A DNA stretch of 64,000 bases, from assembly GCF_002575655.3 (NCBI RefSeq), contig NC_053038.3:148320885-148384884 (forward strand), read 5' to 3'. Within the stretch, counting starts at the first letter, position 1. Each line of letters begins with the position of its first letter. The notes beneath the pieces are model-generated. The model was not told the DNA's origin and did not search any database. It was given only the letters and a program-made list of their open reading frames with translations. The position numbers and the translations under genes were made by a program. Shown here piece after piece: positions 1-64,000 of the stretch. Source of the stretch: Aegilops tauschii subsp. strangulata (Eukaryota; Streptophyta; Magnoliopsida; Poales; Poaceae).

Positions 1-1779
1 CATCCGGGAAAGTATTCCTGATGTTTCGCGTTTTCGGACAGACGGACCGGAGGGGGAAATTCCATGTTCGCTATGTTAGGAACGTGTGGCTGACAAACGG
101 ACTGCGAATTCGGATTCGTCTCGTCGTTCTGAGCAACTTTCATGTACAAAGTTTTTCCATCCGAGCTACCGTTTATTTTATATTAAATTTTAAAGATTTA
201 AATCATTTTTAGAATTTAATAAATTAATTTAATTCGAATTTTAATTAATCCATCTGCATGACGTGAGCATGACATCAGCAGTCAACGTTGACCGTTGACC
301 TGGTCAACCTGACAGGTGGGTCCCACCTGTCAGGGGCTGTTAGCTAATTAACTACTGTTCAATTAAATTAACTAATTAATTAGATTAATTTAAACAGGAT
401 TAATTAACTTAATTAATTTAGTTAATTAATTAATTAATTTAGTTAATTAATTAATTAAATTTATTTTTATTATTTGTTTTATTTATATTTTTTAATTCTT
501 TTATTATTATTTTTTTAACGTTCTCTGGGCGTGGGGCCCATCTGTCATAGGCCCCAGGGGGTTCGGGCCCAGGGGTAGTGGCATAGGGGCGCGAGGCCCC
601 ACCTGGGAGTGGCCCAGGGGCCACAGGCGGGCGCGGCGGGCGTGTGCGGCGCGGGCGAGGCCAGTGGCCAGGACGGCCTGCCGGCGACGGGCACGGCCGT
701 GCGTGGAGGGGGAGGGGCCGTGGTCGAGCCAGAAGGGCGTGAGCGCGTGCGCGCGCGTAGAGGGAGAGCGGGGGGGAGCGAAGGGGGCGCGGGGTGAGCA
801 GGGGGGCGGCACGGCGTGGCCCCCAGGTCGAAGAGGCGACGAGGCCGAGGGCGGGGCGCGCAAGCCGCGGCGGTGGTGAGGGCGAACGGAGGGGGGCCGT
901 GGGGCGCGGTGGTGGAGGCGGTGAGCGCGGCCATGCGGTGGTGAGCATGAGTGGCGGCCGGAGCGCGAGCAGCTGGAGGGCGGAGCGGGCGACGCGGCAC
1001 GCGACGAGCGGCGACGGCGCGCGCGTGGCAGGAGCAGAGGGGCGCGGTCACGCGCGGGCGCTGCCACGGCAGAGAGAGGAGGGGGGGAGCTCACGGAGGA
1101 GGAGTAGGGCACGGGCAGCGGGCTCGGAGAAGCTCGGGGTGGCCGGCGATGGAGAGGCGAGGAGGCGACATCGACGAGGTGGCAAAGGCGCTGGGGTCCG
1201 GCGACCGCGAGCGGCGAAGCCGGGGCGGCGCCAGGGGGAGAAGAGGAGCGGCCACGCGCGAGGCGCGAACGGCGCGGCGTCGGGGGCGAGCGGGGCGACG
1301 GGGTCGAGCCCGATCCGATCTGGATCGGGGGAGGGAGGGGGAGAGTGGGGTGTCGGTGGGGGGTTAGGTTTTGGGGGAGTGGGGGATATGGGCGCGGTTG
1401 GGGTCGGCCTGGTGGCCTGGTGGGCCGAGGCCGTTCGGCCAAGTTGGGCCACGGCCCAGTGGGGGGGCTCCTTTTCCCCTTTTTTTGTTAGCTTTCTTTT
1501 TTGTATTTTCTTTCTTTTATTTATTTTCTTTTCTGTTTTAAATCAATTTAAATTATTTAGGCATTTTATAAAAATGTGTTTACTACACCATATTTACTTA
1601 TGCAAAATATGGCACCTCCCGAACATTTTGTTTTAAATTTTGAAAAACTTTTATTATTGACACTAATTGACTTTAAATTATGAAACGGTTTTGGATCATC
1701 GCACGGTTAACAACAGTAACCGAGGTGACGTGGCATGATTAGCGGGGAATTACTGTAGCTTGATTACCCGGGCGTTACG
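1..1779 (-). repeat. 3' LTR (partial) of the Tekay-like element
   Basis: It matches 9463-11178 almost throughout. It ends in GGCGTTACG where the right copy ends GCGTTACA, so the terminal CA has become CG at 1778-1779. A purine-rich tract lies immediately inside it on the minus strand (about 1780-1791). Compared with the right copy it has about 100 bp of extra AATTAATTA-rich sequence near 325-460 and lacks the short tandem expansion seen at 10621-10713. The GC-rich part (520-1450) opens in several frames on both strands; these are not genes. Confidence 0.9.
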
Positions 1780-1814
1780 AAACTCCTCCACTACAAGAAA
1801 TCTCGTCCCGAGAT

Positions 1815-4800
1815 TTAGGAGGTAGAAGGAAACAGTGCGGGGTATTCATCACGCAGGCGATCCTCACGTACCCAAGTGGCCTCATCTTCAGAATGGTGCG
1901 ACCACTGGACTTTGAGAAACTTGATCGCCTTCTGACGTGTGCGGCGTTCAGCTTGGTCGAGAATGCGGACCGGATGCTCCTTATAGGAGAGGTCCTGCTG
2001 CAATTCGAGCACTTCATGATCCATTGCTCGGATTGGGTCCTTGAAGCAACGGCGGAGCTGTGACACATGGAACACATCGTGAACCTGAGAAAGGTTCGGC
2101 GGAAGCTCCAGGTTGTATGCCACTTTTCCACGCCTTTCGAGAATAATGAATGGGCCAATATATCGAGGAGCTAGTTTGCCCTTGATTCCGAAGCGGTGAG
2201 CAACCTTCATTGGTGTGACTCGAAGATAAGCCTTTTCGCCAGGTTGATAGACCATGTCTTTATGATGACGGTCATACTGACTCTTCTGACGTGACTGAGC
2301 AGTCTTGAGATTCTCACGAATAATGCGGACTTGTTCTTCGGCATGTTGGATAAAATCCGGATCGAAGAGTGGACGTTCCCCAGTTTCTGGCCAGTTCAGA
2401 GGGGTTCGGCACTATCGCCCATATAACACTTCGAAGGGGGCCATCTTCAGACTAGCTTGATAGCTATTATTATAGGAGAACTCAGCATACGGGAGACATT
2501 CCTCTCATTTCTTGCCGAAGGAAATAACACAAGCTCGAAGCATGTCTTCGAGAACTTGGTTGACGCGTTCAACTTGCCCTTGCGACTGAGGATGAAATGC
2601 AGTACTGAATGACAGATGAGTTCCCATAGCTTCTTGGAAACTTGCCCAGAATCTTGAAGTGAATAAGCTGCCACGGTCTGAGCTGATAATCAATGGAATA
2701 CCGTGGAGTGAAAAAATCCTGGACATATAGAGCGTTGCCAGCTGACTAGCAGTGATCGTTTCTTTGACCGCCAGGAAATGTGCAACTTTGGAAAGCCGGT
2801 CAATGACGACAAGAATAGCATCATTACCTTTGTGTGATTTGGGAAATCCAGTGACGAAGTGCATCTCAACATGGTCCCATTTCCTTTCAGGAATAGAGAT
2901 AGGTTGCAGAGTTCCAGCAGGCCTTTGATGTTCTGCTTTGAGACGACGGCAAACGTCACACTCAGCAACATAACGAGCAATGTCTTGCTTCATATTAGAC
3001 CACCAGAATCTCTGACGGATGTCTTGGTACATCTTTGTACTACCAGGATGGATACATAGAGGCGTATCATGAGCTTCTTTCATAAGAGTCATATCCAGGT
3101 TTTTCTCTGCACATGGCACCACTAGGCGGCCCTTGAAGTACAAAGTGCCATCTTCAGCAATAGTGAAGAATGAGGGCTTTCCTTCTGCAAGGTAGCGCTT
3201 AATCTTGTGGGCTTCAGAGTCATATCCCTGTATCCTCTTGATGGAGTCCAAGAGATCTGGTTCGACGGCCAGGGTATTGAGGGAACCCTGGGGAACAACA
3301 CGGAGGTTCATCTTGCGAAACTCCTTAGGAGGGGGAGAGAGTGCACCCGGAGGAACAATATGGACGTTCAGCTTCCTGAATTCTTCAACAAGCGAGGGCT
3401 GAACTTTGTGAACCTGGAGGTGGTTGCAGTAAGACTTGCGGCTCAAGGCATCAGCCATTACATTAGCCTTGCCTGGCGTATAGGAAATACCCAAGCCAAA
3501 GTCTGCAACAAGCTCCATCCATCTCTGCTGACGGAGGTTCAGGTCTGGCTGAGTAAACAGATACTTCAGACTTTGGTGGTCAGTGAAGATCTCGCAACGA
3601 TTACCAAGAAGGTAATGTCGCCACTGCTTCAGCGCATGAATGACAGTAGCAAGTTCGAGGTCGTGAACTGGGTAGTTCTCTTCGTGAGGGCGCAATTGCC
3701 GAGAGGCATAAGCAATCACTTTGCGGTCTTGCATTAGGACACAGCCTAATCCTTGACGGGAAGCGTCGCAGTAAATGACGAAGTCCTTCTTAGTATCAGG
3801 TGGAGCTAGAACTGGGGCAGAAGTCAACTTGTCTTTGAGTGCCTGGAAACTTTCCTGACATTTGTCTGTCCATTGGAACTTGACGCCCTTATGCAACAGG
3901 TTAGTCAGAGGCCTGGCGATCTTGGAGAAGTTCTCGACGAATCGACGGCAATAGCTCGCGAGACCGAGAAAACTTCTGACTTGCTTAATGTTCTTGGGAG
4001 GAGTCCGATCAAGGATAGCCTGGACTCGTTCAGGGTTGACGGCAATACCATCCTTAGAGATGACATGCCCAAGATAGGTTACTTCGGGTAGCCAGAATTC
4101 ACATTTGGAGAACTTGGCATATAGTTGATGCTCTCGTAGCTTTTCCAGCACAAGTCGAAGATGTTCAGCATGTTCCTCTTCGTTCTTGGAAAATACCAGG
4201 ATATCATCCAGATAAACCACGACGAACTTGTCGAGGTAATCCATGAATATATAGTTCATCAGACGAGAGAAGGTGGCTGGAGCATTGCTTAAACCAAAAG
4301 ACATGACGGTGTACTCGTATGAACCATATCGAGTCACGAAGGCGGTCTTTGGGATATCCTCTTCACGAACACGGATCTGGTGGTAACCCAACCTCAAGTC
4401 GAGCTTAGAGAACACTGACGAACCCGCCAGTTGATCATACAGATCATTGATCCGAGGAAGAGGGTATTTATTCTGAATGGTAGCTTGGTTTATAGGACGG
4501 TAGTCTTGAACTAATCGGTTTGTCCCATCCTTCTTCTTGACAAAGAGAGAAGGTGCTCCCCAAGGAGAGCAACTTGGGCGAATGAATCCTTTGCGAAGAG
4601 AATTGTCGATTTCCTCCTTAAGCTCAAGGAGTTCATGCGGCGGCATCTTGTAGGGTCGCTTGGCTATAGGAGTGGTGCCTGGTTTCAAGTCGATGATGAA
4701 TTCGACAGCTCTAGCAGGGGGAATCCCTGGAAGTTCTTCAGGAAAGACGTCGAGGAATTCACGCATGACGGGAATGTTTACAATGCCCTCGAGTGGTGCA

Positions 4801-5159
4801 GCGTTCAATGCATTCAATGCATAGAGCCTTGCCTCGGCATTTTGCACCAGATGGGCTTGGTAAGTAACTATTTCATCTGAAGGGTGTAGCAGATGGACGG
4901 TCTTAGTGGTGCAAACGATTGAAGCAGTATGCGCTTTTAACCAATTCATTCCCAGAATGAGATCAATGCTACAAGACTTCAGTACGATGGGAGAGACAAG
5001 AAATTCCAGTCCTTCGATTTCAACGGGGACGTCGTTGCAAATCATGGAGGTTTGACATTGGCCCGCAGGGGTGTGTACTAATAGTGAAGCATTCATGTCT
5101 TCGCTCATGCATGAATGCAAAATCTTCTGACATGAATGAATGTGATGCACCTGTATCAA
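1815..5159 (-). pseudogene. pol polyprotein of the Tekay-like element (RT, RNase H, integrase, chromodomain-like tail)
   Basis: The main open part runs 5159 to 2505 (884 codons). Counting from there: end of the protease, then RT with the YLDD box at 316-319, RNase H acids D465, E502 and D527, the integrase zinc finger (H697/H704, C734/C737), and the integrase core with D828 and E864 spaced as DD35E. The first core acid is missing: residue 767 is His (CAC, 2859-2861) in the motif that normally reads MDF. The same frame stops at TGA 2502-2504 and again near 2413, then continues from 2255 to 1815 as the integrase C-terminus and a chromodomain-like segment rich in acidic residues and tryptophan. 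RT and RNase H look intact; integration function is lost. Confidence 0.93.
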
Positions 5160-6279
5160 ATAAAACGGATGCTGGTACTGAATTTACGAGGAGTGTACCC
5201 ATCACAGTAGCAGGCTGGTCTTGAGCTTCGTTGAGATCAACGTGGTTGGCATGAACACGACCATAAGACTTGGCCTTGTTGCTGCGGGGCTGGTTGCTTC
5301 CATGGCCAGTTGCTGGAAGGGCCAGTTGATTCTGGTTCTGGTTGCATTCTCTAGCACGGTGTCCTGGTTGACCACACCTGAAGCACAAACCATTATTGGG
5401 AGTGGGAACAGGAGCTTGGGGTGGTGGAGCTGGAAGTCTTGACTGCCTAGATGGTGGTGGAGGCAGACGAGGTGCAGCATAGGTCTGCCTTGGGGCAGAT
5501 GCATTTGGACGGTACATGTTGTTCGGGATCCATATCTTACGCTTCTGTGAGGGCGGGCCCGAAGATGAGCCCGTGTCACGGTTGCGCCTGTGAGAGCTCT
5601 AGTATTCGTGCAGACCATTTTCGACATTGATGGCCTTGTTCACCAAGGTGGCGAAATCAGCAAAGTCATGCACGAGAAGTGCGAGCTTGATGTCAGCTTG
5701 AAGGCCATCATGGAACTTCTCCTGTCTGCGTGCATCAGTTGCAATGTCCTCTTCAGCATAGCGAGACAAGTGCAGAAACTCCCGTTGATAAGCTTCAACA
5801 GTTTTCTTGCCTTGGGTGAGGTTGCGGAACTCACGCTTCTTCCGGTCCATCACTCCCTGAGGAATGAAGCGGGCACGGAAAGCAGCTTGGAAGTCTGGTC
5901 AGGTGATGATTGTTCCAGCTGGCAGAGTACGCCTGTGGCTGTCCCACCATTGAGCTGCGGGTCCCTTCAGAAAGAAGGAAGCAAAGTTGACATAGCTGGC
6001 AGGAGCTACATCGGCAGACTCCATCTCATAGGTGATGTCACGGAGCGAGTCATCAGCATCCAGAGGCTGAGTTGAGCTGCGGTACACAGTTGGGTTAAGG
6101 CGCATGAAATCCTGTAGAGTTACTGGGGTTGGTTGCTGGTCCATATTGGGGAGAGGAAACTGAGTCATCATATTTTCCATGAATTGGCGGTTCAGTTCGA
6201 ACTGTTGGATCATACCAGCCATGTACTCAGGTGGTGGTGGGGCATTTCCACCACTACCACGACCACCTGGTCTAACCAT
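5020..6279 (-). pseudogene. gag and protease N-terminus of the Tekay-like element
   Basis: One reading frame starts at the ATG of 6277-6279, just after an intron-acceptor-like TTAGCAG. It encodes a proline-rich start and the capsid-like retrotransposon gag fold (AQWWD near 5930), stops at a TGA just before 5899, resumes, stops at TAG 5599-5601, and resumes with the zinc knuckle CFRCGQPGHRAREC (about 5344-5385) and the protease motif LFDTGAS (D at 5155-5157). A frameshift near 5100 then moves the protease into the pol frame. Two in-frame stops plus one frameshift make this a dead gag-pro. In living relatives gag and pol form one long ORF, as the matching frames suggest here. Confidence 0.9.
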
Positions 6280-6522
6280 CCTGCTAATATATAACAGGGG
6301 TAGTTCAGCATTGAGAAATTTGTAAAGACAAGAATCATTCATGATGAAACATGCACAATGAAAGGAGCACGATAGCTACTACATAGTAGTCGGCATAACT
6401 TACAAAAGGGGTCATGCATAGGGTTTAGTACACAGATTTCAGTACATAGACTAAAACAACATAGGCGGCACACAGGCTCGCGGCGAATGCATCTAACACT
6501 AACAAGCAAGCCTACATCAGTC

Positions 6523-7272
6523 TCAAGAGGTACTGTAGAGGTAGGTGTAGCTTGAAAACTGGTAGTGTCGCATCGGGAACTCCACGTCAGCAACCTGGGG
6601 TCCGCGAATACTCTGGTGCAGAACTTGACGCTCAGGTGGCAGAAGAGGTCCAAGTGCGGGAGAGTGGCTTCCCACATCTGGCCAGCTGACACCCTGGGGC
6701 ATCACAGTCCTGGCTGGGTAGATCGCAGAATGGGGCAGCTCCCTAGATCGGACAAAGGGGTGCAACAGCGTCAGAGCACGGTAAAGGTGCTGACGGGTGG
6801 TGTACAAATCGTGGCGAAGAGCTCGGTTAGCTCGATCCAGCCCATCAGCATGCAGAACCAGGTTCTGATGGTAGAAGGGCTCTCGGGTGACAGTGGAGTA
6901 GGCAGCAGTATAGTATCCCTCCGCACCAACATCAGATGCGATAGCAATGTGCCTGAAAGGGGAGGTGTCCAACTCCCGATACTCTCCACGAAGGCGTGTC
7001 AGAGCAGCATAAGCAGCATCGTGGACAGCCATATCGATGGTCACACCAACACCATGAGCGGTGTGCAGCACAGTAGTGGAGTCATACTCCCGCGAGTAGA
7101 GGTGGACGATGGCACGGTACTGCTCCTGGTTAATGTCCTGGTACTCCTCGTAGACGGTGTACTCAGGGTGCCAGCGATAACCCAGATAGGTCATCATCTC
7201 AGCTAGCACAGCCGGTGATCCCGAGGCACCAATGGCCGTCGTGTGGCGCACGACCTGCCTCGTGGGTTCCAT
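6523..7272 (-). CDS. Extra ORF upstream of gag in the Tekay-like element, possible dsRNA-binding-like fold
   Basis: An uninterrupted 249-codon frame lies between the primer-binding site and gag. I chose the Met at 7270-7272 because an intron-acceptor-like TTTGCTTTCAG directly precedes it. Residues about 30-98 contain a segment with the end pattern of double-stranded-RNA-binding domains: G-x-G-x(5)-A-x(3)-AA-x(2)-AL-x(2)-L (residues 74-94), preceded by alternating hydrophobic strands (YRAIVHLYS). The lysine pair usual in that helix is absent. The C-terminal half is rich in H, R, Y and P with no motif I recognise. It is the only fully open frame in this element. Extra ORFs are known in plant Ty3-gypsy elements, but I do not know a function for this one; the domain assignment is a guess from the pattern. 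Confidence 0.6.
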   Translation of the reverse strand: MEPTRQVVRHTTAIGASGSPAVLAEMMTYLGYRWHPEYTVYEEYQDINQEQYRAIVHLYSREYDSTTVLHTAHGVGVTIDMAVHDAAYAALTRLRGEYRELDTSPFRHIAIASDVGAEGYYTAAYSTVTREPFYHQNLVLHADGLDRANRALRHDLYTTRQHLYRALTLLHPFVRSRELPHSAIYPARTVMPQGVSWPDVGSHSPALGPLLPPERQVLHQSIRGPQVADVEFPMRHYQFSSYTYLYSTS

Positions 7273-7591
7273 CTGAAAGCAAAGACGTTTCAAAGGAGTC
7301 AAATGACAGTGTGTGAATTGTTCAAAATACTATTCTAAGAAACAACTATGGCTTATCCAACTTTGGGGTGAATGCGGTCACGGGATCCTAGTGTTAGAGT
7401 TAGTAAATTCGTTTAACCCGAGTAGAAGAGAGTTCAGAGTCCCAGAGTAAAGGTCGAGGAGTAAAAGATCCTAGTACCACCCAATGGTGACGTGGGCCCG
7501 TAAGACACACAACCATGTTAGTAAAAGTTTTGTAATGTCTAGACTCGACTTCGGCCAAGGAGTGTGGAAAGGGGGATTCCTACAGGCAGTC

Positions 7592-7604
7592 GGCTCTGAT
7601 ACCA
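7592..7604 (-). other. Primer-binding site of the Tekay-like element
   Basis: The plus strand reads GGCTCTGATACCA; on the minus strand this is TGGTATCAGAGCC, the usual primer site complementary to the 3' end of initiator methionine tRNA. It lies three bases inside the 5' LTR end (7608), which fixes the LTR boundary. Confidence 0.9.
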
Positions 7605-7607
7605 ACT

Positions 7608-10600
7608 TGTGACGCCCCCGATTTGACCATACACTAATCATGCACGCAAATGTGTACGATCAAGATCAGGGACTCACAGGAAGATATCACAACACAACTC
7701 TACAACATAAATAAGTCATACAAGCATCATAATACAAGCCAGGGGCCTCGAGGGCTCGAATACAAGTGCTCGATCACAGACGAGTCAGCGGAAGCAACAA
7801 TCTGAGTACAAACATAAGTTAAACAAGTTTGCCTTAAGAAGGCTAGCACAAACTGGGATACAGATCGAACGAGGCGCAGGCCTCCTGCCTGGGATCCTCC
7901 TAACTACTCCTGGTCGTCGTCAGCGGGCTGCACGTAGTAGTAGGCACCTCCAGTGTCGTAGGTGTCGTCGTCGACGGTGGCGTCTGGCTCCTAGACTCCA
8001 GCATCTGGTTGCAACAACCAGGTAGGAAGGAAAGGGGGAAAAGAGGGAGAGAAGCAACCGTGAGTACTCATCCAAAGTACTCGCAAGCAAGGAGCTACAC
8101 TACATATGCATGGGTATATGTGTAAAGGGCCATATCAGTGGACTGAACTGCAGAACGCCAGAATAAGAGGGGGATAGCTAGTCCTGTCGAAGACTACGCT
8201 TCTGGCAGCCTCCATCTTGCAGCATGTAGAAGAGAGTAGATTGACGTCCTCCAAGTAGCATCGTATAGCATAATCCTACCCGGCGATCCCCTCCTCGTCG
8301 CCCTGTTAGAGAGCGATCACCGGGTTGTATCTGGCAATTGGAAGGGTGTATTTTATTCAGTATCCGGTTCTAGTTGTCATAAGGTCAAGGTACAACTCCG
8401 GGTCGTCCTTTTACCGAGGGACACGGCTATTCGAATAGATAAACTTCCCTGCAGGGGTGCACCACATAACCCAACACGCTCGATCCCATTTGGCCGGACA
8501 CACTTTTCTGGGTCATGCCCGGCCTCGGAAGATCAACACGTCGCAGCCCCACCTAGGCTCAACAGAGAGGTCAACACGCCGGTCTAAATCCTATGCGCGC
8601 AGGGGTCTGGGCCCATCGCCCATTGCACACCTGCATGTTGCGAGGGCGGCCGGAAGCAGACCTAGCCTAGTGGCGTTCCGGTCCAATCCGGGGCGCGCCG
8701 CTCCGTCGCTGACGTCAAAAAGAGCTTCGGCTGATACCACGACGTCGAGTGCCCATAACTGTTCCCGCGTAGCTGGTTAGTGCGTATAGACCAAATGGCC
8801 AGACTCAGATCAAATACCGAGAACTCGTTAAGCGTGTTATGTCGAAGTAACCGTGGACGCCGTCCAGGGCCAGACCCACCTCTCGCCTAGGTGGTCTCAA
8901 CCTGCCCTGTCGCTCCGCCACAAAGATCCACTTGCGGGTACTCCTACGAGCTGACCCGACTTTAGTGATCACATGTGTCATGTATATAGTATATAAGTAT
9001 ATACCCGTGATCACCGCCCAAGTGATCACGGCCTGATAGTATAGCACAGCAGACGGACAAGAATGTAGGGCCACTGATGGAAAACTAGCACCCTATACTA
9101 AGCATGTAAGATTGCAGGTAAAAGTAACAACAGTAGAAGCAAGGGCAGGCTATGCATCAGTATAGGATTAACGGAAAGCAGTAACATGCTACACTACTCT
9201 AATGCAAGCAGTATAGAGAAGAATAGGCGATATCTGGTGATCAAGGGGGGGCTTGCCTGGTTGCTCTGGCAAGTAGGAGGGGTCGTCAACTCCGTAGTCG
9301 AACTGGGCAGCAGCAGTGTCGGTCTCGTAGTCTACCGGAGAGAAGAGGGGTGAAGAAACAGTAAATACAATGCAAACATAAGCATGACGATGCGTGACAT
9401 GACAATGAGCAGTGCTAGGTGTGCCCTAACGCGGCAGTAGGTGGTACCGGCGAAGGGGGGGACATCCGGGAAAGTATTCCCGATGTTTCGCGTTTTCGGA
9501 CAGACGGACCGGAGGGGGAAAGTTCCATGTTCGCTATGTTAGGAACGTGTGGCTGACAATTGGACTGCGTATTCGGATTCGTCTCGTCGTTTTGAGCAAC
9601 TTTCATGTACAAAGTTTTTCCATCCGAGCTACGGTTTATTTTATATTTAATTTTAAAGATTTAAATCATTTTTAGAATTTAATAAATTAATTTAATTCGA
9701 ATTTTAATTAATGCATCAACATGATGTCAGCAGTCAACGTTGACTGTTGACCTGGTCAACCTGACAGGTGGGTCCCACCTGTCAGGGGCTGTTAGCTAAT
9801 TAATTAAATTTATTTTTATAATTGTTTTATTTATATTTTTTTAATTCTTTTATTATTATTTTTAACGTTCTATGGGCGTGGGGCCCATCTGTCATAGGCC
9901 CCAGGGGGTTCGAGCCCAGGGGCAGTGGCTCAGGGGCGCGAGGCCCCACCTGGCAGTGGCCCAGGGGCCACAGGCGGGCGCGGCGCGCGTGTGCGGCGCG
10001 GGCGAGGCCAGTGGCCAGGACGGCCTACCGGCGGCGGGCACGGCCGCGCGTGGAGGGGGAGGGGCCGTGGCCGAGCCAGAATGGCGCGAGCGCATGCGCG
10101 CGCGTAGAGGGAGAGCGGGGGGGAGCGAAGGGGGCGCGGGGTGAGCAGGGGCGGCACGGCGTGGCCCCCAGGTCGAAGCGGCGACGAGGCCGAGGGCGGG
10201 GCGCGCAAGCCGCGGCGGTGGTGAGGGCGAACGGAGGGGGGCCGTGGGGCGCGGTGGTGGAGGCGGTGAGCGCGGCCGTGCGGCGGTGAGCACGGGTGGC
10301 GGCCGGAGCGCAAGCAGCTGGAGGGCGGAGCGGGCGACGCGGCACGCGACGAGTGGCGACGGCGCGTGCGTGGCAGGAGCAGAGGGGCGCGGTCACACGC
10401 AGGCGCGGCCATGACAGAGAGAGGAGGGGGGAGCTCACAGAGGAGGAGTAGGGCACGGGCAGCGGGCTCGGGGAAGCTCGGGGTGGTCGGCGATGGAGAG
10501 GCGAGGAGGCGACACCGACGAGGTGGCGAAGGCGCTGGGGTCCGGCGACCGCGAGCGGCGAAGCCGGGGTGGTGCCAGGGGGAGCAGAGGGGCGGCCACG

Positions 10601-11178
10601 CGCGAGGCGCGAACGGCGCGGCGTCGGGGGCGAGCGGGGCGGCGTCGGGGGCGAGCGGGGAGACGGGGTCGAGCGGGGCGACGGGGTCGAGCGGGGCGAC
10701 GGGGTCGAGCCCGATCCAATCTGGATCGGGGGAGGGAGGGGGAGAGTGGGGTGTCGGTGGGGGGTTAGGGTTTGGGGGAGTGGGGGATATGGGCGCGGTT
10801 GGGGCCGGCCTGGTGGCCTGGTGGGCCGAGGCCGTTCGGCCAAGTTGGGCCACGGCCCAGTGGGGGGCTCCTTTTCCCCTTTTTTGTTAGCTTTCTTTTT
10901 TGTATTTTCTTTCTTTTATTTATTTTCTTTTCTATTTTAAATCAATTTAAATTATTTAGGCATTTTATAAAAATGTGTTTACTACACCATATTTACTTAT
11001 GCAAAATATGGCACCTCCCGAACATTTTGTTTTAAATTTTGAAAAACTTTTATTGTTGACACTAATTGAATTTAAATTATGAAATGGTTTTGGATCATCG
11101 CACGGTTAACAACAGTAACCGAGGTGACGTGGCATGATTAGCGGGGAATTACTGTAGCTTGATTACCCGGGCGTTACA
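7608..11178 (-). repeat. 5' LTR (complete) of the Tekay-like element, 3571 bp
   Basis: The LTR is bounded by TGTGACGCC at 7608 and GCGTTACA at 11178, with the primer-binding site on one side and flanking Athila-like DNA on the other. The part 9463-11178 pairs with the left LTR. It is unusually long, with an AT-rich block (9660-9870) next to a strongly GC-rich block (9880-10850). No coding capacity is credible. Two ORF-like stretches of 130-310 codons exist on both strands only because the GC-rich block lacks stops. Confidence 0.88.
10621..10713. repeat. Short tandem expansion inside the right LTR
   Basis: A 21-bp unit (GCGTCGGGGGCGAGCGGGGC plus one base) occurs twice from 10621 and an 18-bp unit (GACGGGGTCGAGCGGGGC) occurs about three times from 10662. 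The left LTR holds one copy of each, so the array grew after the two LTRs were made at insertion. Confidence 0.85.
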
Positions 11179-11922
11179 ATAGGGTCAAAGGGCAAAGGTG
11201 AAACACCCAGTCCTCGTGCTAAACATGTGGCATAAATTCCACCATAGAACCAACCACTTTTGGCGTTGCTGAAGCCTACGTGCAACCATCGCTCCAAGGT
11301 TATAATTTCTTTCACCAGAGAGAGCAGTGTGAATGAGGCTCAAGTCTAGCGAGCAAAGTGTGCTACGGTCTTGCTTGCCTACTATGCATTTCCCGTTAAA
11401 TAATGCAAAGTACTGAATTGCGGGAAAGTGAATGCTCTTTATTCTTCATTGTCTCACTCCTCTATTTTCACCGTAACAAAGGCTAGTGAAGAAAGACTCA
11501 TACTCAGCCTTTGATGGCTCATCAAGCTAACCCCAAAATGGAAGTTTGCAATGGTAAGAAAAATTCTCTAGTGAGATAGTAAAAGGTTCATCATAAAGCA
11601 TAAAAGACACCCTAGACTCACGTTGAAAATATTTAAATCCTTTGACAAATGATTCAGTGAGAAGATGGCGTTGTTCACACTTATCTGAGAGGTAGGGACC
11701 GAGATCGGCATTGTGAACATATTGCTCAAATTCCTCCTTGATGCCCACCTGCACCATATATTCATCACAAGGCCATAAGCATGTTTTGGTGGCGGCATCT
11801 CGCGTGGAACTTTCACTTGGTTCAACATAGGACCGATGAGCAGAACTGTCACTAGAAGATGCCCCCGAGGATCGTCTCCTCGAGGAACTCCTTCCAAATA
11901 GGTTCAACATGTCCGCGTACAT
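11179..11922 (-). pseudogene. Athila-like ORF1 (gag-like) N-terminal half, broken
   Basis: From the Met at 11922 the minus strand encodes a serine-rich start followed by a segment that I recognise as the ORF1/gag-like protein of plant Athila-lineage gypsy elements (WPCDEYMVQ, then SFMLYDEPFTISLENF). A TAG at about 11527 breaks the frame right after KLPFWG; the following bases still encode the continuation (LDEPSKAEYESF) with further stops. The Tekay-like element truncates it at 11178. It is downstream of, and in the same orientation as, the LTR ending at 12679, so both belong to one minus-strand element. Confidence 0.75.
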
Positions 11923-12089
11923 TTTTTCCTATGAACAAAAATCTGAATTTTTAGTTCACAATTTTTTTCCAACAAAACTAATAGCAACTACTCATAGGGG
12001 TACATAGAGGCCATAGCAAGCATTCAAACTACTTAGAACACTAAGAATTGAACATGCAAGCACATCTACAGCAGCACCAAGAGTAGCTA

Positions 12090-12679
12090 TTTATTCAAAG
12101 TATAAACCACTAAACAAAAACTAATTGGAGAAATGATGGAGTTACATACCAAGCAACAATCCCCCGGAATAGTTTCAGAAATGGAGCTTCGAGCAAAGAG
12201 ATCGAAATCCGTGGGTATGAGCTCAAGAACACGGGAGAGAGAGCAAGGGTGAGTTTTTTTCTGGAGGTAGGTGACAATGTGGGATGAAGAGATAAGTGAG
12301 GGGGCTCCGTCTCGTGGATCGTGATAATTCTTTCTGGAATAATGTGATTTTATAGTATCAGGGGGGGTCGTCAGCGGGGCCACCAGGTGGGTACAACCCA
12401 CCTGGGCACGCTAGGAGAGGGGGGCGCCCTGGTGGGTTGTGCCCAACCAGGAGCCCCTCTCTGGTGGTTCTTGGCTCCAGAAATTCTTATTATTGGTATA
12501 AAAAATCCTCGCAAAGTTTCGTTCCATTCCGAGAACTTTCATTTCTGCACAAAAACAACACCATGGTAGTTCTGATGAAAACAACGTCAGTCCGGGGTTA
12601 GTTTCATTCAAATCATGCAAATTAGAGTCCAAAACAGGAGGAAAGCGTGAGAAAAAGTAGATACGTTGGAGACGTATCA
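12090..12679 (-). repeat. 5' LTR of a minus-strand Athila-like element
   Basis: The minus strand starts TGATACGTCTCCAACGTATC at 12679, a start shared by several Triticeae gypsy LTRs. A TATA-like TACTATAAAATC lies near 12350. The inner boundary is not marked by a clear CA or primer site, so the left coordinate is approximate. Its right end abuts plus-strand Athila-like coding DNA directly, which shows it inserted into that element. Confidence 0.65.
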
Positions 12680-12689
12680 AGGGGGAGTA

Positions 12690-13237
12690 GAACTCTCAGT
12701 TCACCTGACCTTGCTATTTTGTGCCATCCTTTATATTTTGATAGAACCTTTAGTTTGGGCGCTATAGTTGCTCGGTGGTTAAACACAAACTGTACGAAGG
12801 GTTGTATTTTCGGAGATGTCTATGCCTCCCGCCTTGCTAAATATTTTGAGATACCTATTAGGCATGATGAGGAGGAGGAGATGTTGCTACCCACTAAATA
12901 TTTAGATTGTGCTAGCATGGTAGCACATGATTTTATTAAAAATGATAAGCATAATTGACTCCAGTAGAACTTGTTATGAAGTTAGGGTACTTCTGAGATT
13001 ATTACTTTTCCCGCACCTTCTTTGTTTGATATTCATTCAGGTAGGTACACTATTATGCCCGAGGATATTTATGCGTACTGGGAGTTGACGCAACCCCCAG
13101 TACCAGAGCCAGCACCATCACCTGCTCTGTACCAGGAGCATGTTTATCAGTGGGAGCCACAAGAGCTCGCCAACCAGTGGAACCCTCAGGACCCTCCGCC
13201 GTATCGAGGAGAGGGTTATTTCAAATCATGGCCCTAG
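12690..13237 (+). pseudogene. Athila-like ORF1 C-terminal half
   Basis: The reading covers SSPDLAILCHPLYFD and LGAIVARWLN through DVYASRLAKYF, which match the conserved C-terminal part of the Athila ORF1 protein, and stops at 12957. A second frame from about 13022 resumes with SGRYTIMPEDIYAYWE and a proline/glutamine-rich end, stopping at 13237. The break between them (12957-13022) is a frameshift or stop. The N-terminal half is absent here; the one at 11527-11922 is on the opposite strand and belongs to the element inserted into this one. Confidence 0.72.
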
Positions 13238-15455
13238 ACCAACTTAGGCCAAAAGCCTAAGCTTGGGGGAGTTTGTATTTCTCACTGACATTACATTCAT
13301 GTTCACACATTCATTCCAGTTGTCGGTGTTCATCCTTTTCCATTGTATAATCCATGCTAGTTTATTTTTCTTGCTTTCTTCTTGTGTGTTTGAAAAACTT
13401 TGATAAAATCCAAAAATATTTCTTGTTTCTTTTTAGTTTTTCTTTCTAGTTTAATTAGTTGTAGTATTAAAAGAAAACCCAAAAAGATTTCGCGTTCTTC
13501 TTTTGCTTGTTGGGAGCTTTCCCGTGTAAAAAGTTTTTCGCGTTTTCGTTTTTACTTTCTTAAGAAAAATAAAAACTCCAAAAAAATATTCCAGTGTGTT
13601 TCTTTGAAATTCTTTTCTTTTCATTGTGTCGTAAGGAGAAGACCACGATGAAAATGTTGAGTGGCTCTCATATGCGTTATTTTTTATCTAACAAAAATCC
13701 TATATTACCTTGTCTTCTTCTTTGAATAAATGTTTGCAGATTCCAGCTTAGTCCAATGCACGTGCACTTTTATTATTATTCACATTGTTCGGTCCTGCAA
13801 GTCAAAGGCAATAATGACGATATTTGATGAAATGATTGAGATGAGGAAAAGCTAGTATGAACTCGACCTATTTTGTTTTTGTAAATATGATTAGCTCATC
13901 ATTCTTGATTCAGCCTATTATGAATGAAACATGTTTACAATGACAATTAGAGATTATAGTTACTCATGCCATGCTTAATTATCTAGGAGTTGATAATGGT
14001 TTGTCTTGTGTGCCAACATGCATTTAAAATGGTTGTGATGTAGTATGATAGGATGGTATCCTCCTTTGAATGATTCAAGTGGCTTGACTTGGCACATGTT
14101 CACACATGTAGTTGAATCAAAAACAACATAGCCTCCACGATATTTATGTTCATGTTGATTTATATCCTACTCATGCTTGTATTCAATGTTGATTAACCTC
14201 AATGCATGTTTATGACTGTTGTCGCTCTCTAGGTTGTCGCTCCTCAATCTTTTGCTAGCCCTCACTTGTACTAAGTGGGAATACTGCTTGTGCATCCACT
14301 TCCTTAAACCCAAAGTTGTTCCATATGAGTCCACCATACCTACCTATATGCGGTATTTACCTTCCGTTCCAAGTAATTTTGTAGGTGCCAAACTCTAAAC
14401 CTTCAAATAATAATCAGTTTTGTATGCCCGAATCACCCATGTAGCGACTGGGGGCTGTCAATATGTTCCTTGCTAGGTGGGTTATTCTCACGATGAGTGT
14501 TTATTCACTTGTCATTCACGAGAAAGTGGCTGGGAATCGGGATGCCCAGTTCCATGCTCAAAATCAAATCAAAATGTAATAATAAAACAAAACTCCCCCA
14601 GGACTGTTGTTGGTATCGACGGTACCCGTGGATTCGGCTAGCCATGGAGTGTGATTGTTGGTGGAGGGGGAGTAAAAACTTTATCTGTTTGGGAACCACC
14701 TATAATGTATCTAGCATGGAAGATAGCGAGATCTCTTGGTTGTTATGTTGACAATGAAAGCATACCGCTCAAAATTATATTCATCTCTATTTTAAGGGCT
14801 TCGAGCTCTGGCACCTCTGCAAATCCTTGCTTCCCTCTACGAAGGGCCTATCTATTTACTTTTATTGTTGAGTCATCATCTTATTATTAAAATCACCACT
14901 TGGAGAGCACCACTGTCATTTATATGCTTTGTTTTTTATTTATGTTGATTATGAGTGTGACTGGATCTCTTTTGCCATGAATTATAGTGTCTAGTCAGTC
15001 CTTGATCTTCAGGGGTGCTCTGCATTTATGTTTTGCGGTCTCAAAAAGGGCTAGCGAGATACTCCCTCCGTCCCAAAATTCTCGTCTTAGATTAGATTAG
15101 ATGCAGATGTATCTAATACTAAAACGTGACTTGATACATCTGTATTTAGAGAAATCTAAGACAATAATTTTGGGATGGAGGGAGTACCATTATGTCATAT
15201 TATATCATGATTGTTTTGAAAAAAATGTTGAGATCCGAGATTTATTATTATTGCTCCCTAGTTGATTATGCCATTGATACGAGTAAATGTGAGACCTAAA
15301 TGTTATTCTGAATATGGTTAGTTCATAATCTTTGCTGAAAACCTGAATATTGGCTAGACATATTTGCAACAACAAGAACAAATAGAGTTTGTAAAAGTTT
15401 TTCTTTGTCACTTTCAGTTTGTCAACTGAATTGCTTGAGGACAAGCAATGGGTTA
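13238..15455. other. Non-coding 3' region of the plus-strand Athila-like element
   Basis: AT-rich, with stops in all frames. The only thing I can name in it is the Stowaway MITE at 15062-15184. Long 3' untranslated regions between ORF and polypurine tract are usual for this lineage. Confidence 0.6.
15062..15184. mobile_element. Stowaway MITE
   Basis: 123 bp with near-perfect inverted repeats starting CTCCCTCCGTCCCAAAAT, the signature of Triticeae Stowaway elements (Tc1/mariner). A TA target duplication flanks it at 15060-15061 and 15185-15186. The whole element folds into one long hairpin. Confidence 0.95.
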
Positions 15456-15468
15456 AGCTTGGGGGAGG
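15456..15468 (+). other. Polypurine tract
   Basis: AGCTTGGGGGAGG sits directly before the LTR start TGATACG at 15469, the expected plus-strand priming site of this gypsy element. Confidence 0.85.
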
Positions 15469-16606
15469 TGATACGTCTCCATCGTATCTACTTTTCCAAA
15501 CTCTTTTGCCCTTGTTTTGGACTCTAATTTAGATTATTTGAATAGTACTAACCCGAACTGGCGTTGTTTTCAGCAGAATTGCCATGGTGTTATTTTTGTG
15601 CAGAAATCAAATTTCTCGGATTGACCTGAAAATTTACAGAGAATTTTTGTGGAATATATAAAAAATACTGGCGCAAAAAGATACCAGAGGGGGGCCACCC
15701 GGAGGCCACAAGCCCTAGGGGCGCGCCTACCCCTCAGGGAACGCCTCACAGGCTTGTGGGCCCCCTGGACCGCCTCCGACCCTAATTCCAACTCTATAAG
15801 TACTTATTCACGGAGAAAAAATAGGAGAGAAGGATTCATCGCATTTTACGATACAGAGCCGCCACCGCCTCCTGTTCTTCATCGGGAGGGCTGGTCTGGA
15901 GTCCGTTCGGGGCTCCGGAGAGGGGAATCCGTCGCCATCATCATCACCAACCTTCCTCCATGACCAATTTCATGATGCTCGCCGCCGGGAGTGAGTAATT
16001 CCATTGTAGGCTTGCTGGACGGTGATGGGTTGGATGAGATTTATGATGTAATCGAGTTAGTTTTGTTAGAGTTTGATCCGTAGTATCCACTATGTTCTGA
16101 GATTGATGTTTCTATATATGACTTTGCTATGCTTAATGCTTGTCACTAGGGCCCGAGTGCCATGATTTCAGATCTGAACCTATTATGTTTTCTTGAATAT
16201 ATGTGTGTTCTTGATCCTATCTTGCAAGTTGTAGACACTTATTACGAGTTATGATCTGCATACCCCGAGGTGACAACAATTGGGATTCTTTCCGATGATT
16301 ACCGTAGTTTGAGAAGTTCATGTATTCACTAAGTGCTAATGCTTTGGTCCGGTTCTCTATTAAAATAAGGCCTTAATATCCCTTAGTTTTCATTAGGACC
16401 CCGCTGCCATGGGAGGGTAGGACAAAAGATGTCATGCAAGTTCTTTTCCATAAGCACGTATGACTATATACGGAATACATGCCTACATTATATTGATGAA
16501 TTGAAGCTAGTTCTGTGTCACCCTAGGTTATGACTGCTACATGATGAATATTATCCGACACAATTATCATTGTCGATCCAATGCCCACGAGCTTTTCATA
16601 TATATA
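15469..16606 (+). repeat. 3' LTR (truncated) of the plus-strand Athila-like element
   Basis: Starts TGATACGTCTCCATCG after the polypurine tract, and holds TATA-like and 5'-leader-like sequence near 15790-15850. No terminal CA is found; it ends in a short (TA)n at about 16598-16611 where X1 begins. Confidence 0.75.
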
Positions 16607-16779
16607 TATATACGGAATACAGCCGGTCTATTCTGCTAATATTAGCAGAATAACTATTCTGATAACACTTCCGCACTGCACGCTCAACGCAAGTGCACGT
16701 CATTGTTTAAACCAAGTGTGATGCAGTACTCACATGAGTGAACTTCCCGTCGAAAAAACTGCACATTGTGTTTTTTTGG

Positions 16780-17470
16780 TACCTTTTTCGCTCTAGTTTT
16801 TTAACCGTTAGTCGGCATGAGGCGTTTAATGTATTGTTGAAAAGCTATGGATTAGGCCCTACTTTGACATGTTGAACACTTTTCGAGATTCCACACGGAT
16901 TAAGAGCAGTTTTGAAAATGGTGCGGCCCATGACGAGTGGCAGCGAGCATTTTTTTCACGATTTCTTCTAAACCGCTTGTCGGAATGAAGCAAAAGATAC
17001 ACGGTTGGAAAGATATCGTCGAGGCGCATCATTTTCATATCTATTATTTTCTCTAATTCGTTACAGTTTAAGAGCAGTTTCAAATTTACTAAATCGCGGA
17101 ATTCTGTTTTTTTGATTTTTTTTTCAAATTTTTGGTACTGTTTTCGCTCCATTTTTCTAACCGTTTGTCGAAATGAGGCGTATGATACGCCGTTGGAAAT
17201 CAATGGATAAGGCGCAACTTTCATATGTGAAAATGTTTCAGAGATTCCTTACGGTTTTTAGTTAATTTTAAAAATCGTGCGGCTGACGACGAGAGGCAGC
17301 GGCTGTTTTTCGCGAAATTTTTACCAACCGCTGGTCAGAATGATTCAAATTATACATCATTGGAAAGATATCGATGTGGCACAACTTTTTCATGTAGAAC
17401 ACGCTATCTGATTCCTTACGGTTAAGGAGCAATTTTGATTTTAACGAAATGGGGACTCTATGTTTTTTGG
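16780..17470. repeat. Degenerate ~170-190-bp tandem repeats at the left end of X1
   Basis: At least four copies share a core like AACCGTTTGTCGAAATGA, then a GATAC block, then GTTGGAAAG, then CTTTTTCATAT and CCTTACGGTTT. The same series occurs at 20100-20790 in X2 and 57240-57950 in X3, so it belongs to the X family. Confidence 0.7.
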
Positions 17471-17499
17471 CGACACCAAAATCGTCGTATGTACTGCAT

Positions 17500-17965
17500 C
17501 AAACGGAAAACCGCACTTCTTTAGACTAAAAACCGCACTTCATCAGACTGACAAGTGCACTGCATGATTTCTTTTTTGTGGGACGTAAATTTTCCTAAAC
17601 GAGGTGGAGTGCACTTCATGTCGAGCGATGGTGAACCGCAATACTATGAAAAGTGAACCTCGAGACTATCGTAAACGGGCCGTACTGCATCAGACAAAAA
17701 ACCCGCACTTATTTAGACTAAAACCGCACTTCATCGGACAGACAAGTGCACTGCATGATTTTTTCATGGGACGTAAATTTTACCAAACGAGCTGGAGTGC
17801 ACTTCTTTAGACTAAAAATGGCACTTCATCGGACAGACAAGTGCACTGCATGATTTCTTTTTTGTGGGACGTAAATTTTACCAAACGAGGTGGAGTGCAC
17901 TTCTTTAGACTAAAACCGCACTTCATCAGACTGACAAGTGCACTGCATGATTTTTTTTGTGGGAC
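17500..17965. repeat. Direct repeats of an ~85-110-bp unit in X1
   Basis: The unit contains CCGCACTTCATC, GACAAGTGCACTGCATGATT and TGTGGGACGTAAATTTT, and is present about four times. Related copies occur at 20820-21270 and 57960-58390. Non-coding. Confidence 0.75.
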
Positions 17966-19633
17966 GCAAATTATTCCATACGAGTTTTTGTTGTCTGTTT
18001 TTCAATTTTCTTTTATGAACGAGAGCGGACCGTAGAGACGGGGGCAAGTGAACCGTGACATATATCATAGTGAACCGCATTACGTTTTTTGTTGTTTCGC
18101 TAATTTTTTCCGCAATTCCACATGTGCGCTAGTGAACAACATCACTCTCAAAAGTGAACCACATCCGAGGACCAAACGCACTGCTAGTGTTGATGTAGTC
18201 GAATGAATTTTGAAACACACGAAACAAATTGCACTTCATACAGAGGGATAATGTGCTGCTACACAAATGGAGTCAACTACTTTTTTCAATTGTCCCACAA
18301 AGAAAACAAGATGCATTAGAAAAAGAAGTGAACCTCTCATGAGAATTTCTTTTTCTCATTCTTTACAAAGCGAACCACACCACCACTACAAAATGAACCA
18401 CATCATTTTTTTCTCTGAAAATTATAGAACATGAAAATTACAAAATTGCATGCAAACATCTGTACTTGCAGTGCACTTTTCTCCCCTTTTGTTCCATTTT
18501 CCTCCTGCAAAACAGTAAGAAGAACTACAGTAACAGCCAAGAGTGAGCCACATTGAAGATTTGTTTAATTTCTTTGAGAGAACCAGCGCTCCCATACAAA
18601 ATCGAGGGTACTGCAATCGAGCTGGTGATGTGCTGCAGGAGCGACTCAACCGAACTGAAAGGGGGCTCCCACGAGTTCCGTACTGCCACCGTATACTCTG
18701 CCCGGCCGCGCCACTGGGTCAATCTCCACGAACAGACCATCACCACTTTTTTCCTTCATGCACAAATCAGTGAAGCGGGGCCGGAGTCGGAGTACTGTGC
18801 GAGCACCGTCGACGGATACGGCCGCCTGAGGAGTCGTGGCAAGACGGGGCTCGTTGGGTAGGGCGTTGTAGACGGCAGCAGCTGCCCGTGCTGGTAGCCC
18901 ATGGTGGTGGCGCGGGGACGGCGGGAGGGAGGACCAGAGAGGAGTCGCGGGAGGGGAGGGGTGGATCTGGCTGCGGGGCTCGCGCGGGGACGGCTGGAGG
19001 TACGGCAAGGAGCAGAGCAGAGTCGCGTGGCATGGGAGGGAAGGAGCTGCTTGCCGGTGCGAGCTCAGGCCGCCGGCGATGAAGGGCACGGGCGGTGCGA
19101 GCCCAGGCCGCCGGCGATGCAGGGCTGGGGCGGCGCAATCCCAGGGGACGGGCGATGCAGGGCAGGGGAGGCGCAAGCCCAGGCCGCTGGCGGGTGGATC
19201 GACAGCCGACTAGGGGTAGGGCGGCGCCAAGCAGACGGTGGATCGGGGGAGAGAGATGCGGCGCCGGCGGGAGGAAGAAGGTGGATCGGGGCTGGGGAGG
19301 CGCCCAGCAGAAGGTGCGGTGGGAGGTGGCGCCGGCGGTGAGGAGGTGCGGGGGAAGCGGGGAAGGTGGTGGTGCGGCGGCGGTGTGGGGCAAGCAGGGG
19401 AGTGTGTGGGTGGTGACGCCGAGGTGAGGTTGAAGAAGGGGGGAGTGGATCGGGGAGGTTCGTGCGGTCGTGGGGTGGGAGGTGGTGGGGATTGGGATCG
19501 GGCAGAAGTGGGCACATCGGTTGGTTTTGTTTGGACAGATGTTAGCAGAATAAGAATTAGTGTTAGTAGAATAAGGTCTTAAGGGGTATTATCATAATAG
19601 ACCCACCCTATATATATATATATATATATAGGG

Positions 19634-19876
19634 TAACGCTATTCTAAGCGTGAGTGTAGAATAGCTTATTCTACACCCCTAGTAACGCTATGTACAAAAT
19701 CTAGTAAAACGGTGTACAAAATGTAGTAATTCGGAAAATAATTTTTTTATCATCGAAGTTTGTAATTTACTACATTTTACAAAAATTACTATATTTTACA
19801 TAGTGTATTACTGTATTTTGTATGTACCGTTACTGGGGTGTAGAATAAGTTATTCTACACTCACGCTTGTTTAGCG

Positions 19877-19879
<3 letters not shown>
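19634..19879. mobile_element. 246-bp MITE with ~50-bp inverted repeats in (TA)n
   Basis: The left arm begins TAACGCTATTCTAAGCGTG and contains TGTAGAATA then TTATTCTACACCCC. The right arm read inward is TAACGCTAAACAAGCGTG with the same motifs, and the middle is AT-rich. It lies inside a TA microsatellite, so target duplications cannot be resolved. Its terminal TATTCT / AGAATA / TATTCT order matches X1-X3 and the 33-kb element. Confidence 0.82.

Positions 19880-19944
<65 letters not shown>
19880..19944. repeat. (TA)n microsatellite
   Basis: About 65 bp of nearly pure TA between the MITE and X2. It is the longest of several TA runs (also near 16598, 19610 and 57077) that flank every element of this cluster. 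Confidence 0.97.
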
Positions 19945-19945
<1 letters not shown>

Positions 19946-22900
19946 CCGGTCTATTCTGCTAATACTAGCAGAATAACTATTCTGATAACACTTCCGCACT
20001 GCACGCTCAATGCGAGGGCACTGCACTTTCAATAGCAGCGGTACTGCAATACAGAGACTAGTGAACTTCGTGTCTGAAAAAACTGCACGAGGTGTTTTTT
20101 CGGTACCTTTTTCGCTCTAGTTTTTTAACTGTTTATCGAAACGAGGCGTGTAATATATCATTGAGAAGCTATGGATTAGGCGCAAATTCGCCATGTTAGA
20201 CACTTTCGAGATTCTTTACGGTTTAAGAGCAGTTTTGAAATTGGTGCGACCCATGACGAGTGGCAGCGAGCTTTTTTCGCGATTTCTTCTAAACCGCTTG
20301 GCGGAATGAAGCAAATGATACACGTTGGAAAGATATCGTCGAGGCCCATCTTTTTCATATCTATTATTTTCTCTAATTCGTTACGGTTTAAGAGCAGTTT
20401 CCAATTTACTAAATCACGGAATTCTGTTTTTCAATTTTTTTGAAATTTTCGGTACTGTTTTCGCTCCAGGTTTCTAACCGTTTGTCAAAATGAGGCATGT
20501 GATACGCCGTTGGAAAGCTACAGACAAGGCGCAACTTTCATATGTTGAAATGTTTTTGAGATTCCTTACGGTTTTTAGTTAATTTTGAAAATCGTGTGGC
20601 TGACGACGAGAGGCAGCGGCCTTTTTTGCGAAATTTTTACAAACCGCTCGACGAAATGACACAAATGATACACCGTTTGATAGATATCGACAAGGCACAA
20701 CTTTTTCGTGTAGACCACCCTCTCCGATTCCTTACGGTTTAGGAGCAGTTTCGATTTTACCGAAATGCGGACACTGTTTTTTTGCGACACCAAAATCGTC
20801 GTATGTACTGCATCAGACAGAAAACCGCACTTCTTTTAGACTAAAAACTGCACTTCATCGGACAAACAAGTGCACTGCATGATTTATTTTTTGTGGGACG
20901 TAAATTTTCCTAAACGAGGTGGAGTGTACTTCATGTCAAGTGTTGGTGAACCACAATACTATGAAAAGTGAACCTCGAGACTACCGTAAACGGGCCGTAC
21001 TGCATCAGACAGAAAACCACACTTATTTAGACTAAAAACCACACTTCATTGGACAGACAAGTGCACTGCATGATTTCTTTTTTGTGGGACGTAAATTTTC
21101 CTAAACGAGGTGGAGTGCACTTCATGTCGAGTGTTAGTGAACTGCAATACAATGAAAAGTGAACCTCGAGACTACCGTAAATATGCCGTACTGCATCAGA
21201 CAGAAAACCACACTTCTTTAGACTAAAAACCACACTTCATCACACAGACAAGTGCATTGCATTGTTACTTTTTGTACAAGACGTATATTTTTCAAAGACG
21301 AGGAAGTGAATCGCACTTCACGCCGGGCGTAAGTGAACCGCCACACCACCGAAAATGAACCGCATCATTTTCTTTGTTGTTTCCATGAAAAGCATTAAAA
21401 AAATTAGATACATTTTCCCTAGGGGTGGAATTCGAGCCGAGTCGAGCCAGCTCGACTCGACTCGCTAAAGATCATTTCATTAACGAGCTAGCTCGACTCG
21501 ACTCGTTACTATAATGGGCTCAAATCCAAGATTGGCTCGACTCATATAACTCGCGAGCTGGCTCGTTTAGCTTGTTAAGCTTGTTAAATATATGAACATT
21601 AGACCTTACAAATACAATAAAAATATTAACTGAGAATTTAGCATGTGCATATGTGGTCATGTACGTGTGAGTCTCCTGGGTGGCTCAGTCTTGAGCGGCT
21701 GGGCCGTGTGTTGGGACGAAAGGTGTTTAGTGGCTGTATTTTACTACCCCTAAAAAACTTTGATTTTTTTACCGAGCTTGACGAGTTACCCGAGTACTCG
21801 TGAGATCAGCTCGTTTAACTTGGTATGTAAACGATCTTAAACTAAAGCTCGGCTCGGCTCCTTATTCTTCGAGTTCGAGTCGATTCGAGCCCAGTCACGA
21901 GCTACTCAACTCGCGAGCTTCGAGCTTTTTTCCAGTCCTAATTTTTCCAAATGAAGTGTACTGCAGAGTCGTTCGAAGTGGACCTTCTTTTAGATTGGGG
22001 TGTACTACATTTCCCTCTTTTCTTACCGCTCGGTTGAAAAACAGAACCACCACATGATAGTATTTTTTGCGAACTCCATGCATTTTTTTGAAGTGAAAAA
22101 CAAATGAATCTTGTAACAATTTATATTTTTTTGGTCCTTGGCAATTTTCACAGGAAAAATCTAAAAAATGCATTTTTCTGAACGCCACACATATGCCTGG
22201 CAAACTGCAAGCTATGCACGGGAGTACTGCATAGTCAACGCCACAAACGTCAAACTCCTAGCACACCGAACTTCACATCACACTGTAGTTAACACTTTGC
22301 CCAAATCAAAAAGCAAAATGCACAAAATCATTTTGGGGCAGTATGAACAGCACAACACTGATGACCTCCGGTGATAGCGCAAAGCTGAACCTCTCGACAC
22401 AAAATAATTATGCACATGTCGAATGTATGTTGAGGGGGAACCGCAGTGAATGCCAAAGTGACCTGCGAAACAGCACTAGCGAGCTGCACTTGTCAAAGTT
22501 TTTTTAGAAGTGAATCACATACACATACATCAAGTACAATGGTACAGTGAAACGCAGCTGAAACTAGTGAGCTCCATGCGAGTGGACATCATACCCATAG
22601 CCCGCGGAATACAGCCGCGCTGCAAAACTTCTGTCGCTGAGCGGCATGACAAGCGTTACAGAACTGCAGAGGAGGGAATCAGGCATCTGAGCAGCAGAGA
22701 GAGGAGGGACTTCCACCTTCACCGCTGGATCACATCCGAGAGCCCCGGATTCGTCCCTCGCCATGCACTGAAGATTTCACCCGCAAAAACAAAACCAAAG
22801 TGAATGGCAGAACCATCCTCGCTGTGCTCACTTTTTTCTCCTGTTCGTCAGTGGGGAGAACCTAGGATCCGCCATTGAACAAGGAAGAGGGAGTACAGAG

Positions 22901-23728
22901 AGATGGGAACCACCTGCACCCGCCCTGGATCGGCATCAAGGTGGAGAAACCTACCGATGAACTGCACGCGCGAGGGAACCGCGCTACAGTACCGGGGCGA
23001 CCTAACCACGTCAGAAGCAGGGGCGAACTACACCTGCGTGGGCCGCCGCGAGCTAGACGGGGGAGAAGCTCAGCGGTGGGAGGCCCGTGCACTGGGGAGC
23101 AGCTCCTGGTTGGGGTCGAGGCCGGGGTCTCGTCGATGAGCAGCACCACAAGCGCCACCGAACTGCAGAGGTGGGGCTCAATCCATCACCGGGCAGTGCA
23201 CAGCGGCACGGGAACGGATCCGCCGAGATTGATGGGGACGAAGGGGCAGCGGGGCTGGGTGGTGGCCAGCGGTGGGGCGTCACGCGGGTCGGCAGCGGCC
23301 TGGATCCGACGGCTCGGAGCGGGGAAGGCAGCGGGATGGGGCGCGCCTACGACGTCCCATGTGGGGAAGGTACGAGGAGGTCGGGGCCATCTGGCAGGCG
23401 TGGCACGGGGCGGGGCGCTCCGTCCAGAAAGACGGTGTCAGGCAGGGAGGGGCGCGCCGGCGAAGGTGGGCCGGTTGGGTGGAGCACCGGCGGTGGTAGT
23501 TGGCCGACCTGGGGCGCGGTGGTGGGTTAGTGGATCGGGGCTGGCACGTGGGAGGACGAAGGTGGAGGGGATCGGGGGAGGAGTGGGGGAGGTGGGCCGA
23601 TGGGGTGAGTCTTTTTTTTGTGGTTTGTCAGGGTCAGGTCGGTGTCGGTTAGTTGGGGGTGTTAGCAGAATAAGAATTAGTTTTTGCGGAATAAGGTCTT
23701 AAGGGGTGTTATCATAATAGACCCACCC
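19945..23728. mobile_element. X2: TA-flanked MULE-like non-autonomous element, 3.8 kb
   Basis: Same ends as X1: GCCGGTCTATTCTGC with a 24-bp palindrome (one mismatch pair) on the left, and GTTAGCAGAATAAG ... ATAGACCCACCC on the right. The left 1.3 kb matches X1 and X3. It carries an hAT-type MITE at 21420-21940 and a GC-rich right part (22730-23650) unlike that of X1. The frame at 22875-23702 is a low-complexity G/R-rich by-product; I do not call a gene. Confidence 0.75.
21420..21940. mobile_element. hAT-type MITE inside X2
   Basis: 521 bp beginning TAGGGGTGGAATTCGAGC and ending with the inverted form of TAGGACTGGAAAAAAGC, rich in CTCGACTCG-type internal repeats near both ends. It is flanked by ATTTTCCC (21412-21419) and ATTTTTCC (21941-21948), an 8-bp target duplication with one mismatch, as expected for hAT elements. 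Confidence 0.8.
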
Positions 23729-23739
23729 TATATATACAT

Positions 23740-23783
23740 CTGGGCTATTCTGTTACGCGTAACAGAATATTATTCTGTTACCC
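23740..23783 (+). repeat. Left terminal inverted repeat of MEGA
   Basis: It starts CTGGGCTATTCTGTTAC. Positions 23746-23769 are a perfect palindrome (TATTCTGTTACG plus its reverse complement), followed by TATTCTGTTACCC. The differences from the right repeat are five single bases. Confidence 0.9.
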
Positions 23784-24545
23784 TACTTGAACTGACGTAG
23801 TTTACAGGTTGGACTGACGTGGTTGAACTGATCTTCCTGCGTGTACGACGGGCAGAAACAGGGGATGCAATGTGGAGCTTCCGGGCGTTCTCCGGCGCGG
23901 TGCTGCAGGCCATTCGTTGCCAGATGAGACGTGTAAGGGGTTCCGCACGTGCGCGCGCTCACCTGGTCGTGTTTTGTGATCTAGAGTCACCGAAGGTGAC
24001 GGCGTGGTCATTTGGCGGCAGACGTGTTTTGGGCGTTGGTGTTTACCGTGGTGTTCGTAGGCCTCATTTTACGTCTGGTTTGTTGTTTTGGATGTGAGAA
24101 TTATCGATATGTTAGAGTTTTCGGAGATTAATTTCATCTGTAATTTCCGATTACAAGTTTTGGTGTTCTTGGTCGTTTTCCACGCCCGCCATGCAAATGT
24201 TTTCTTCTTTTTCTGTTGTTTTACTTTCGAATTGGCGTTGCAGGGAGAGATATGAGGATTGTATGAAAATATTTGTGTTGTCAACTTTGCTTCTTTGAGT
24301 TGTTTCTACCCCGGATTCCCATGTTATTTTGTCGTTGGTGGAGGTGGTGTATGGCGGCTGACTGGAGCCTGCGATTTCTTGTAATCTGGTCAAACTGTGT
24401 AATTAAGTTGCATGTTTTTTCATGTTTTTTGAATTGTTGTTGTATGTGTACTTGGACTGCTCCGTGTCAAAGTTGTCTTACTGTGCGTTGACATCGGAGT
24501 AAGTATTTTTCTACTTGCTGCCTACCGATACCTCTGCACTTTGAG
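23784..24545. other. Left subterminal region of MEGA
   Basis: No gene seen. It contains several copies of the recurring GAACTGA / GGACTGACG motif close to the end (23790-23832). Confidence 0.5.
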
Positions 24546-24552
24546 TATAAAG
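24546..24552 (+). promoter_or_regulatory. TATA box of the Arg-rich ORF
   Basis: TATAAAG lies 53 bases before the ATG at 24605, with a CA-rich leader between them. This spacing suits a plant RNA polymerase II core promoter with a short 5' leader. Confidence 0.6.
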
Positions 24553-24604
24553 CCCGAGCCCTCTATCACTTTCATTCTACCAACTGCAAGCAAAGAAAAG
24601 CAAG

Positions 24605-24937
24605 ATGGATCCTGTGCTGGGAGAGGTCACAGAGGAGGAGGGGGATGCCGTCGACGTGAGGGCTGCAGTAGCGGAGGAGAGGAGGTGGAGGAGGAGGCGC
24701 AGGCGCAGGCAGATGGCACGACGTGCTGCCGAGGAGGAACTGGAGGTAGAGTTCAACAGACGCCTTGCGCGTGAGGTGATGGATACTTGCAACTCCAATG
24801 AAATGGAGCTTCCTTTTCCAGAGGGCAGGGGAAGGAACCATATTCGGATCATTAGTTGGGCTAGGGCGAGAGCAGCCACAGCTCCACATCCATCCACCAG
24901 GGCCAAATGGCGTCGTTTCTTTGATCGTTATGACTGA
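24605..24937 (+). CDS. Arginine-rich 110-residue protein, function unknown
   Basis: Single-exon ORF with a good TATA box and leader. An acidic start (residues 1-25) is followed by a long basic run (RRWRRRRRRRQMARRAAEEE, about 26-46) that looks like a nuclear-localisation or nucleic-acid-binding segment in a charged helix. The C-terminus (RAKWRRFFDRYD) is also basic. I recognise no family. It is the first gene inside the left end of MEGA, on the same strand as the B3 gene 0.4 kb further on. It has no internal stop, unlike most of the element's other genes. It could be a DNA-binding accessory protein or simply a short chance ORF behind a fortuitous TATA box. Confidence 0.5.
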   Translation: MDPVLGEVTEEEGDAVDVRAAVAEERRWRRRRRRRQMARRAAEEELEVEFNRRLAREVMDTCNSNEMELPFPEGRGRNHIRIISWARARAATAPHPSTRAKWRRFFDRYD

Positions 24938-25195
24938 AGTAGTGAATATTATGTTTTTAAGATTTGTGTTGTGAGGGAGCAGATGTTTGAATGACTAAAT
25001 GAATTCAACTGTTTTACCTCTGAATGTGTTGTTTTATCTACATATGTTTGACATGTGCACTTTTGAACTACTTGTTTATCTGAAGTTGAACTGATTTGCG
25101 GTCAAATGTTGCATGGCTTGCATAATAACTATTTCCTACCAGTTGGCTGCCCACCTGCCTATTTATTATTTTTATAATCTGCGAGTCTCCCTGGC

Positions 25196-25202
25196 TATAA
25201 AT
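25196..25202 (+). promoter_or_regulatory. TATA box of the B3 gene
   Basis: CTATAAATT begins about 130 bases before the ATG at 25325, followed by a pyrimidine-rich leader (CTCCCCCTCC, CTTCTTCC) typical of plant 5' leaders. Confidence 0.6.
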
Positions 25203-25324
25203 TCTATCCATCTATGTGTGGTGTGTGGCTCAGTCTCCCCCTCCTTTTTCTTCCTTCTTCCATAATTAGATCTAGGTTCCTCCCTCTTTTCTCCATTGTT
25301 TTCTTCCCCGTTCCTGTGTGTTCC

Positions 25325-26162
25325 ATGGAGGATTGTTCATGCGGATGCCTGGCAAAGATGGCGCGCATAGCTGATGGCTGTGTGTACGAATCTGGTTTGG
25401 AGCTCACCCAGACTCAGCGCCGTGGACAACTTTCTTCTCTGCTGTACAGCAACCATGGGTTTCGTGCACCCTATGTTTGTCGCCTGACGGTTGGTGACTT
25501 GAAGGAATCATGGGTATGTGTTTCCATTCGTTTTGTTTTCTACTTTTTTGTAGGTCTCTTTTTGAATCCCATGGACTGAATCTGTAGTTTAGTTTTATCA
25601 ATAGTTTGTCTATATTTTTATTTGGTTTTGTCAGAATTTAACAGTAGGGATTTCTGTGTGTATTTGTTCATTACGTAACAGTATTTTATCCATTTTTGTA
25701 TAATCCTTGATCTGTTTTTTGTCAGATGTTTTTACTGTAGGTGTATTGATATGTATATTTCTTCAGTTTAGTCAGTTCACATGACTAGTTAGTTTGGTGT
25801 TATTGTTTTGGTTCAGATTTTTTCTTTTCAGTTTGTTATGCAAACCGTTCCTATATCTATGTAAAAATTCAGTTATGTCAGGTGTTCACTTTGTTTTGTA
25901 CTCCCATGCCCATTTGCAGAAAATGCCACCCAGGATCAGGATTGTTGCTCCTAGTTCCGGCGTACTGAAGATGGAGACTTCAGAGAAAAATGGGTATCAG
26001 TTGATGGAAGCTGGCTACCACATCGACTTTGATGGTTGCATCAACCTAACTACTGGGTGGAAGGAGTTTGTGGCAGAGTCTGGATTTGAGGATGGTGATG
26101 TGGTTATGGTTATGTTCTCCAGGGAAGATGACTCCCTGACGTTCAGAATTTATGTGCTGTAG
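25325..26162 (+). CDS. B3 DNA-binding-domain protein, two exons, intact
   Basis: Exon 1 is 25325-25513 (63 codons), ending TGG before GTATGTG; exon 2 is 25920-26162, after TTTGCAG. The frame is kept (phase 0), giving 143 residues. The start is Cys-rich (MEDCSCGC). From about residue 52 the sequence has B3-domain features: YVCRLTVGDL, then the strand set ending INLTTGWKEFVAESGFEDGDVVMVMFS and LTFRIYVL. GW..F followed by GD is the usual B3 core. B3 domains bind DNA in plant transcription factors. Here the gene lies alone within MEGA, next to the Arg-rich ORF. It has no stop or frameshift although the transposase gene is wrecked. It may be a captured host gene or a bona fide accessory protein. 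Confidence 0.78.
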
Positions 26163-26990
26163 GTTTAAATGTGGCAAATGACGCCGGTTGTGAGATTTGT
26201 GTGTGTTTGATTATGTTGCAGTATTTTTTCTTTAAAACATTTGCATGTGTAATGGTTGAATTCTATGGTGTTATCAGATGGTTTGGAACAATTTATGTAA
26301 TGCTTTCCTATTGTTTTTCTCAAGCATAACTTTTTTATATATATTCTTTATATTTGAACTGGAACAATTATAGTTGAACTGATGGGCATCCTTTGTTTTG
26401 ACTGTGATAATTTCATGTACACGGCTCGCAAACGGAACTATACGCTGATGATATTTGTAGGACCCCTTTTTGTTTTTGAGTTTGCTGAACTTACATGTTG
26501 TTAATGATAGTACTGAACTATTTAGGTTGTCAATGAGCAATCAAATTTGTTTGTTGTATAGCATTTTTTCTATCTTTTTTAAATGAATTTTAGAGCACAA
26601 TTTATCATTTTTCCAGTTGAATAATGATAGTTCTAGTATTTTTTAAAATAACAAGAATTTAATATTTTTGCTGCACAGTGCTAATTTTACTTGAACCTTA
26701 TGAATTGTAGTAGTTGAACTTTTTATAAATTTGTTTCTGAAATTTTTATTACAATCTTCTACGTTTAATTTTTCAAAAAAATATATAATTTTTTTAGCTC
26801 TTAAAATTAACATGTGTTTGAACTTTTTACATTACTTGTTTTGAACTGATTTCTTGTGAGGTTTTTTTTAAAATTATCTACATTTGTTTTTTTTATTTTG
26901 GTCGTGGGTGATCGGCTGGAATTTTGTAATGGGGCGAACTAGTGTCTTGGGCCATCTGCCTGAGCCGTTGTTTTCGGCCCAGATAGCTCA
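26163..26990. other. AT-rich spacer in MEGA
   Basis: No gene. Stops in all frames, with many copies of the TTGAACTGAT / TTGAACTTTTT type motif (for example 26357, 26373 and 26840). Confidence 0.5.
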
Positions 26991-27034
26991 TCCGCGCGGC
27001 TGTGCAGTGCGGCGTGCGCTTGTGCTGTGGGTTT

Positions 27035-27077
27035 AGTCCCGCCTCGCTAGTCGAGGGGGCTCTGGACCTGTTTATAA
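27035..27077 (+). promoter_or_regulatory. U6-type promoter, cassette 1 (USE + TATA)
   Basis: AGTCCCGCCTCG (27035-27046) matches the plant snRNA upstream sequence element RTCCCACATCG with changes, and TTTATAA starts at 27071, 24 bases further on. This short USE-to-TATA distance is the known plant RNA polymerase III form (U6, U3); the polymerase II form is about ten bases longer. Confidence 0.75.
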
Positions 27078-27100
27078 GCGCAACCGAGGCTCACTGGTCG

Positions 27101-27277
27101 AACTCCTCTTAATACTTACCTAAGCGCTTATACACGGCGCTCGCTCTCTCTCATGACCTGTGGGCCCTGGTCGGCGGGCCCTGCGTTGTGCGATTACTAG
27201 GGATTCGCCGACGGGCCCGAGTTCAAGTATCTAGCAGCGTCAGGGCCTGCGCCTGACCTTGGGCGGTCAATTTTTTT
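27101..27277 (+). ncRNA. Predicted polymerase III transcript, cassette 1, ~170 nt
   Basis: The start is placed about 30 bases after the TATA start, as in U6 genes, and the end at the T7 run 27271-27277. It contains AATACTTACCTAAGCGC near the start, then a GC-rich stem region with AGCGC/GCGCT and GGGCCC/GGGCCC arms. It is about 90% identical to 38481-38658. The RNA is not U6, U3, U5 or the plant telomerase RNA as I know them. Confidence 0.5.
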
Positions 27278-27423
27278 GTTTGTTTGAATCTAGTCCTTGA
27301 CTACACCAGTAACTTGGACTGATTATTTTTTTGTTCTGGTTCTTGTCAGTTTTGTGTAAGTGTAATCTATAATATTTTTGATTCTTAGCATTCTTTCTTT
27401 CTAGTTATTATTATTTTTTTGCG

Positions 27424-28975
27424 CTGACACATCCTCCTTGTATCGACTTGCCCCCATTATCTATCTTAGGGGTGTGTGGGTGCGCGTGTGTGGGGGGGGA
27501 CAGAATAACCGCACTGCGCCTGTCAAACGAGCGCACTGCCGCGTTAGCGCAAGGCCGAGCCGGGGGGAGCGGGGGTCGGGACCCCCCTCCCCCATCCCGG
27601 CGAGGCCGAGCTAGGAACGAGCCGTAGCAGCAGACGACGCGGCGTGCCGCGGCGTCGCATGCGGAGGCGAGTCCGTCACATGACTTGCCCCCGCACCGCA
27701 CCGCACTGAGGGGCATAGTTGTACTGACACATCTTTCTTGTATGGACTTGCCCCCATTATCTATCTTTAGGGGTGTGTGGGTGCGTGTGGGGGGAGGGGA
27801 AATAGAATAACCGCACTGCGCCTGTCAAACGAGCGCACTGCCGCGTTAGCGCGAGGCCGAGCCGGGGGGAGGAGGGTCGAGACCCCCCTCCCCCATCCCG
27901 GTGAGGCCGAGCCAGGAACGAGCCGTAGCAGGCGACGACGCAGCGTGCCACGACGTCGCATGCTGAGGCGAGTCCGTAACATGACTTGCCCCCGCACGGC
28001 ACCGCACCACACCGAGGGGCATAGTTGTACTGACAATTCTTTCTTGTATGGACTTGCCCCCATTATCTATCTTTAGGGGTGTGTGGGTGCGTGTGGGGGG
28101 AAACAGAATAACCGCAATGCGCCTGTCAAACGAGCGCACTGCCACGTTAGCGCGAGGCCGAGTCGGGGGAGGGGGGGAGGGACCCCCCCTCCCCCATCCC
28201 GGCGAGGCCGAGCCAGGAACGAGCCGTAGCAGGCGACGACGCAGCTTGCCGCGGCGTCGCATGCGGAGGCGAGTCCGTAACATGACTTTCCCCCGCACCG
28301 CACTGCACCGAGGGGCATAGTTGTACTGAGACATCTTCCTTGTATGGACTTGCCCCCATTATCTATCTTTAGGGGTGTGCGGGTGCGTGTGGGGGGGGGG
28401 GGAAACAGAATAACCGCACTGCGCCTGTCAAACGAGCGCACTGCCGCGTTAGCGCGAGGCCGAGCCGGGGGGGATGGGGGTCAGGACCCCCTCGCCCATC
28501 CCGGCGAGGCCGAGCCAGGAACGAGCTGTAGCAGGCGACGACGCGGTGTGCCGCGGCGTCGCATGCGGAGGCGAGTCCGTAACATGACTTGCCCCTGCAT
28601 CGCACCGCACCGCACCGAGGGGCATAGTTGTACTGACACATCTTCCTTGTATGGACTTGCCCCCATTATCTATCTTTAGGGGTGTGTGGGTGCGTGTGTG
28701 GGGGGAGGACAGAATAACCGCACTGCGCCTGTCAAACGAGCGCACTGCCGCGTTAGCGCGAGGCCGAGCCGGGGGGAGGGGGGTCCCCCCTCCCCCATCC
28801 CGGCGAGGCCGAGCTAGGAACGAGCCGTAGCAGGCGACAACGCAGCATGCCGCGGCGTCGCATGCGGAGGCGAGTCCATAACATGACTTGCCCCCGCACC
28901 GCATCGCACTGAGAGGTGTGCGGAGGCGAGTCCGTAACATGACTTGCCCCCATTATCTTATCTTTTTTTAGGGGA
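27424..28975. repeat. Five-copy ~300-bp CpG-rich tandem array
   Basis: Units start with CTGACACATC or a variant at 27424, 27724, 28030, 28326 and 28633, giving periods of 300, 306, 296 and 307 bp; a shortened end piece follows to 28975. Each unit has GACTTGCCCCCATTATCTAT, CAGAATAACCGCACTGCGCC, a G run of variable length, and GCGTCGCATGCGGAGGCGAG. Length differences come mostly from the G/C runs. Long ORFs in several frames are by-products of the missing stops in GC-rich DNA. Confidence 0.93.
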
Positions 28976-29096
28976 AAAACCAGCACCGTTATGAATTATT
29001 ATTTCATTTGTACTTTTTTGATAATTTTTATTGTACTGTTGTGAGTTATTATTTGTACTTTAGCCGTTTGTTTTCTACCTCTATATTAATTTTTTA

Positions 29097-29649
29097 TTGT
29101 ATTTAATTTTTGCTATTATCTTTGGTAACTGCCCAGAGATTGTGGGCTTGGCCACGATTGTGGGCTTTAGCCATCGGTTTTCTCCCACTCACCTTTTAAC
29201 CTCCTCTCTCCCCCGTTCCGCTCCGCTCCCCTCCCCAAATCGATTCCTTCTTTGTTCCCCTCTTCTTCTCTTCTCGCAGAGAAGTTGCTTCTCCTGTTTC
29301 ACCGCGGGAGCGTCGGCCGGCGGGTTGAACCCTAGGTTTGGAGGTTTGGGTGCTCTGTTTGCTCATTTTGCTCTGCCGTCGATTTCCCTTGCATCCTCTT
29401 ATGTACAGATTTTCCCTCTATTACTAAGCTATTGCTCTCTTGCTGTCTCAGGCTGGATTCGCTAGGGTTCCTTTGCTCTTGAACGAGCGGTTGGCGACAG
29501 TGATACTGGATTCCGTGGAGGATTTTGTGTTTGCTGGTAAGAGTTTTGCTTTGTATGGCGTGCTTCATTTCCTAAATAGGTCAGAGCCCTAATTTTTGTT
29601 CATGTGTCTTGTAGATCTGGTTGGGCAGATTTTAGGTGTGTAGATCTCA
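29097..29649 (+). other. 5' leader region of the Ulp1-like gene
   Basis: Pyrimidine-rich leader (CCTCTCTCCCCC, TTCTTCTCTTCTC around 29200-29275), then CTAGG(G)TT-type sequence and probable 5'-leader introns before the ATG at 29650. No coding domain seen. Confidence 0.4.
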
Positions 29650-32600
29650 ATGGGTACATCATCCAGTCCGGACAAGTTGAATGTAGGTGATTTTCCCTGT
29701 AATTTGGATGATGTTTTAACAGATCTTGTTTTTAGGTTGTATAGGTGTTGTCGTATTGACTTTATAAGTTGTATGTATTTTGATAGCTGTTAATTTTGCC
29801 CTGGAATGTGTGGTGTGTATAGTTTTGGCAGTTGATGTGACCTACAGACAGGTTGTAGTACTGATCACCATCTGTAGTTTGAACTGCTGTCCTGGCATTT
29901 GAAATACGGTGTCGTAGTCAGTGAAGAACTATTATGATGTTGAAAGAGTTGTCATTCTGAAGTTTGTTGTGCCAGTGGGGGGTTGATATTGTTTTATTGG
30001 GTGCACTTGTGGTGTTCTTATAGTTGAACTGATTGCTTGTTCGTGTAGTTTTTTGCTAATTATGATGTTGTTGCAGATGTTGGAGTGCCGGTGCCTCCTG
30101 ATTCTAACAAATCAGAACGCTTTCAAGATCTTGTGAATGTTATTTTTGAGACACCAAACCCTCTAGAAGAACTTGCGAATGTTGCTGGTGTTTCCCTTAT
30201 ATTTGCTCTTTTTTTATCAGCCTTGAATACATAAATATGATTAGCTACATGAGTTGTTCCTTTTCTTTGTGTCTTATAGTATGCGCTTTATTTATCTTGT
30301 CTCTGCAATGTTAATTTTGTTTTAATTTTATATGTGCGTGCTTATGTTATTGGTTTATGCAGTTAATGACAGCCATGGTGCTCCTGAGGACATTTCTGAT
30401 GTTGTCAAAGATATTAATGATGGAATGTATTCTCTTAACGTTGATGATGGTGATGGCAGCTTGCAGGTGTCTGTTACTCAGTCACAGAGTGTTGATGGCA
30501 CTGAGCCTGTTACTCATGATGATGGTGATGGCAGCTTGCAGGTGTCTGCAAACTCATTTGACGCAAGTGTTTACTCATGATGAAGCCCCAAGTCAAGTGG
30601 GGCGCCCCCCCACCCTAGGGTTTCCAACCCTAGGCGCAGGGGGAGGCCCATGGGGGGTGCCCTAGCCCACTATGGGCTGGTTCCCTTCCCACTTCAGCCC
30701 ATGGGGCCCTCCGGGACAGGTGGCCCTACCCGGTGGACCCTGGGACCCTTCCGGTGGTCCCCATACAATACCGATAACCCCCGAAACTTTCCCGGTGGCC
30801 GAAACTGGACTTCCTATATATAATTCTTCACCTCCGGACCATTTCGGAACTCCTCGTGACGTCCGGGATCTCATCCGGGACTCCGAACAACTTTCTGGTT
30901 TCCGCATACTCATATCTCTACAACCCTAGCGTCACCGAACCTTAAGTGTGTAGACCCTACGGGTTCGGGAGACATGCAGACATGACCGAGACGCCTCTCC
31001 GGTCAATAACCAACAGCGGGATCTGGATACCCATGTTGGCTCCCACATGTTCCACGATGATCTCATCGGATGAACAACGATGTCGAGGATTCAATCAATC
31101 CCGTATACAATTCCCTTTGTCAATCGGTATGTTACTTGCCCGAGATTCGATCGTCGGTATCCCAATACCTTGTTCAATCTCCTTACCGGCAAGTCTCTTT
31201 ACTCGTACCGTAATGCATGATCCCGTGACTAACGCCTTAGTCACATTGAGCTCATTATGATGATGCATTACCGAGTGGGCCCAGAGATACCTCTCCGTCA
31301 CACGGAGTGACAAATCCCAGTCTCGATCCGTGCCAACCCAACAGACACTTTCGGAGATACCCGTAGTGCACCTTTATAGTCACCCAGTTACGTTGTGATG
31401 TTTGGCACACCCAAAGCACTCCTACGGTATCCGGGAGTTGCACGATCTCATGGTCTAAGGAAAAGATACTTGACATTGGAAAAGCTCTAGCAAACGAAAC
31501 TACACGATCTTTTATGCTATGCTTAGGATTGGGTCTTGTCCATCACATCATTCTCCTAATGATGTGATCCCGTTATCAACGACATCCAATGTCCATAGTC
31601 AGGAAACCATGACTATCTGTTGATCAACGAGCTAGTCAACTAGAGGCTTACTAGGGACACGTTGTGGTCTATGTATTCACACATGTATTATGATTTCCGG
31701 ATAACACAATTATAGCATAAACAATAGACAATTATCATGAACAAAGAAATATAATAATAACCATTTATTATTGCCTCTAGGGCATATTTCCAACAGTCTT
31801 TTATTTTTTTATTTTTGTAGGTGAGTGGCTGGATCTTGATGAGCATGACTACAGGATCTTTGGGAGCCAGTTCTCGGACCTTGAGCGTGTATCTATTGAT
31901 CTTAGCCAGGGGCATTCTCCAGAAAAGACAAGATCTGGTGTTATTAAGGGGCGGTTGGGAGCTCTGAAAGGTTCTACGGCTGCTTGTGCAGAGAGCCCCT
32001 CTACACCCAAGAATCCCATTCTAGAATTGATAGACAGCGATGATGATGCGTTTGACAAGATTACTGGCATGGGAAGAGTCACCAGGAGCGCTGCTGCCAA
32101 GGGTTTATCCCCACTTGCTGGAATATTGGCCCGTAGAGCTGGTGGTGCTAGGAAGGATCCTGCTTTGGATTCTGGCAATGTTACAAGCACGAAGCGTGCA
32201 CCCAGAGCTCCTATAAAGTTTTGCTCCCCTGTGCAGCAGCTTCACCCTCATAAATTCCCTCACCTAGACAAGGCTCGCAAGTTGTATAATATGTTGCTTA
32301 GCGATGAAGCATGTGAGAAGTATGTCGAGTGAGTATCTCTCATTACGTTTCCTCTTCTTTTCCTCTGTTGTTTGTAACTGCTAGATAAATATGACCTGAA
32401 ATGTTACTTTTTATACAACTTGAACTGCTATGAATGACTTATCTTGCTTCCCCTGCTTTTCGTTCTTGTCTGTGCTGCAGGAATACATTCTCAATGATAC
32501 CTTAGCCCGATGGTAGCGTAACCAGCTTCACTCGGAAACGCATCTGGGAAGTTTTTGCACCTGGGTAAATGATGGAGGGTGATGTAATGGACTTCCTCAT

Positions 32601-33715
32601 TGATGATTGGAAGAAAGATCCCGATAGAAATGTTGATTTTGCATCTGGGAAAAGGGTATTGCTCAGTCCATATTTCATCACGGTAATCAATCAGATCGGT
32701 TGTTTATCTTAAACAAGACTGCCTATTGTTTTACGAGTTTTAATAATACTTTGCTTGTTGATCCTTTCCCCTGTCTATTTATTTCTGGGTTTTTTGCAGG
32801 TTGTGCTTGACTGTACGTTTTACGGTGGTGAAGATAAAGAGTTTAATGTGGAGAGTGCAGTGAGAGATTTCAGGAGCTATGTTAGAAAAGAGGAAGACTT
32901 GCTCACTGCCGACCTTGTGAGTTCTACTAGCTGATTTTTGGTTTTATTTGTTTGTTGCCATGCTGATTTTTTATTTTGAATATTTAATATCTCTTTTTTG
33001 GTCATTTGTTTTTAGATCATGATGCCTCTATTCAAGCCTATGGTTTTACCAAAGTATAAGAAAGTGAACCACTTTTCCTTAGATGTCATGAATCGGTACC
33101 GAAGTAGCATCGACATCCTTGACTCTTTACCTTATCCGAAGAACCATCGTCCTTCAAAGAACACCTATCATAAAGACTGCGAGAAGATTGTGAGTGACAT
33201 CTATTATCTGTACTGGATTAATTTTTCCCATCTTTGTTTCTGCTTTTCTGATACGTGAAAATGTGTGGTTTCTTTTCTTTTTTTTACAGATCTCCAGGAT
33301 GGTCCAAGTAATGAAGGCTGTGTATGGTGATGCTCAGTACAATGCGAGCAAGGAGTCCAAATGGGAGCTTTTTGCAAAGAAACCAATGTTTGTGAAGGTT
33401 CCACTTCAAGGGGCGAATGAATGTGGCCATTATACTGTGAAGTATGCCGGATCCTATGATGGTGAAAAGATCGTTGGGAAAATTTGAGATAATGATGTGG
33501 GTTCTAGTTGAGCTTTTCACTTTTCTGTGTTTGGCTGTTTGTGTATTCTTCTTTTTAATGTGTCATGATTTTTGACAATTTGTTTTATTGTTTTGCAGCC
33601 TCGTATTGTTGATTGGAATGCTGAGGATCTGTATAGAGTTGTGTTCAACCGGAATAACCAGCTTCTGGTGACGGAGCTTCTCAAGGAGGTTCAGCCTTTG
33701 GCTCCTGGTGCATAG
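29650..33715 (+). pseudogene. Ulp1-like (C48) cysteine protease gene of MEGA, broken
   Basis: Exons that keep frame: 29650-29686, 30077-30187, 30363-30580 (cut by an LTR), 31823-32328, 32481-32682, 32800-32916, 33016-33189, 33290-about 33496 and 33599-33715. The early part is acidic with a repeated DDGDGSLQVS. The C-terminal exons hold the C48 layout: the His in NHFSLDV, the Asp in IDILDSL and the Cys in NECGHYTV, so the catalytic triad is present. Three in-frame stops (TAG 32503, TAA 32566, TGA 33485) and the LTR insertion make it a pseudogene. Ulp1-type enzymes remove SUMO; MULE-borne Ulp1-like genes are known in plants. All three stops could come from a C-to-T change in CAG, CAA or CGA. 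Confidence 0.75.
30588..31795 (-). mobile_element. Truncated Angela/BARE/WIS-type copia LTR
   Basis: Read on the minus strand it starts TGTTGGAAATATGCCCTAG at 31795 and follows the well-known Triticeae copia LTR for about 1.2 kb, including the TATATA region near 30815. The full LTR is usually about 1.7-1.8 kb, so the far end is missing and no target duplication can be shown. It lies in an exon/intron of the Ulp1-like gene, with coding sequence resuming at 31823. Confidence 0.88.
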
Positions 33716-35515
33716 AAGAAATGGTCATCATTTGCGTAGTGAAATGGATAGTTGTGTGATATATCTCTTGAAAGCATTGTAGGCTTTGATTGTAGTGTTT
33801 GGATGTCTTGTCAAGTACTATGTAATAACTTGTATATTTTTTGTTGTGTTTAAGTGTGGCACAATGTTTAACAATCTTTTTTTCCATGATGATAGTGTGG
33901 TTGAATAGCTGTTTTCACTTGTGTATTTTTCATTGGGAATTCGTTTTGGTTAAGTTCTATTTTTTGTACTGAAGTCTTGTAAACTAGTTGAACTGAAAGC
34001 ACCTTTTTCCAAGTTCATTACGAGTTGTTGCTGGAAAACTGAGATTTATTTTATTTTCATCTGTCCCAACCTAGGTTGGACCTTTATAGTTTTTGTACCC
34101 TCTTTTCTTGTACTTATAGTATAGTTCTGTTAGTACTGAATTGTAATGTCATTCAGCGTAAGGCTTTTAAAATCTGGTGTCATGATAACACTTGTGGATC
34201 TAGCGTGAGTGGAGTGACGCTTCCTTGTTATGTAGAACTAATTTCATATAATGTATTAGAACTGAAGTTTTTTTCGGATTGAAGTTATTTACGACCAAGT
34301 TGCTACGTGATCTCTAGCCAGATTTTATTTAAGTATAAGAAATTTAGCAAAATTTGAGAGCCAAATTTTTGTTTGAACTTCTTGAATTTTAGTAGTTGAA
34401 CTTCATAATAAAAGTTAAAGCACTGGTTTAAATTAGCTACATTTAACAGACAGCCGTATAAAGTTCATAATTACTTCACTAGTCAATGTGGGCTGATGCT
34501 TCTGTTGTTTGTGTTTTTGTTAATTTTTGTCCTTGGTTGAACTGTAATGTATTTGGTTGAGTCTTGGCCTTCTTTCTCAAGGCATTAATTGGTATCATCA
34601 TAGCACTTACCGAATAAACTAAGTTGTACTGAGATTTCAATTGTGCTAGTACTTTGATCATTTTATTTTCTTGTGTTGTTTGAAACTAGTGCCTCACTGG
34701 TCAATGTGGCCTGATGCTTCTGTTTTCTTTTCTTGTGATTTTTCTCCTTGGTCGAACTGATATCCTTTTGATTTAGTTTTGGCCTTCTTTTTTCTAGGCT
34801 GTGGTTCTTCTCAAGGCAATGTTTGGTATGATCATAGTACTTGCCTTATAGACTAAGTTGTACTGAGATTTCAGTTGTACTATTACTGTTATTCTTAGTG
34901 TGTCAATGTTTTATGGAATGTGAACTGAAGCTTCCGTTCCTTTTTATATTTTGTAGAATGAATGTACCGTTTGTTCAAGTGTACCAGAACTCTCAATCCT
35001 AGCATGCTAGTGCCTAGGAAATACGTACTGATTGTTCTTTGCTTTTCCTGTTGCAGTACTCAGTAAATTTCTAACTACTATTAGCACGATGCTGTTAGTA
35101 GTGAATGTTGTCCTCAGCTGAAACTTAGTCTTTTTAGTGTTCTTTTGAAACTAAAAACTGATTTCTTAGTGTGCTAGTACTACCGTAAATGTCTAAGCTG
35201 TACTGAGCGTCCAAGTCTACTATTTGCTATTGTCCTTAGTTAGTCTGCCACTGTTTTTTTTTGTGAAAATATCCATGTGTGATTTTTGTTTCTCCATGAC
35301 TAGTGCTGCGTGGCAGCCATCAAGTTTCAACTTCTACCTACTTCAACTTCAAATTATGGATCAACAAACTAGGAAGCTAGCAAACTTGTTGAACGACATA
35401 AGCAAACGATGTACTTGATAGACATAGGCAAACTTGTTCAAACCCTGACACACATAACATAAGGTTAAGGACAGACAGAAGTGCGAGCAACACGAATACA
35501 GACTTTCATGCATCT
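33716..35515. other. AT-rich spacer with internal duplication
   Basis: No gene. A ~205-bp segment at 34483-34655 recurs at 34701-34886 (GTCAATGTGG(G/C)CTGATGCTTC ... AAGTTGTACTGAGATTTCA), and part of it again near 38760. 33960-34120 recurs at 37380-37530. Confidence 0.6.
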
Positions 35516-36988
35516 TCATCCCGCGAAGCTGCAGTGGTAGTAGGGGTCAGCCTCCTGCTCTTTTGAAATATCCCAACCTGTCACGATGTTGTCGATTGTC
35601 TTCCATGACTTGTACGTGGCGTACGCATCTATTCCTGCGTACGTGATAAAGTTGTCTGGCAGCGGGCTCGTCCCCCACAATTTGTGGTCTGCCTTGTCCA
35701 TCTTCTTCTTCATGCCGCTGTAGAATGGGTGGATTACGCTGCCTGCATCATCGGCCAAGGAGTCGTAGTATTTGTCGGTCTTTGGATCTTTCCACTTGCG
35801 CTGCATGTCGATGAAGTTGTTGGGGTTGATCTCCAAACCAGACTTGTTCAGCATCCGCTTGTTACCTCCAATGCTGAAACCGACAAATGTGTACAATTTC
35901 TCCTCCTATAGGAAGTCTTTGAGGCGCTTGGGCCTGCAAGGGGGGAGACACACATTTAAAGATTAGTCTTCTTTTTTGAAGATTTAATTCTTCTGCTTTT
36001 TGGTTTTACAAGCGATAATCCATGAGGTAGATGCTTATATAGTATAAGTCATGGATGAATGTAGTTTAGAAACTAGTACACAAAGTCCTGAAATTAAATT
36101 CAACTACACCATGTTATTTTTCTTTTTTGCTATCTTTAGTGCTTCACCAAATTCAAGAATCATTTTTACCAGATTCAATGATATATGTGCTGCTTGATTC
36201 AAGTTTAGTTTTCTTTTTTGTTTAATAAAAGACCTATACCAGTGCTTGATACATCTCTGTGCATCAATTCTATATCAAGTTCAGAAATTAATTTGAGAAA
36301 CATGTGCATCAAGATATGGACCTATACCACTTCACCAAACATCTTTTAATACATCAATTCTATAAACTATACTAGTGCATCAAGATCAGAATCTATGCTA
36401 GTACATCAAGTTCAGAAATTAATTTGGTGCATCAAGTTCAGAATTCTATAAACATTTTCCAGATGCTAATCTGGTGAAACAATCCACTTCACAGCTTCAG
36501 AAATGCATGTTACTTGAGAAACATGTACTCGTGCATCCACTTCACAAACTATAGTAGTTCATCTAGTTGGGAAACAAGTTTAATGAAGTTTTTAGTGAGT
36601 AGTACTAGTACAACAGATGAATGAACAGTTGTATGGGTTACCATTTTGTGGCTACTGCGATGTGGTACACCAAGCAGAGTTCCTCGACGCACAACTGCAG
36701 GACTGCCGCCATCTGTGGAGGTTCATCGTCGCTGGTGTACTCCACATCAACTCCGATGAAGCTCGGATACAAGCCGCCGCCCTTCATCCTGAGCCTGCTC
36801 ATCACCTTGTCGGCCTTGTCTGGTTCGCTGGTGCAGATGATCTCCAGCGTCTCCTTGCCGTGGAGCCCAACCTCTGTAAGGGTTCTCATGTACTCGCGCT
36901 TCTCGCCAGGGACGTGAACATCGACGAGGTTGCTGCTCTTGTCCGACGGCTCACTATGATGACGCTTGGCGAACGGTTCCTCCGCCAT
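35516..36988 (-). pseudogene. WRN-like 3'-5' exonuclease, copy 1
   Basis: Exon 1 is 36642-36988 (ATG at 36986-36988, donor GTAACC) and exon 2 is 35516-35933. The exonuclease fold of the DEDDy class is visible: motif I is D-x-E at residues 81 and 83 (FIGVDVEYT), and motif III is Y-x3-D in TYAGIDAYATY. The motif II acid is lost: FSIGGNKRML has Asn where copy 2 has Asp. A TAG about nine codons into exon 2 (LKDFL then stop) also breaks it. Such enzymes trim 3' DNA ends; the plant WRN-like exonuclease is the nearest known type. It is transcribed towards the Ulp1-like gene. Confidence 0.7.
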
Positions 36989-37340
36989 CGCCTTCCTCCG
37001 GCGACTGTGTGCAGTGGAGATTGAAGCGGCAATGGTGGTTCTGTGAATGAGGCAGAGATGGAAGACAATGGGGTATTTTGCAGTGCGTCGACGGGGATGT
37101 GTGGGAGGCGGTTCGTCGGGGGCGTGGGTGTGGTGGTCGTGGGGGTCCCCGTTTGCAGTCCCTTGTGGCAACCTCTCAGTGGGTGGCGCGGGTGGTGGCC
37201 TGGAAGAAGCAACCGTCCAAGTCAAAGGGTTTTTACTGTTGCACTGACTAGTCTTGTCAAGTTGTACTTATGATCTGCTAAATCCCACTTGCACGTCTCA
37301 GGGGTGGTGATGATGGCATTTTGCACTGTTTAGGTGACGT
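36989..37340 (-). promoter_or_regulatory. Upstream region of exonuclease copy 1
   Basis: This block is about 90% identical to 41207-41570 upstream of copy 2 (GGAGGCGGTTCGT, GTGGTGGTCGTGGGGGTCCC). ORFs run through it in several frames, including one that extends the gene's frame upstream, but the ATG at 36988 is the first one shared by both copies with a common protein start. Confidence 0.45.
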
Positions 37341-37704
37341 ATGCTTTGTGAAGTTTTTCCGTGTGGATGTTAAGTATTGTTTTTCCACTGAAGTCTTATA
37401 GACTAGTTTATCTCAAAACATTTTTCAGTGCCCTGGGAGTTGTTGCTCAAAACTGGTACTTATTTTATTTTCATCTATACTAACCTAAGTTAGGCCTTTA
37501 TAGTTTTTGTATTCTCATTTGTGTGAACTGAAATGTAATTTCATACAACGTGTGGTTTTGAAATTTGCTGTCACAATGGTGTGAGTGGCCTGACTGATCC
37601 TGCTTTTTAGTACTAATGTCATATGTATGTCTGAACTGAGTTTTTTTGTTTTTTTGGGTGGGTTGGGGGATTGAGATTATTTTACAACCAAATCGTTCGT
37701 TGAG

Positions 37705-38045
37705 GTGTGGACAGATTTTATATAAATAAGAAATTTAGCAAAATTGACAGATAAATTCTGTTTGAACTTCTTGCATTTTAGTAGTTGTAGTCAGAATTTA
37801 TATAAATAAGAAATTTATCATAATTGACAAACATTATATATTTGAACTTCTTTTATTTTAGTAGTTGAACTTGTCAGAATTTATATAAATAAGAAATTTA
37901 GCATAATTGACAAACATTATATGTTTGAACTTTTTGCATTTTAGTAGTTGAACTTGTCAGATTTTATATAAATAAGAAATTTAGCATAATTGACAAATAT
38001 TATATGTTTGAACTTTTTGCATTTTAGTAGTTGAACTTGAAAGTA
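37705..38045. repeat. Four ~79-bp AT-rich tandem repeats
   Basis: The unit contains TTTATATAAATAAGAAATTTA, TTGACA and TTTAGTAGTTG. Copies start near 37710, 37795, 37878 and 37960. Non-coding. Confidence 0.85.
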
Positions 38046-38414
38046 ATATTTAATTCGGTTTTTTAAATTATGTACATTTAACAGATAGGCTATTAAGTTC
38101 TCTTCTTTTTAGAGGTTCGTTGTTTTTGTATCATATTTTCTCCTTTTTTATCATCCGTGGTTCAGAGCTAAAATTATTTTTATTTATATTTTTCGTATTT
38201 AAAGTTATTGCCTGCGAACTGGTATTTGAATTTATATATTTTCAGTTTCGAACATTTTTCTTGTAGTTTATATTTCTTTGCCCCGCCCTCTGGTTTGTTT
38301 AACTAGGCTTATTGGTGGGGTGTTTGTAGACGATGCAGGCTATTGGGCCGTTTTCCGGCCCAGATAGCTCGTCCGCGCGGCTGTGCAGTGGGCGTGCACA
38401 TGCGCTCTGGGTTT

Positions 38415-38457
38415 AGTCCCACCTCGCTAGTCGAGGGGGCTCTGGACCTGTTTATAA
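38415..38457 (+). promoter_or_regulatory. U6-type promoter, cassette 2 (USE + TATA)
   Basis: TTTAGTCCCACCTCGC, with USE at 38415-38426, is the same as the USE of wheat U6 promoters as I know them. TTTATAA begins at 38451, 24 bases on. USE, spacing and TATA fit plant snRNA genes read by RNA polymerase III. Confidence 0.82.
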
Positions 38458-38480
38458 GCGTAGCCGAGGCTCACTGGTCG

Positions 38481-38658
38481 AACTCCTCTGAATACTTACC
38501 TGAGCGCTTATACACGGCGCTCGCTCTCTCTCATGACCTGTGGGCCCTGGTCGGCGGGCCCTGCGTTGTGCAGATAACTAGGGATTCGCCCACGGGCTCG
38601 AGTTCAAGTATCTAGCAGCGTCAGGGCCTGCGCGTGACCTTGAGCGGTCAATTTTTTT
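38481..38658 (+). ncRNA. Predicted polymerase III transcript, cassette 2, ~172 nt
   Basis: It runs from about 30 bases after the TATA start to the T7 run 38652-38658. Positions 38492-38502 read ATACTTACCTG, identical to the first 11 bases of U1 snRNA, which pair with 5' splice sites. A hairpin GAGCGC ... GCGCTC follows directly, then a GGGCCC ... GGGCCC stem. I see no further U1 likeness. The copy at 27101-27277 shows the structure is kept. Whether it is transcribed is unknown. Confidence 0.55.
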
Positions 38659-39484
38659 CTTTTTTTTGAATCTAGTACTTGACTCCACCTGTAACTTGGA
38701 CTGATACTTTTTGTTTTGGTTCTTGTCAGTTTTGTGTAAGTGTAATCTTTTTCATTTGAGTTTTTTGCCTTCTTTTTTGTGTTTGTTTTTGCGATTATTC
38801 TCAAGGGTCTTCTGGTGTCATTTTCAGAACTATGGTACTTGCCTCATAGTAGCGCTTATGTTCTTAGTCTGACATTTTTTTGGGTGATTATGGACTGATG
38901 CTTCTTTGTACTTTTTATTGTAGTAAGTTTGTACTGTCCGATCAAGTGTACTAGTACTGTCATTCTTAATCTGCAAGTGACCAACATAAGTGTGTGCTGA
39001 TGCTTCTTAACTTTTTCTGTTTGTAGTACTTGTTAATTTTCTAGCAGCTACATATGAATGAGAACACAACATGAAGTACTAAGAATTTTTGCTTCAACTT
39101 TTGAAGCGTTGTTAAGCAACTCAAATTGTGCTGATTGTTTTCAACGTTATGTTTTCTATACAATACTGAATCGAAACTACACATGGAACAACATTGTGTG
39201 ATTAGTTGCTTCATAACTAGTACTTTAGAGCAGCCACAAAGTTCCATTCAGAAGCTACTTTTGAATTTGAAATGATGGATTAACAACATACGAAGCTACC
39301 AAACTTATATAATGAGATAAGCAAAACATTGTACTTGATGACATAAGTAAACTTGTTCAACCATGACAAGCACGACATAATCATACTGGTTCAACCCAAC
39401 AAGAGCAAACTACTAATTTGAAACAACAAGATAAAAGGCAAGCACAAGCGGAAGGAAAACGAAGGCAGGCTCTGATGTATATCT

Positions 39485-41206
39485 TCATCCCATAAAGGGG
39501 CAATAGGGGCGGTCGTAGAAGTTGTCATCCTGCTGCTCTTTTGCAAATTCCGAACCATCTATGATGTAGTCGATTATGATCCATGGCTTGTACATGGCGT
39601 ACGCATCTACTCCTGTGTACTCGATGAGGTTGTCTGGCAGCGGGCTAGTCCCCCGCAGTTTGTGGTCTTCCTACGTGTTGATGTTCTTCTTCATGCCTTT
39701 GTAGAATGGGTGGATGACGCTGGCTGCAACATCAGTCAAGGAGTCGTACTCTTTTCCGGTGTATGGAACTCTCCACTTGCGCTGAATGTCGATGAACTTG
39801 TTGGGGTTGATCTCCAAACCGGGCAACTTCAGCTTCTCTTTGTCGCTTTCAATGCTGAAACCGGCAAATGTGAACAACCTCTCATGCTGCAGCATGTCGT
39901 TCAGGCGCTTGGGCCTGCAAGGGGAGAGCCATTTTGAAAATTAGCATTACTTTGATGTTTGAATTATTCATTTTTTTGTTTTACAAGCGATGAATCCATG
40001 AAGTAGTTGTTTATGTAGCATAAATAATGGATGAATGTACTTCAAAAACTAGTAAACAAAGTTCTGAAATTAAATTCAAGTACATCATGTTATTTTTCTT
40101 TTTGGATTATACATAGTTCGAGTCAATGTTGTATGTGCTGCTTTAGTACTAGTTTAGTTTACTTTTGTTCAATTGGACAACACATAACCAGTGCTTCACC
40201 AAGTTCTTAGTTTTTTTGCTTACGAAACTAACATTAGACCAAATTCAGAAAATACTTCACTACATCAAGTTCAGAAACATGAATCCATGAAGTAGATGCT
40301 TATATAGCATAATTAATGGATGAATGTACTTCAGAAACTAGTAAACAAAGTTCTGAAATTAAATTCAAGTACATCATGTTATTTTTCTTTTTGGATTATA
40401 CATAGTTTCAGTCAATGTTGTATGTTCTGCTTTGGTACTAGTTTAGTTTACTTTTGGTTAATAGGATAACATATAACCAGTGCTTCACCAAGTCCTTAGT
40501 TTATTTTCTTATGAAAATAACATTAGATCAAATTCAGAAAATACTTCACTACATCAAGTTCAGAAACATCTTTTTAATACATAGAGTACATAAAGTACAC
40601 TATTGGATCAAGTTCAGAAACTACACTAGTCGATCAACTTCAGAAATTAATCTTCCGCAAGATTTTCCAAATAGCAATCTAGTGCATCAGGTTCAAAAAT
40701 ACATTTATAGTGTATCTACTTGAGAAAATGCAGTAGTGCATCCACTTTTCACAAACCACACTAGTACATCTAGTTGGGAAACAAGTTTGATGAAATTTTC
40801 AGGATACAGTACTAATAAAACAGATAAACCAAACAGGGCAAATGAGTAGGATGGCTCACCATTTTTTGGCCGCTGCGATGTGGTACACCAAGCAGAGCTC
40901 GTCGACGCACAACTGCAGGACTGCTGCCATCTAGGGAGGTTCATCTTCGCTGGTGTACTCCACACCAACACCGACGATCGTACGACGCTGGCCGGAAGCC
41001 TTCTTCCAGAGCCTGGAGATCACCTCGCCGGCCTTGTCTGGTTCGCTGGTCCAGACGATCTCCAGCGTCTCCTTGCCGTGGAGCTCAACCCATGTGAGGG
41101 TTTTGGTGTACTCGCGCTTCTTGCCGGGGACGTGAACGTCGACGAGGTTGATGCTCTTGTCCGACGGCTCGCCATGATGACGCTTGGCGGACGGTTCCTC
41201 CGCCAT
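39485..41206 (-). pseudogene. WRN-like 3'-5' exonuclease, copy 2
   Basis: Exon 1 is 40860-41206 (347 bases, the same as copy 1) and exon 2 is 39485-39914, with the same splice positions. Motif I has lost its Asp: residue 81 is Gly (GGT, 40964-40966) in IVGVGVEYT. A TAG follows ten codons later, and a second TAG near 39670 cuts exon 2. Motif II keeps its Asp (FSIESDKEKL) and motif III is present in IEYTGVDAYAMY after the second stop. This copy is therefore dead in a different catalytic residue from copy 1. It lies 2.5 kb upstream of copy 1 on the same strand. Confidence 0.7.
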
Positions 41207-42324
41207 CGCCCTCCTCCGGCGGCTGTGGGCTTGGGAGAGATAAGTTTGTGGTTTGTCTGCAGTGGAGATGGAAGGGGCAATGATGGTTTCTGGCAATGAG
41301 GCAGAGATGGAAGAGAAAGGGGTATTTTGCAGTGCGTTGACGGGGATGTGTGGGAGGCGGTTCGTGGGGGCATGGGTGTGGTGGTCGTGGGGGTCCCCGT
41401 TTGCAGTCCCTTGTGGCAACCGCTCAGTGGGTGGCGTGGGTGGTGGCCTGGAAGAAGTAACCGTCCAAGTCAAACGGTTTTTACTGTTGCACTGACTAGT
41501 CTTGTCAAGCTGTACTTATGATCTGCTAAATCCCACTTGCACGTCTCAGGGGTGGTGATGATGGCATTTTACTGTTGCACTGATCCGTCTTGTCAAGCTG
41601 TACTTATCAGCTGCTTATCCCACTTGCACGTGTCAGGGTTGGTGATGATGGAGGTTTCTACTCCTCTACTGTGGGTACTTGGACTGGTGATTGAAGTGTA
41701 ATTGAACTTACCGAATACTAGTGAGACTATGTGTGTCATGCTAATGTTTTTTAAAACAATTTTTGTATTTTTAAAGGATTGTTTATATCAAGATAATTTC
41801 TGAGTATTTTTTACAGACAAATTAAATTTTCATCAGTACAAGATGTATTATATTCGCATTTTGGTTGAGGTAATTATTTTTTTGTACTGATGGTCTTTCT
41901 GAACTGGGACTGGCAGAAGCAGATATAGCTTGTTTTTTCAAACGGTGTTTTTTTGAGGTGTTCACGGGTGTGTTTGTTTTACTATGCCTTTGTACTGACG
42001 ATTGAGAATTATCAGTACTGATGTACTATAAGAGTTTAAATTTTCCTTAACATATTTTTGCTGAGTTACTCGTCGACAGTAGTGTTGGCGTTACATAAAT
42101 CCAGATAAGTTTTTTGAAATGTATTTGTGACTGCATTCAAAAGGATTATCAAATGGTTTACATAATAATGTCACTTGTCCAACTGGCACAAATCACAAAT
42201 TATATCTTAACTATAGTACTGATCGAGAAATCGATGATATTGCTAAATAAGTTTTGGTAGCGACAGTGTTTCTGATATGTTTCCTCATTGGGTACCGAGG
42301 CAACTGAGAGTACAAGCTTATTTT
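41207..42324. other. Spacer between exonuclease copy 2 and the transposase gene
   Basis: The first 360 bp duplicate the upstream region of copy 1. The rest is AT-rich with repeated GTACTGA / TACTGATG motifs (41884, 41994, 42014, 42225) and no gene. Confidence 0.5.
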
Positions 42325-45300
42325 TCAGTTGACGCAGCAGCATGTCAACTTTGGATTGTTCAGTCTTGAGCTCCTCCTAACTGGCCCCGAATGTTGTCCC
42401 TTGTTGGCGTCCTTTCCTGGTTGAGCCTTGGCAGCTTCTTCGTCAGTTTCAGTTTCCTCGTCCCCAACACTGTCATCTTCATTGTCTTCGTCTGATTGGC
42501 AGTCATTCTCGTCAAACTCTTCTTCTTCATCCTCTTCTTTTGATTTTTTGGAACTCTGTATCTTGCCCTATTTCTGTTCAGTGCCACTGACCTCCTTGCC
42601 CACTTTGCACGTGCGGGCATTATGTCCGTCAGTTCCCCCACACTTGCGGCAAGTGTAGGTGTTACGTGTGTCATCTCCATTGGTAGAAACCTGGGCAGCT
42701 CCAATCTGCTTGTGCAGCGTTTGCTTGTTGACAGTGGCATCTGTGCGGAGTGGGCATGTGCGGTAATTATGGTTGCTCACGACGTTGCAGAATCCGCATG
42801 CCCTTATCCCGAGAGGTTTGCCGTCCGGGCCAAATTCCACGCATCTGATGGGGCGTGGCAGCTTTTTGGCTGCTGCTTTCGCTGCTTGCGTCTTACTCTT
42901 CCTCCCCTTTGTGTTTGAGAATATGGGTGGTTTAATCACCCTTTCGTGCTGCTGCTGGTAGGATGTCCTGTTGTCATGTCGTTCGCCTACAACACCATCA
43001 AGCTCATGATCTTGCATGTGAGCATGTTGGTGCTCTTGAGTGTGCACATGGGCAAGCTTTGGTTGCTGTTGCTCCTCTTCCTCGTTGTCGAATGGGTCAA
43101 TAGCTCCCAGATGGTTCATCTCGGATAACATTGTAGCAATATCCTGCTCAATGGCTTCATTGTCCGCGACACCTCCGTTTTCGGCAGAATGCATGGCGTC
43201 GAGTTCTTGTTCAAGTTTGTCCATGACGACCCGTGACCTCGCCATTTTCTCTTGGTTTCTCAAGCTTTTTCTGTGCACCCTCATGTTCAGCGTCAGCAGT
43301 GAGCTTTCAATGCAGTATTGGGATGCCTTGTTTGATGCTACTGTCCTCAAGTCATTTCTGTTGAATGTTGGCTGGATGTTCGGGCGTTTGGTGTATCTCC
43401 TGAGGATGTATTTCTCTGGAGCGCTGGCAGCCTTAATTGTCTGCATCATGCACATGACATGCACGCAGAAAAGACCTGTATTTTCTTTGGAAGAGGTGCA
43501 TGTTTTTTGTCATTTCATTCAAACAAAAACTTTGCAAAAAAAGTAGTACAGTATGTAACATCTTTTTATTAGTTCTCACCTGTGTGGTCCCATAGCCTGC
43601 ACTCGCACTCATATGTTTCTCCCACGGGGTCTGCAACCACCTGGAACACGTGCTGAGCCCACACAGAAAGTTTTTGCGGGTTGTTGTAGCGCACGAGGTA
43701 CTTTGTGGGCTCTTCCATCTCTGTCGCTGTGAAGAGTGTGCTCAGTTTTAGCCTATTTCTGATCTCGCTGTACACAGCTCGTGAGTAAAGCTTTGCCATC
43801 TGGGTGTCAAACCCATAGAAGGTCAGCGTGTTTTGTTCCTTCTGCCCATGCAAGAATGATGACCAAATTATTAGTTTTATCACAGAAAAAAATTGTCTAA
43901 CTAATAAAGTTTTACTTTAGTAAGCATGTTATGTTTGTCTTACGACAAGTGATAGAGCTATACCCGGTTACCCATTGTCTCCTGGTTCTCTGTCTGCCTC
44001 CTTGTTTTGACGCAGGAGTTTAACTGGCTGACAAACAGGTGTAGGTTTTGTCTCTCACTTACGAAGATCTTCTTGAGCACATAGTTCATGCTCTCACTTC
44101 GTTGTGTGGATGTCATTTTGGCGCAGAAAATTTCTTTCAGTAGGCTGATATTCATCTCTCACGCTCATTCCACTTGCCCACCATCGTGGCATCATCATGG
44201 AGGTTGTACTTATCCATGAGTCTTTTCCAGGCAGCCTCAAACTCAGTTGGCATGAGGGGCCAGTTGAGGATTGATGTGAATTCATCCTTAAATTCTTTGC
44301 GCAGGTTGTACAGGTATGCGAGGTGTTCCCTGTACTTCTTCATAATGTGCCAGCAACACAGCTTGTGTACCGTGTTCCCGAAAGCATCTGGGATCGCGAA
44401 AGCCATTGCCGGGCACTGGTCTGGTAATGAAAAAAGAGACGTGGAGTGGTCAGCAGATGGTGGTGCATATATACCAATAGAACTGACACAACATTTTTAC
44501 TGTGTTATTTTCCTTTTGGGGGGTGGTGGTTGGGGGTGGTTTTGGCGGTTGTACCTGTGAGGATGCATGTAGGAGCCTTCCCTCTCATGCACCTTAAAAA
44601 TGTCTTGAACAGCCATCTGAATGAATCTGCATCCTCATCTCTTATCAGGGCGAAACCAAAGAATGTAGTCTGTAAGTGGTTGCTAGTACCTACAAACACC
44701 CCAAGTGGCATATGGTACTTGTTGGTCTTATATGTGGTGTCAAACATTATGCAGTCACCAAAGTCCTGATAGGCCCCACGGCAGCTTGCGTTCGCCCAGA
44801 ATATGTTCTTAACTCTGTTGGACTCATCGAGTTGCATGTCATAGAAGAATTCCCTGTTTATAGCTTTCATCTCCCTAAAGAAGTTGACAGTCTTTAGGAC
44901 ATCGTCCACATCATCCATCCTTGAATTCTTTGCTTTGCTGCATATAAAAAGTGAACAGTCATTCAAAAATGCATGTTGAACTGGCGTCAGGTCATGCGTT
45001 GCATAATATGTTTGTACTGACAGATGAAAAAAGACGGAGGCGGTTTATGGGAGGAGAACAAGTATGTACTTACATGTTAATCAAGTCTTTAGCATTCATT
45101 TCGAGGAAGTAGCTACCGGGGTCATCGCCGCCCAGTATGCTCATGATTTGCACGTGTTCAATGCCTTTGAACTGTAGGTACTTGACGTACTCCAAGATTT
45201 TTTTGTCAAAGTTTTTGTGGGAGTGCAAGAAGACAAGCATTTGGGGGGTGAGCTGTAGCCTGTGGTGGTGTTCCCAGACTATCTCTTCAGCCTCATTTTA

Positions 45301-45602
45301 GCGCCGCAGTTAGTCCTGGTTGTCGTCTTGTTCTGCTGTCTATTTGCTTCTGACACCTTCGACTCATAGACTCCATAGCACGTGTAATAAAGGTAGGCTC
45401 TGGTCTTAAAATTTGAGCCTTCCCTGATAGCAAAACCCGCGTGCTTTGCATAGACGTTGTAGAAGTCCTTTGCTTCTTTGAAAGTTTCAAAGCGCATCTC
45501 TAGCCCTGGTAGAACGTAAGCTTCAATGTTAGGTGCCTGCACGCAACAGTGAGCAAACAAAAACACAGTTACGAAAATGTTAGATGGGGTGGTCACAATA
45601 CC
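42325..45602 (-). pseudogene. FAR1/MULE-type transposase gene of MEGA, 3' part
   Basis: Exons on the minus strand: 45536-45074, 44937-44555, 44420-about 43973, 43841-43580 and 43475-42325. In order they encode the FAR1-type WRKY-GCM1 zinc-finger domain (GFAIREGSNFK ... RTNCGAKMRLKR), the MULE transposase core with the first Asp in MFDTTYKTNKY and the second in T-D-QCPAM (its codon split by the intron), a SWIM zinc finger (C-x-C in YECEC and C-x-H across the next splice), a long acidic/Gln-rich part, and two CCHC-like knuckles near the end. Breaks: a frameshift near 45290, another near 44150 and an in-frame TAG at 42568-42570. The 5' exon is 9.4 kb away (54973-55607), separated by a gypsy insertion. 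Confidence 0.85.
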
Positions 45603-45606
45603 ATGG
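45602..45606. other. Target-site duplication, left copy
   Basis: CATGG here and CATGG at 54968-54972 flank the gypsy element exactly. They lie at the end of a transposase exon, right at its splice donor. Confidence 0.95.
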
Positions 45607-46529
45607 TGTCGGATGTGGGGTTCCGGCAAACCCTTAAGGTTCGAACACTGGGGTGCGCGCGAAGTCTTTCCCTCCTACCGATCTACGCCCTAGCTCGCTA
45701 AGATCTCGCAGATGAACTCGATGAACTCGCAACACAGAAAGACACGAGGTTTATACTGGTTCGGGCCATCGTTGTGGTGTAATACCCTACTCCAGTGTGG
45801 TGGTGGTGGATTGCCTCTTGGGCTGATGATGAACAGTACAAAGGGAAGAACAACCTCCTGAGGTTGAGGTGTTCTTGTGCCTGGCTAACTTGTGTGGGTG
45901 AGAGCTGGGTGAATTGCTCGATCGGGTTGGATCAAGCTAAGATGAGATGCCTCTACTATGGTGGCTAGCTGTACTTATATAGGCCCTGGTCCTCTTCCCA
46001 AATATCGAGCGGGAAGGGAGCCAACAACGGCGGGCAAATTTGAAGGGGGACAACTAGTACAAGCTATCCTGACAAAAGCAGTCTTCGCCTGCGAAAAGCT
46101 CTGGTGGTGACGCTGCCTTCGGCTCCACGATGACCTCCGCCTTGCCGTCCTCCTGGTGTTGGTCTCGTTGCACCAATATAGCAACCTTTGCCTGATGCCT
46201 CGGTACTCTTCGCCTGCGCTGGCCTCCTTAGCACCAAAGAGGAAATAAGGACGCTGCGCACGCTGGCGCCCGCCTGGTGTCGTGCGTCATGGCTCATGTC
46301 ACGAGGGCCTCGTGAGGTTTGCCCCGCCTTGATATCTCCGCTCCTCGTGAGCCTGCCTGGCTAGGCTACTCCAGAGGAGGTCTTGCGTCGTCCGCCTCGC
46401 GAGGCTTGGACCCTCGCGAGGGTCTTGGATGCCTTGTTGATGAAGATGGGCCGTACGGCCTACTTACTTAGCCATGTCGTGGGCCGCAGACAGGCAAGTC
46501 TGGGGACCCCTGTTCCCAGAACGCCGACA
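45607..46529 (-). repeat. 3' LTR of the Tat-like element (923 bp)
   Basis: About 96% identical to 54034-54967 and bounded by TGTCGG and CCGACA. A polypurine tract (GGGCCCGGGGGCTAC on the minus strand) lies just inside, at about 46530-46544. Confidence 0.93.
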
Positions 46530-46824
46530 GTAGCCCCCGGGCCCAAGGTGCGCTCGGGCTTGGTTTTGCAGCGAAGCCAAGGGTCAAGTTCGGAGCACCG
46601 TGGGCCCGAAAAGCCTGCGGCCTGGGTTGACGCGTGGCGGTTGATTGGACGTGGGCGTCTCTGCTTCCCCACGTTGCCTAGTCAACTGCTTGACCCGACA
46701 AAAGGCTAGCGCAGGTAGCACTTGCCTTCATTGCTTCTTCCTTGCCTCGCTCCAGATCCCCTTTCTTGCTCCTCGCCACCGCTACCTCCAGATCCGCTCC
46801 AATCTCATCCTGCACCCGCATTCC

Positions 46825-49459
46825 ATGGCGCCACGCAAAGTCAAGACTTCCTCAGCACCGGCTTGGTATGAGCCGGCCCTTGAGGCGCCCACCGTCACGG
46901 AGAAAAGCCTCGCCTCCGTGCGCCTGCTGATGGCGGGCGTGAGCAATGAGTGGGGGCGACCGAGCTCCGGCTTGCCTCCGACGTGCCGGAGCCCGAGGGA
47001 AGCACCTTCTTCCCCTTCTTCTCGAGCGCCGTCGCCGTCGGGTTGGTTCCTCCCTTCGCTGATTTCTTTTATGAAGTCCTCGACCACTACGGTCTGCACG
47101 CGTTGCATCTCCATCCCAACTCTGTTCTCCTCCTGTCCATCTTCGCCTACTACTGTGAGGCATACCTGGGCGTGATGCTGTCTGTGGCGTTGCTTCGCCA
47201 TTTCTTCTTCCTTCGTGTCAGCGAGGGTCACATCTCCGGATGCGCTAACTTCGTCGCATGCGGCAAGGCCAACTCGATCTCGAGCACCGGGAAGAGGGCC
47301 GACAACATCCGATCCAAATGGGTCATGATGGATGCCCAGCGTGCCGATCCGCGCCTGGCGTTGCCGACAGAGGCGCCCCGGCTGGGAAAGGGGTGGCCCA
47401 AGGCGGAGCTTGTCGACGAGCGGGCATCGTCAGTGTTGGGGCAGATGATGACCGACCTGAAGCCGGGCAACGCGAGGGCGGCCAAGATAACGGGGGCGAT
47501 GCTCCTGAGGGAGTTCTTGATGCACTCCAGGCGCGCGCGCCCCCTCTGGGAGCTTGAAGAAGAGGAGAACAAGACCCGCCTGAGGCCAGGGGACCTGCCT
47601 GGCGATGAATTGGACGCCGTCCTGCGCCTCATAGTCGGGGACAACTAGGAGTACCCGCCTAGCGCCTTCGTTCCCCTGTTCCAACGCAGGGACCGGGAGG
47701 AATTCGTCGCCTCCAGGCCGACTTTTGATGCGCGCGGGCTGGTGCCGCCAGCGCTTCCGGGAGCTCCTTCGGCGCAGAAACCGGTGGAGGTGTCTTCTAG
47801 CGAGTCCCGCGGAGAGGGGGGGGGGAGGAGGTGGACTCGGAGAAGACACTGGAAGAGTTGGGGGAGACTTCCCCTCTGAGCAAGGCCGAGATTCTCCGCG
47901 CCCTTCCTGATGATGCCGAGGCCGACGCCTACCAAGGGGGGAGGGAGCAACCCCTCATCCCGACGAAGGGTAGGTCGTCGCTGGTGGCCCGTGGTGCCGC
48001 CTCCACCCTAACACCTCCTGGGGCTAGATCCCGTTCTGCCTCCGCACCGCCTGGCGCCGCCAGAGCCCGAACGCTTGCCCCTCAGGTCCTGATGCTATCA
48101 GGCTTCAAGCTTCCCAAGCGAAAGGTGGAGTATTTCGCGGTGCACCGGTAGGTGCCTTGAGCTTTGCTTTATCCCTGCTGGTACTTGTTATTTCCTGACG
48201 CTCGCCCTTGGTTGATCAGGCCAACATCTTCGGCAAAGAAGAGGAAGGAAGATACGGCGGTCGTGCCCCCCTCCGCGGAGAAAGGAGGCAGCAGTGCCCG
48301 CATCTCCCCAGCCCGGTCGTCCTCGCGGGGCCAAGAGGAACGTCGCCGCGTGGAATCAGCCCCCATGGCCTCGCTGGCTCCGGAGGTGCCGGCGCTTGGC
48401 GTGGCTGACAAGGTCCCAGCTGCTCCAGGGCCCGCGGTCTCCCAAGCCCTGGTGACGATGTCGCTTCCTCCTACTGCTGCACCTCCACTCCCTGGTTCTT
48501 CTGCTCCTGCTGCTGTCTTGGAGCGTGCCCTTTCGGAGATGACCCAGCTGCAGGTGGATCTCCTAAGCGCGGACCCGTGCCTGGTGGCCGGGCGTCTGGA
48601 GTTGGCCTCTGGCTGGCTTCACTCCGACCTGGCGGTTCGCGCGGCGCTGGGCCAGGCTGCTGCGGCTTTCGAGAAGGAGAAGCAAGGAGCCGCCAGCGCT
48701 GCAGCCAATCATGAGACGGCGCTGAAAGACGCCAAGGCCGCCCGTGACCGCTGCCAAGTGCTGGAGGGCGAGTTGCAGAGCCTACGCGACAAGCACGCTG
48801 AAGAGGTACGCTGCCGCCACGCAAAGGAGGTGGAGATGAAGGCCCGGGAGGAAGCCGTCAAGAACCGTGATGCTGAGCTGGCGGAGCTGGGGAAGAAGCA
48901 AGCCGCTGAGCGCAACCGGTTGGAAGAGTTGGAGCGGAAGATAGGGACGAGGGAGGCCGATCTTGATGCCAAGGCGCGAGTCCTGGATGAAGACCGCGTG
49001 GCCTTCGCCGATCTCGAGAAGAGATCTCGCAAGGCGCTGAAGACGCTTTACGAGCACGGCCTGGAGAAGCCTCTGGACACCGACGAGGACGGCCCCGCCC
49101 AGCTGCTTCCTCTCGTGGTGAAGGTGCTTGAGGAGGTCGTTGATGGCCTCGGTCCCATGGCGGAGGCAGAAGCTCACGTCTTGTCTTCAGCCGCACTGAC
49201 TCGCGTCTTCAGCCAACTGCACCTCCGCGACCCCAACGCTCACCTTGACGAGCTGCTGGAGCCTGTGGCTGAAGATCACTGCGAAGCCGCCGCCGCAGCT
49301 GTACAAGGTCAACTGGAGGCCTTGCTGGGGAGGTTCCGCGGCTTTGTCTCCGATCCTCTGTCTGACGACGCCGCGGATCCTGCGGCTGGTGGTGAAGGTG
49401 AGAACATCATTGCCCATGGGGGAGCACCTTCCGCAGGCGATGGCGATATCCAGGGGTGA
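46825..49459 (+). pseudogene. Antisense ORF of the Tat-like element (gypsy-type transposon domain plus coiled coil)
   Basis: The start is MAPRKVKTSSAPAW at 46825. A +1 shift near 46950 moves to the frame with GSTFFPFFSSAVAVGLVPPFADFFYEVLDHYGLHALHLHPN (46950-47648), which I recognise as the putative gypsy-type transposon (Transposase_28-like) domain. A TAG at 47646 and further shifts follow; 47831-48151 is a Pro/Ser-rich linker, then a probable intron to about 48220. The last part (to 49459) is a long Glu/Ala/Arg-rich coiled coil (HAEEVRCRHAKEVEMKAREE). Similar proteins are widespread in grasses. The strand opposite to gag and the domain order fit the known antisense ORFs of Tat elements; their role is unknown. 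Confidence 0.7.
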
Positions 49460-49602
49460 CCTGCGGCTATTCTTCCCGTTTCGTTCCTGCAAGATATATC
49501 AGGCCTCGTGGAGGCGTTTAGACTTTTCATTTGGTATTGTGAGAACAATATGCTTGTAATATTTGATTCGAGATTTTGCGTTTTCCTTCCTATTTGCTTT
49601 GT

Positions 49603-49930
49603 TCTACATCGGCAGAGCCCGGCCCCGCGCATACCTCAACCGCCATTGGGCCGACCGGAGACCAGGACGGTCCAAGGAGTGAGGGGCTACATGACCAGTT
49701 AGGCTCCTGAGTCGCGATGCTCAGGAGTCCCCCTTGACGCACAAACATCATATAGGGAGAGTTCGTGAGGATAGATTAATGTTCTACGTCGGCAGAGCCC
49801 GGCCCCGCGCATACCTCAACCGCCATTGGGCCGACCGGAAACCAGGACGGACCAAGGAGTGAGGGGCTACGTGACCAGTTAGGCTCCTGAGTCACGATGC
49901 TCAGGAGTTCCCCTTGACGTGCAAACAATT
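49603..49930. repeat. Two ~179-bp direct repeats in the Tat-like element
   Basis: TTCTAC(A/G)TCGGCAGAGCCCG starts at 49603 and again at 49782, with nearly identical 145-bp bodies ending GATGCTCAGGAGT. A degenerate third copy lies at about 50460-50590. Confidence 0.88.
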
Positions 49931-51496
49931 TCCATACCTGCCCTCGCCGAGGCCTCGGGAGGGGCGCGCGACGCCCAGGTCCGGGGGACCTGGTTGGGTG
50001 GCGTGCGCTTGGGCGTGACCCGAGCGCAGCCCCCGTGCCCAGCCCCCTCGTGCGACTCTCCCGAGGGAAAGCATCGTGGTGAGGCTGGGCGCTGAGCTAT
50101 GGGCTCCCTAAGGTTGGTGCGACCGTGGGGCCGCCCTCAGTTGTTTATCACCAGCGCGGAGCATAGTGCTTCTGCTTGTGCACGGGCATAGCCGCTCCTC
50201 GGCAGTGTCGACAGCCAGCGCAGAGCATGCTGCTTCCACTTGGGCGTGGGATGAGGGGCCCCTCCGGGAGGAGCCCTCGGGGCGTGTACAGCCCCGCCCT
50301 GACACGTGGCTTGCACGGCAGGGCTACGAGGTGTATCTGGGCACTCGTGAGCCAGCGCGGGACTCACGAGGCCCTACCTCAAGGCGGGTTGCACCTGGTC
50401 TTGAGTCTTGGTGACCTGTATGTCCCTGCAAGGCGGTGAGATGCAAGCACTCTACGTCCTCAGGTCCCGGCCCTCGAGCGAGCTCAGCCGCCGCTGGTAT
50501 GCCAGGTCACGATGCCGTGGTCAAGGCCAGGGGGTGAGGGCTAGAGAGCCAGTAAGAGCTCCTGAGTCGCGATGCTCAGGAGCCCCCCTTTTAACGTGCA
50601 AGCGAATTGCATAGGATGAAAAGACCCGTGGCGGGCGGCAATCGAGCGGGCGATAGCCGTTGGCAGGCTAAGCATGGATAGCAGATCAACTTGGATAAAT
50701 GCAGGAAGATACATGCCACTGGGTCCGGCTCGAGCGGCTTGGGGATGATGCAGCCCGAGGGGCGCCCCCAGCAAGGTAAGCTAAAGACATAAGCAAAAGG
50801 GATACATGCCACAGGGACGGACCCATGTGGCCAGGGAATAATGCAGCCCGAGGGGCGCTCCCAGCTTAAACAAGCTCGGAAGATGTCACCTGGTTCTGTA
50901 GACGAAGTAGAGTTGGTGCAGCTGAAGGCGTGCGTTGAAGAAACGACTCCTTATGAGCCACCGGGACCCTGAGCCTCAGGAGGCTCTGGGGGCTCGGGAG
51001 GTTCCCTGAAGACCGTCTCCATCTCCTCTAGGACGGCGTGGTACCTGACCTCCTGAGCCGCCAGGACACGCCGCAGGTCGCGTTGGTAGGCTGACGCCAC
51101 GCTCGGCAAGCCGAAGGACATGCGAACGTAGCTGTGTGGTGGGCCCTCGCAGCGGCCCACACACGATGGCCAGAAGCGCTACTGAGATGCGGCCCCGTTG
51201 AGCCCGGGGACGTCGATGCAGACACGCAGCCCAGCATCCTCGCCAGGATGCGGAGCTGCGCCTCGTGAGCGGCTGTCGCCGCGCATGGCCCTTGCATCTT
51301 GCAGTTCCTGAGTGGTCTTGGTGATGAACTCCTGAGTGGTGGGAACTCCTTGCCCTGTGCTCTCCTGAGGGTCACGTTCCGCGAAGCACGCCTCCAAGTG
51401 GTGCCCAAGCGCCTCCCTCGTGAGGTTGGCAAGGTCTGAGGCCCTCCAAAAGAGAGCCCCCGAGCCCGGCCTAAGGAGGGCGCCGGGCACGCCTTC
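49931..51496 (-). other. Region where reverse transcriptase and integrase are missing
   Basis: I find no RT (no F/YxDD), RNase H or integrase motif on either strand. Short minus-strand frames (50951-51160 with SYVRMSFGLPSVASAYQRDL; 51179-51490) look like decayed internal sequence of unknown origin. Confidence 0.5.
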
Positions 51497-52249
51497 CTAT
51501 GCGATGGAGGGAGGCACCCCTGGAGCGGGCGCTGATCCTGACGAGGCTCCTGCCGCGACGCCATCCTCCTGAGGTCCTGCACGGCGCGGCTGCTTCTTCT
51601 TGGGGATGGCCTCCGGAGGGCCTTCATTTCTGCTGTCGGGGTCGTCGATTGCTGCGGCTTGAAAGGTGCACTCGAGGGAGCACACCGCATCCCTCTCTTC
51701 ACACGGGACCATGATGATTCCTCCGCTTCCTGGCATCTTGAGAACGTTGTAGCCGTGATGAGTGACTGCCATGAACTTGGCCAGGGCTGGATACCCGAGG
51801 ATGGCATTGTACGGCAGGCAGATGTGTGCGACGTCGAAGTCGATGAGCTCGGTGCAGTAGTTCTTGCGCTCCCCGAAGTTGACAGGCAAGCGGACCTGCC
51901 CTATCGGTGTGGTGGAACCGTCGGTCACTCCTGAGAAAGGCTTGGTGGGCTGGAGCTGTTCATATGGCACTTGGAGGTTGTCGAACATGTCGACGGACAG
52001 GACGTTGAGCCCTGTGCCGCCGTCGATGAGGGTCTTTTTGACCTGCACATTGCTGATGACTGGGGAGCACAGCATAAGGAGGGCGCCAGCGGTGGCTGCG
52101 CACTTGAGCTGTTCCGCCAAGTTGAAACTGATGGCGCATTGGGACCACTTGAGCGGGCGCGTGGCCTCGAGCTTGGGGAGCACCGCGTTCACCTCGCGAG
52201 CGAACTGTTTGAAGATGCGCTGAGAGGCTGGGGCTTGGGCGCCGCCCAA
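51497..52249 (-). CDS. Retropepsin region of the Tat-like element
   Basis: 251 codons without a stop. The protease core is seen in VKKTLIDGGTGLNVLSVDMF, where the active-site triplet reads DGG rather than the usual DTG or DSG, and in AILGYPALAKFMAV. Upstream is a segment typical of the gag-protease joint (KWSQCAISFNLAEQL). A basic, Pro-rich tail ends the frame. DGG-type triplets occur in some plant gypsy relatives, so activity cannot be judged. It is in a different frame from gag. With no RT downstream it could only act on gag. Confidence 0.75.
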   Translation of the reverse strand: MGGAQAPASQRIFKQFAREVNAVLPKLEATRPLKWSQCAISFNLAEQLKCAATAGALLMLCSPVISNVQVKKTLIDGGTGLNVLSVDMFDNLQVPYEQLQPTKPFSGVTDGSTTPIGQVRLPVNFGERKNYCTELIDFDVAHICLPYNAILGYPALAKFMAVTHHGYNVLKMPGSGGIIMVPCEERDAVCSLECTFQAAAIDDPDSRNEGPPEAIPKKKQPRRAGPQEDGVAAGASSGSAPAPGVPPSIA

Positions 52250-52587
52250 GATGCAGGCGATCGCACACAGCTCCTGGAAGCCCCCAGCCCCCTCGTCCTG
52301 ATGGTGGTCGTCGTTCCTTCTTGGTGGCGGCAGCGGGGGAAGACCGGTGTTGCCCTGGGGGCGATCCTCACGAGGCGGGTCCCTCCAGGCGCCCTTGCGA
52401 GGTTGGTCCTGCCAGCGGTCCTCACGAGGCCAGTCGCGCCACTCCTGGCGCGGGCCACGGTCGTCCCGGCATCCGCCTCCTCGTCCTCCTCCGCGGCCGT
52501 AGCCCCGGTCGTTGCGCTCGGGGCGTCGACCGTAGCGTCCTTCCCGTATGGCTCTGAGCTCTTGACAGTCGCTGGTGTTGTGGGTGT

Positions 52588-53960
52588 TCAGGTTGTGGAA
52601 GGCGTAGAACAGTCGGCCGTTCTTGGATGACTCGGGTGATCTCTGCCCGCCTTGGTGTCGGGCTCCGCTGCGAGCACATCTACCTCCTTGTGTTTCACGT
52701 CCTTGGCCTTCTTCTCCTCCGCGCCCATGGCTGGCAGCTCAAGGAGAGAGAGGCGCCCCTCCTCAGCTCTTGCGCACTTGGTCGCCAGGTTGAACAACTC
52801 CTGAGAGGTGCAGAGCTCCTCGTGGATGGCGAGCTCTTCCTTCATCTTGATGTCACGGACGCCGTCGGAAAACGCGGAGATGATGGCCTCGTCCGTGACC
52901 TTGGGGATCTCGAGGCGGGTGTTGTTGAAGCGCTGGATGTACTTCTGGAGGGTCTCTCCTGGTTGTTGCTTGATGCGGCGCAGATCACCCGCGGCCGGTG
53001 GGCGGTTGCGAGTGCCCTGGAAGTTGGCGACGAAGTGGTCGTGCATCTCGTCCCAGGAGGAGATCGAGCCGTGCTGCAGGTTCAGGAGCCAGGAGCGAGC
53101 TCCATCCTTGAGAGACATGGGAAACCAGTTCGCCATGACTTTTTCGTCACTGTTGGCTGCTTCGATGCTCAGCTCATAGAGCTGCAGGAACTCCGCGGTG
53201 TCGGCGGTGCCGTCGTAGCGAGGAGGTAGATCCGGCTTGAACTTGCCTGGCCAGGCGACGCTATGCAGCTCGGGGTGAAGGCGCGGCAGCCGGCCGTGGT
53301 TGCCGGGGCCTGCTTCGGAGGTGGAGCTTGGTCTTGACGAGGTCCACGCTGCGCCGCTGCGGGCGGTGCGCGGTCTTGACGAGGTGGCGCAGGGAGCGCA
53401 GGTGCAGCTTCTCGCGGCCGCGGGATTTCTTGGCAGCTTCTCTCTTCGCGTGCGGGCGCCGGGCGCGGCGGATCACACCGCGGAGCCGCGCGCCTTGGTG
53501 CCAAGGCACCGTCTTGGGGCTGAGGTGGTGGAGGCACGCCATGAGCTCTGTCGCCCGCGGCTGGTTGAGGGGGAGGCAGAGAGTGGGACGGCGCCGGAGA
53601 GCCCCCTGCGGCGCGGATGAGCTCGGCAACGCAGTCGAGCCACTCCTCGTAGAGGTCGTCGACGGGGCGGTAGCACAGGGGCTCGTTCGCCGCGAGGAGC
53701 GCGGCCCGTGCCTCCATGGGAGCGCGGTGCGCGTGAGACGAAGAACCGGCAGGGGTCAGTGATGGAGTAGCGGTGCGGCCGTCCTGCCACACCGAAGGAT
53801 GCAGCGAGGACGCCTGCTGCTCGTTCCCTGCCGGGTCGGTGCCAGCGTTGGCGGCGGGAGACGGAGAACGACGAGGTGGCCCGCCAACGGGAGCCGTCTG
53901 AGCGACGCGGGCGGTGAGGGCAGCCCGACGCTTAGCTCGAGCACGACGAGCGTCCGCCAT
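52588..53960 (-). pseudogene. gag of the Tat-like element
   Basis: The start ATG is 53958-53960 (MADARRARAKRRAALT). A long Pro/Ala/Arg-rich part is followed by the retrotransposon gag domain, WFPMSLKDGARSWLLNLQ through FNNTRLEIPKVTDEAIISAF (52700-53136). A frameshift near 53270-53340 separates the two. The domain's frame is open upstream to about 53260, so a single shift explains the break. The C-terminal end (to 52588) is charged. The CCHC knuckle usual in gag is not seen. Confidence 0.8.
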
Positions 53961-54033
53961 GGAGACGATGGAGCGACGGAGCGACGAACTGATGGAAGGG
54001 AAGCTATGGTGCACCCCTACCTGGTGCACCAAA

Positions 54034-54967
54034 TGTCGGATGTGGGGTTCCGGCAAACCCTTAAGGTTCGAACACTGGGGTGCGCGCGAAGTCTTTCCCT
54101 CCTACCGATCTACGCCCTAGCCCGCTAAGATCTCGCGGACGAACTCGACGAACTCGCAACACAGAAAGACACGAGGTTTATACTGGTTCGGGCCACCGTT
54201 GTGGTGTAATACCCTACTTCAGTGTGGTGGTGGTGGATTGCCTCTTGGGCCGATGGTGAACAGTACAAAGGGAAGAACAGCCTCCTGAGGTTGAGGTGTT
54301 CTTGTGCCTGGCTAACTTGTGTGGGTGAGAGCTGGGTGAATTGCTCGATCGGGTTGGATCAAGCTAAGATGAGATGCCTCTACTATGGTGGCTAGCTCTA
54401 CTTATATAGGCCCTGGTCCTCTTCCCAAATATCGAGCGGGAAGGGAGCCAACAACGGCAGGCAAATTTGAAGGGGGGCAGCTAGTACAAGCTATCCTGAC
54501 AAAAGCGGTCTTCGCGTGCGAAAAGCTCTGGTGGTGACGCTGCCTTGGGCTCCACGATGACCGCCGCCTTGCCGTCCTCCTGGTCTTGGTCTCGTTGCAC
54601 CAATATACCAACCTTTGCCTGATGCCTCGGTACTCTTCGCCTGCGCTGGCCTCCTTAGCACCAAAGAGGTAATAAGGACGCTGCACGCGCTGGCGCCCGG
54701 CTGGCGCCCGCCTGGTGTCGTGCGTCATGGCTCACGTCACCAGGGCCTCGTGAGGTTTGCCCCGCCTTGATATCTCCACCCCACGTGAGCCTGCCTGGCT
54801 AGGCTACTCCAGAGGAGGTCTTGTGTCGTCCGCCTCGCGAGGCTTGGACCCTCGCGAGAGTCTTGGATGCCTTGTTGATGAAGATGGGTCGTATGACCTA
54901 CTTTCTTAGCCATGCCGTGGGCCGCAGGCAGGCATGTCTGGGGACCCCCGTTCCCAGAACGCCGACA
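54034..54967 (-). repeat. 5' LTR of the Tat-like element (934 bp)
   Basis: Bounded by TGTCGG and CCGACA and followed by the target copy CATGG (54968-54972). On the minus strand a possible primer-binding site, TTTGGTGCACCAGG, begins directly after the LTR at 54033. Confidence 0.93.
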
Positions 54968-54972
54968 CATGG

Positions 54973-55607
54973 TATGGACTCTGCTTGTATGTTTTTTCTG
55001 AATGGATACTTACATGTGTATAGCTCTGTGTTGCCTCCTATGTTTGCTGTTCACCCTGGTGTATGGGTGCGGGTGGTGTCACCCTTGGCACATGCAGCAA
55101 TGCATCTCTTGGAGGGAGCAATGTTGACGAAGATCTTCGTCTCTCATTGTACGGCCGTCTCCCCTCAGATTTGTTGTGAGGTTGCACCTATCTATATGGC
55201 TCATATCTTGTACTTTGGAACCTGCTAGAGTGGCCAAAATTTCTGTCTCTTTGGCCTGGTCTTCCCGTTGCAACCGCTTTTGCAGCACGGATGGTTGATG
55301 TTGACGGAGCGACTGGTGAAAGCTTGTGTGTCCTTGCCTTTCTGCATGCGCTAGGGAAGGAAAACATTTGTTGTTGGGGAAATTGTTGACCTTGTTGCAA
55401 CCCAGCAGTGGCAAAGCTTGTATTCCCAGATATCGGTGTTTGCTGCATAGAAGAACCTGTCCGTGCTTCTGATGATTCTGGTGTAGCTTGAAATCTGCCT
55501 GTATTGTTGAAGTATCCAGGTGCTATTTCTGGTGTCACCCAATCAGGCGGCGCCCCATGTCTGCTTCGCTCATGAAACTCTCGCTGCGTGTGCCGCCTTG
55601 CATGTTT
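54973..55607 (-). pseudogene. FAR1/MULE-type transposase gene of MEGA, 5' part
   Basis: The exon starts at 55607 after the acceptor TTGCAG and encodes HARRHTQREFHE, then GAPPDWVTPEIAPGYFNNTGRF, a Gln/Ser-rich stretch and a Lys/Arg part. I recognise it as the N-terminal extension of grass FAR1-like MULE transposases. In-frame stops occur near 55188 and 55035. The exon would continue across the target duplication to the donor GTATTG at 45601, so removal of the gypsy element would leave the exon end intact. Further 5' exons must exist but I cannot place them. Confidence 0.65.
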
Positions 55608-56672
55608 CTGCAATGACATTCAAGAGTTTTGGGATTAATCATTTCTGCATTTTCTTGTATACATGCTATGGGTAACATGTCATGCACTGAAGGCAATGTA
55701 CAATTTTAACTTGCATCACTGGGCGTTATTAAAATTTGTTCTCTATTTTGTATCTGGGTTAGTTTTCAGTCGAACTGATGAACATACATGTTCAACACTG
55801 ATGTACTGATTTTTAGCATTGCTTGCAAACTGAACATTGAACTTCAGATATGTATTGATATGCATATATATATATATATATAACTGATGCATGTCTTCTC
55901 TTTTTTTCATCTATAACTTATGCAACTACACTAGAAGTACTCCTAGTTTATGTATCATTGAACTTACTTTATAACAAGTGTATATTTTTTCAACAACATT
56001 CTTTTACTAGTTCGAACTGATGCAACTACACGACATGCACTAGTAGAAACAACATCATACAACTTGCAGTGGTAGCTGAACCTTATATATAAACCTAGTA
56101 GCTACTTGGACTGATGGATAAGTCTAAGTTTTTTGGCTTGAACTGAAGCTAGCATATTAGAGGTACTGACAGTAACCTTGACATCCAAATTGTGCATCAG
56201 TTGGCAGGGGTGTAATGAACTGATCAAGCATTTGCAATGTACTATCATGTTCTTCTTCATAGGAACATGTGTCACTGATGCAGCACACATGTAGTACTGA
56301 TGAATCTGATAGTGTAAGATGTAGGCAGAGCATAGTGTGTGCAATTTTTAAACTGAATCTTCTTCATTGCAGGACTGATGAACTCAACACAAACGTGGTA
56401 TTTTTTCTTCAGGCAACCCCAGACATGAAAAGGTTTTTTGAACTGATTCAATTTTTGAGGAAAAATAGTGTGGGAAGCAGACATCACCTCCAGTGGATTG
56501 TTCTCGGATCTGACTTCTTCTTCTTCCTCTCGTGGGCGGCATAAGGGCATGTTCTTGGGAGGCGGCGCCATTGATGTAGGCAAGGAGCTTGGGGAGACGA
56601 CGTCGCTCCTGCTTGTGGTGGATGTCCAGCGATGAGGTCCGGGGAGGCAGCAGCTGGCGCGGATCACTGGCC
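55608..56672. other. Right subterminal AT-rich region of MEGA
   Basis: No gene seen. Very dense in the ACTGATG motif (for example 55773, 55802, 56014, 56107, 56139, 56217, 56294, 56374 and 56439). 56274-56550 is open in minus frames but without a recognisable domain. It is probably the 5' leader and promoter side of the transposase gene. Confidence 0.5.
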
Positions 56673-56873
56673 CGGCGAAGGAGCCCCGGCGAGGGAGGGA
56701 GGCAGCAAGCGCGGGATCACTGTCCCGGTGAAGGAGACCCGGCGAGGGAGGGAGGCGGCTGGCGCAGATCACGGCTCCGGTGAAGGATCCTGGTGAGGAA
56801 GGGGATGGCGGCGGTGGATCCGTCCCGGCGAAGGATTCCGGCGAGGAAGGGGATGGCGGCGGTGGATCCGTCG
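56673..56873. repeat. Four ~50-bp GC-rich tandem repeats near the right end of MEGA
   Basis: The unit begins CGG(C/T)GAAGGA and contains GGCGAGG(A/G)A and GGATC. Copies start at 56673, 56726, 56778 and 56826. The GC-rich end recalls those of X1 and X2. Confidence 0.85.
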
Positions 56874-57027
56874 TCGGCCAGTCACGGCGCCGCGAGCTCC
56901 CTCGCTCCGGCTGCCGTCGTCGCTCGCTCGCCCGCGACGGCTACCTCCAGCGGAAGAAGGCGGGTTGGGTTCGGGCTGGCTCAGGGGGATTCTACTGTGT
57001 AGGCGCTTCGCGCCTTTATAGGGCCGG

Positions 57028-57071
57028 GGGTAACAGAATATTATTCTGTTACTAGTAAGAGAATAGTCCAG
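57028..57071 (-). repeat. Right terminal inverted repeat of MEGA
   Basis: Read inward it starts CTGGACTATTCTCTTAC and matches the left repeat at 39 of 44 bases, with the same palindrome (one mismatched pair) and TATTCTGTTACCC. CCCTATATATA follows outside. Confidence 0.9.
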
Positions 57072-57088
57072 CCCTATATATATATACG

Positions 57089-58778
57089 GCCGGTCTATTC
57101 TGCTAATATGAGCAGAATAACTATTCTGATAACACTTCCGCACTGCACGCTCAACGCGAGGGCACTGCACTTTCTGTAGCAGAGGTACTGCAATACAGAG
57201 ACTAGTGAACTTCGTGTCGGAAAAAACTGCATGCGGTGTTTTTTCGGTACCTTTTTTGCTCTAGTTTTTTAACCATTTATCGAAACGAGGCGTATAATAT
57301 ACCGTTCAGAAGCTATGGATTAGGCGCAACTTCGCCACGTTGAATACTTTTTGACATTCCTCACGGTTTAAGAGCAGTTTTGAAAATGGTGCGGCGCACG
57401 ATGATTGGCAGCGAGCGTTTTTTCGCGTTTTTTTCTTCTAAATCACTATTCGGAATGAAGCCAATGATACATCGTTGGAAAGATATCATCGAGGTGCATC
57501 TTTTTCATATCTATTATTTTCTCTAATTCGTAACGGTTTAAGAGCAGTTTTAAATTTAGTAAATGGCGGAATTCTGTTTTTTCGATTTTTTTTGCAATTT
57601 TCGTATTGTTTTTGCTCCAGTTTTTGAACCGTTTGACGAAACGAGGCATGTAATAAACCATTGGAAAGCTATGGACGAGGAGCAACTTTCATATCTTGAA
57701 ATGTTTTTGAGATACCTTATGGTTTTTAGTTAATTTTGAAAATCATGCGGTTGACGACAAGAGGCAGCGGCCATTTTTCATGAAAATTTTACAAACCGTT
57801 GGTCGAAATGATTCAAATCTTGGGCCGTTGGAAAGATATCGACGAGACGCAACTTTTTCCTGTAGAACACTCTCTCTGATTCCTTACGGTTTAAGAGTAA
57901 TTTTGATTTTAACAAAATGCGGACACTCTGTTTCTTCGCAACCCCAAATCGTCGTATGTACTGCATCAGACACAAAACCGCACTGCTTTAGACTAAAAAA
58001 CACACTTCATCAGACGAAAAAGTGCACTGCATGATTTCTTTTTGTGGGGCATAAATTTTCTCAAACGAGGTGGAGTGCACTTGATGTCGAGCGTTGGTGA
58101 ACCGCAATATTATGAAAAGGGAACCTCGAGACTACCGTAAACGGGCCATGACACCACACTTCATCAGACCGACAAGTGCACTTCATGATTTCTTTTTTGT
58201 GGGATGTAAATTTTCCCAAACGAGGTAGCAAACCGCACTTCTTTAGACTAAAACCCGCACTTCATCAGACGGACAAGTGCACTGCATGATTTCTTTTTTG
58301 TGTGACGTAAATTTTCCCAAACGAGGTAGTAAGCCGCACTTCTTTAGACTGAAAACCGCACTGCATTGCACGGACAAGCGAACTGCAAGATTTATTTTTG
58401 TCAAACTTAATTTTTCTCAGGCGAGGAAGTGGACCGCGCTTCACGTACAGCGTAAGTGAACCTCAACACTTCCGAAAGTGAACCGCGACACTACCCGAAA
58501 GTGCACCTCATGTGTTTTTTTTACCGTTCGCTAACTTTTTTTTGCACTTCACATCAGGCATAAGGGAACCGCAGCACCATTGGAAGTGAACCGCAGTGGT
58601 GTCGAAAGTGGACCGTATTACTTTTTTTAACCACACACGCATCAACCTAAAAATCAAAGTGTAGTGCACAAGACCTTTTATTTTTTTTGAACAAATAAAT
58701 CGAACGGCACTGCACTAGACATTTTTCTTAAAAAAAAAATTGACCGACATGCCCACACTCTCGGGACTGCACGCACAC
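57089..58778. mobile_element. X3: third TA-flanked X element, cut by a gypsy LTR
   Basis: Starts GCCGGTCTATTCTGC after a short (TA)n directly outside MEGA, and follows the left 1.3 kb of X1 and X2 including the ~180-bp repeats. The gypsy LTR at 58779 interrupts it; its right end is not in the window. Confidence 0.8.
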
Positions 58779-59257
58779 TGAGGGAGTCCTAGACTAAGGG
58801 GTCCTAGGGCGTCCGGCCTGCTATCTATGGGCCGGACTGGTGGGATGTGAAGACATGAAGGCCGAAGACTGTACCCGTGTCTGGATTGGACTCTCCTTGG
58901 CGTGGAAGGCAAGCTTGGCGATCAACTATGAAGATTCCTTCCTATGTAACCGACCCTATGTAACCCTAGATCCCCCCTGTGTCTATATAAACCGGAGGGT
59001 GTAGTCCGGAAAGGATATACTCATTACCATAGTCATACAGGCTAGACTTCTAGGGTTTAGCCATTATGATCTCGTGGTAGATCAACTCTTGTAACACTCA
59101 TATTCATCAATATCAATCAACCAGGAAGTAAGGTATTACCTCCATAGAGAGGGCCCGAACCTGGGTAAACATCGTGTCCCCTGTCTCTTGTAACCATCGA
59201 TCCTAGACGCACAGTTCGGGACCCCCTACCCGAGATCCGCCGGTTTTGACACCGACA
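58779..59257 (+). repeat. 5' LTR of a Ty3-gypsy element (479 bp)
   Basis: Starts TGAGGGAGTCCTAGAC and ends CACCGACA, a common Triticeae gypsy LTR. It includes a TATA box (TATATAA, 58985-58991). The primer site region TTGGTGCTTTCATTGAGAG follows at 59258. The preceding CACAC (58774-58778) is the likely target copy. Confidence 0.88.
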
Positions 59258-59298
59258 TTGGTGCTTTCATTGAGAGTTCCACTGTGGATGAAGGTTCG

Positions 59299-61229
59299 AT
59301 GGCCCCTTCAATCATCGATAGTGACACCGTCCAAGGAGAAACCTTCCTCCACGGACAGATCTTCGTGTTCGGCGGCTTCGTACTGCGGGCCAACTCGCTT
59401 GGCCATCTGGAGAAGATCGATGGCTATGCCCTGGCCATCAGGTCAGATTTGGGAGCTTGAACTACGTCGCGGACATCCGCAGAAACCTGATCTTTGATGG
59501 ATTCAAGACCGCGACGATCGCTCCCACTCGCTCTGATGAACATGACCTAAATCTATCATCGGATCACATCCAGGAGATGGTTCCTGTTGCTGCAACGGCC
59601 TTAGAACCGGAGCAGATCGTGCCATCCGAGGCCATAGAGTCAGTGGCATTGGAGCCGCACACAGACTCGACACCCTGCAATATTTGCGTCAACGGAACTC
59701 CGGACTCGTCTCCGGCTATAAGTTCCGGACCATGTACGCCTGCGGACACCGAGCTGGATCGGTTATCAATTTCGAATTCAGCGCCACAGACATCTTCCAG
59801 CACTCACCTTTGGGTGACATGCGAAACTCTTTAAAGAATTTGTCCTTAGAGAAGGACTCACAGCCGAACTATGTTCGGTTCGAGCTAGAGGCTGACGATG
59901 GGGAATTTTGCTTCCCACCCGCCACCCACTTCATAGCCACTGTCGATGACTTAACCGACGTGCTTGATTATGGATCCGAAGACATCGACGGTATGGACGA
60001 TGATGCCGACAAGGAGCAAGGCCAAGACCCGCCATTCATTGGACGTTGGACGGCCACCTCTTCGTACGATGTGTACATGGTTGACACGCCTAAAAAGCTA
60101 GCGACAATGACAAAGAAGATCCAGTTGCGAACAAACCTTCTGAGACACAGTCCAAGCGCTGGCGCCCTAAACACCGTTCTAAGCCTCGCCGGAGAAAATA
60201 GTACTCCAGGCGACGCCAAAAACAATGAAGACCCTGTTGGAGGAGCATCCGAACAGGAGGAACAAGACAACGGTCAAGTTAACCCTGATAAACAGGCCAT
60301 GCCCAATGACCCGGATGACGATAGTTATCGTCCAGTCTCCGAGGATGAGGAGAGCCTCGGCAGCGAGGATTTCATCATGCCTGAGGCAGCCCTCGAGTAG
60401 GAGCGCTTCAAGCGCCAGCTAATAGCTACTGCTAGAAGCCTGAAGAAAAGCAACAGCAGCTCCAAGCCGATCAAGACCTACTCATTGACAGATGGACTGA
60501 TGTCCTGGCAGCCAAAGAATACGACCTCAAGCGCCCAGCCAAGAGTTACCCGAAGCGCAGACTGCTACCTCAGTTCGATGAGGAGGCACCAGATCCCGCA
60601 CCTCCCTCGCGCAATGCGGAACGACCACCACGTGGTCGGGATAGTGCGGCGGACCGAGCACCCCGCGGTCGAGATAAAACGGCAACTCAGGCCGAACAAC
60701 AGCCCGCCCCACCGCCTCGTAAAAACAGAGACGGAACAGCTCGGGACCATACATACGACCTTCGGCAGGACCTGGACAGTAGAGCAGGACACACCAGATC
60801 AATCTACGGATCGCGAGGACGCTTCCCGTCTCGGGATGACAGCTACCTATTCGGACGCGACAAACCTAGTCACGCCCGGGACGATAACCGCAGACGGACT
60901 CCATCGGAGGTGCGCCGCGACGCGGCCTGATATAGAGGCGCCGCCACCCTCTCTGCTTCACAGACGAAGTACTGGATCACGAATTCCCTGAGGGGTTCAA
61001 GCCCGTCAACATTGAATCATACGACGGAACAACCGATCCCGCAGTTTGGATCGAAGATTTTATTCTCCACATCCATATGGCTCGCGGAGATGACCTCCAC
61101 GCCATCAAATACCTCCCACTAAAATTAAAAGGGCCAGCTAGACACTGGTTAAATAGCCTGCCTGAAAATTCCATCGGCAGCTGGGAGGACTTGGAAGAAG
61201 CTTTTCTTGACAACTTCCAAGGTACTTAT
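59299..61229 (+). pseudogene. gag of the Ty3-gypsy element, broken
   Basis: The ATG at 59299 opens a frame with the ETFLHGQIFVFGGFVLRANS-type N-terminus of this element group, which stops after about 54 codons (TGA near 59458). The second frame (59457-59834) and the third (59684-60400, acidic, with DDDADKEQGQDPPF) continue the protein through frameshifts. The capsid-like gag domain is 60957-61229 (KGPARHWLNSLP, SWEDLEEAFLDNFQG), cut by the CACTA element. At least three frameshifts make it dead. Confidence 0.8.
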
Positions 61230-61689
61230 CACTACAAAAAGAAGACACATCCGTGACATTTTGGGCCGAACATTTTTTTTCTATCATACATATGACACTT
61301 CTATGATAATAATTGTGACAAAACCCGGTATCATCATAGATGTGGTGGGCTCCTACTTCTATGAAAAAAAATCATGACCGAAAATGGGCTTTTCGTCCTG
61401 GGTGGGCCGGAGACGCAGCTGCATGACATTCTTTGGGCCGTCCATGACGGAAAAAACTGTGGTAGAAGCGAGGGGGAGGAAATTTCGGGGAGTTCCCGGT
61501 TACGGTAGGAGGTCGGGGGCTGAGCGATGCGCGTTTCTCTTGTACACGTACGCGCGTGTGTGCGAGGCGTTGGCTCTAACTGAACCCGAGCGAGGCGTTG
61601 GGCTCTAACTGAACCCGAGGGATTGCACTGCAGGCTACGCGTTACTGAACCTGAGCGATCGATCAATGGCTATTAACTGAACCCGATCG

Positions 61690-61990
61690 AGCGATTCCTT
61701 CGCTACTGCTGCTAACTGAAGCCGATCGATTGGATGAACAGTGAGCGTTGTGGGGGGGTTGGATGAACAGTGAGCGGTGGCGTTGCCTCTGGATGAACAG
61801 GACCCCGTGGTGTGGAGGGCTGGATGAACAGTAGACGATGGAGGGGTGCCCGTGGAGGGGTGGTTGAACAGGACCCGGTGGTGTGGAGGGCTGGATGAAC
61901 AGTAGATGGTGGAGGGGTGGTTGAACAGTAGCCGGTGGAGTAGCGCGCGGTGGAGGCTGGATGAACAGGAGCCCATGGAGGCTGGAGGAG
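61690..61990. repeat. CACTA subterminal repeats, TGAACAG type
   Basis: Irregular 25-40-bp direct repeats of GGATGAACAG / GGTTGAACAGGACCC type. Probable transposase-binding subterminal repeats, by analogy with other CACTA elements. Confidence 0.75.
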
Positions 61991-62026
61991 GTCGACGGTG
62001 GAGATGAACAGTATCCCGTGGAGTCC

Positions 62027-62400
62027 CGTTTTGCGGTACGCCACACCCCCCCGATGAACAGGACCCCGTTTCGACCGTAGGAGGTTCGTTTCGTCCGTTT
62101 TGCGGTACGCCACACCCCTCCCGATCAACAGGACCCCCGTTTCGACCGTAGGAGGTCCGTTTCCTCCGTTGTGCGGTATGCCACACCCCTCCCGATCAAC
62201 AGGACCCCCGTTTCGACCGTAGGAGGTCCATTTCCTCCGTTTTGCGGTACGCCACACCCCTCTCGATCAACAGGACCCCCGTTTCGACCGTAGGAGGTCC
62301 GTTTCCTCCGTTTTGCGGTACGCCACACCCCTCCCGATCAACAGGACCCTGTTCCAAACGTAGGAGGTACGTTTCCTCCGTTTTGCGGTATGCCAGGTCT
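62027..62400. repeat. Six ~70-bp CACTA subterminal repeats
   Basis: TTGCGGTA(C/T)GCCACACCCC at 62031, 62100, 62171, 62242, 62313 and 62383, each followed by GATCAACAGGACCC and CGTAGGAGGT. Period 69-71 bp. Confidence 0.92.
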
Positions 62401-62492
62401 CGTTTCCATCGCCTGTTCCGTCCAAGCCCTCCCGATGAACACGACCACGCATTCCGTTCCGACCCAGCCGGTTGGCTCCCACGCGTTCCGTT

Positions 62493-62605
62493 GCCTCCCG
62501 ATGAACACGACGCATTCCGTTGCCTCCCCATGAACACGACGAATTCCTTTGCCTCCCCATGAACACGACGCATTCCTTTGCCTCCCCATGAACACGACAA
62601 CGACG
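62493..62605. repeat. Short CACTA repeats, CCATGAACACGAC type
   Basis: Four or five copies of a ~27-33-bp unit GCCTCCC(C/G)ATGAACACGAC. Non-coding. Confidence 0.8.
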
Positions 62606-62898
62606 TTGTTTTTCCCCGTTCCGACCCAGCAATGTACACGAGCCTGGCCGTACGTATGCGCGAGTAGGCGTTCGAGACCCCGCCCGTATGTACACATACG
62701 TGGCCGTATTTTCTTTCTTGCACCCTAGCCACTGTACGTATGTGTACATGCTACGTGCGCGCCTCTACTACGACACGTATGCGCCTCTACTATGACACGT
62801 GTGCGCCTCTACATCCACCAGTATATATGTACGTACACGTTCGCGACCAGAATGACAACGCTACGTACGCTTCGACCAGGTGGGTCCCGACTGTCAGG

Positions 62899-63115
62899 CA
62901 CTTCCTTGCGTGCGAAGATGTAGCTGGTGGGTCCCAGCAGTAGGGGGGCGAATCGTTTTTTTGCCCGGAGGCACTTCCTTGCGTGCGAAGATGTAGCTGG
63001 TGGGTCCCAGCAGTCAGGGGGCGAATCGTTTTTTTGCCCGGGCGCACTTCCTTGCATGCGAAGATGTAGCTGGTGGGTCCCAGCAGTCAGGGGGAAACGT
63101 TTTTTTTGCGAAATA
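62899..63115. repeat. Three ~72-bp CACTA repeats
   Basis: CACTTCCTTGC(G/A)TGCGAAG starts at 62899, 62971 and 63044, each followed by TAGCTGGTGGGTCCCAGCAG and a T run. A looser copy lies at 63765-63835. Confidence 0.9.
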
Positions 63116-64000
63116 CGGTGGCCCATCCGGTGGTCCCCGCTGTCAGCTGGAGGAATCATTATTTTGCGCGTAATAAGGAGGCACTTCCTTGCTGCGGTCG
63201 TGGACCCAGCTGTCAGCCTCTCCACATACAGTCCATGCCCGATGGAAGTCGTTCCTTGACCACGTTGACCACGCCGCGCCGAGAGCACCACGGCGGTGGA
63301 CGACGGCGAGGACTAGGAAGGGGACGACTCAGAGCCGGGGAAGACGCAACAGTGGATGCCCACGCGAAGAGGAGTACGAGGGTTCACTGGTTCGGCTGCG
63401 GTGTGAGGCTGCTGTCGCCGTAGAATAACAGGGGGTGTGGGTGATTAGAGGGATGGCCTGGCCAGCGGTGGGAGTAGTTGGGGGAGGTGAGGCCTCCGCG
63501 ACATCACAGCTGGCCATGGGAGGAAGGAGCACGTGGGACGACCGGCGCTGGCTTGGGCAGCTGGAGCAAGAAGACCAGAGGTTGAAGAAGCACTACGGCT
63601 GTTGGATGAACATCGTACGGTAACAGGAGCTAGAATCGTTCATATTGACTAAGTTGACAAAGCCCTCCGTCCCCGTCAACTTGGTAGGCCCACAAGTCAG
63701 CCTACCACTATGCTGGGTTCCAGCTGGCACGGGGGTATTCATTTTTTTGTGCGTAATAAGGAGGCACTTCCATGCGTGCGAAGATAGCTGATGGGTCCGA
63801 CATGTCAGCGGGGGGCACGTTATTTTCACGAATTACAGAGGCCCTTCCGGTGGGTCCCAGATGTCAAGTGGGGGAATCATTATTTTGCGCGTAATAAGGA
63901 GGCATTTCCTTGTGTGCAGCCGTGGACCCAGCTGTCAGCCTCTCCACGCACAGTCTATTTCCGATGGTGTCGTTCGCTGACCATGTTTACCACGCCACGC

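What the first reader, a model, noticed from the sequence alone, without database searches (positions are those of the whole stretch)
23740..57071. A 33-kb MULE-like transposon with a FAR1 transposase, Ulp1-like protease, exonucleases, B3 protein and RNA cassettes
The 44-bp inverted repeats match at 39 of 44 bases and bracket all the cargo. MULEs with a Ulp1-like gene are known; I do not know of one that also carries a duplicated WRN-like exonuclease, a B3 gene and polymerase III cassettes. This is the best candidate for an undescribed system in the window.
Basis: partly seen in the sequence, partly recalled or inferred. Interest (0 to 1): 0.88.

Follow-up and report, generated by a model that had tools for sequence, protein, structure and literature searches.

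The report
Giant microsatellite-seeking transposon with accessory genes
The genome of what is most likely goatgrass, a wild wheat relative, holds a family of unusually large jumping-DNA elements (about 25 kilobases or more) whose copies share, besides a transposase gene, a set of extra genes that look like nucleases, proteases and a DNA-binding protein, plus two predicted RNA genes, and that likely insert into short TA repeats; it matters because several of the extra genes appear to be kept by selection rather than picked up by accident.

Summary
Window 23737-57074 is one transposon copy: its ends match at 39 of 44 bases, and the same two ends form 18 correctly oriented pairs 25-111 kb apart in this genome. 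Six further copies read whole and one in part carry the same gene set in the same order, with a gene lost here and there: B3-like gene, two predicted Pol III RNA cassettes, two Ulp1-type genes, two WRN-type exonuclease genes, FAR1/MULE transposase. Corrections: 9.4 kb of the "33 kb" is a nested LTR retrotransposon, and this copy has lost the catalytic part of its main Ulp1 gene. Transposase, exo1, B3 and Ulp1A catalytic exons show constraint; exo2 (catalytic Asp lost) and Ulp1B do not. All eight left ends examined abut microsatellites, and the window element sits in a chain of such elements, as in published "SaTar" MULE arrays. I read it as a satellite-targeting giant MULE with a conserved accessory module. 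My paper searches listed nothing like the set. Roles of the accessory genes and RNA are inferred; no empty site was found, and later genome-wide searches did not complete.

The parts
23737..57074 (.). Whole element between TA tracts (33.3 kb, of which 9.4 kb is a nested retrotransposon)
   Evidence: same ends in six other copies
23740..23783 (+). Left terminal inverted repeat; three 10-bp boxes in direct-inverted-direct order
   Evidence: 39 of 44 match to the right end; boxes seen by eye
57028..57071 (-). Right terminal inverted repeat
24605..26162 (+). B3-like gene (three putative exons)
   Evidence: PF02362 2.3e-5, below cut-off; 7 of 7 copies; ratio 0.53
27036..27277 (+). RNA cassette A: USE-like box 27036, TATA 27071, predicted RNA from about 27100 to the T-run
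   Evidence: block in 7 of 7 copies
27424..29005 (.). Tandem array of about 300-bp units, length differs between element copies
28937..30516 (+). Upstream region and 5' part of the Ulp1A gene (extent inferred); the rest, with the catalytic exons, is missing in this copy
30517..31795 (.). Foreign piece in place of about 5.6 kb of Ulp1A; its end looks like an Angela-type LTR (name recalled)
31796..33712 (+). Ulp1B: second Ulp1-like gene, His/Asp/Cys aligned to Ulp1A
   Evidence: E 5e-5; no Pfam or PDB hit; no constraint detected
35516..36988 (-). exo1: WRN-type 3'-5' exonuclease, two putative exons; one stop in this copy
38416..38658 (+). RNA cassette B: USE-like box 38416, TATA 38451, predicted RNA from about 38480 to the T-run
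   Evidence: block in 7 of 7 copies
39488..41206 (-). exo2: duplicate exonuclease gene with lost catalytic Asp
42343..45500 (-). FAR1-type MULE transposase (FAR1, MULE, SWIM, zinc-knuckle parts; limits approximate)
45607..54967 (.). Nested LTR retrotransposon (not part of the element); LTRs 45607-46529 and 54034-54967, duplication CATGG
55191..55619 (-). Possible N-terminal exon of the transposase, cut off by the nested retrotransposon
   Evidence: ORF begins MSLQK in 4 of 7 copies; exon status inferred
19945..23735 (.). Neighbour element X1 across the left TA tract
57088..58490 (.). Start of neighbour element X2 across the right TA tract

Best explanation
This is one decayed copy of a family of giant Mutator-like (MULE) DNA transposons whose copies share a FAR1-type transposase gene, an accessory set of B3-like, Ulp1-type and WRN-type exonuclease genes and two predicted Pol III RNA cassettes, and that likely insert by cut-and-paste into TA/CA microsatellites. 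Shown: the paired ends, the shared gene set and order in the copies read, the microsatellite flanks, and a deficit of amino-acid change in transposase, exo1, B3 and the Ulp1A catalytic exons. Inferred: the transposase binds the three 10-bp boxes in each end and moves the element; the Ulp1A protease and the B3-like protein would act against silencing, as the Ulp1-bearing VANC proteins of VANDAL MULEs are described to do; the exonuclease would trim or repair ends within the TA tract, where hairpins form; the predicted RNA has no assigned role.
For: Ends: 18 pairs, none in wrong order. Gene set and order: six whole copies plus one partial. MULE, FAR1, C48 and DNA_pol_A_exo1 domains; transposase motifs FDTTY in 7 of 7, DQC in 6 of 7, SESM in 6 of 7 copies, one of these just after a stop (that these form the triad is recalled). 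Changing/silent ratio at sites present in at least 4 copies: transposase 0.52 (p against 1: 1.7e-11), exo1 0.52 (3.5e-4), B3 0.53 (5.1e-4), Ulp1A catalytic 0.32 (4.2e-4); controls exo2 0.95, Ulp1B 0.84, noncoding 0.81. Against the noncoding baseline: p 6e-6, 0.011, 0.004, 0.005. All five exonuclease site residues kept in 9 of 11 aligned sequences. Microsatellite next to 8 of 8 left and, by eye, 16 of 20 right ends, window included. Element X next door in the window and at L003, L008, L013. RNA cassettes: block with TATA and T-run in 14 of 14; cassette B folds at z -2.93.
Against: No target-site duplication can be read in TA tracts and no empty site was found, so cut-and-paste is inferred. The selection test ignores relatedness of copies, and the noncoding baseline is 0.81, not 1. 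Ulp1A catalytic rests on 41 changes in 5 copies; its shared changes alone (5) give p 0.057, and the Ulp1A N-terminal part is not below baseline (p 0.066). The middle transposase exon (0.66-0.72) is not significant by itself. exo1 against exo2 gives dN/dS 0.69 and 1.02 for the two exons. exo2 and Ulp1B show no constraint. B3 scores below Pfam's cut-off. The RNA body is as variable as its flanks (24/169 v 186/1359; 33/168 v 126/738). Stops occur in coding exons (23 in the transposase over seven copies); no intact copy is shown. Only the smallest pairs were read. Anti-silencing and end-trimming roles are analogy.
Confidence: 0.8

Rival explanations
1. Pack-MULE-like passive cargo: an ancestor picked up host gene pieces once and its descendants inherit them without use.
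For: exo2 and Ulp1B show no constraint; exo1 v exo2 dN/dS 0.69 and 1.02; the RNA body is not less variable than its flanks; stops occur in coding exons.
Against: Transposase, exo1, B3 and Ulp1A catalytic exons are below the noncoding baseline; exo1 keeps its first Asp in 6 of 6 copies while the duplicate beside it lost it in 7 of 7; the order of what is present is constant.
Confidence: 0.15
2. Composite: the two repeats belong to different elements and bracket unrelated genes by chance.
For: The ends differ at 5 of 44 bases; no empty site found.
Against: 18 pairs of the same two ends with the right order and strand, zero wrong ones within 150 kb; same contents in the copies read.
Confidence: 0.02
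3. Host gene cluster: a domesticated FAR1-related gene with neighbours, duplicated segmentally.
For: Databases name the relatives FAR1-RELATED SEQUENCE proteins; L025 and L026 look like a segmental duplication.
Against: The six copies read end at the same terminal repeats beside a microsatellite, and ends lie on all seven large contigs.
Confidence: 0.03

Closest known systems
SaTar / AgS-MULE / ArS-MULE elements (guayule, rice; PMC5907723)
   Same: MULE ends, microsatellite flanks, non-nested chains of different elements; the paper also reports microsatellite-placed autonomous MULEs (abstract, sections 13 and 15 and part 1 of 16 read)
   Different: The non-autonomous families tabled are 0.38-1.9 kb; the sections I read mention no exonuclease, B3, Ulp1 or RNA genes
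MuTAnT / AutoMuTAnT (Medicago; PMC4486113)
   Same: MULE with mudrA-like transposase in (TA)n tracts (abstract, Results and Discussion read)
   Different: Putative autonomous copy is 4.9 kb with a single ORF; this family is 25 kb or more with several genes
Ulp1-bearing MULEs: KIU/VANDAL (Arabidopsis), melon, rice, grapevine (PMC13317346, PMC2528002)
   Same: MULE plus Ulp1-type gene (passages seen)
   Different: KIU elements are described as non-TIR; this one has TIRs, a FAR1-type transposase and further genes
Jittery/FAR1-type MULEs
   Same: FAR1 + MULE + SWIM architecture (grapevine passages)
   Different: No accessory gene set known to me (recalled)
WRN-type exonuclease (PDB 2e6l)
   Same: 3'-5' exonuclease match over query residues 77-225, E 0.007
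   Different: Here in a transposon, as a multi-copy Triticeae family
Pol III-transcribed plant telomerase RNA genes (PMC6765143)
   Same: USE, TATA and terminator as the shared parts (passages seen)
   Different: No Rfam match here; different RNA, inside a transposon

Membership tests
MULE | MULE transposase domain | tested here: met
   PF10551 3e-17 in the window; 4.3e-26 in relative P0001
MULE | Terminal inverted repeats shared by copies | tested here: met
   39 of 44; 18 pairs of ends
MULE | 8-11 bp target-site duplication | tested here: inconclusive
   Flanks are TA/CA repeats in which a duplication cannot be told
FAR1/Jittery-type MULE | FAR1 DNA-binding plus SWIM in the transposase | tested here: met
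   PF03101; C-x-C-R-x-x-x-H in 7 of 7 copies (that this marks SWIM is recalled; no Pfam SWIM hit was obtained)
SaTar (satellite-targeted MULE) | Flanked by microsatellites | tested here: met
   8 of 8 left, 16 of 20 right ends by eye; tracts as short as 8 bp
SaTar (satellite-targeted MULE) | Chains of different elements, none interrupting another | tested here: met
   X0, small element, X1, this element, X2 in the window, parted by TA tracts; X next door at L003, L008, L013
SaTar (satellite-targeted MULE) | Unoccupied satellite at orthologous site | not testable with these tools
   No second genome of the species or of wheat is held (no relatives here)
KIU/VANDAL | Ulp1 domain in the element | tested here: met
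   PF02902 6.2e-15 in copy N, exon-joined; catalytic exons in 5 of 7 copies
KIU/VANDAL | No terminal inverted repeats | tested here: not met
   TIRs present
Pack-MULE | No transposase, fragments of host genes | tested here: not met
   Transposase gene in all 7 copies; constraint on accessory genes
Pol III type-3 (U6-like) gene | USE and TATA about 24 bp apart, T-run terminator | tested here: met
   Two in the window, no third; over 14 cassettes TATA and T-run in 14, the box GTCCCACCTCG unchanged in 10; the 24-bp rule and the USE consensus are recalled
Pol III type-3 (U6-like) gene | Transcribed by Pol III | not testable with these tools
   No expression data

The most novel reading that the evidence does not exclude
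A DNA transposon that runs its own multi-part machine: transposase, Ulp1 protease and B3-like protein to escape silencing, a WRN-type exonuclease that lets it enter and mend TA repeats, and a structured Pol III RNA whose unpaired 5' end copies the start of U1 snRNA (AUACUUACCUG, recalled) and could act on 5' splice sites. It would be the first cut-and-paste transposon known to me with its own noncoding RNA gene.
Probability: 0.2. Interest if true: 0.92.

Novelty: new variant of a known kind. Interest (0 to 1): 0.7.

Why it matters
The SaTar paper leaves open what aims such MULEs at microsatellites. A family whose large copies carry a WRN-type exonuclease gene under constraint gives a concrete candidate: a nuclease that may work on TA tracts. 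It also suggests that a plant DNA transposon can keep several accessory genes long enough to leave a selection signature, with one duplicate (exo2) decaying beside its sister. Many Triticeae proteins annotated as FAR1-related or as 3'-5' exonuclease may then be transposon genes, which bears on gene counts in wheat. The RNA cassettes are a direct, cheap test for RNA-seq.

Tried and rejected
Tried: Rfam at gathering and at E up to 1: no RNA family. ARAGORN: no tRNA. B-box pattern scan (21 found, mean 12.8 expected, 3 of 100 shuffles as many) and USE scan alone (7 found, 9 of 100 shuffles as many): little or nothing; the USE + spacer + TATA + T-run combination stands out, but that pattern was drawn after seeing the cassettes. 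Lower variability of the RNA: tested and not found. Pair covariation: 98.0% of cells paired against 97.1% in shuffles (0 of 500 as high), but only 2 pairs with changes on both sides against a mean of 1.0 (69 of 500 as high). Composite of two elements: rejected by the pairing of ends. Pack-MULE: rejected on transposase and constraint. U1 snRNA gene: rejected, no Rfam match. The first exo1 selection count wrongly included copy M, which lacks exo1; corrected (shared sites 0.43 became 0.31). One search shows exo1 coverage 0.46 for M; this is exo2 cross-matching. Ulp1B as a protease: no Pfam or PDB hit, kept only on its match to Ulp1A. Paper searches, judged from titles and starts of abstracts; the two useful MULE papers came; the library lacks most subscription papers.

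Not done: genome-wide counts of each cargo gene, a search for the RNA outside elements, and a search for host parent genes, because the genome search stopped answering.
Full report
Where it is. The window is G000:C4:148320885-148384884 of a 4.1-Gb genome. The length of that contig, 528,822,201, is that of the contig holding P0005, named Aegilops tauschii subsp. strangulata, so the window most likely lies on chromosome 4D of that species (chromosome name recalled).

The element. The terminal repeats match at 39 of 44 bases. In the left end a 10-bp box stands three times in direct-inverted-direct order (ATTCTGTTAC, GTAACAGAAT, ATTCTGTTAC; by eye); the right end has the same plan with changes. 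The left 161 bp gave 41 matches (40 of 401 candidates scored; one is a short second hit) and the right 192 bp gave 40 (40 of 281 scored) in the genome. Of the 40 left ends, 18 pair with one of the 40 right ends on the same strand in the right order at 25,469-111,214 bp; there are no wrong-order pairs within 150 kb and no pair under 25 kb. Twenty-two left ends stay unpaired, in part because most candidates were not scored.

Other copies. All six carry, in the same order and strands, the B3 region, RNA cassette A, the 300-bp tandem array, parts of the Ulp1 genes, RNA cassette B, exo2 and the transposase. By exon coverage over the seven copies, window included: B3 7 of 7, transposase 7 of 7, exo2 7 of 7, exo1 6 of 7 (missing in M), Ulp1A 5 of 7 (missing in the window and in H), Ulp1B 5 of 7 (mostly missing in M and H). 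The partial copy has B3, both cassettes, the start of Ulp1A, part of Ulp1B, exo1, part of exo2 and part of the transposase.

What the window copy lacks and has gained. 45607-54967 is an LTR retrotransposon (LTRs 95% alike; duplication CATGG) that sits between a possible N-terminal exon and the FAR1 exon of the transposase. 30516-31796 replaces about 5.6 kb that holds the catalytic part of Ulp1A in five copies. Without the nested retrotransposon this copy is about 24 kb.

The genes. Transposase: FAR1 and MULE domains and a SWIM-like motif; 117 relatives: best full-length ones 81-85% identical in wheat and Aegilops tauschii (P0001-P0003), 45% in Brachypodium (P0028), 55-56% over about two thirds in Lolium and Festuca (P0023, P0027), 37-38% in Urochloa and Aristida. 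Ulp1A: Peptidase_C48 6.2e-15. Ulp1B: 20% identical to Ulp1A over 122 residues, E 5e-5, with His, Asp and Cys aligned. Exonuclease: 423 relatives, the 120 listed all named from Triticum or Aegilops. The site residues Asp81, Glu83, Asp133, Tyr207 and Asp211 (assigned by eye from the WRN alignment and recall) are all kept in 9 of the 11 aligned; P0197 lacks the first two and the window model has Asn at 133. The window's exo1 also has a stop. In exo2 the first Asp is Gly or His in 7 of 7 copies; in exo1 it is Asp in 6 of 6. B3: weak, below the Pfam cut-off; 20 relatives.

Selection. Polymorphic sites among copies were sorted into silent and changing against the majority codon. Ratios over all sites: transposase 0.52 (166 silent, 332 changing), exo1 0.52, B3 0.53, Ulp1A catalytic 0.32, Ulp1A N-terminal 0.62, Ulp1B 0.84, exo2 0.95, noncoding blocks in six frames 0.81. 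Tested against the noncoding share, p is 6e-6, 0.011, 0.004, 0.005, 0.066, 0.53 and 0.77 in that order. For changes shared by two or more copies the ratios are 0.48, 0.31, 0.34, 0.17 (only 5 changes, p 0.057), 1.19 (5 changes), 0.58 and 1.08. Pairwise dN/dS within exo1 is 0.48 and 0.42 for its two exons, within exo2 1.16 and 0.72, and between exo1 and exo2 0.69 and 1.02 (its within-exo1 set excludes M). The middle transposase exon alone is not significant. Relatedness of copies is not modelled, and mutations after insertion dilute any signal.

RNA cassettes. A 400-bp block occurs twice in each of the seven copies. It holds GTCCCACCTCG (one mismatch to the plant USE, RTCCCACATCG, recalled; unchanged in 10 of 14), 24 bp, TTTATAA, and about 200 bp on a run of T; TTTATAAGC and a run of 5-8 T are in 14 of 14. 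USE, TATA and terminator are the parts reported for Pol III-made plant telomerase RNA (passages of PMC6765143). The combination occurs twice in the window; 60 resampled sequences gave one hit in all (pattern set after the fact). A predicted RNA of 178-180 nt including the T-run, tested for cassette B of the window, folds at z -2.93 (1 of 200 shuffles as good). Pairs hold in 98.0% of cells, with one pair switching U-A to A-U in four sequences. Against function: the RNA body is no less variable than its flanks. The unpaired start reads AUACUUACCUG in 6 of 7 B and 2 of 7 A copies, the start of U1 snRNA as I recall it; this was seen after the fact and may be chance.

Targeting. All eight left ends and 16 of 20 right ends (by eye, the window's own included) abut TA, CA or TG repeats. 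Across the tract lies element X at both sides of the window element and at L003, L008 and L013. X has its own related ends (GGTCTATTCTGCTAATA...), three copies in the window, and a small third element sits between X0 and X1, again between TA tracts. This is the chain architecture described for SaTar MULEs; that paper leaves the targeting mechanism open and offers a circular-intermediate model.

How it would work. The transposase binds the triple boxes and cuts and pastes the element (inferred from family). TA tracts form hairpins; human WRN is needed where they expand (recalled), so a WRN-type exonuclease is a sensible partner for an element living in TA repeats (inferred; WRN's helicase, not its exonuclease, is the part implicated, as I recall). 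Ulp1-bearing VANC proteins act against silencing in Arabidopsis (review passages), which suggests the same for Ulp1A, with the B3-like protein as DNA-binding partner (inferred).

Verdict. The finding is real and larger than stated: a family, not a single copy. It is a new variant of a known kind (satellite-targeted MULE with Ulp1), set apart by size and by the conserved exonuclease, B3-like gene and RNA cassettes. No listing or 127 points to this set; I judged by titles and starts of abstracts except for the papers named above.

Noticed in passing
window 16618-23735 and 57088-58490: Three copies of an element X (TIR GGTCTATTCTGCTAATA) with internal tandem repeats, beside TA tracts; X0 and X1 are separated by a small third element with its own ends (19631-19880).
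   Followed up: partly
L022, right flank: The neighbour holds CTATTCTGATCACGGGATCAGAATAATATTCTGATCAC: same triple-box design with another core, probably a sister family.
   Followed up: no
window 1-11177: Two near-identical stretches (1-1778 and 9463-11177, 94-98%) around a gypsy-type polyprotein frame: probably an LTR retrotransposon.
   Followed up: no
window 62026-62395: Tandem repeat of about 70 bp, 90-93% alike.
   Followed up: no
L025 and L026 (C5, 225.4 and 225.6 Mb): Two right ends 199 kb apart, cut at the same base and with the same start of flank and the same X match: probably a segmental duplication.
   Followed up: no
window 27424-29005: The 300-bp tandem array varies in length among the seven element copies read (longest in copy N); role unknown.
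   Followed up: partly
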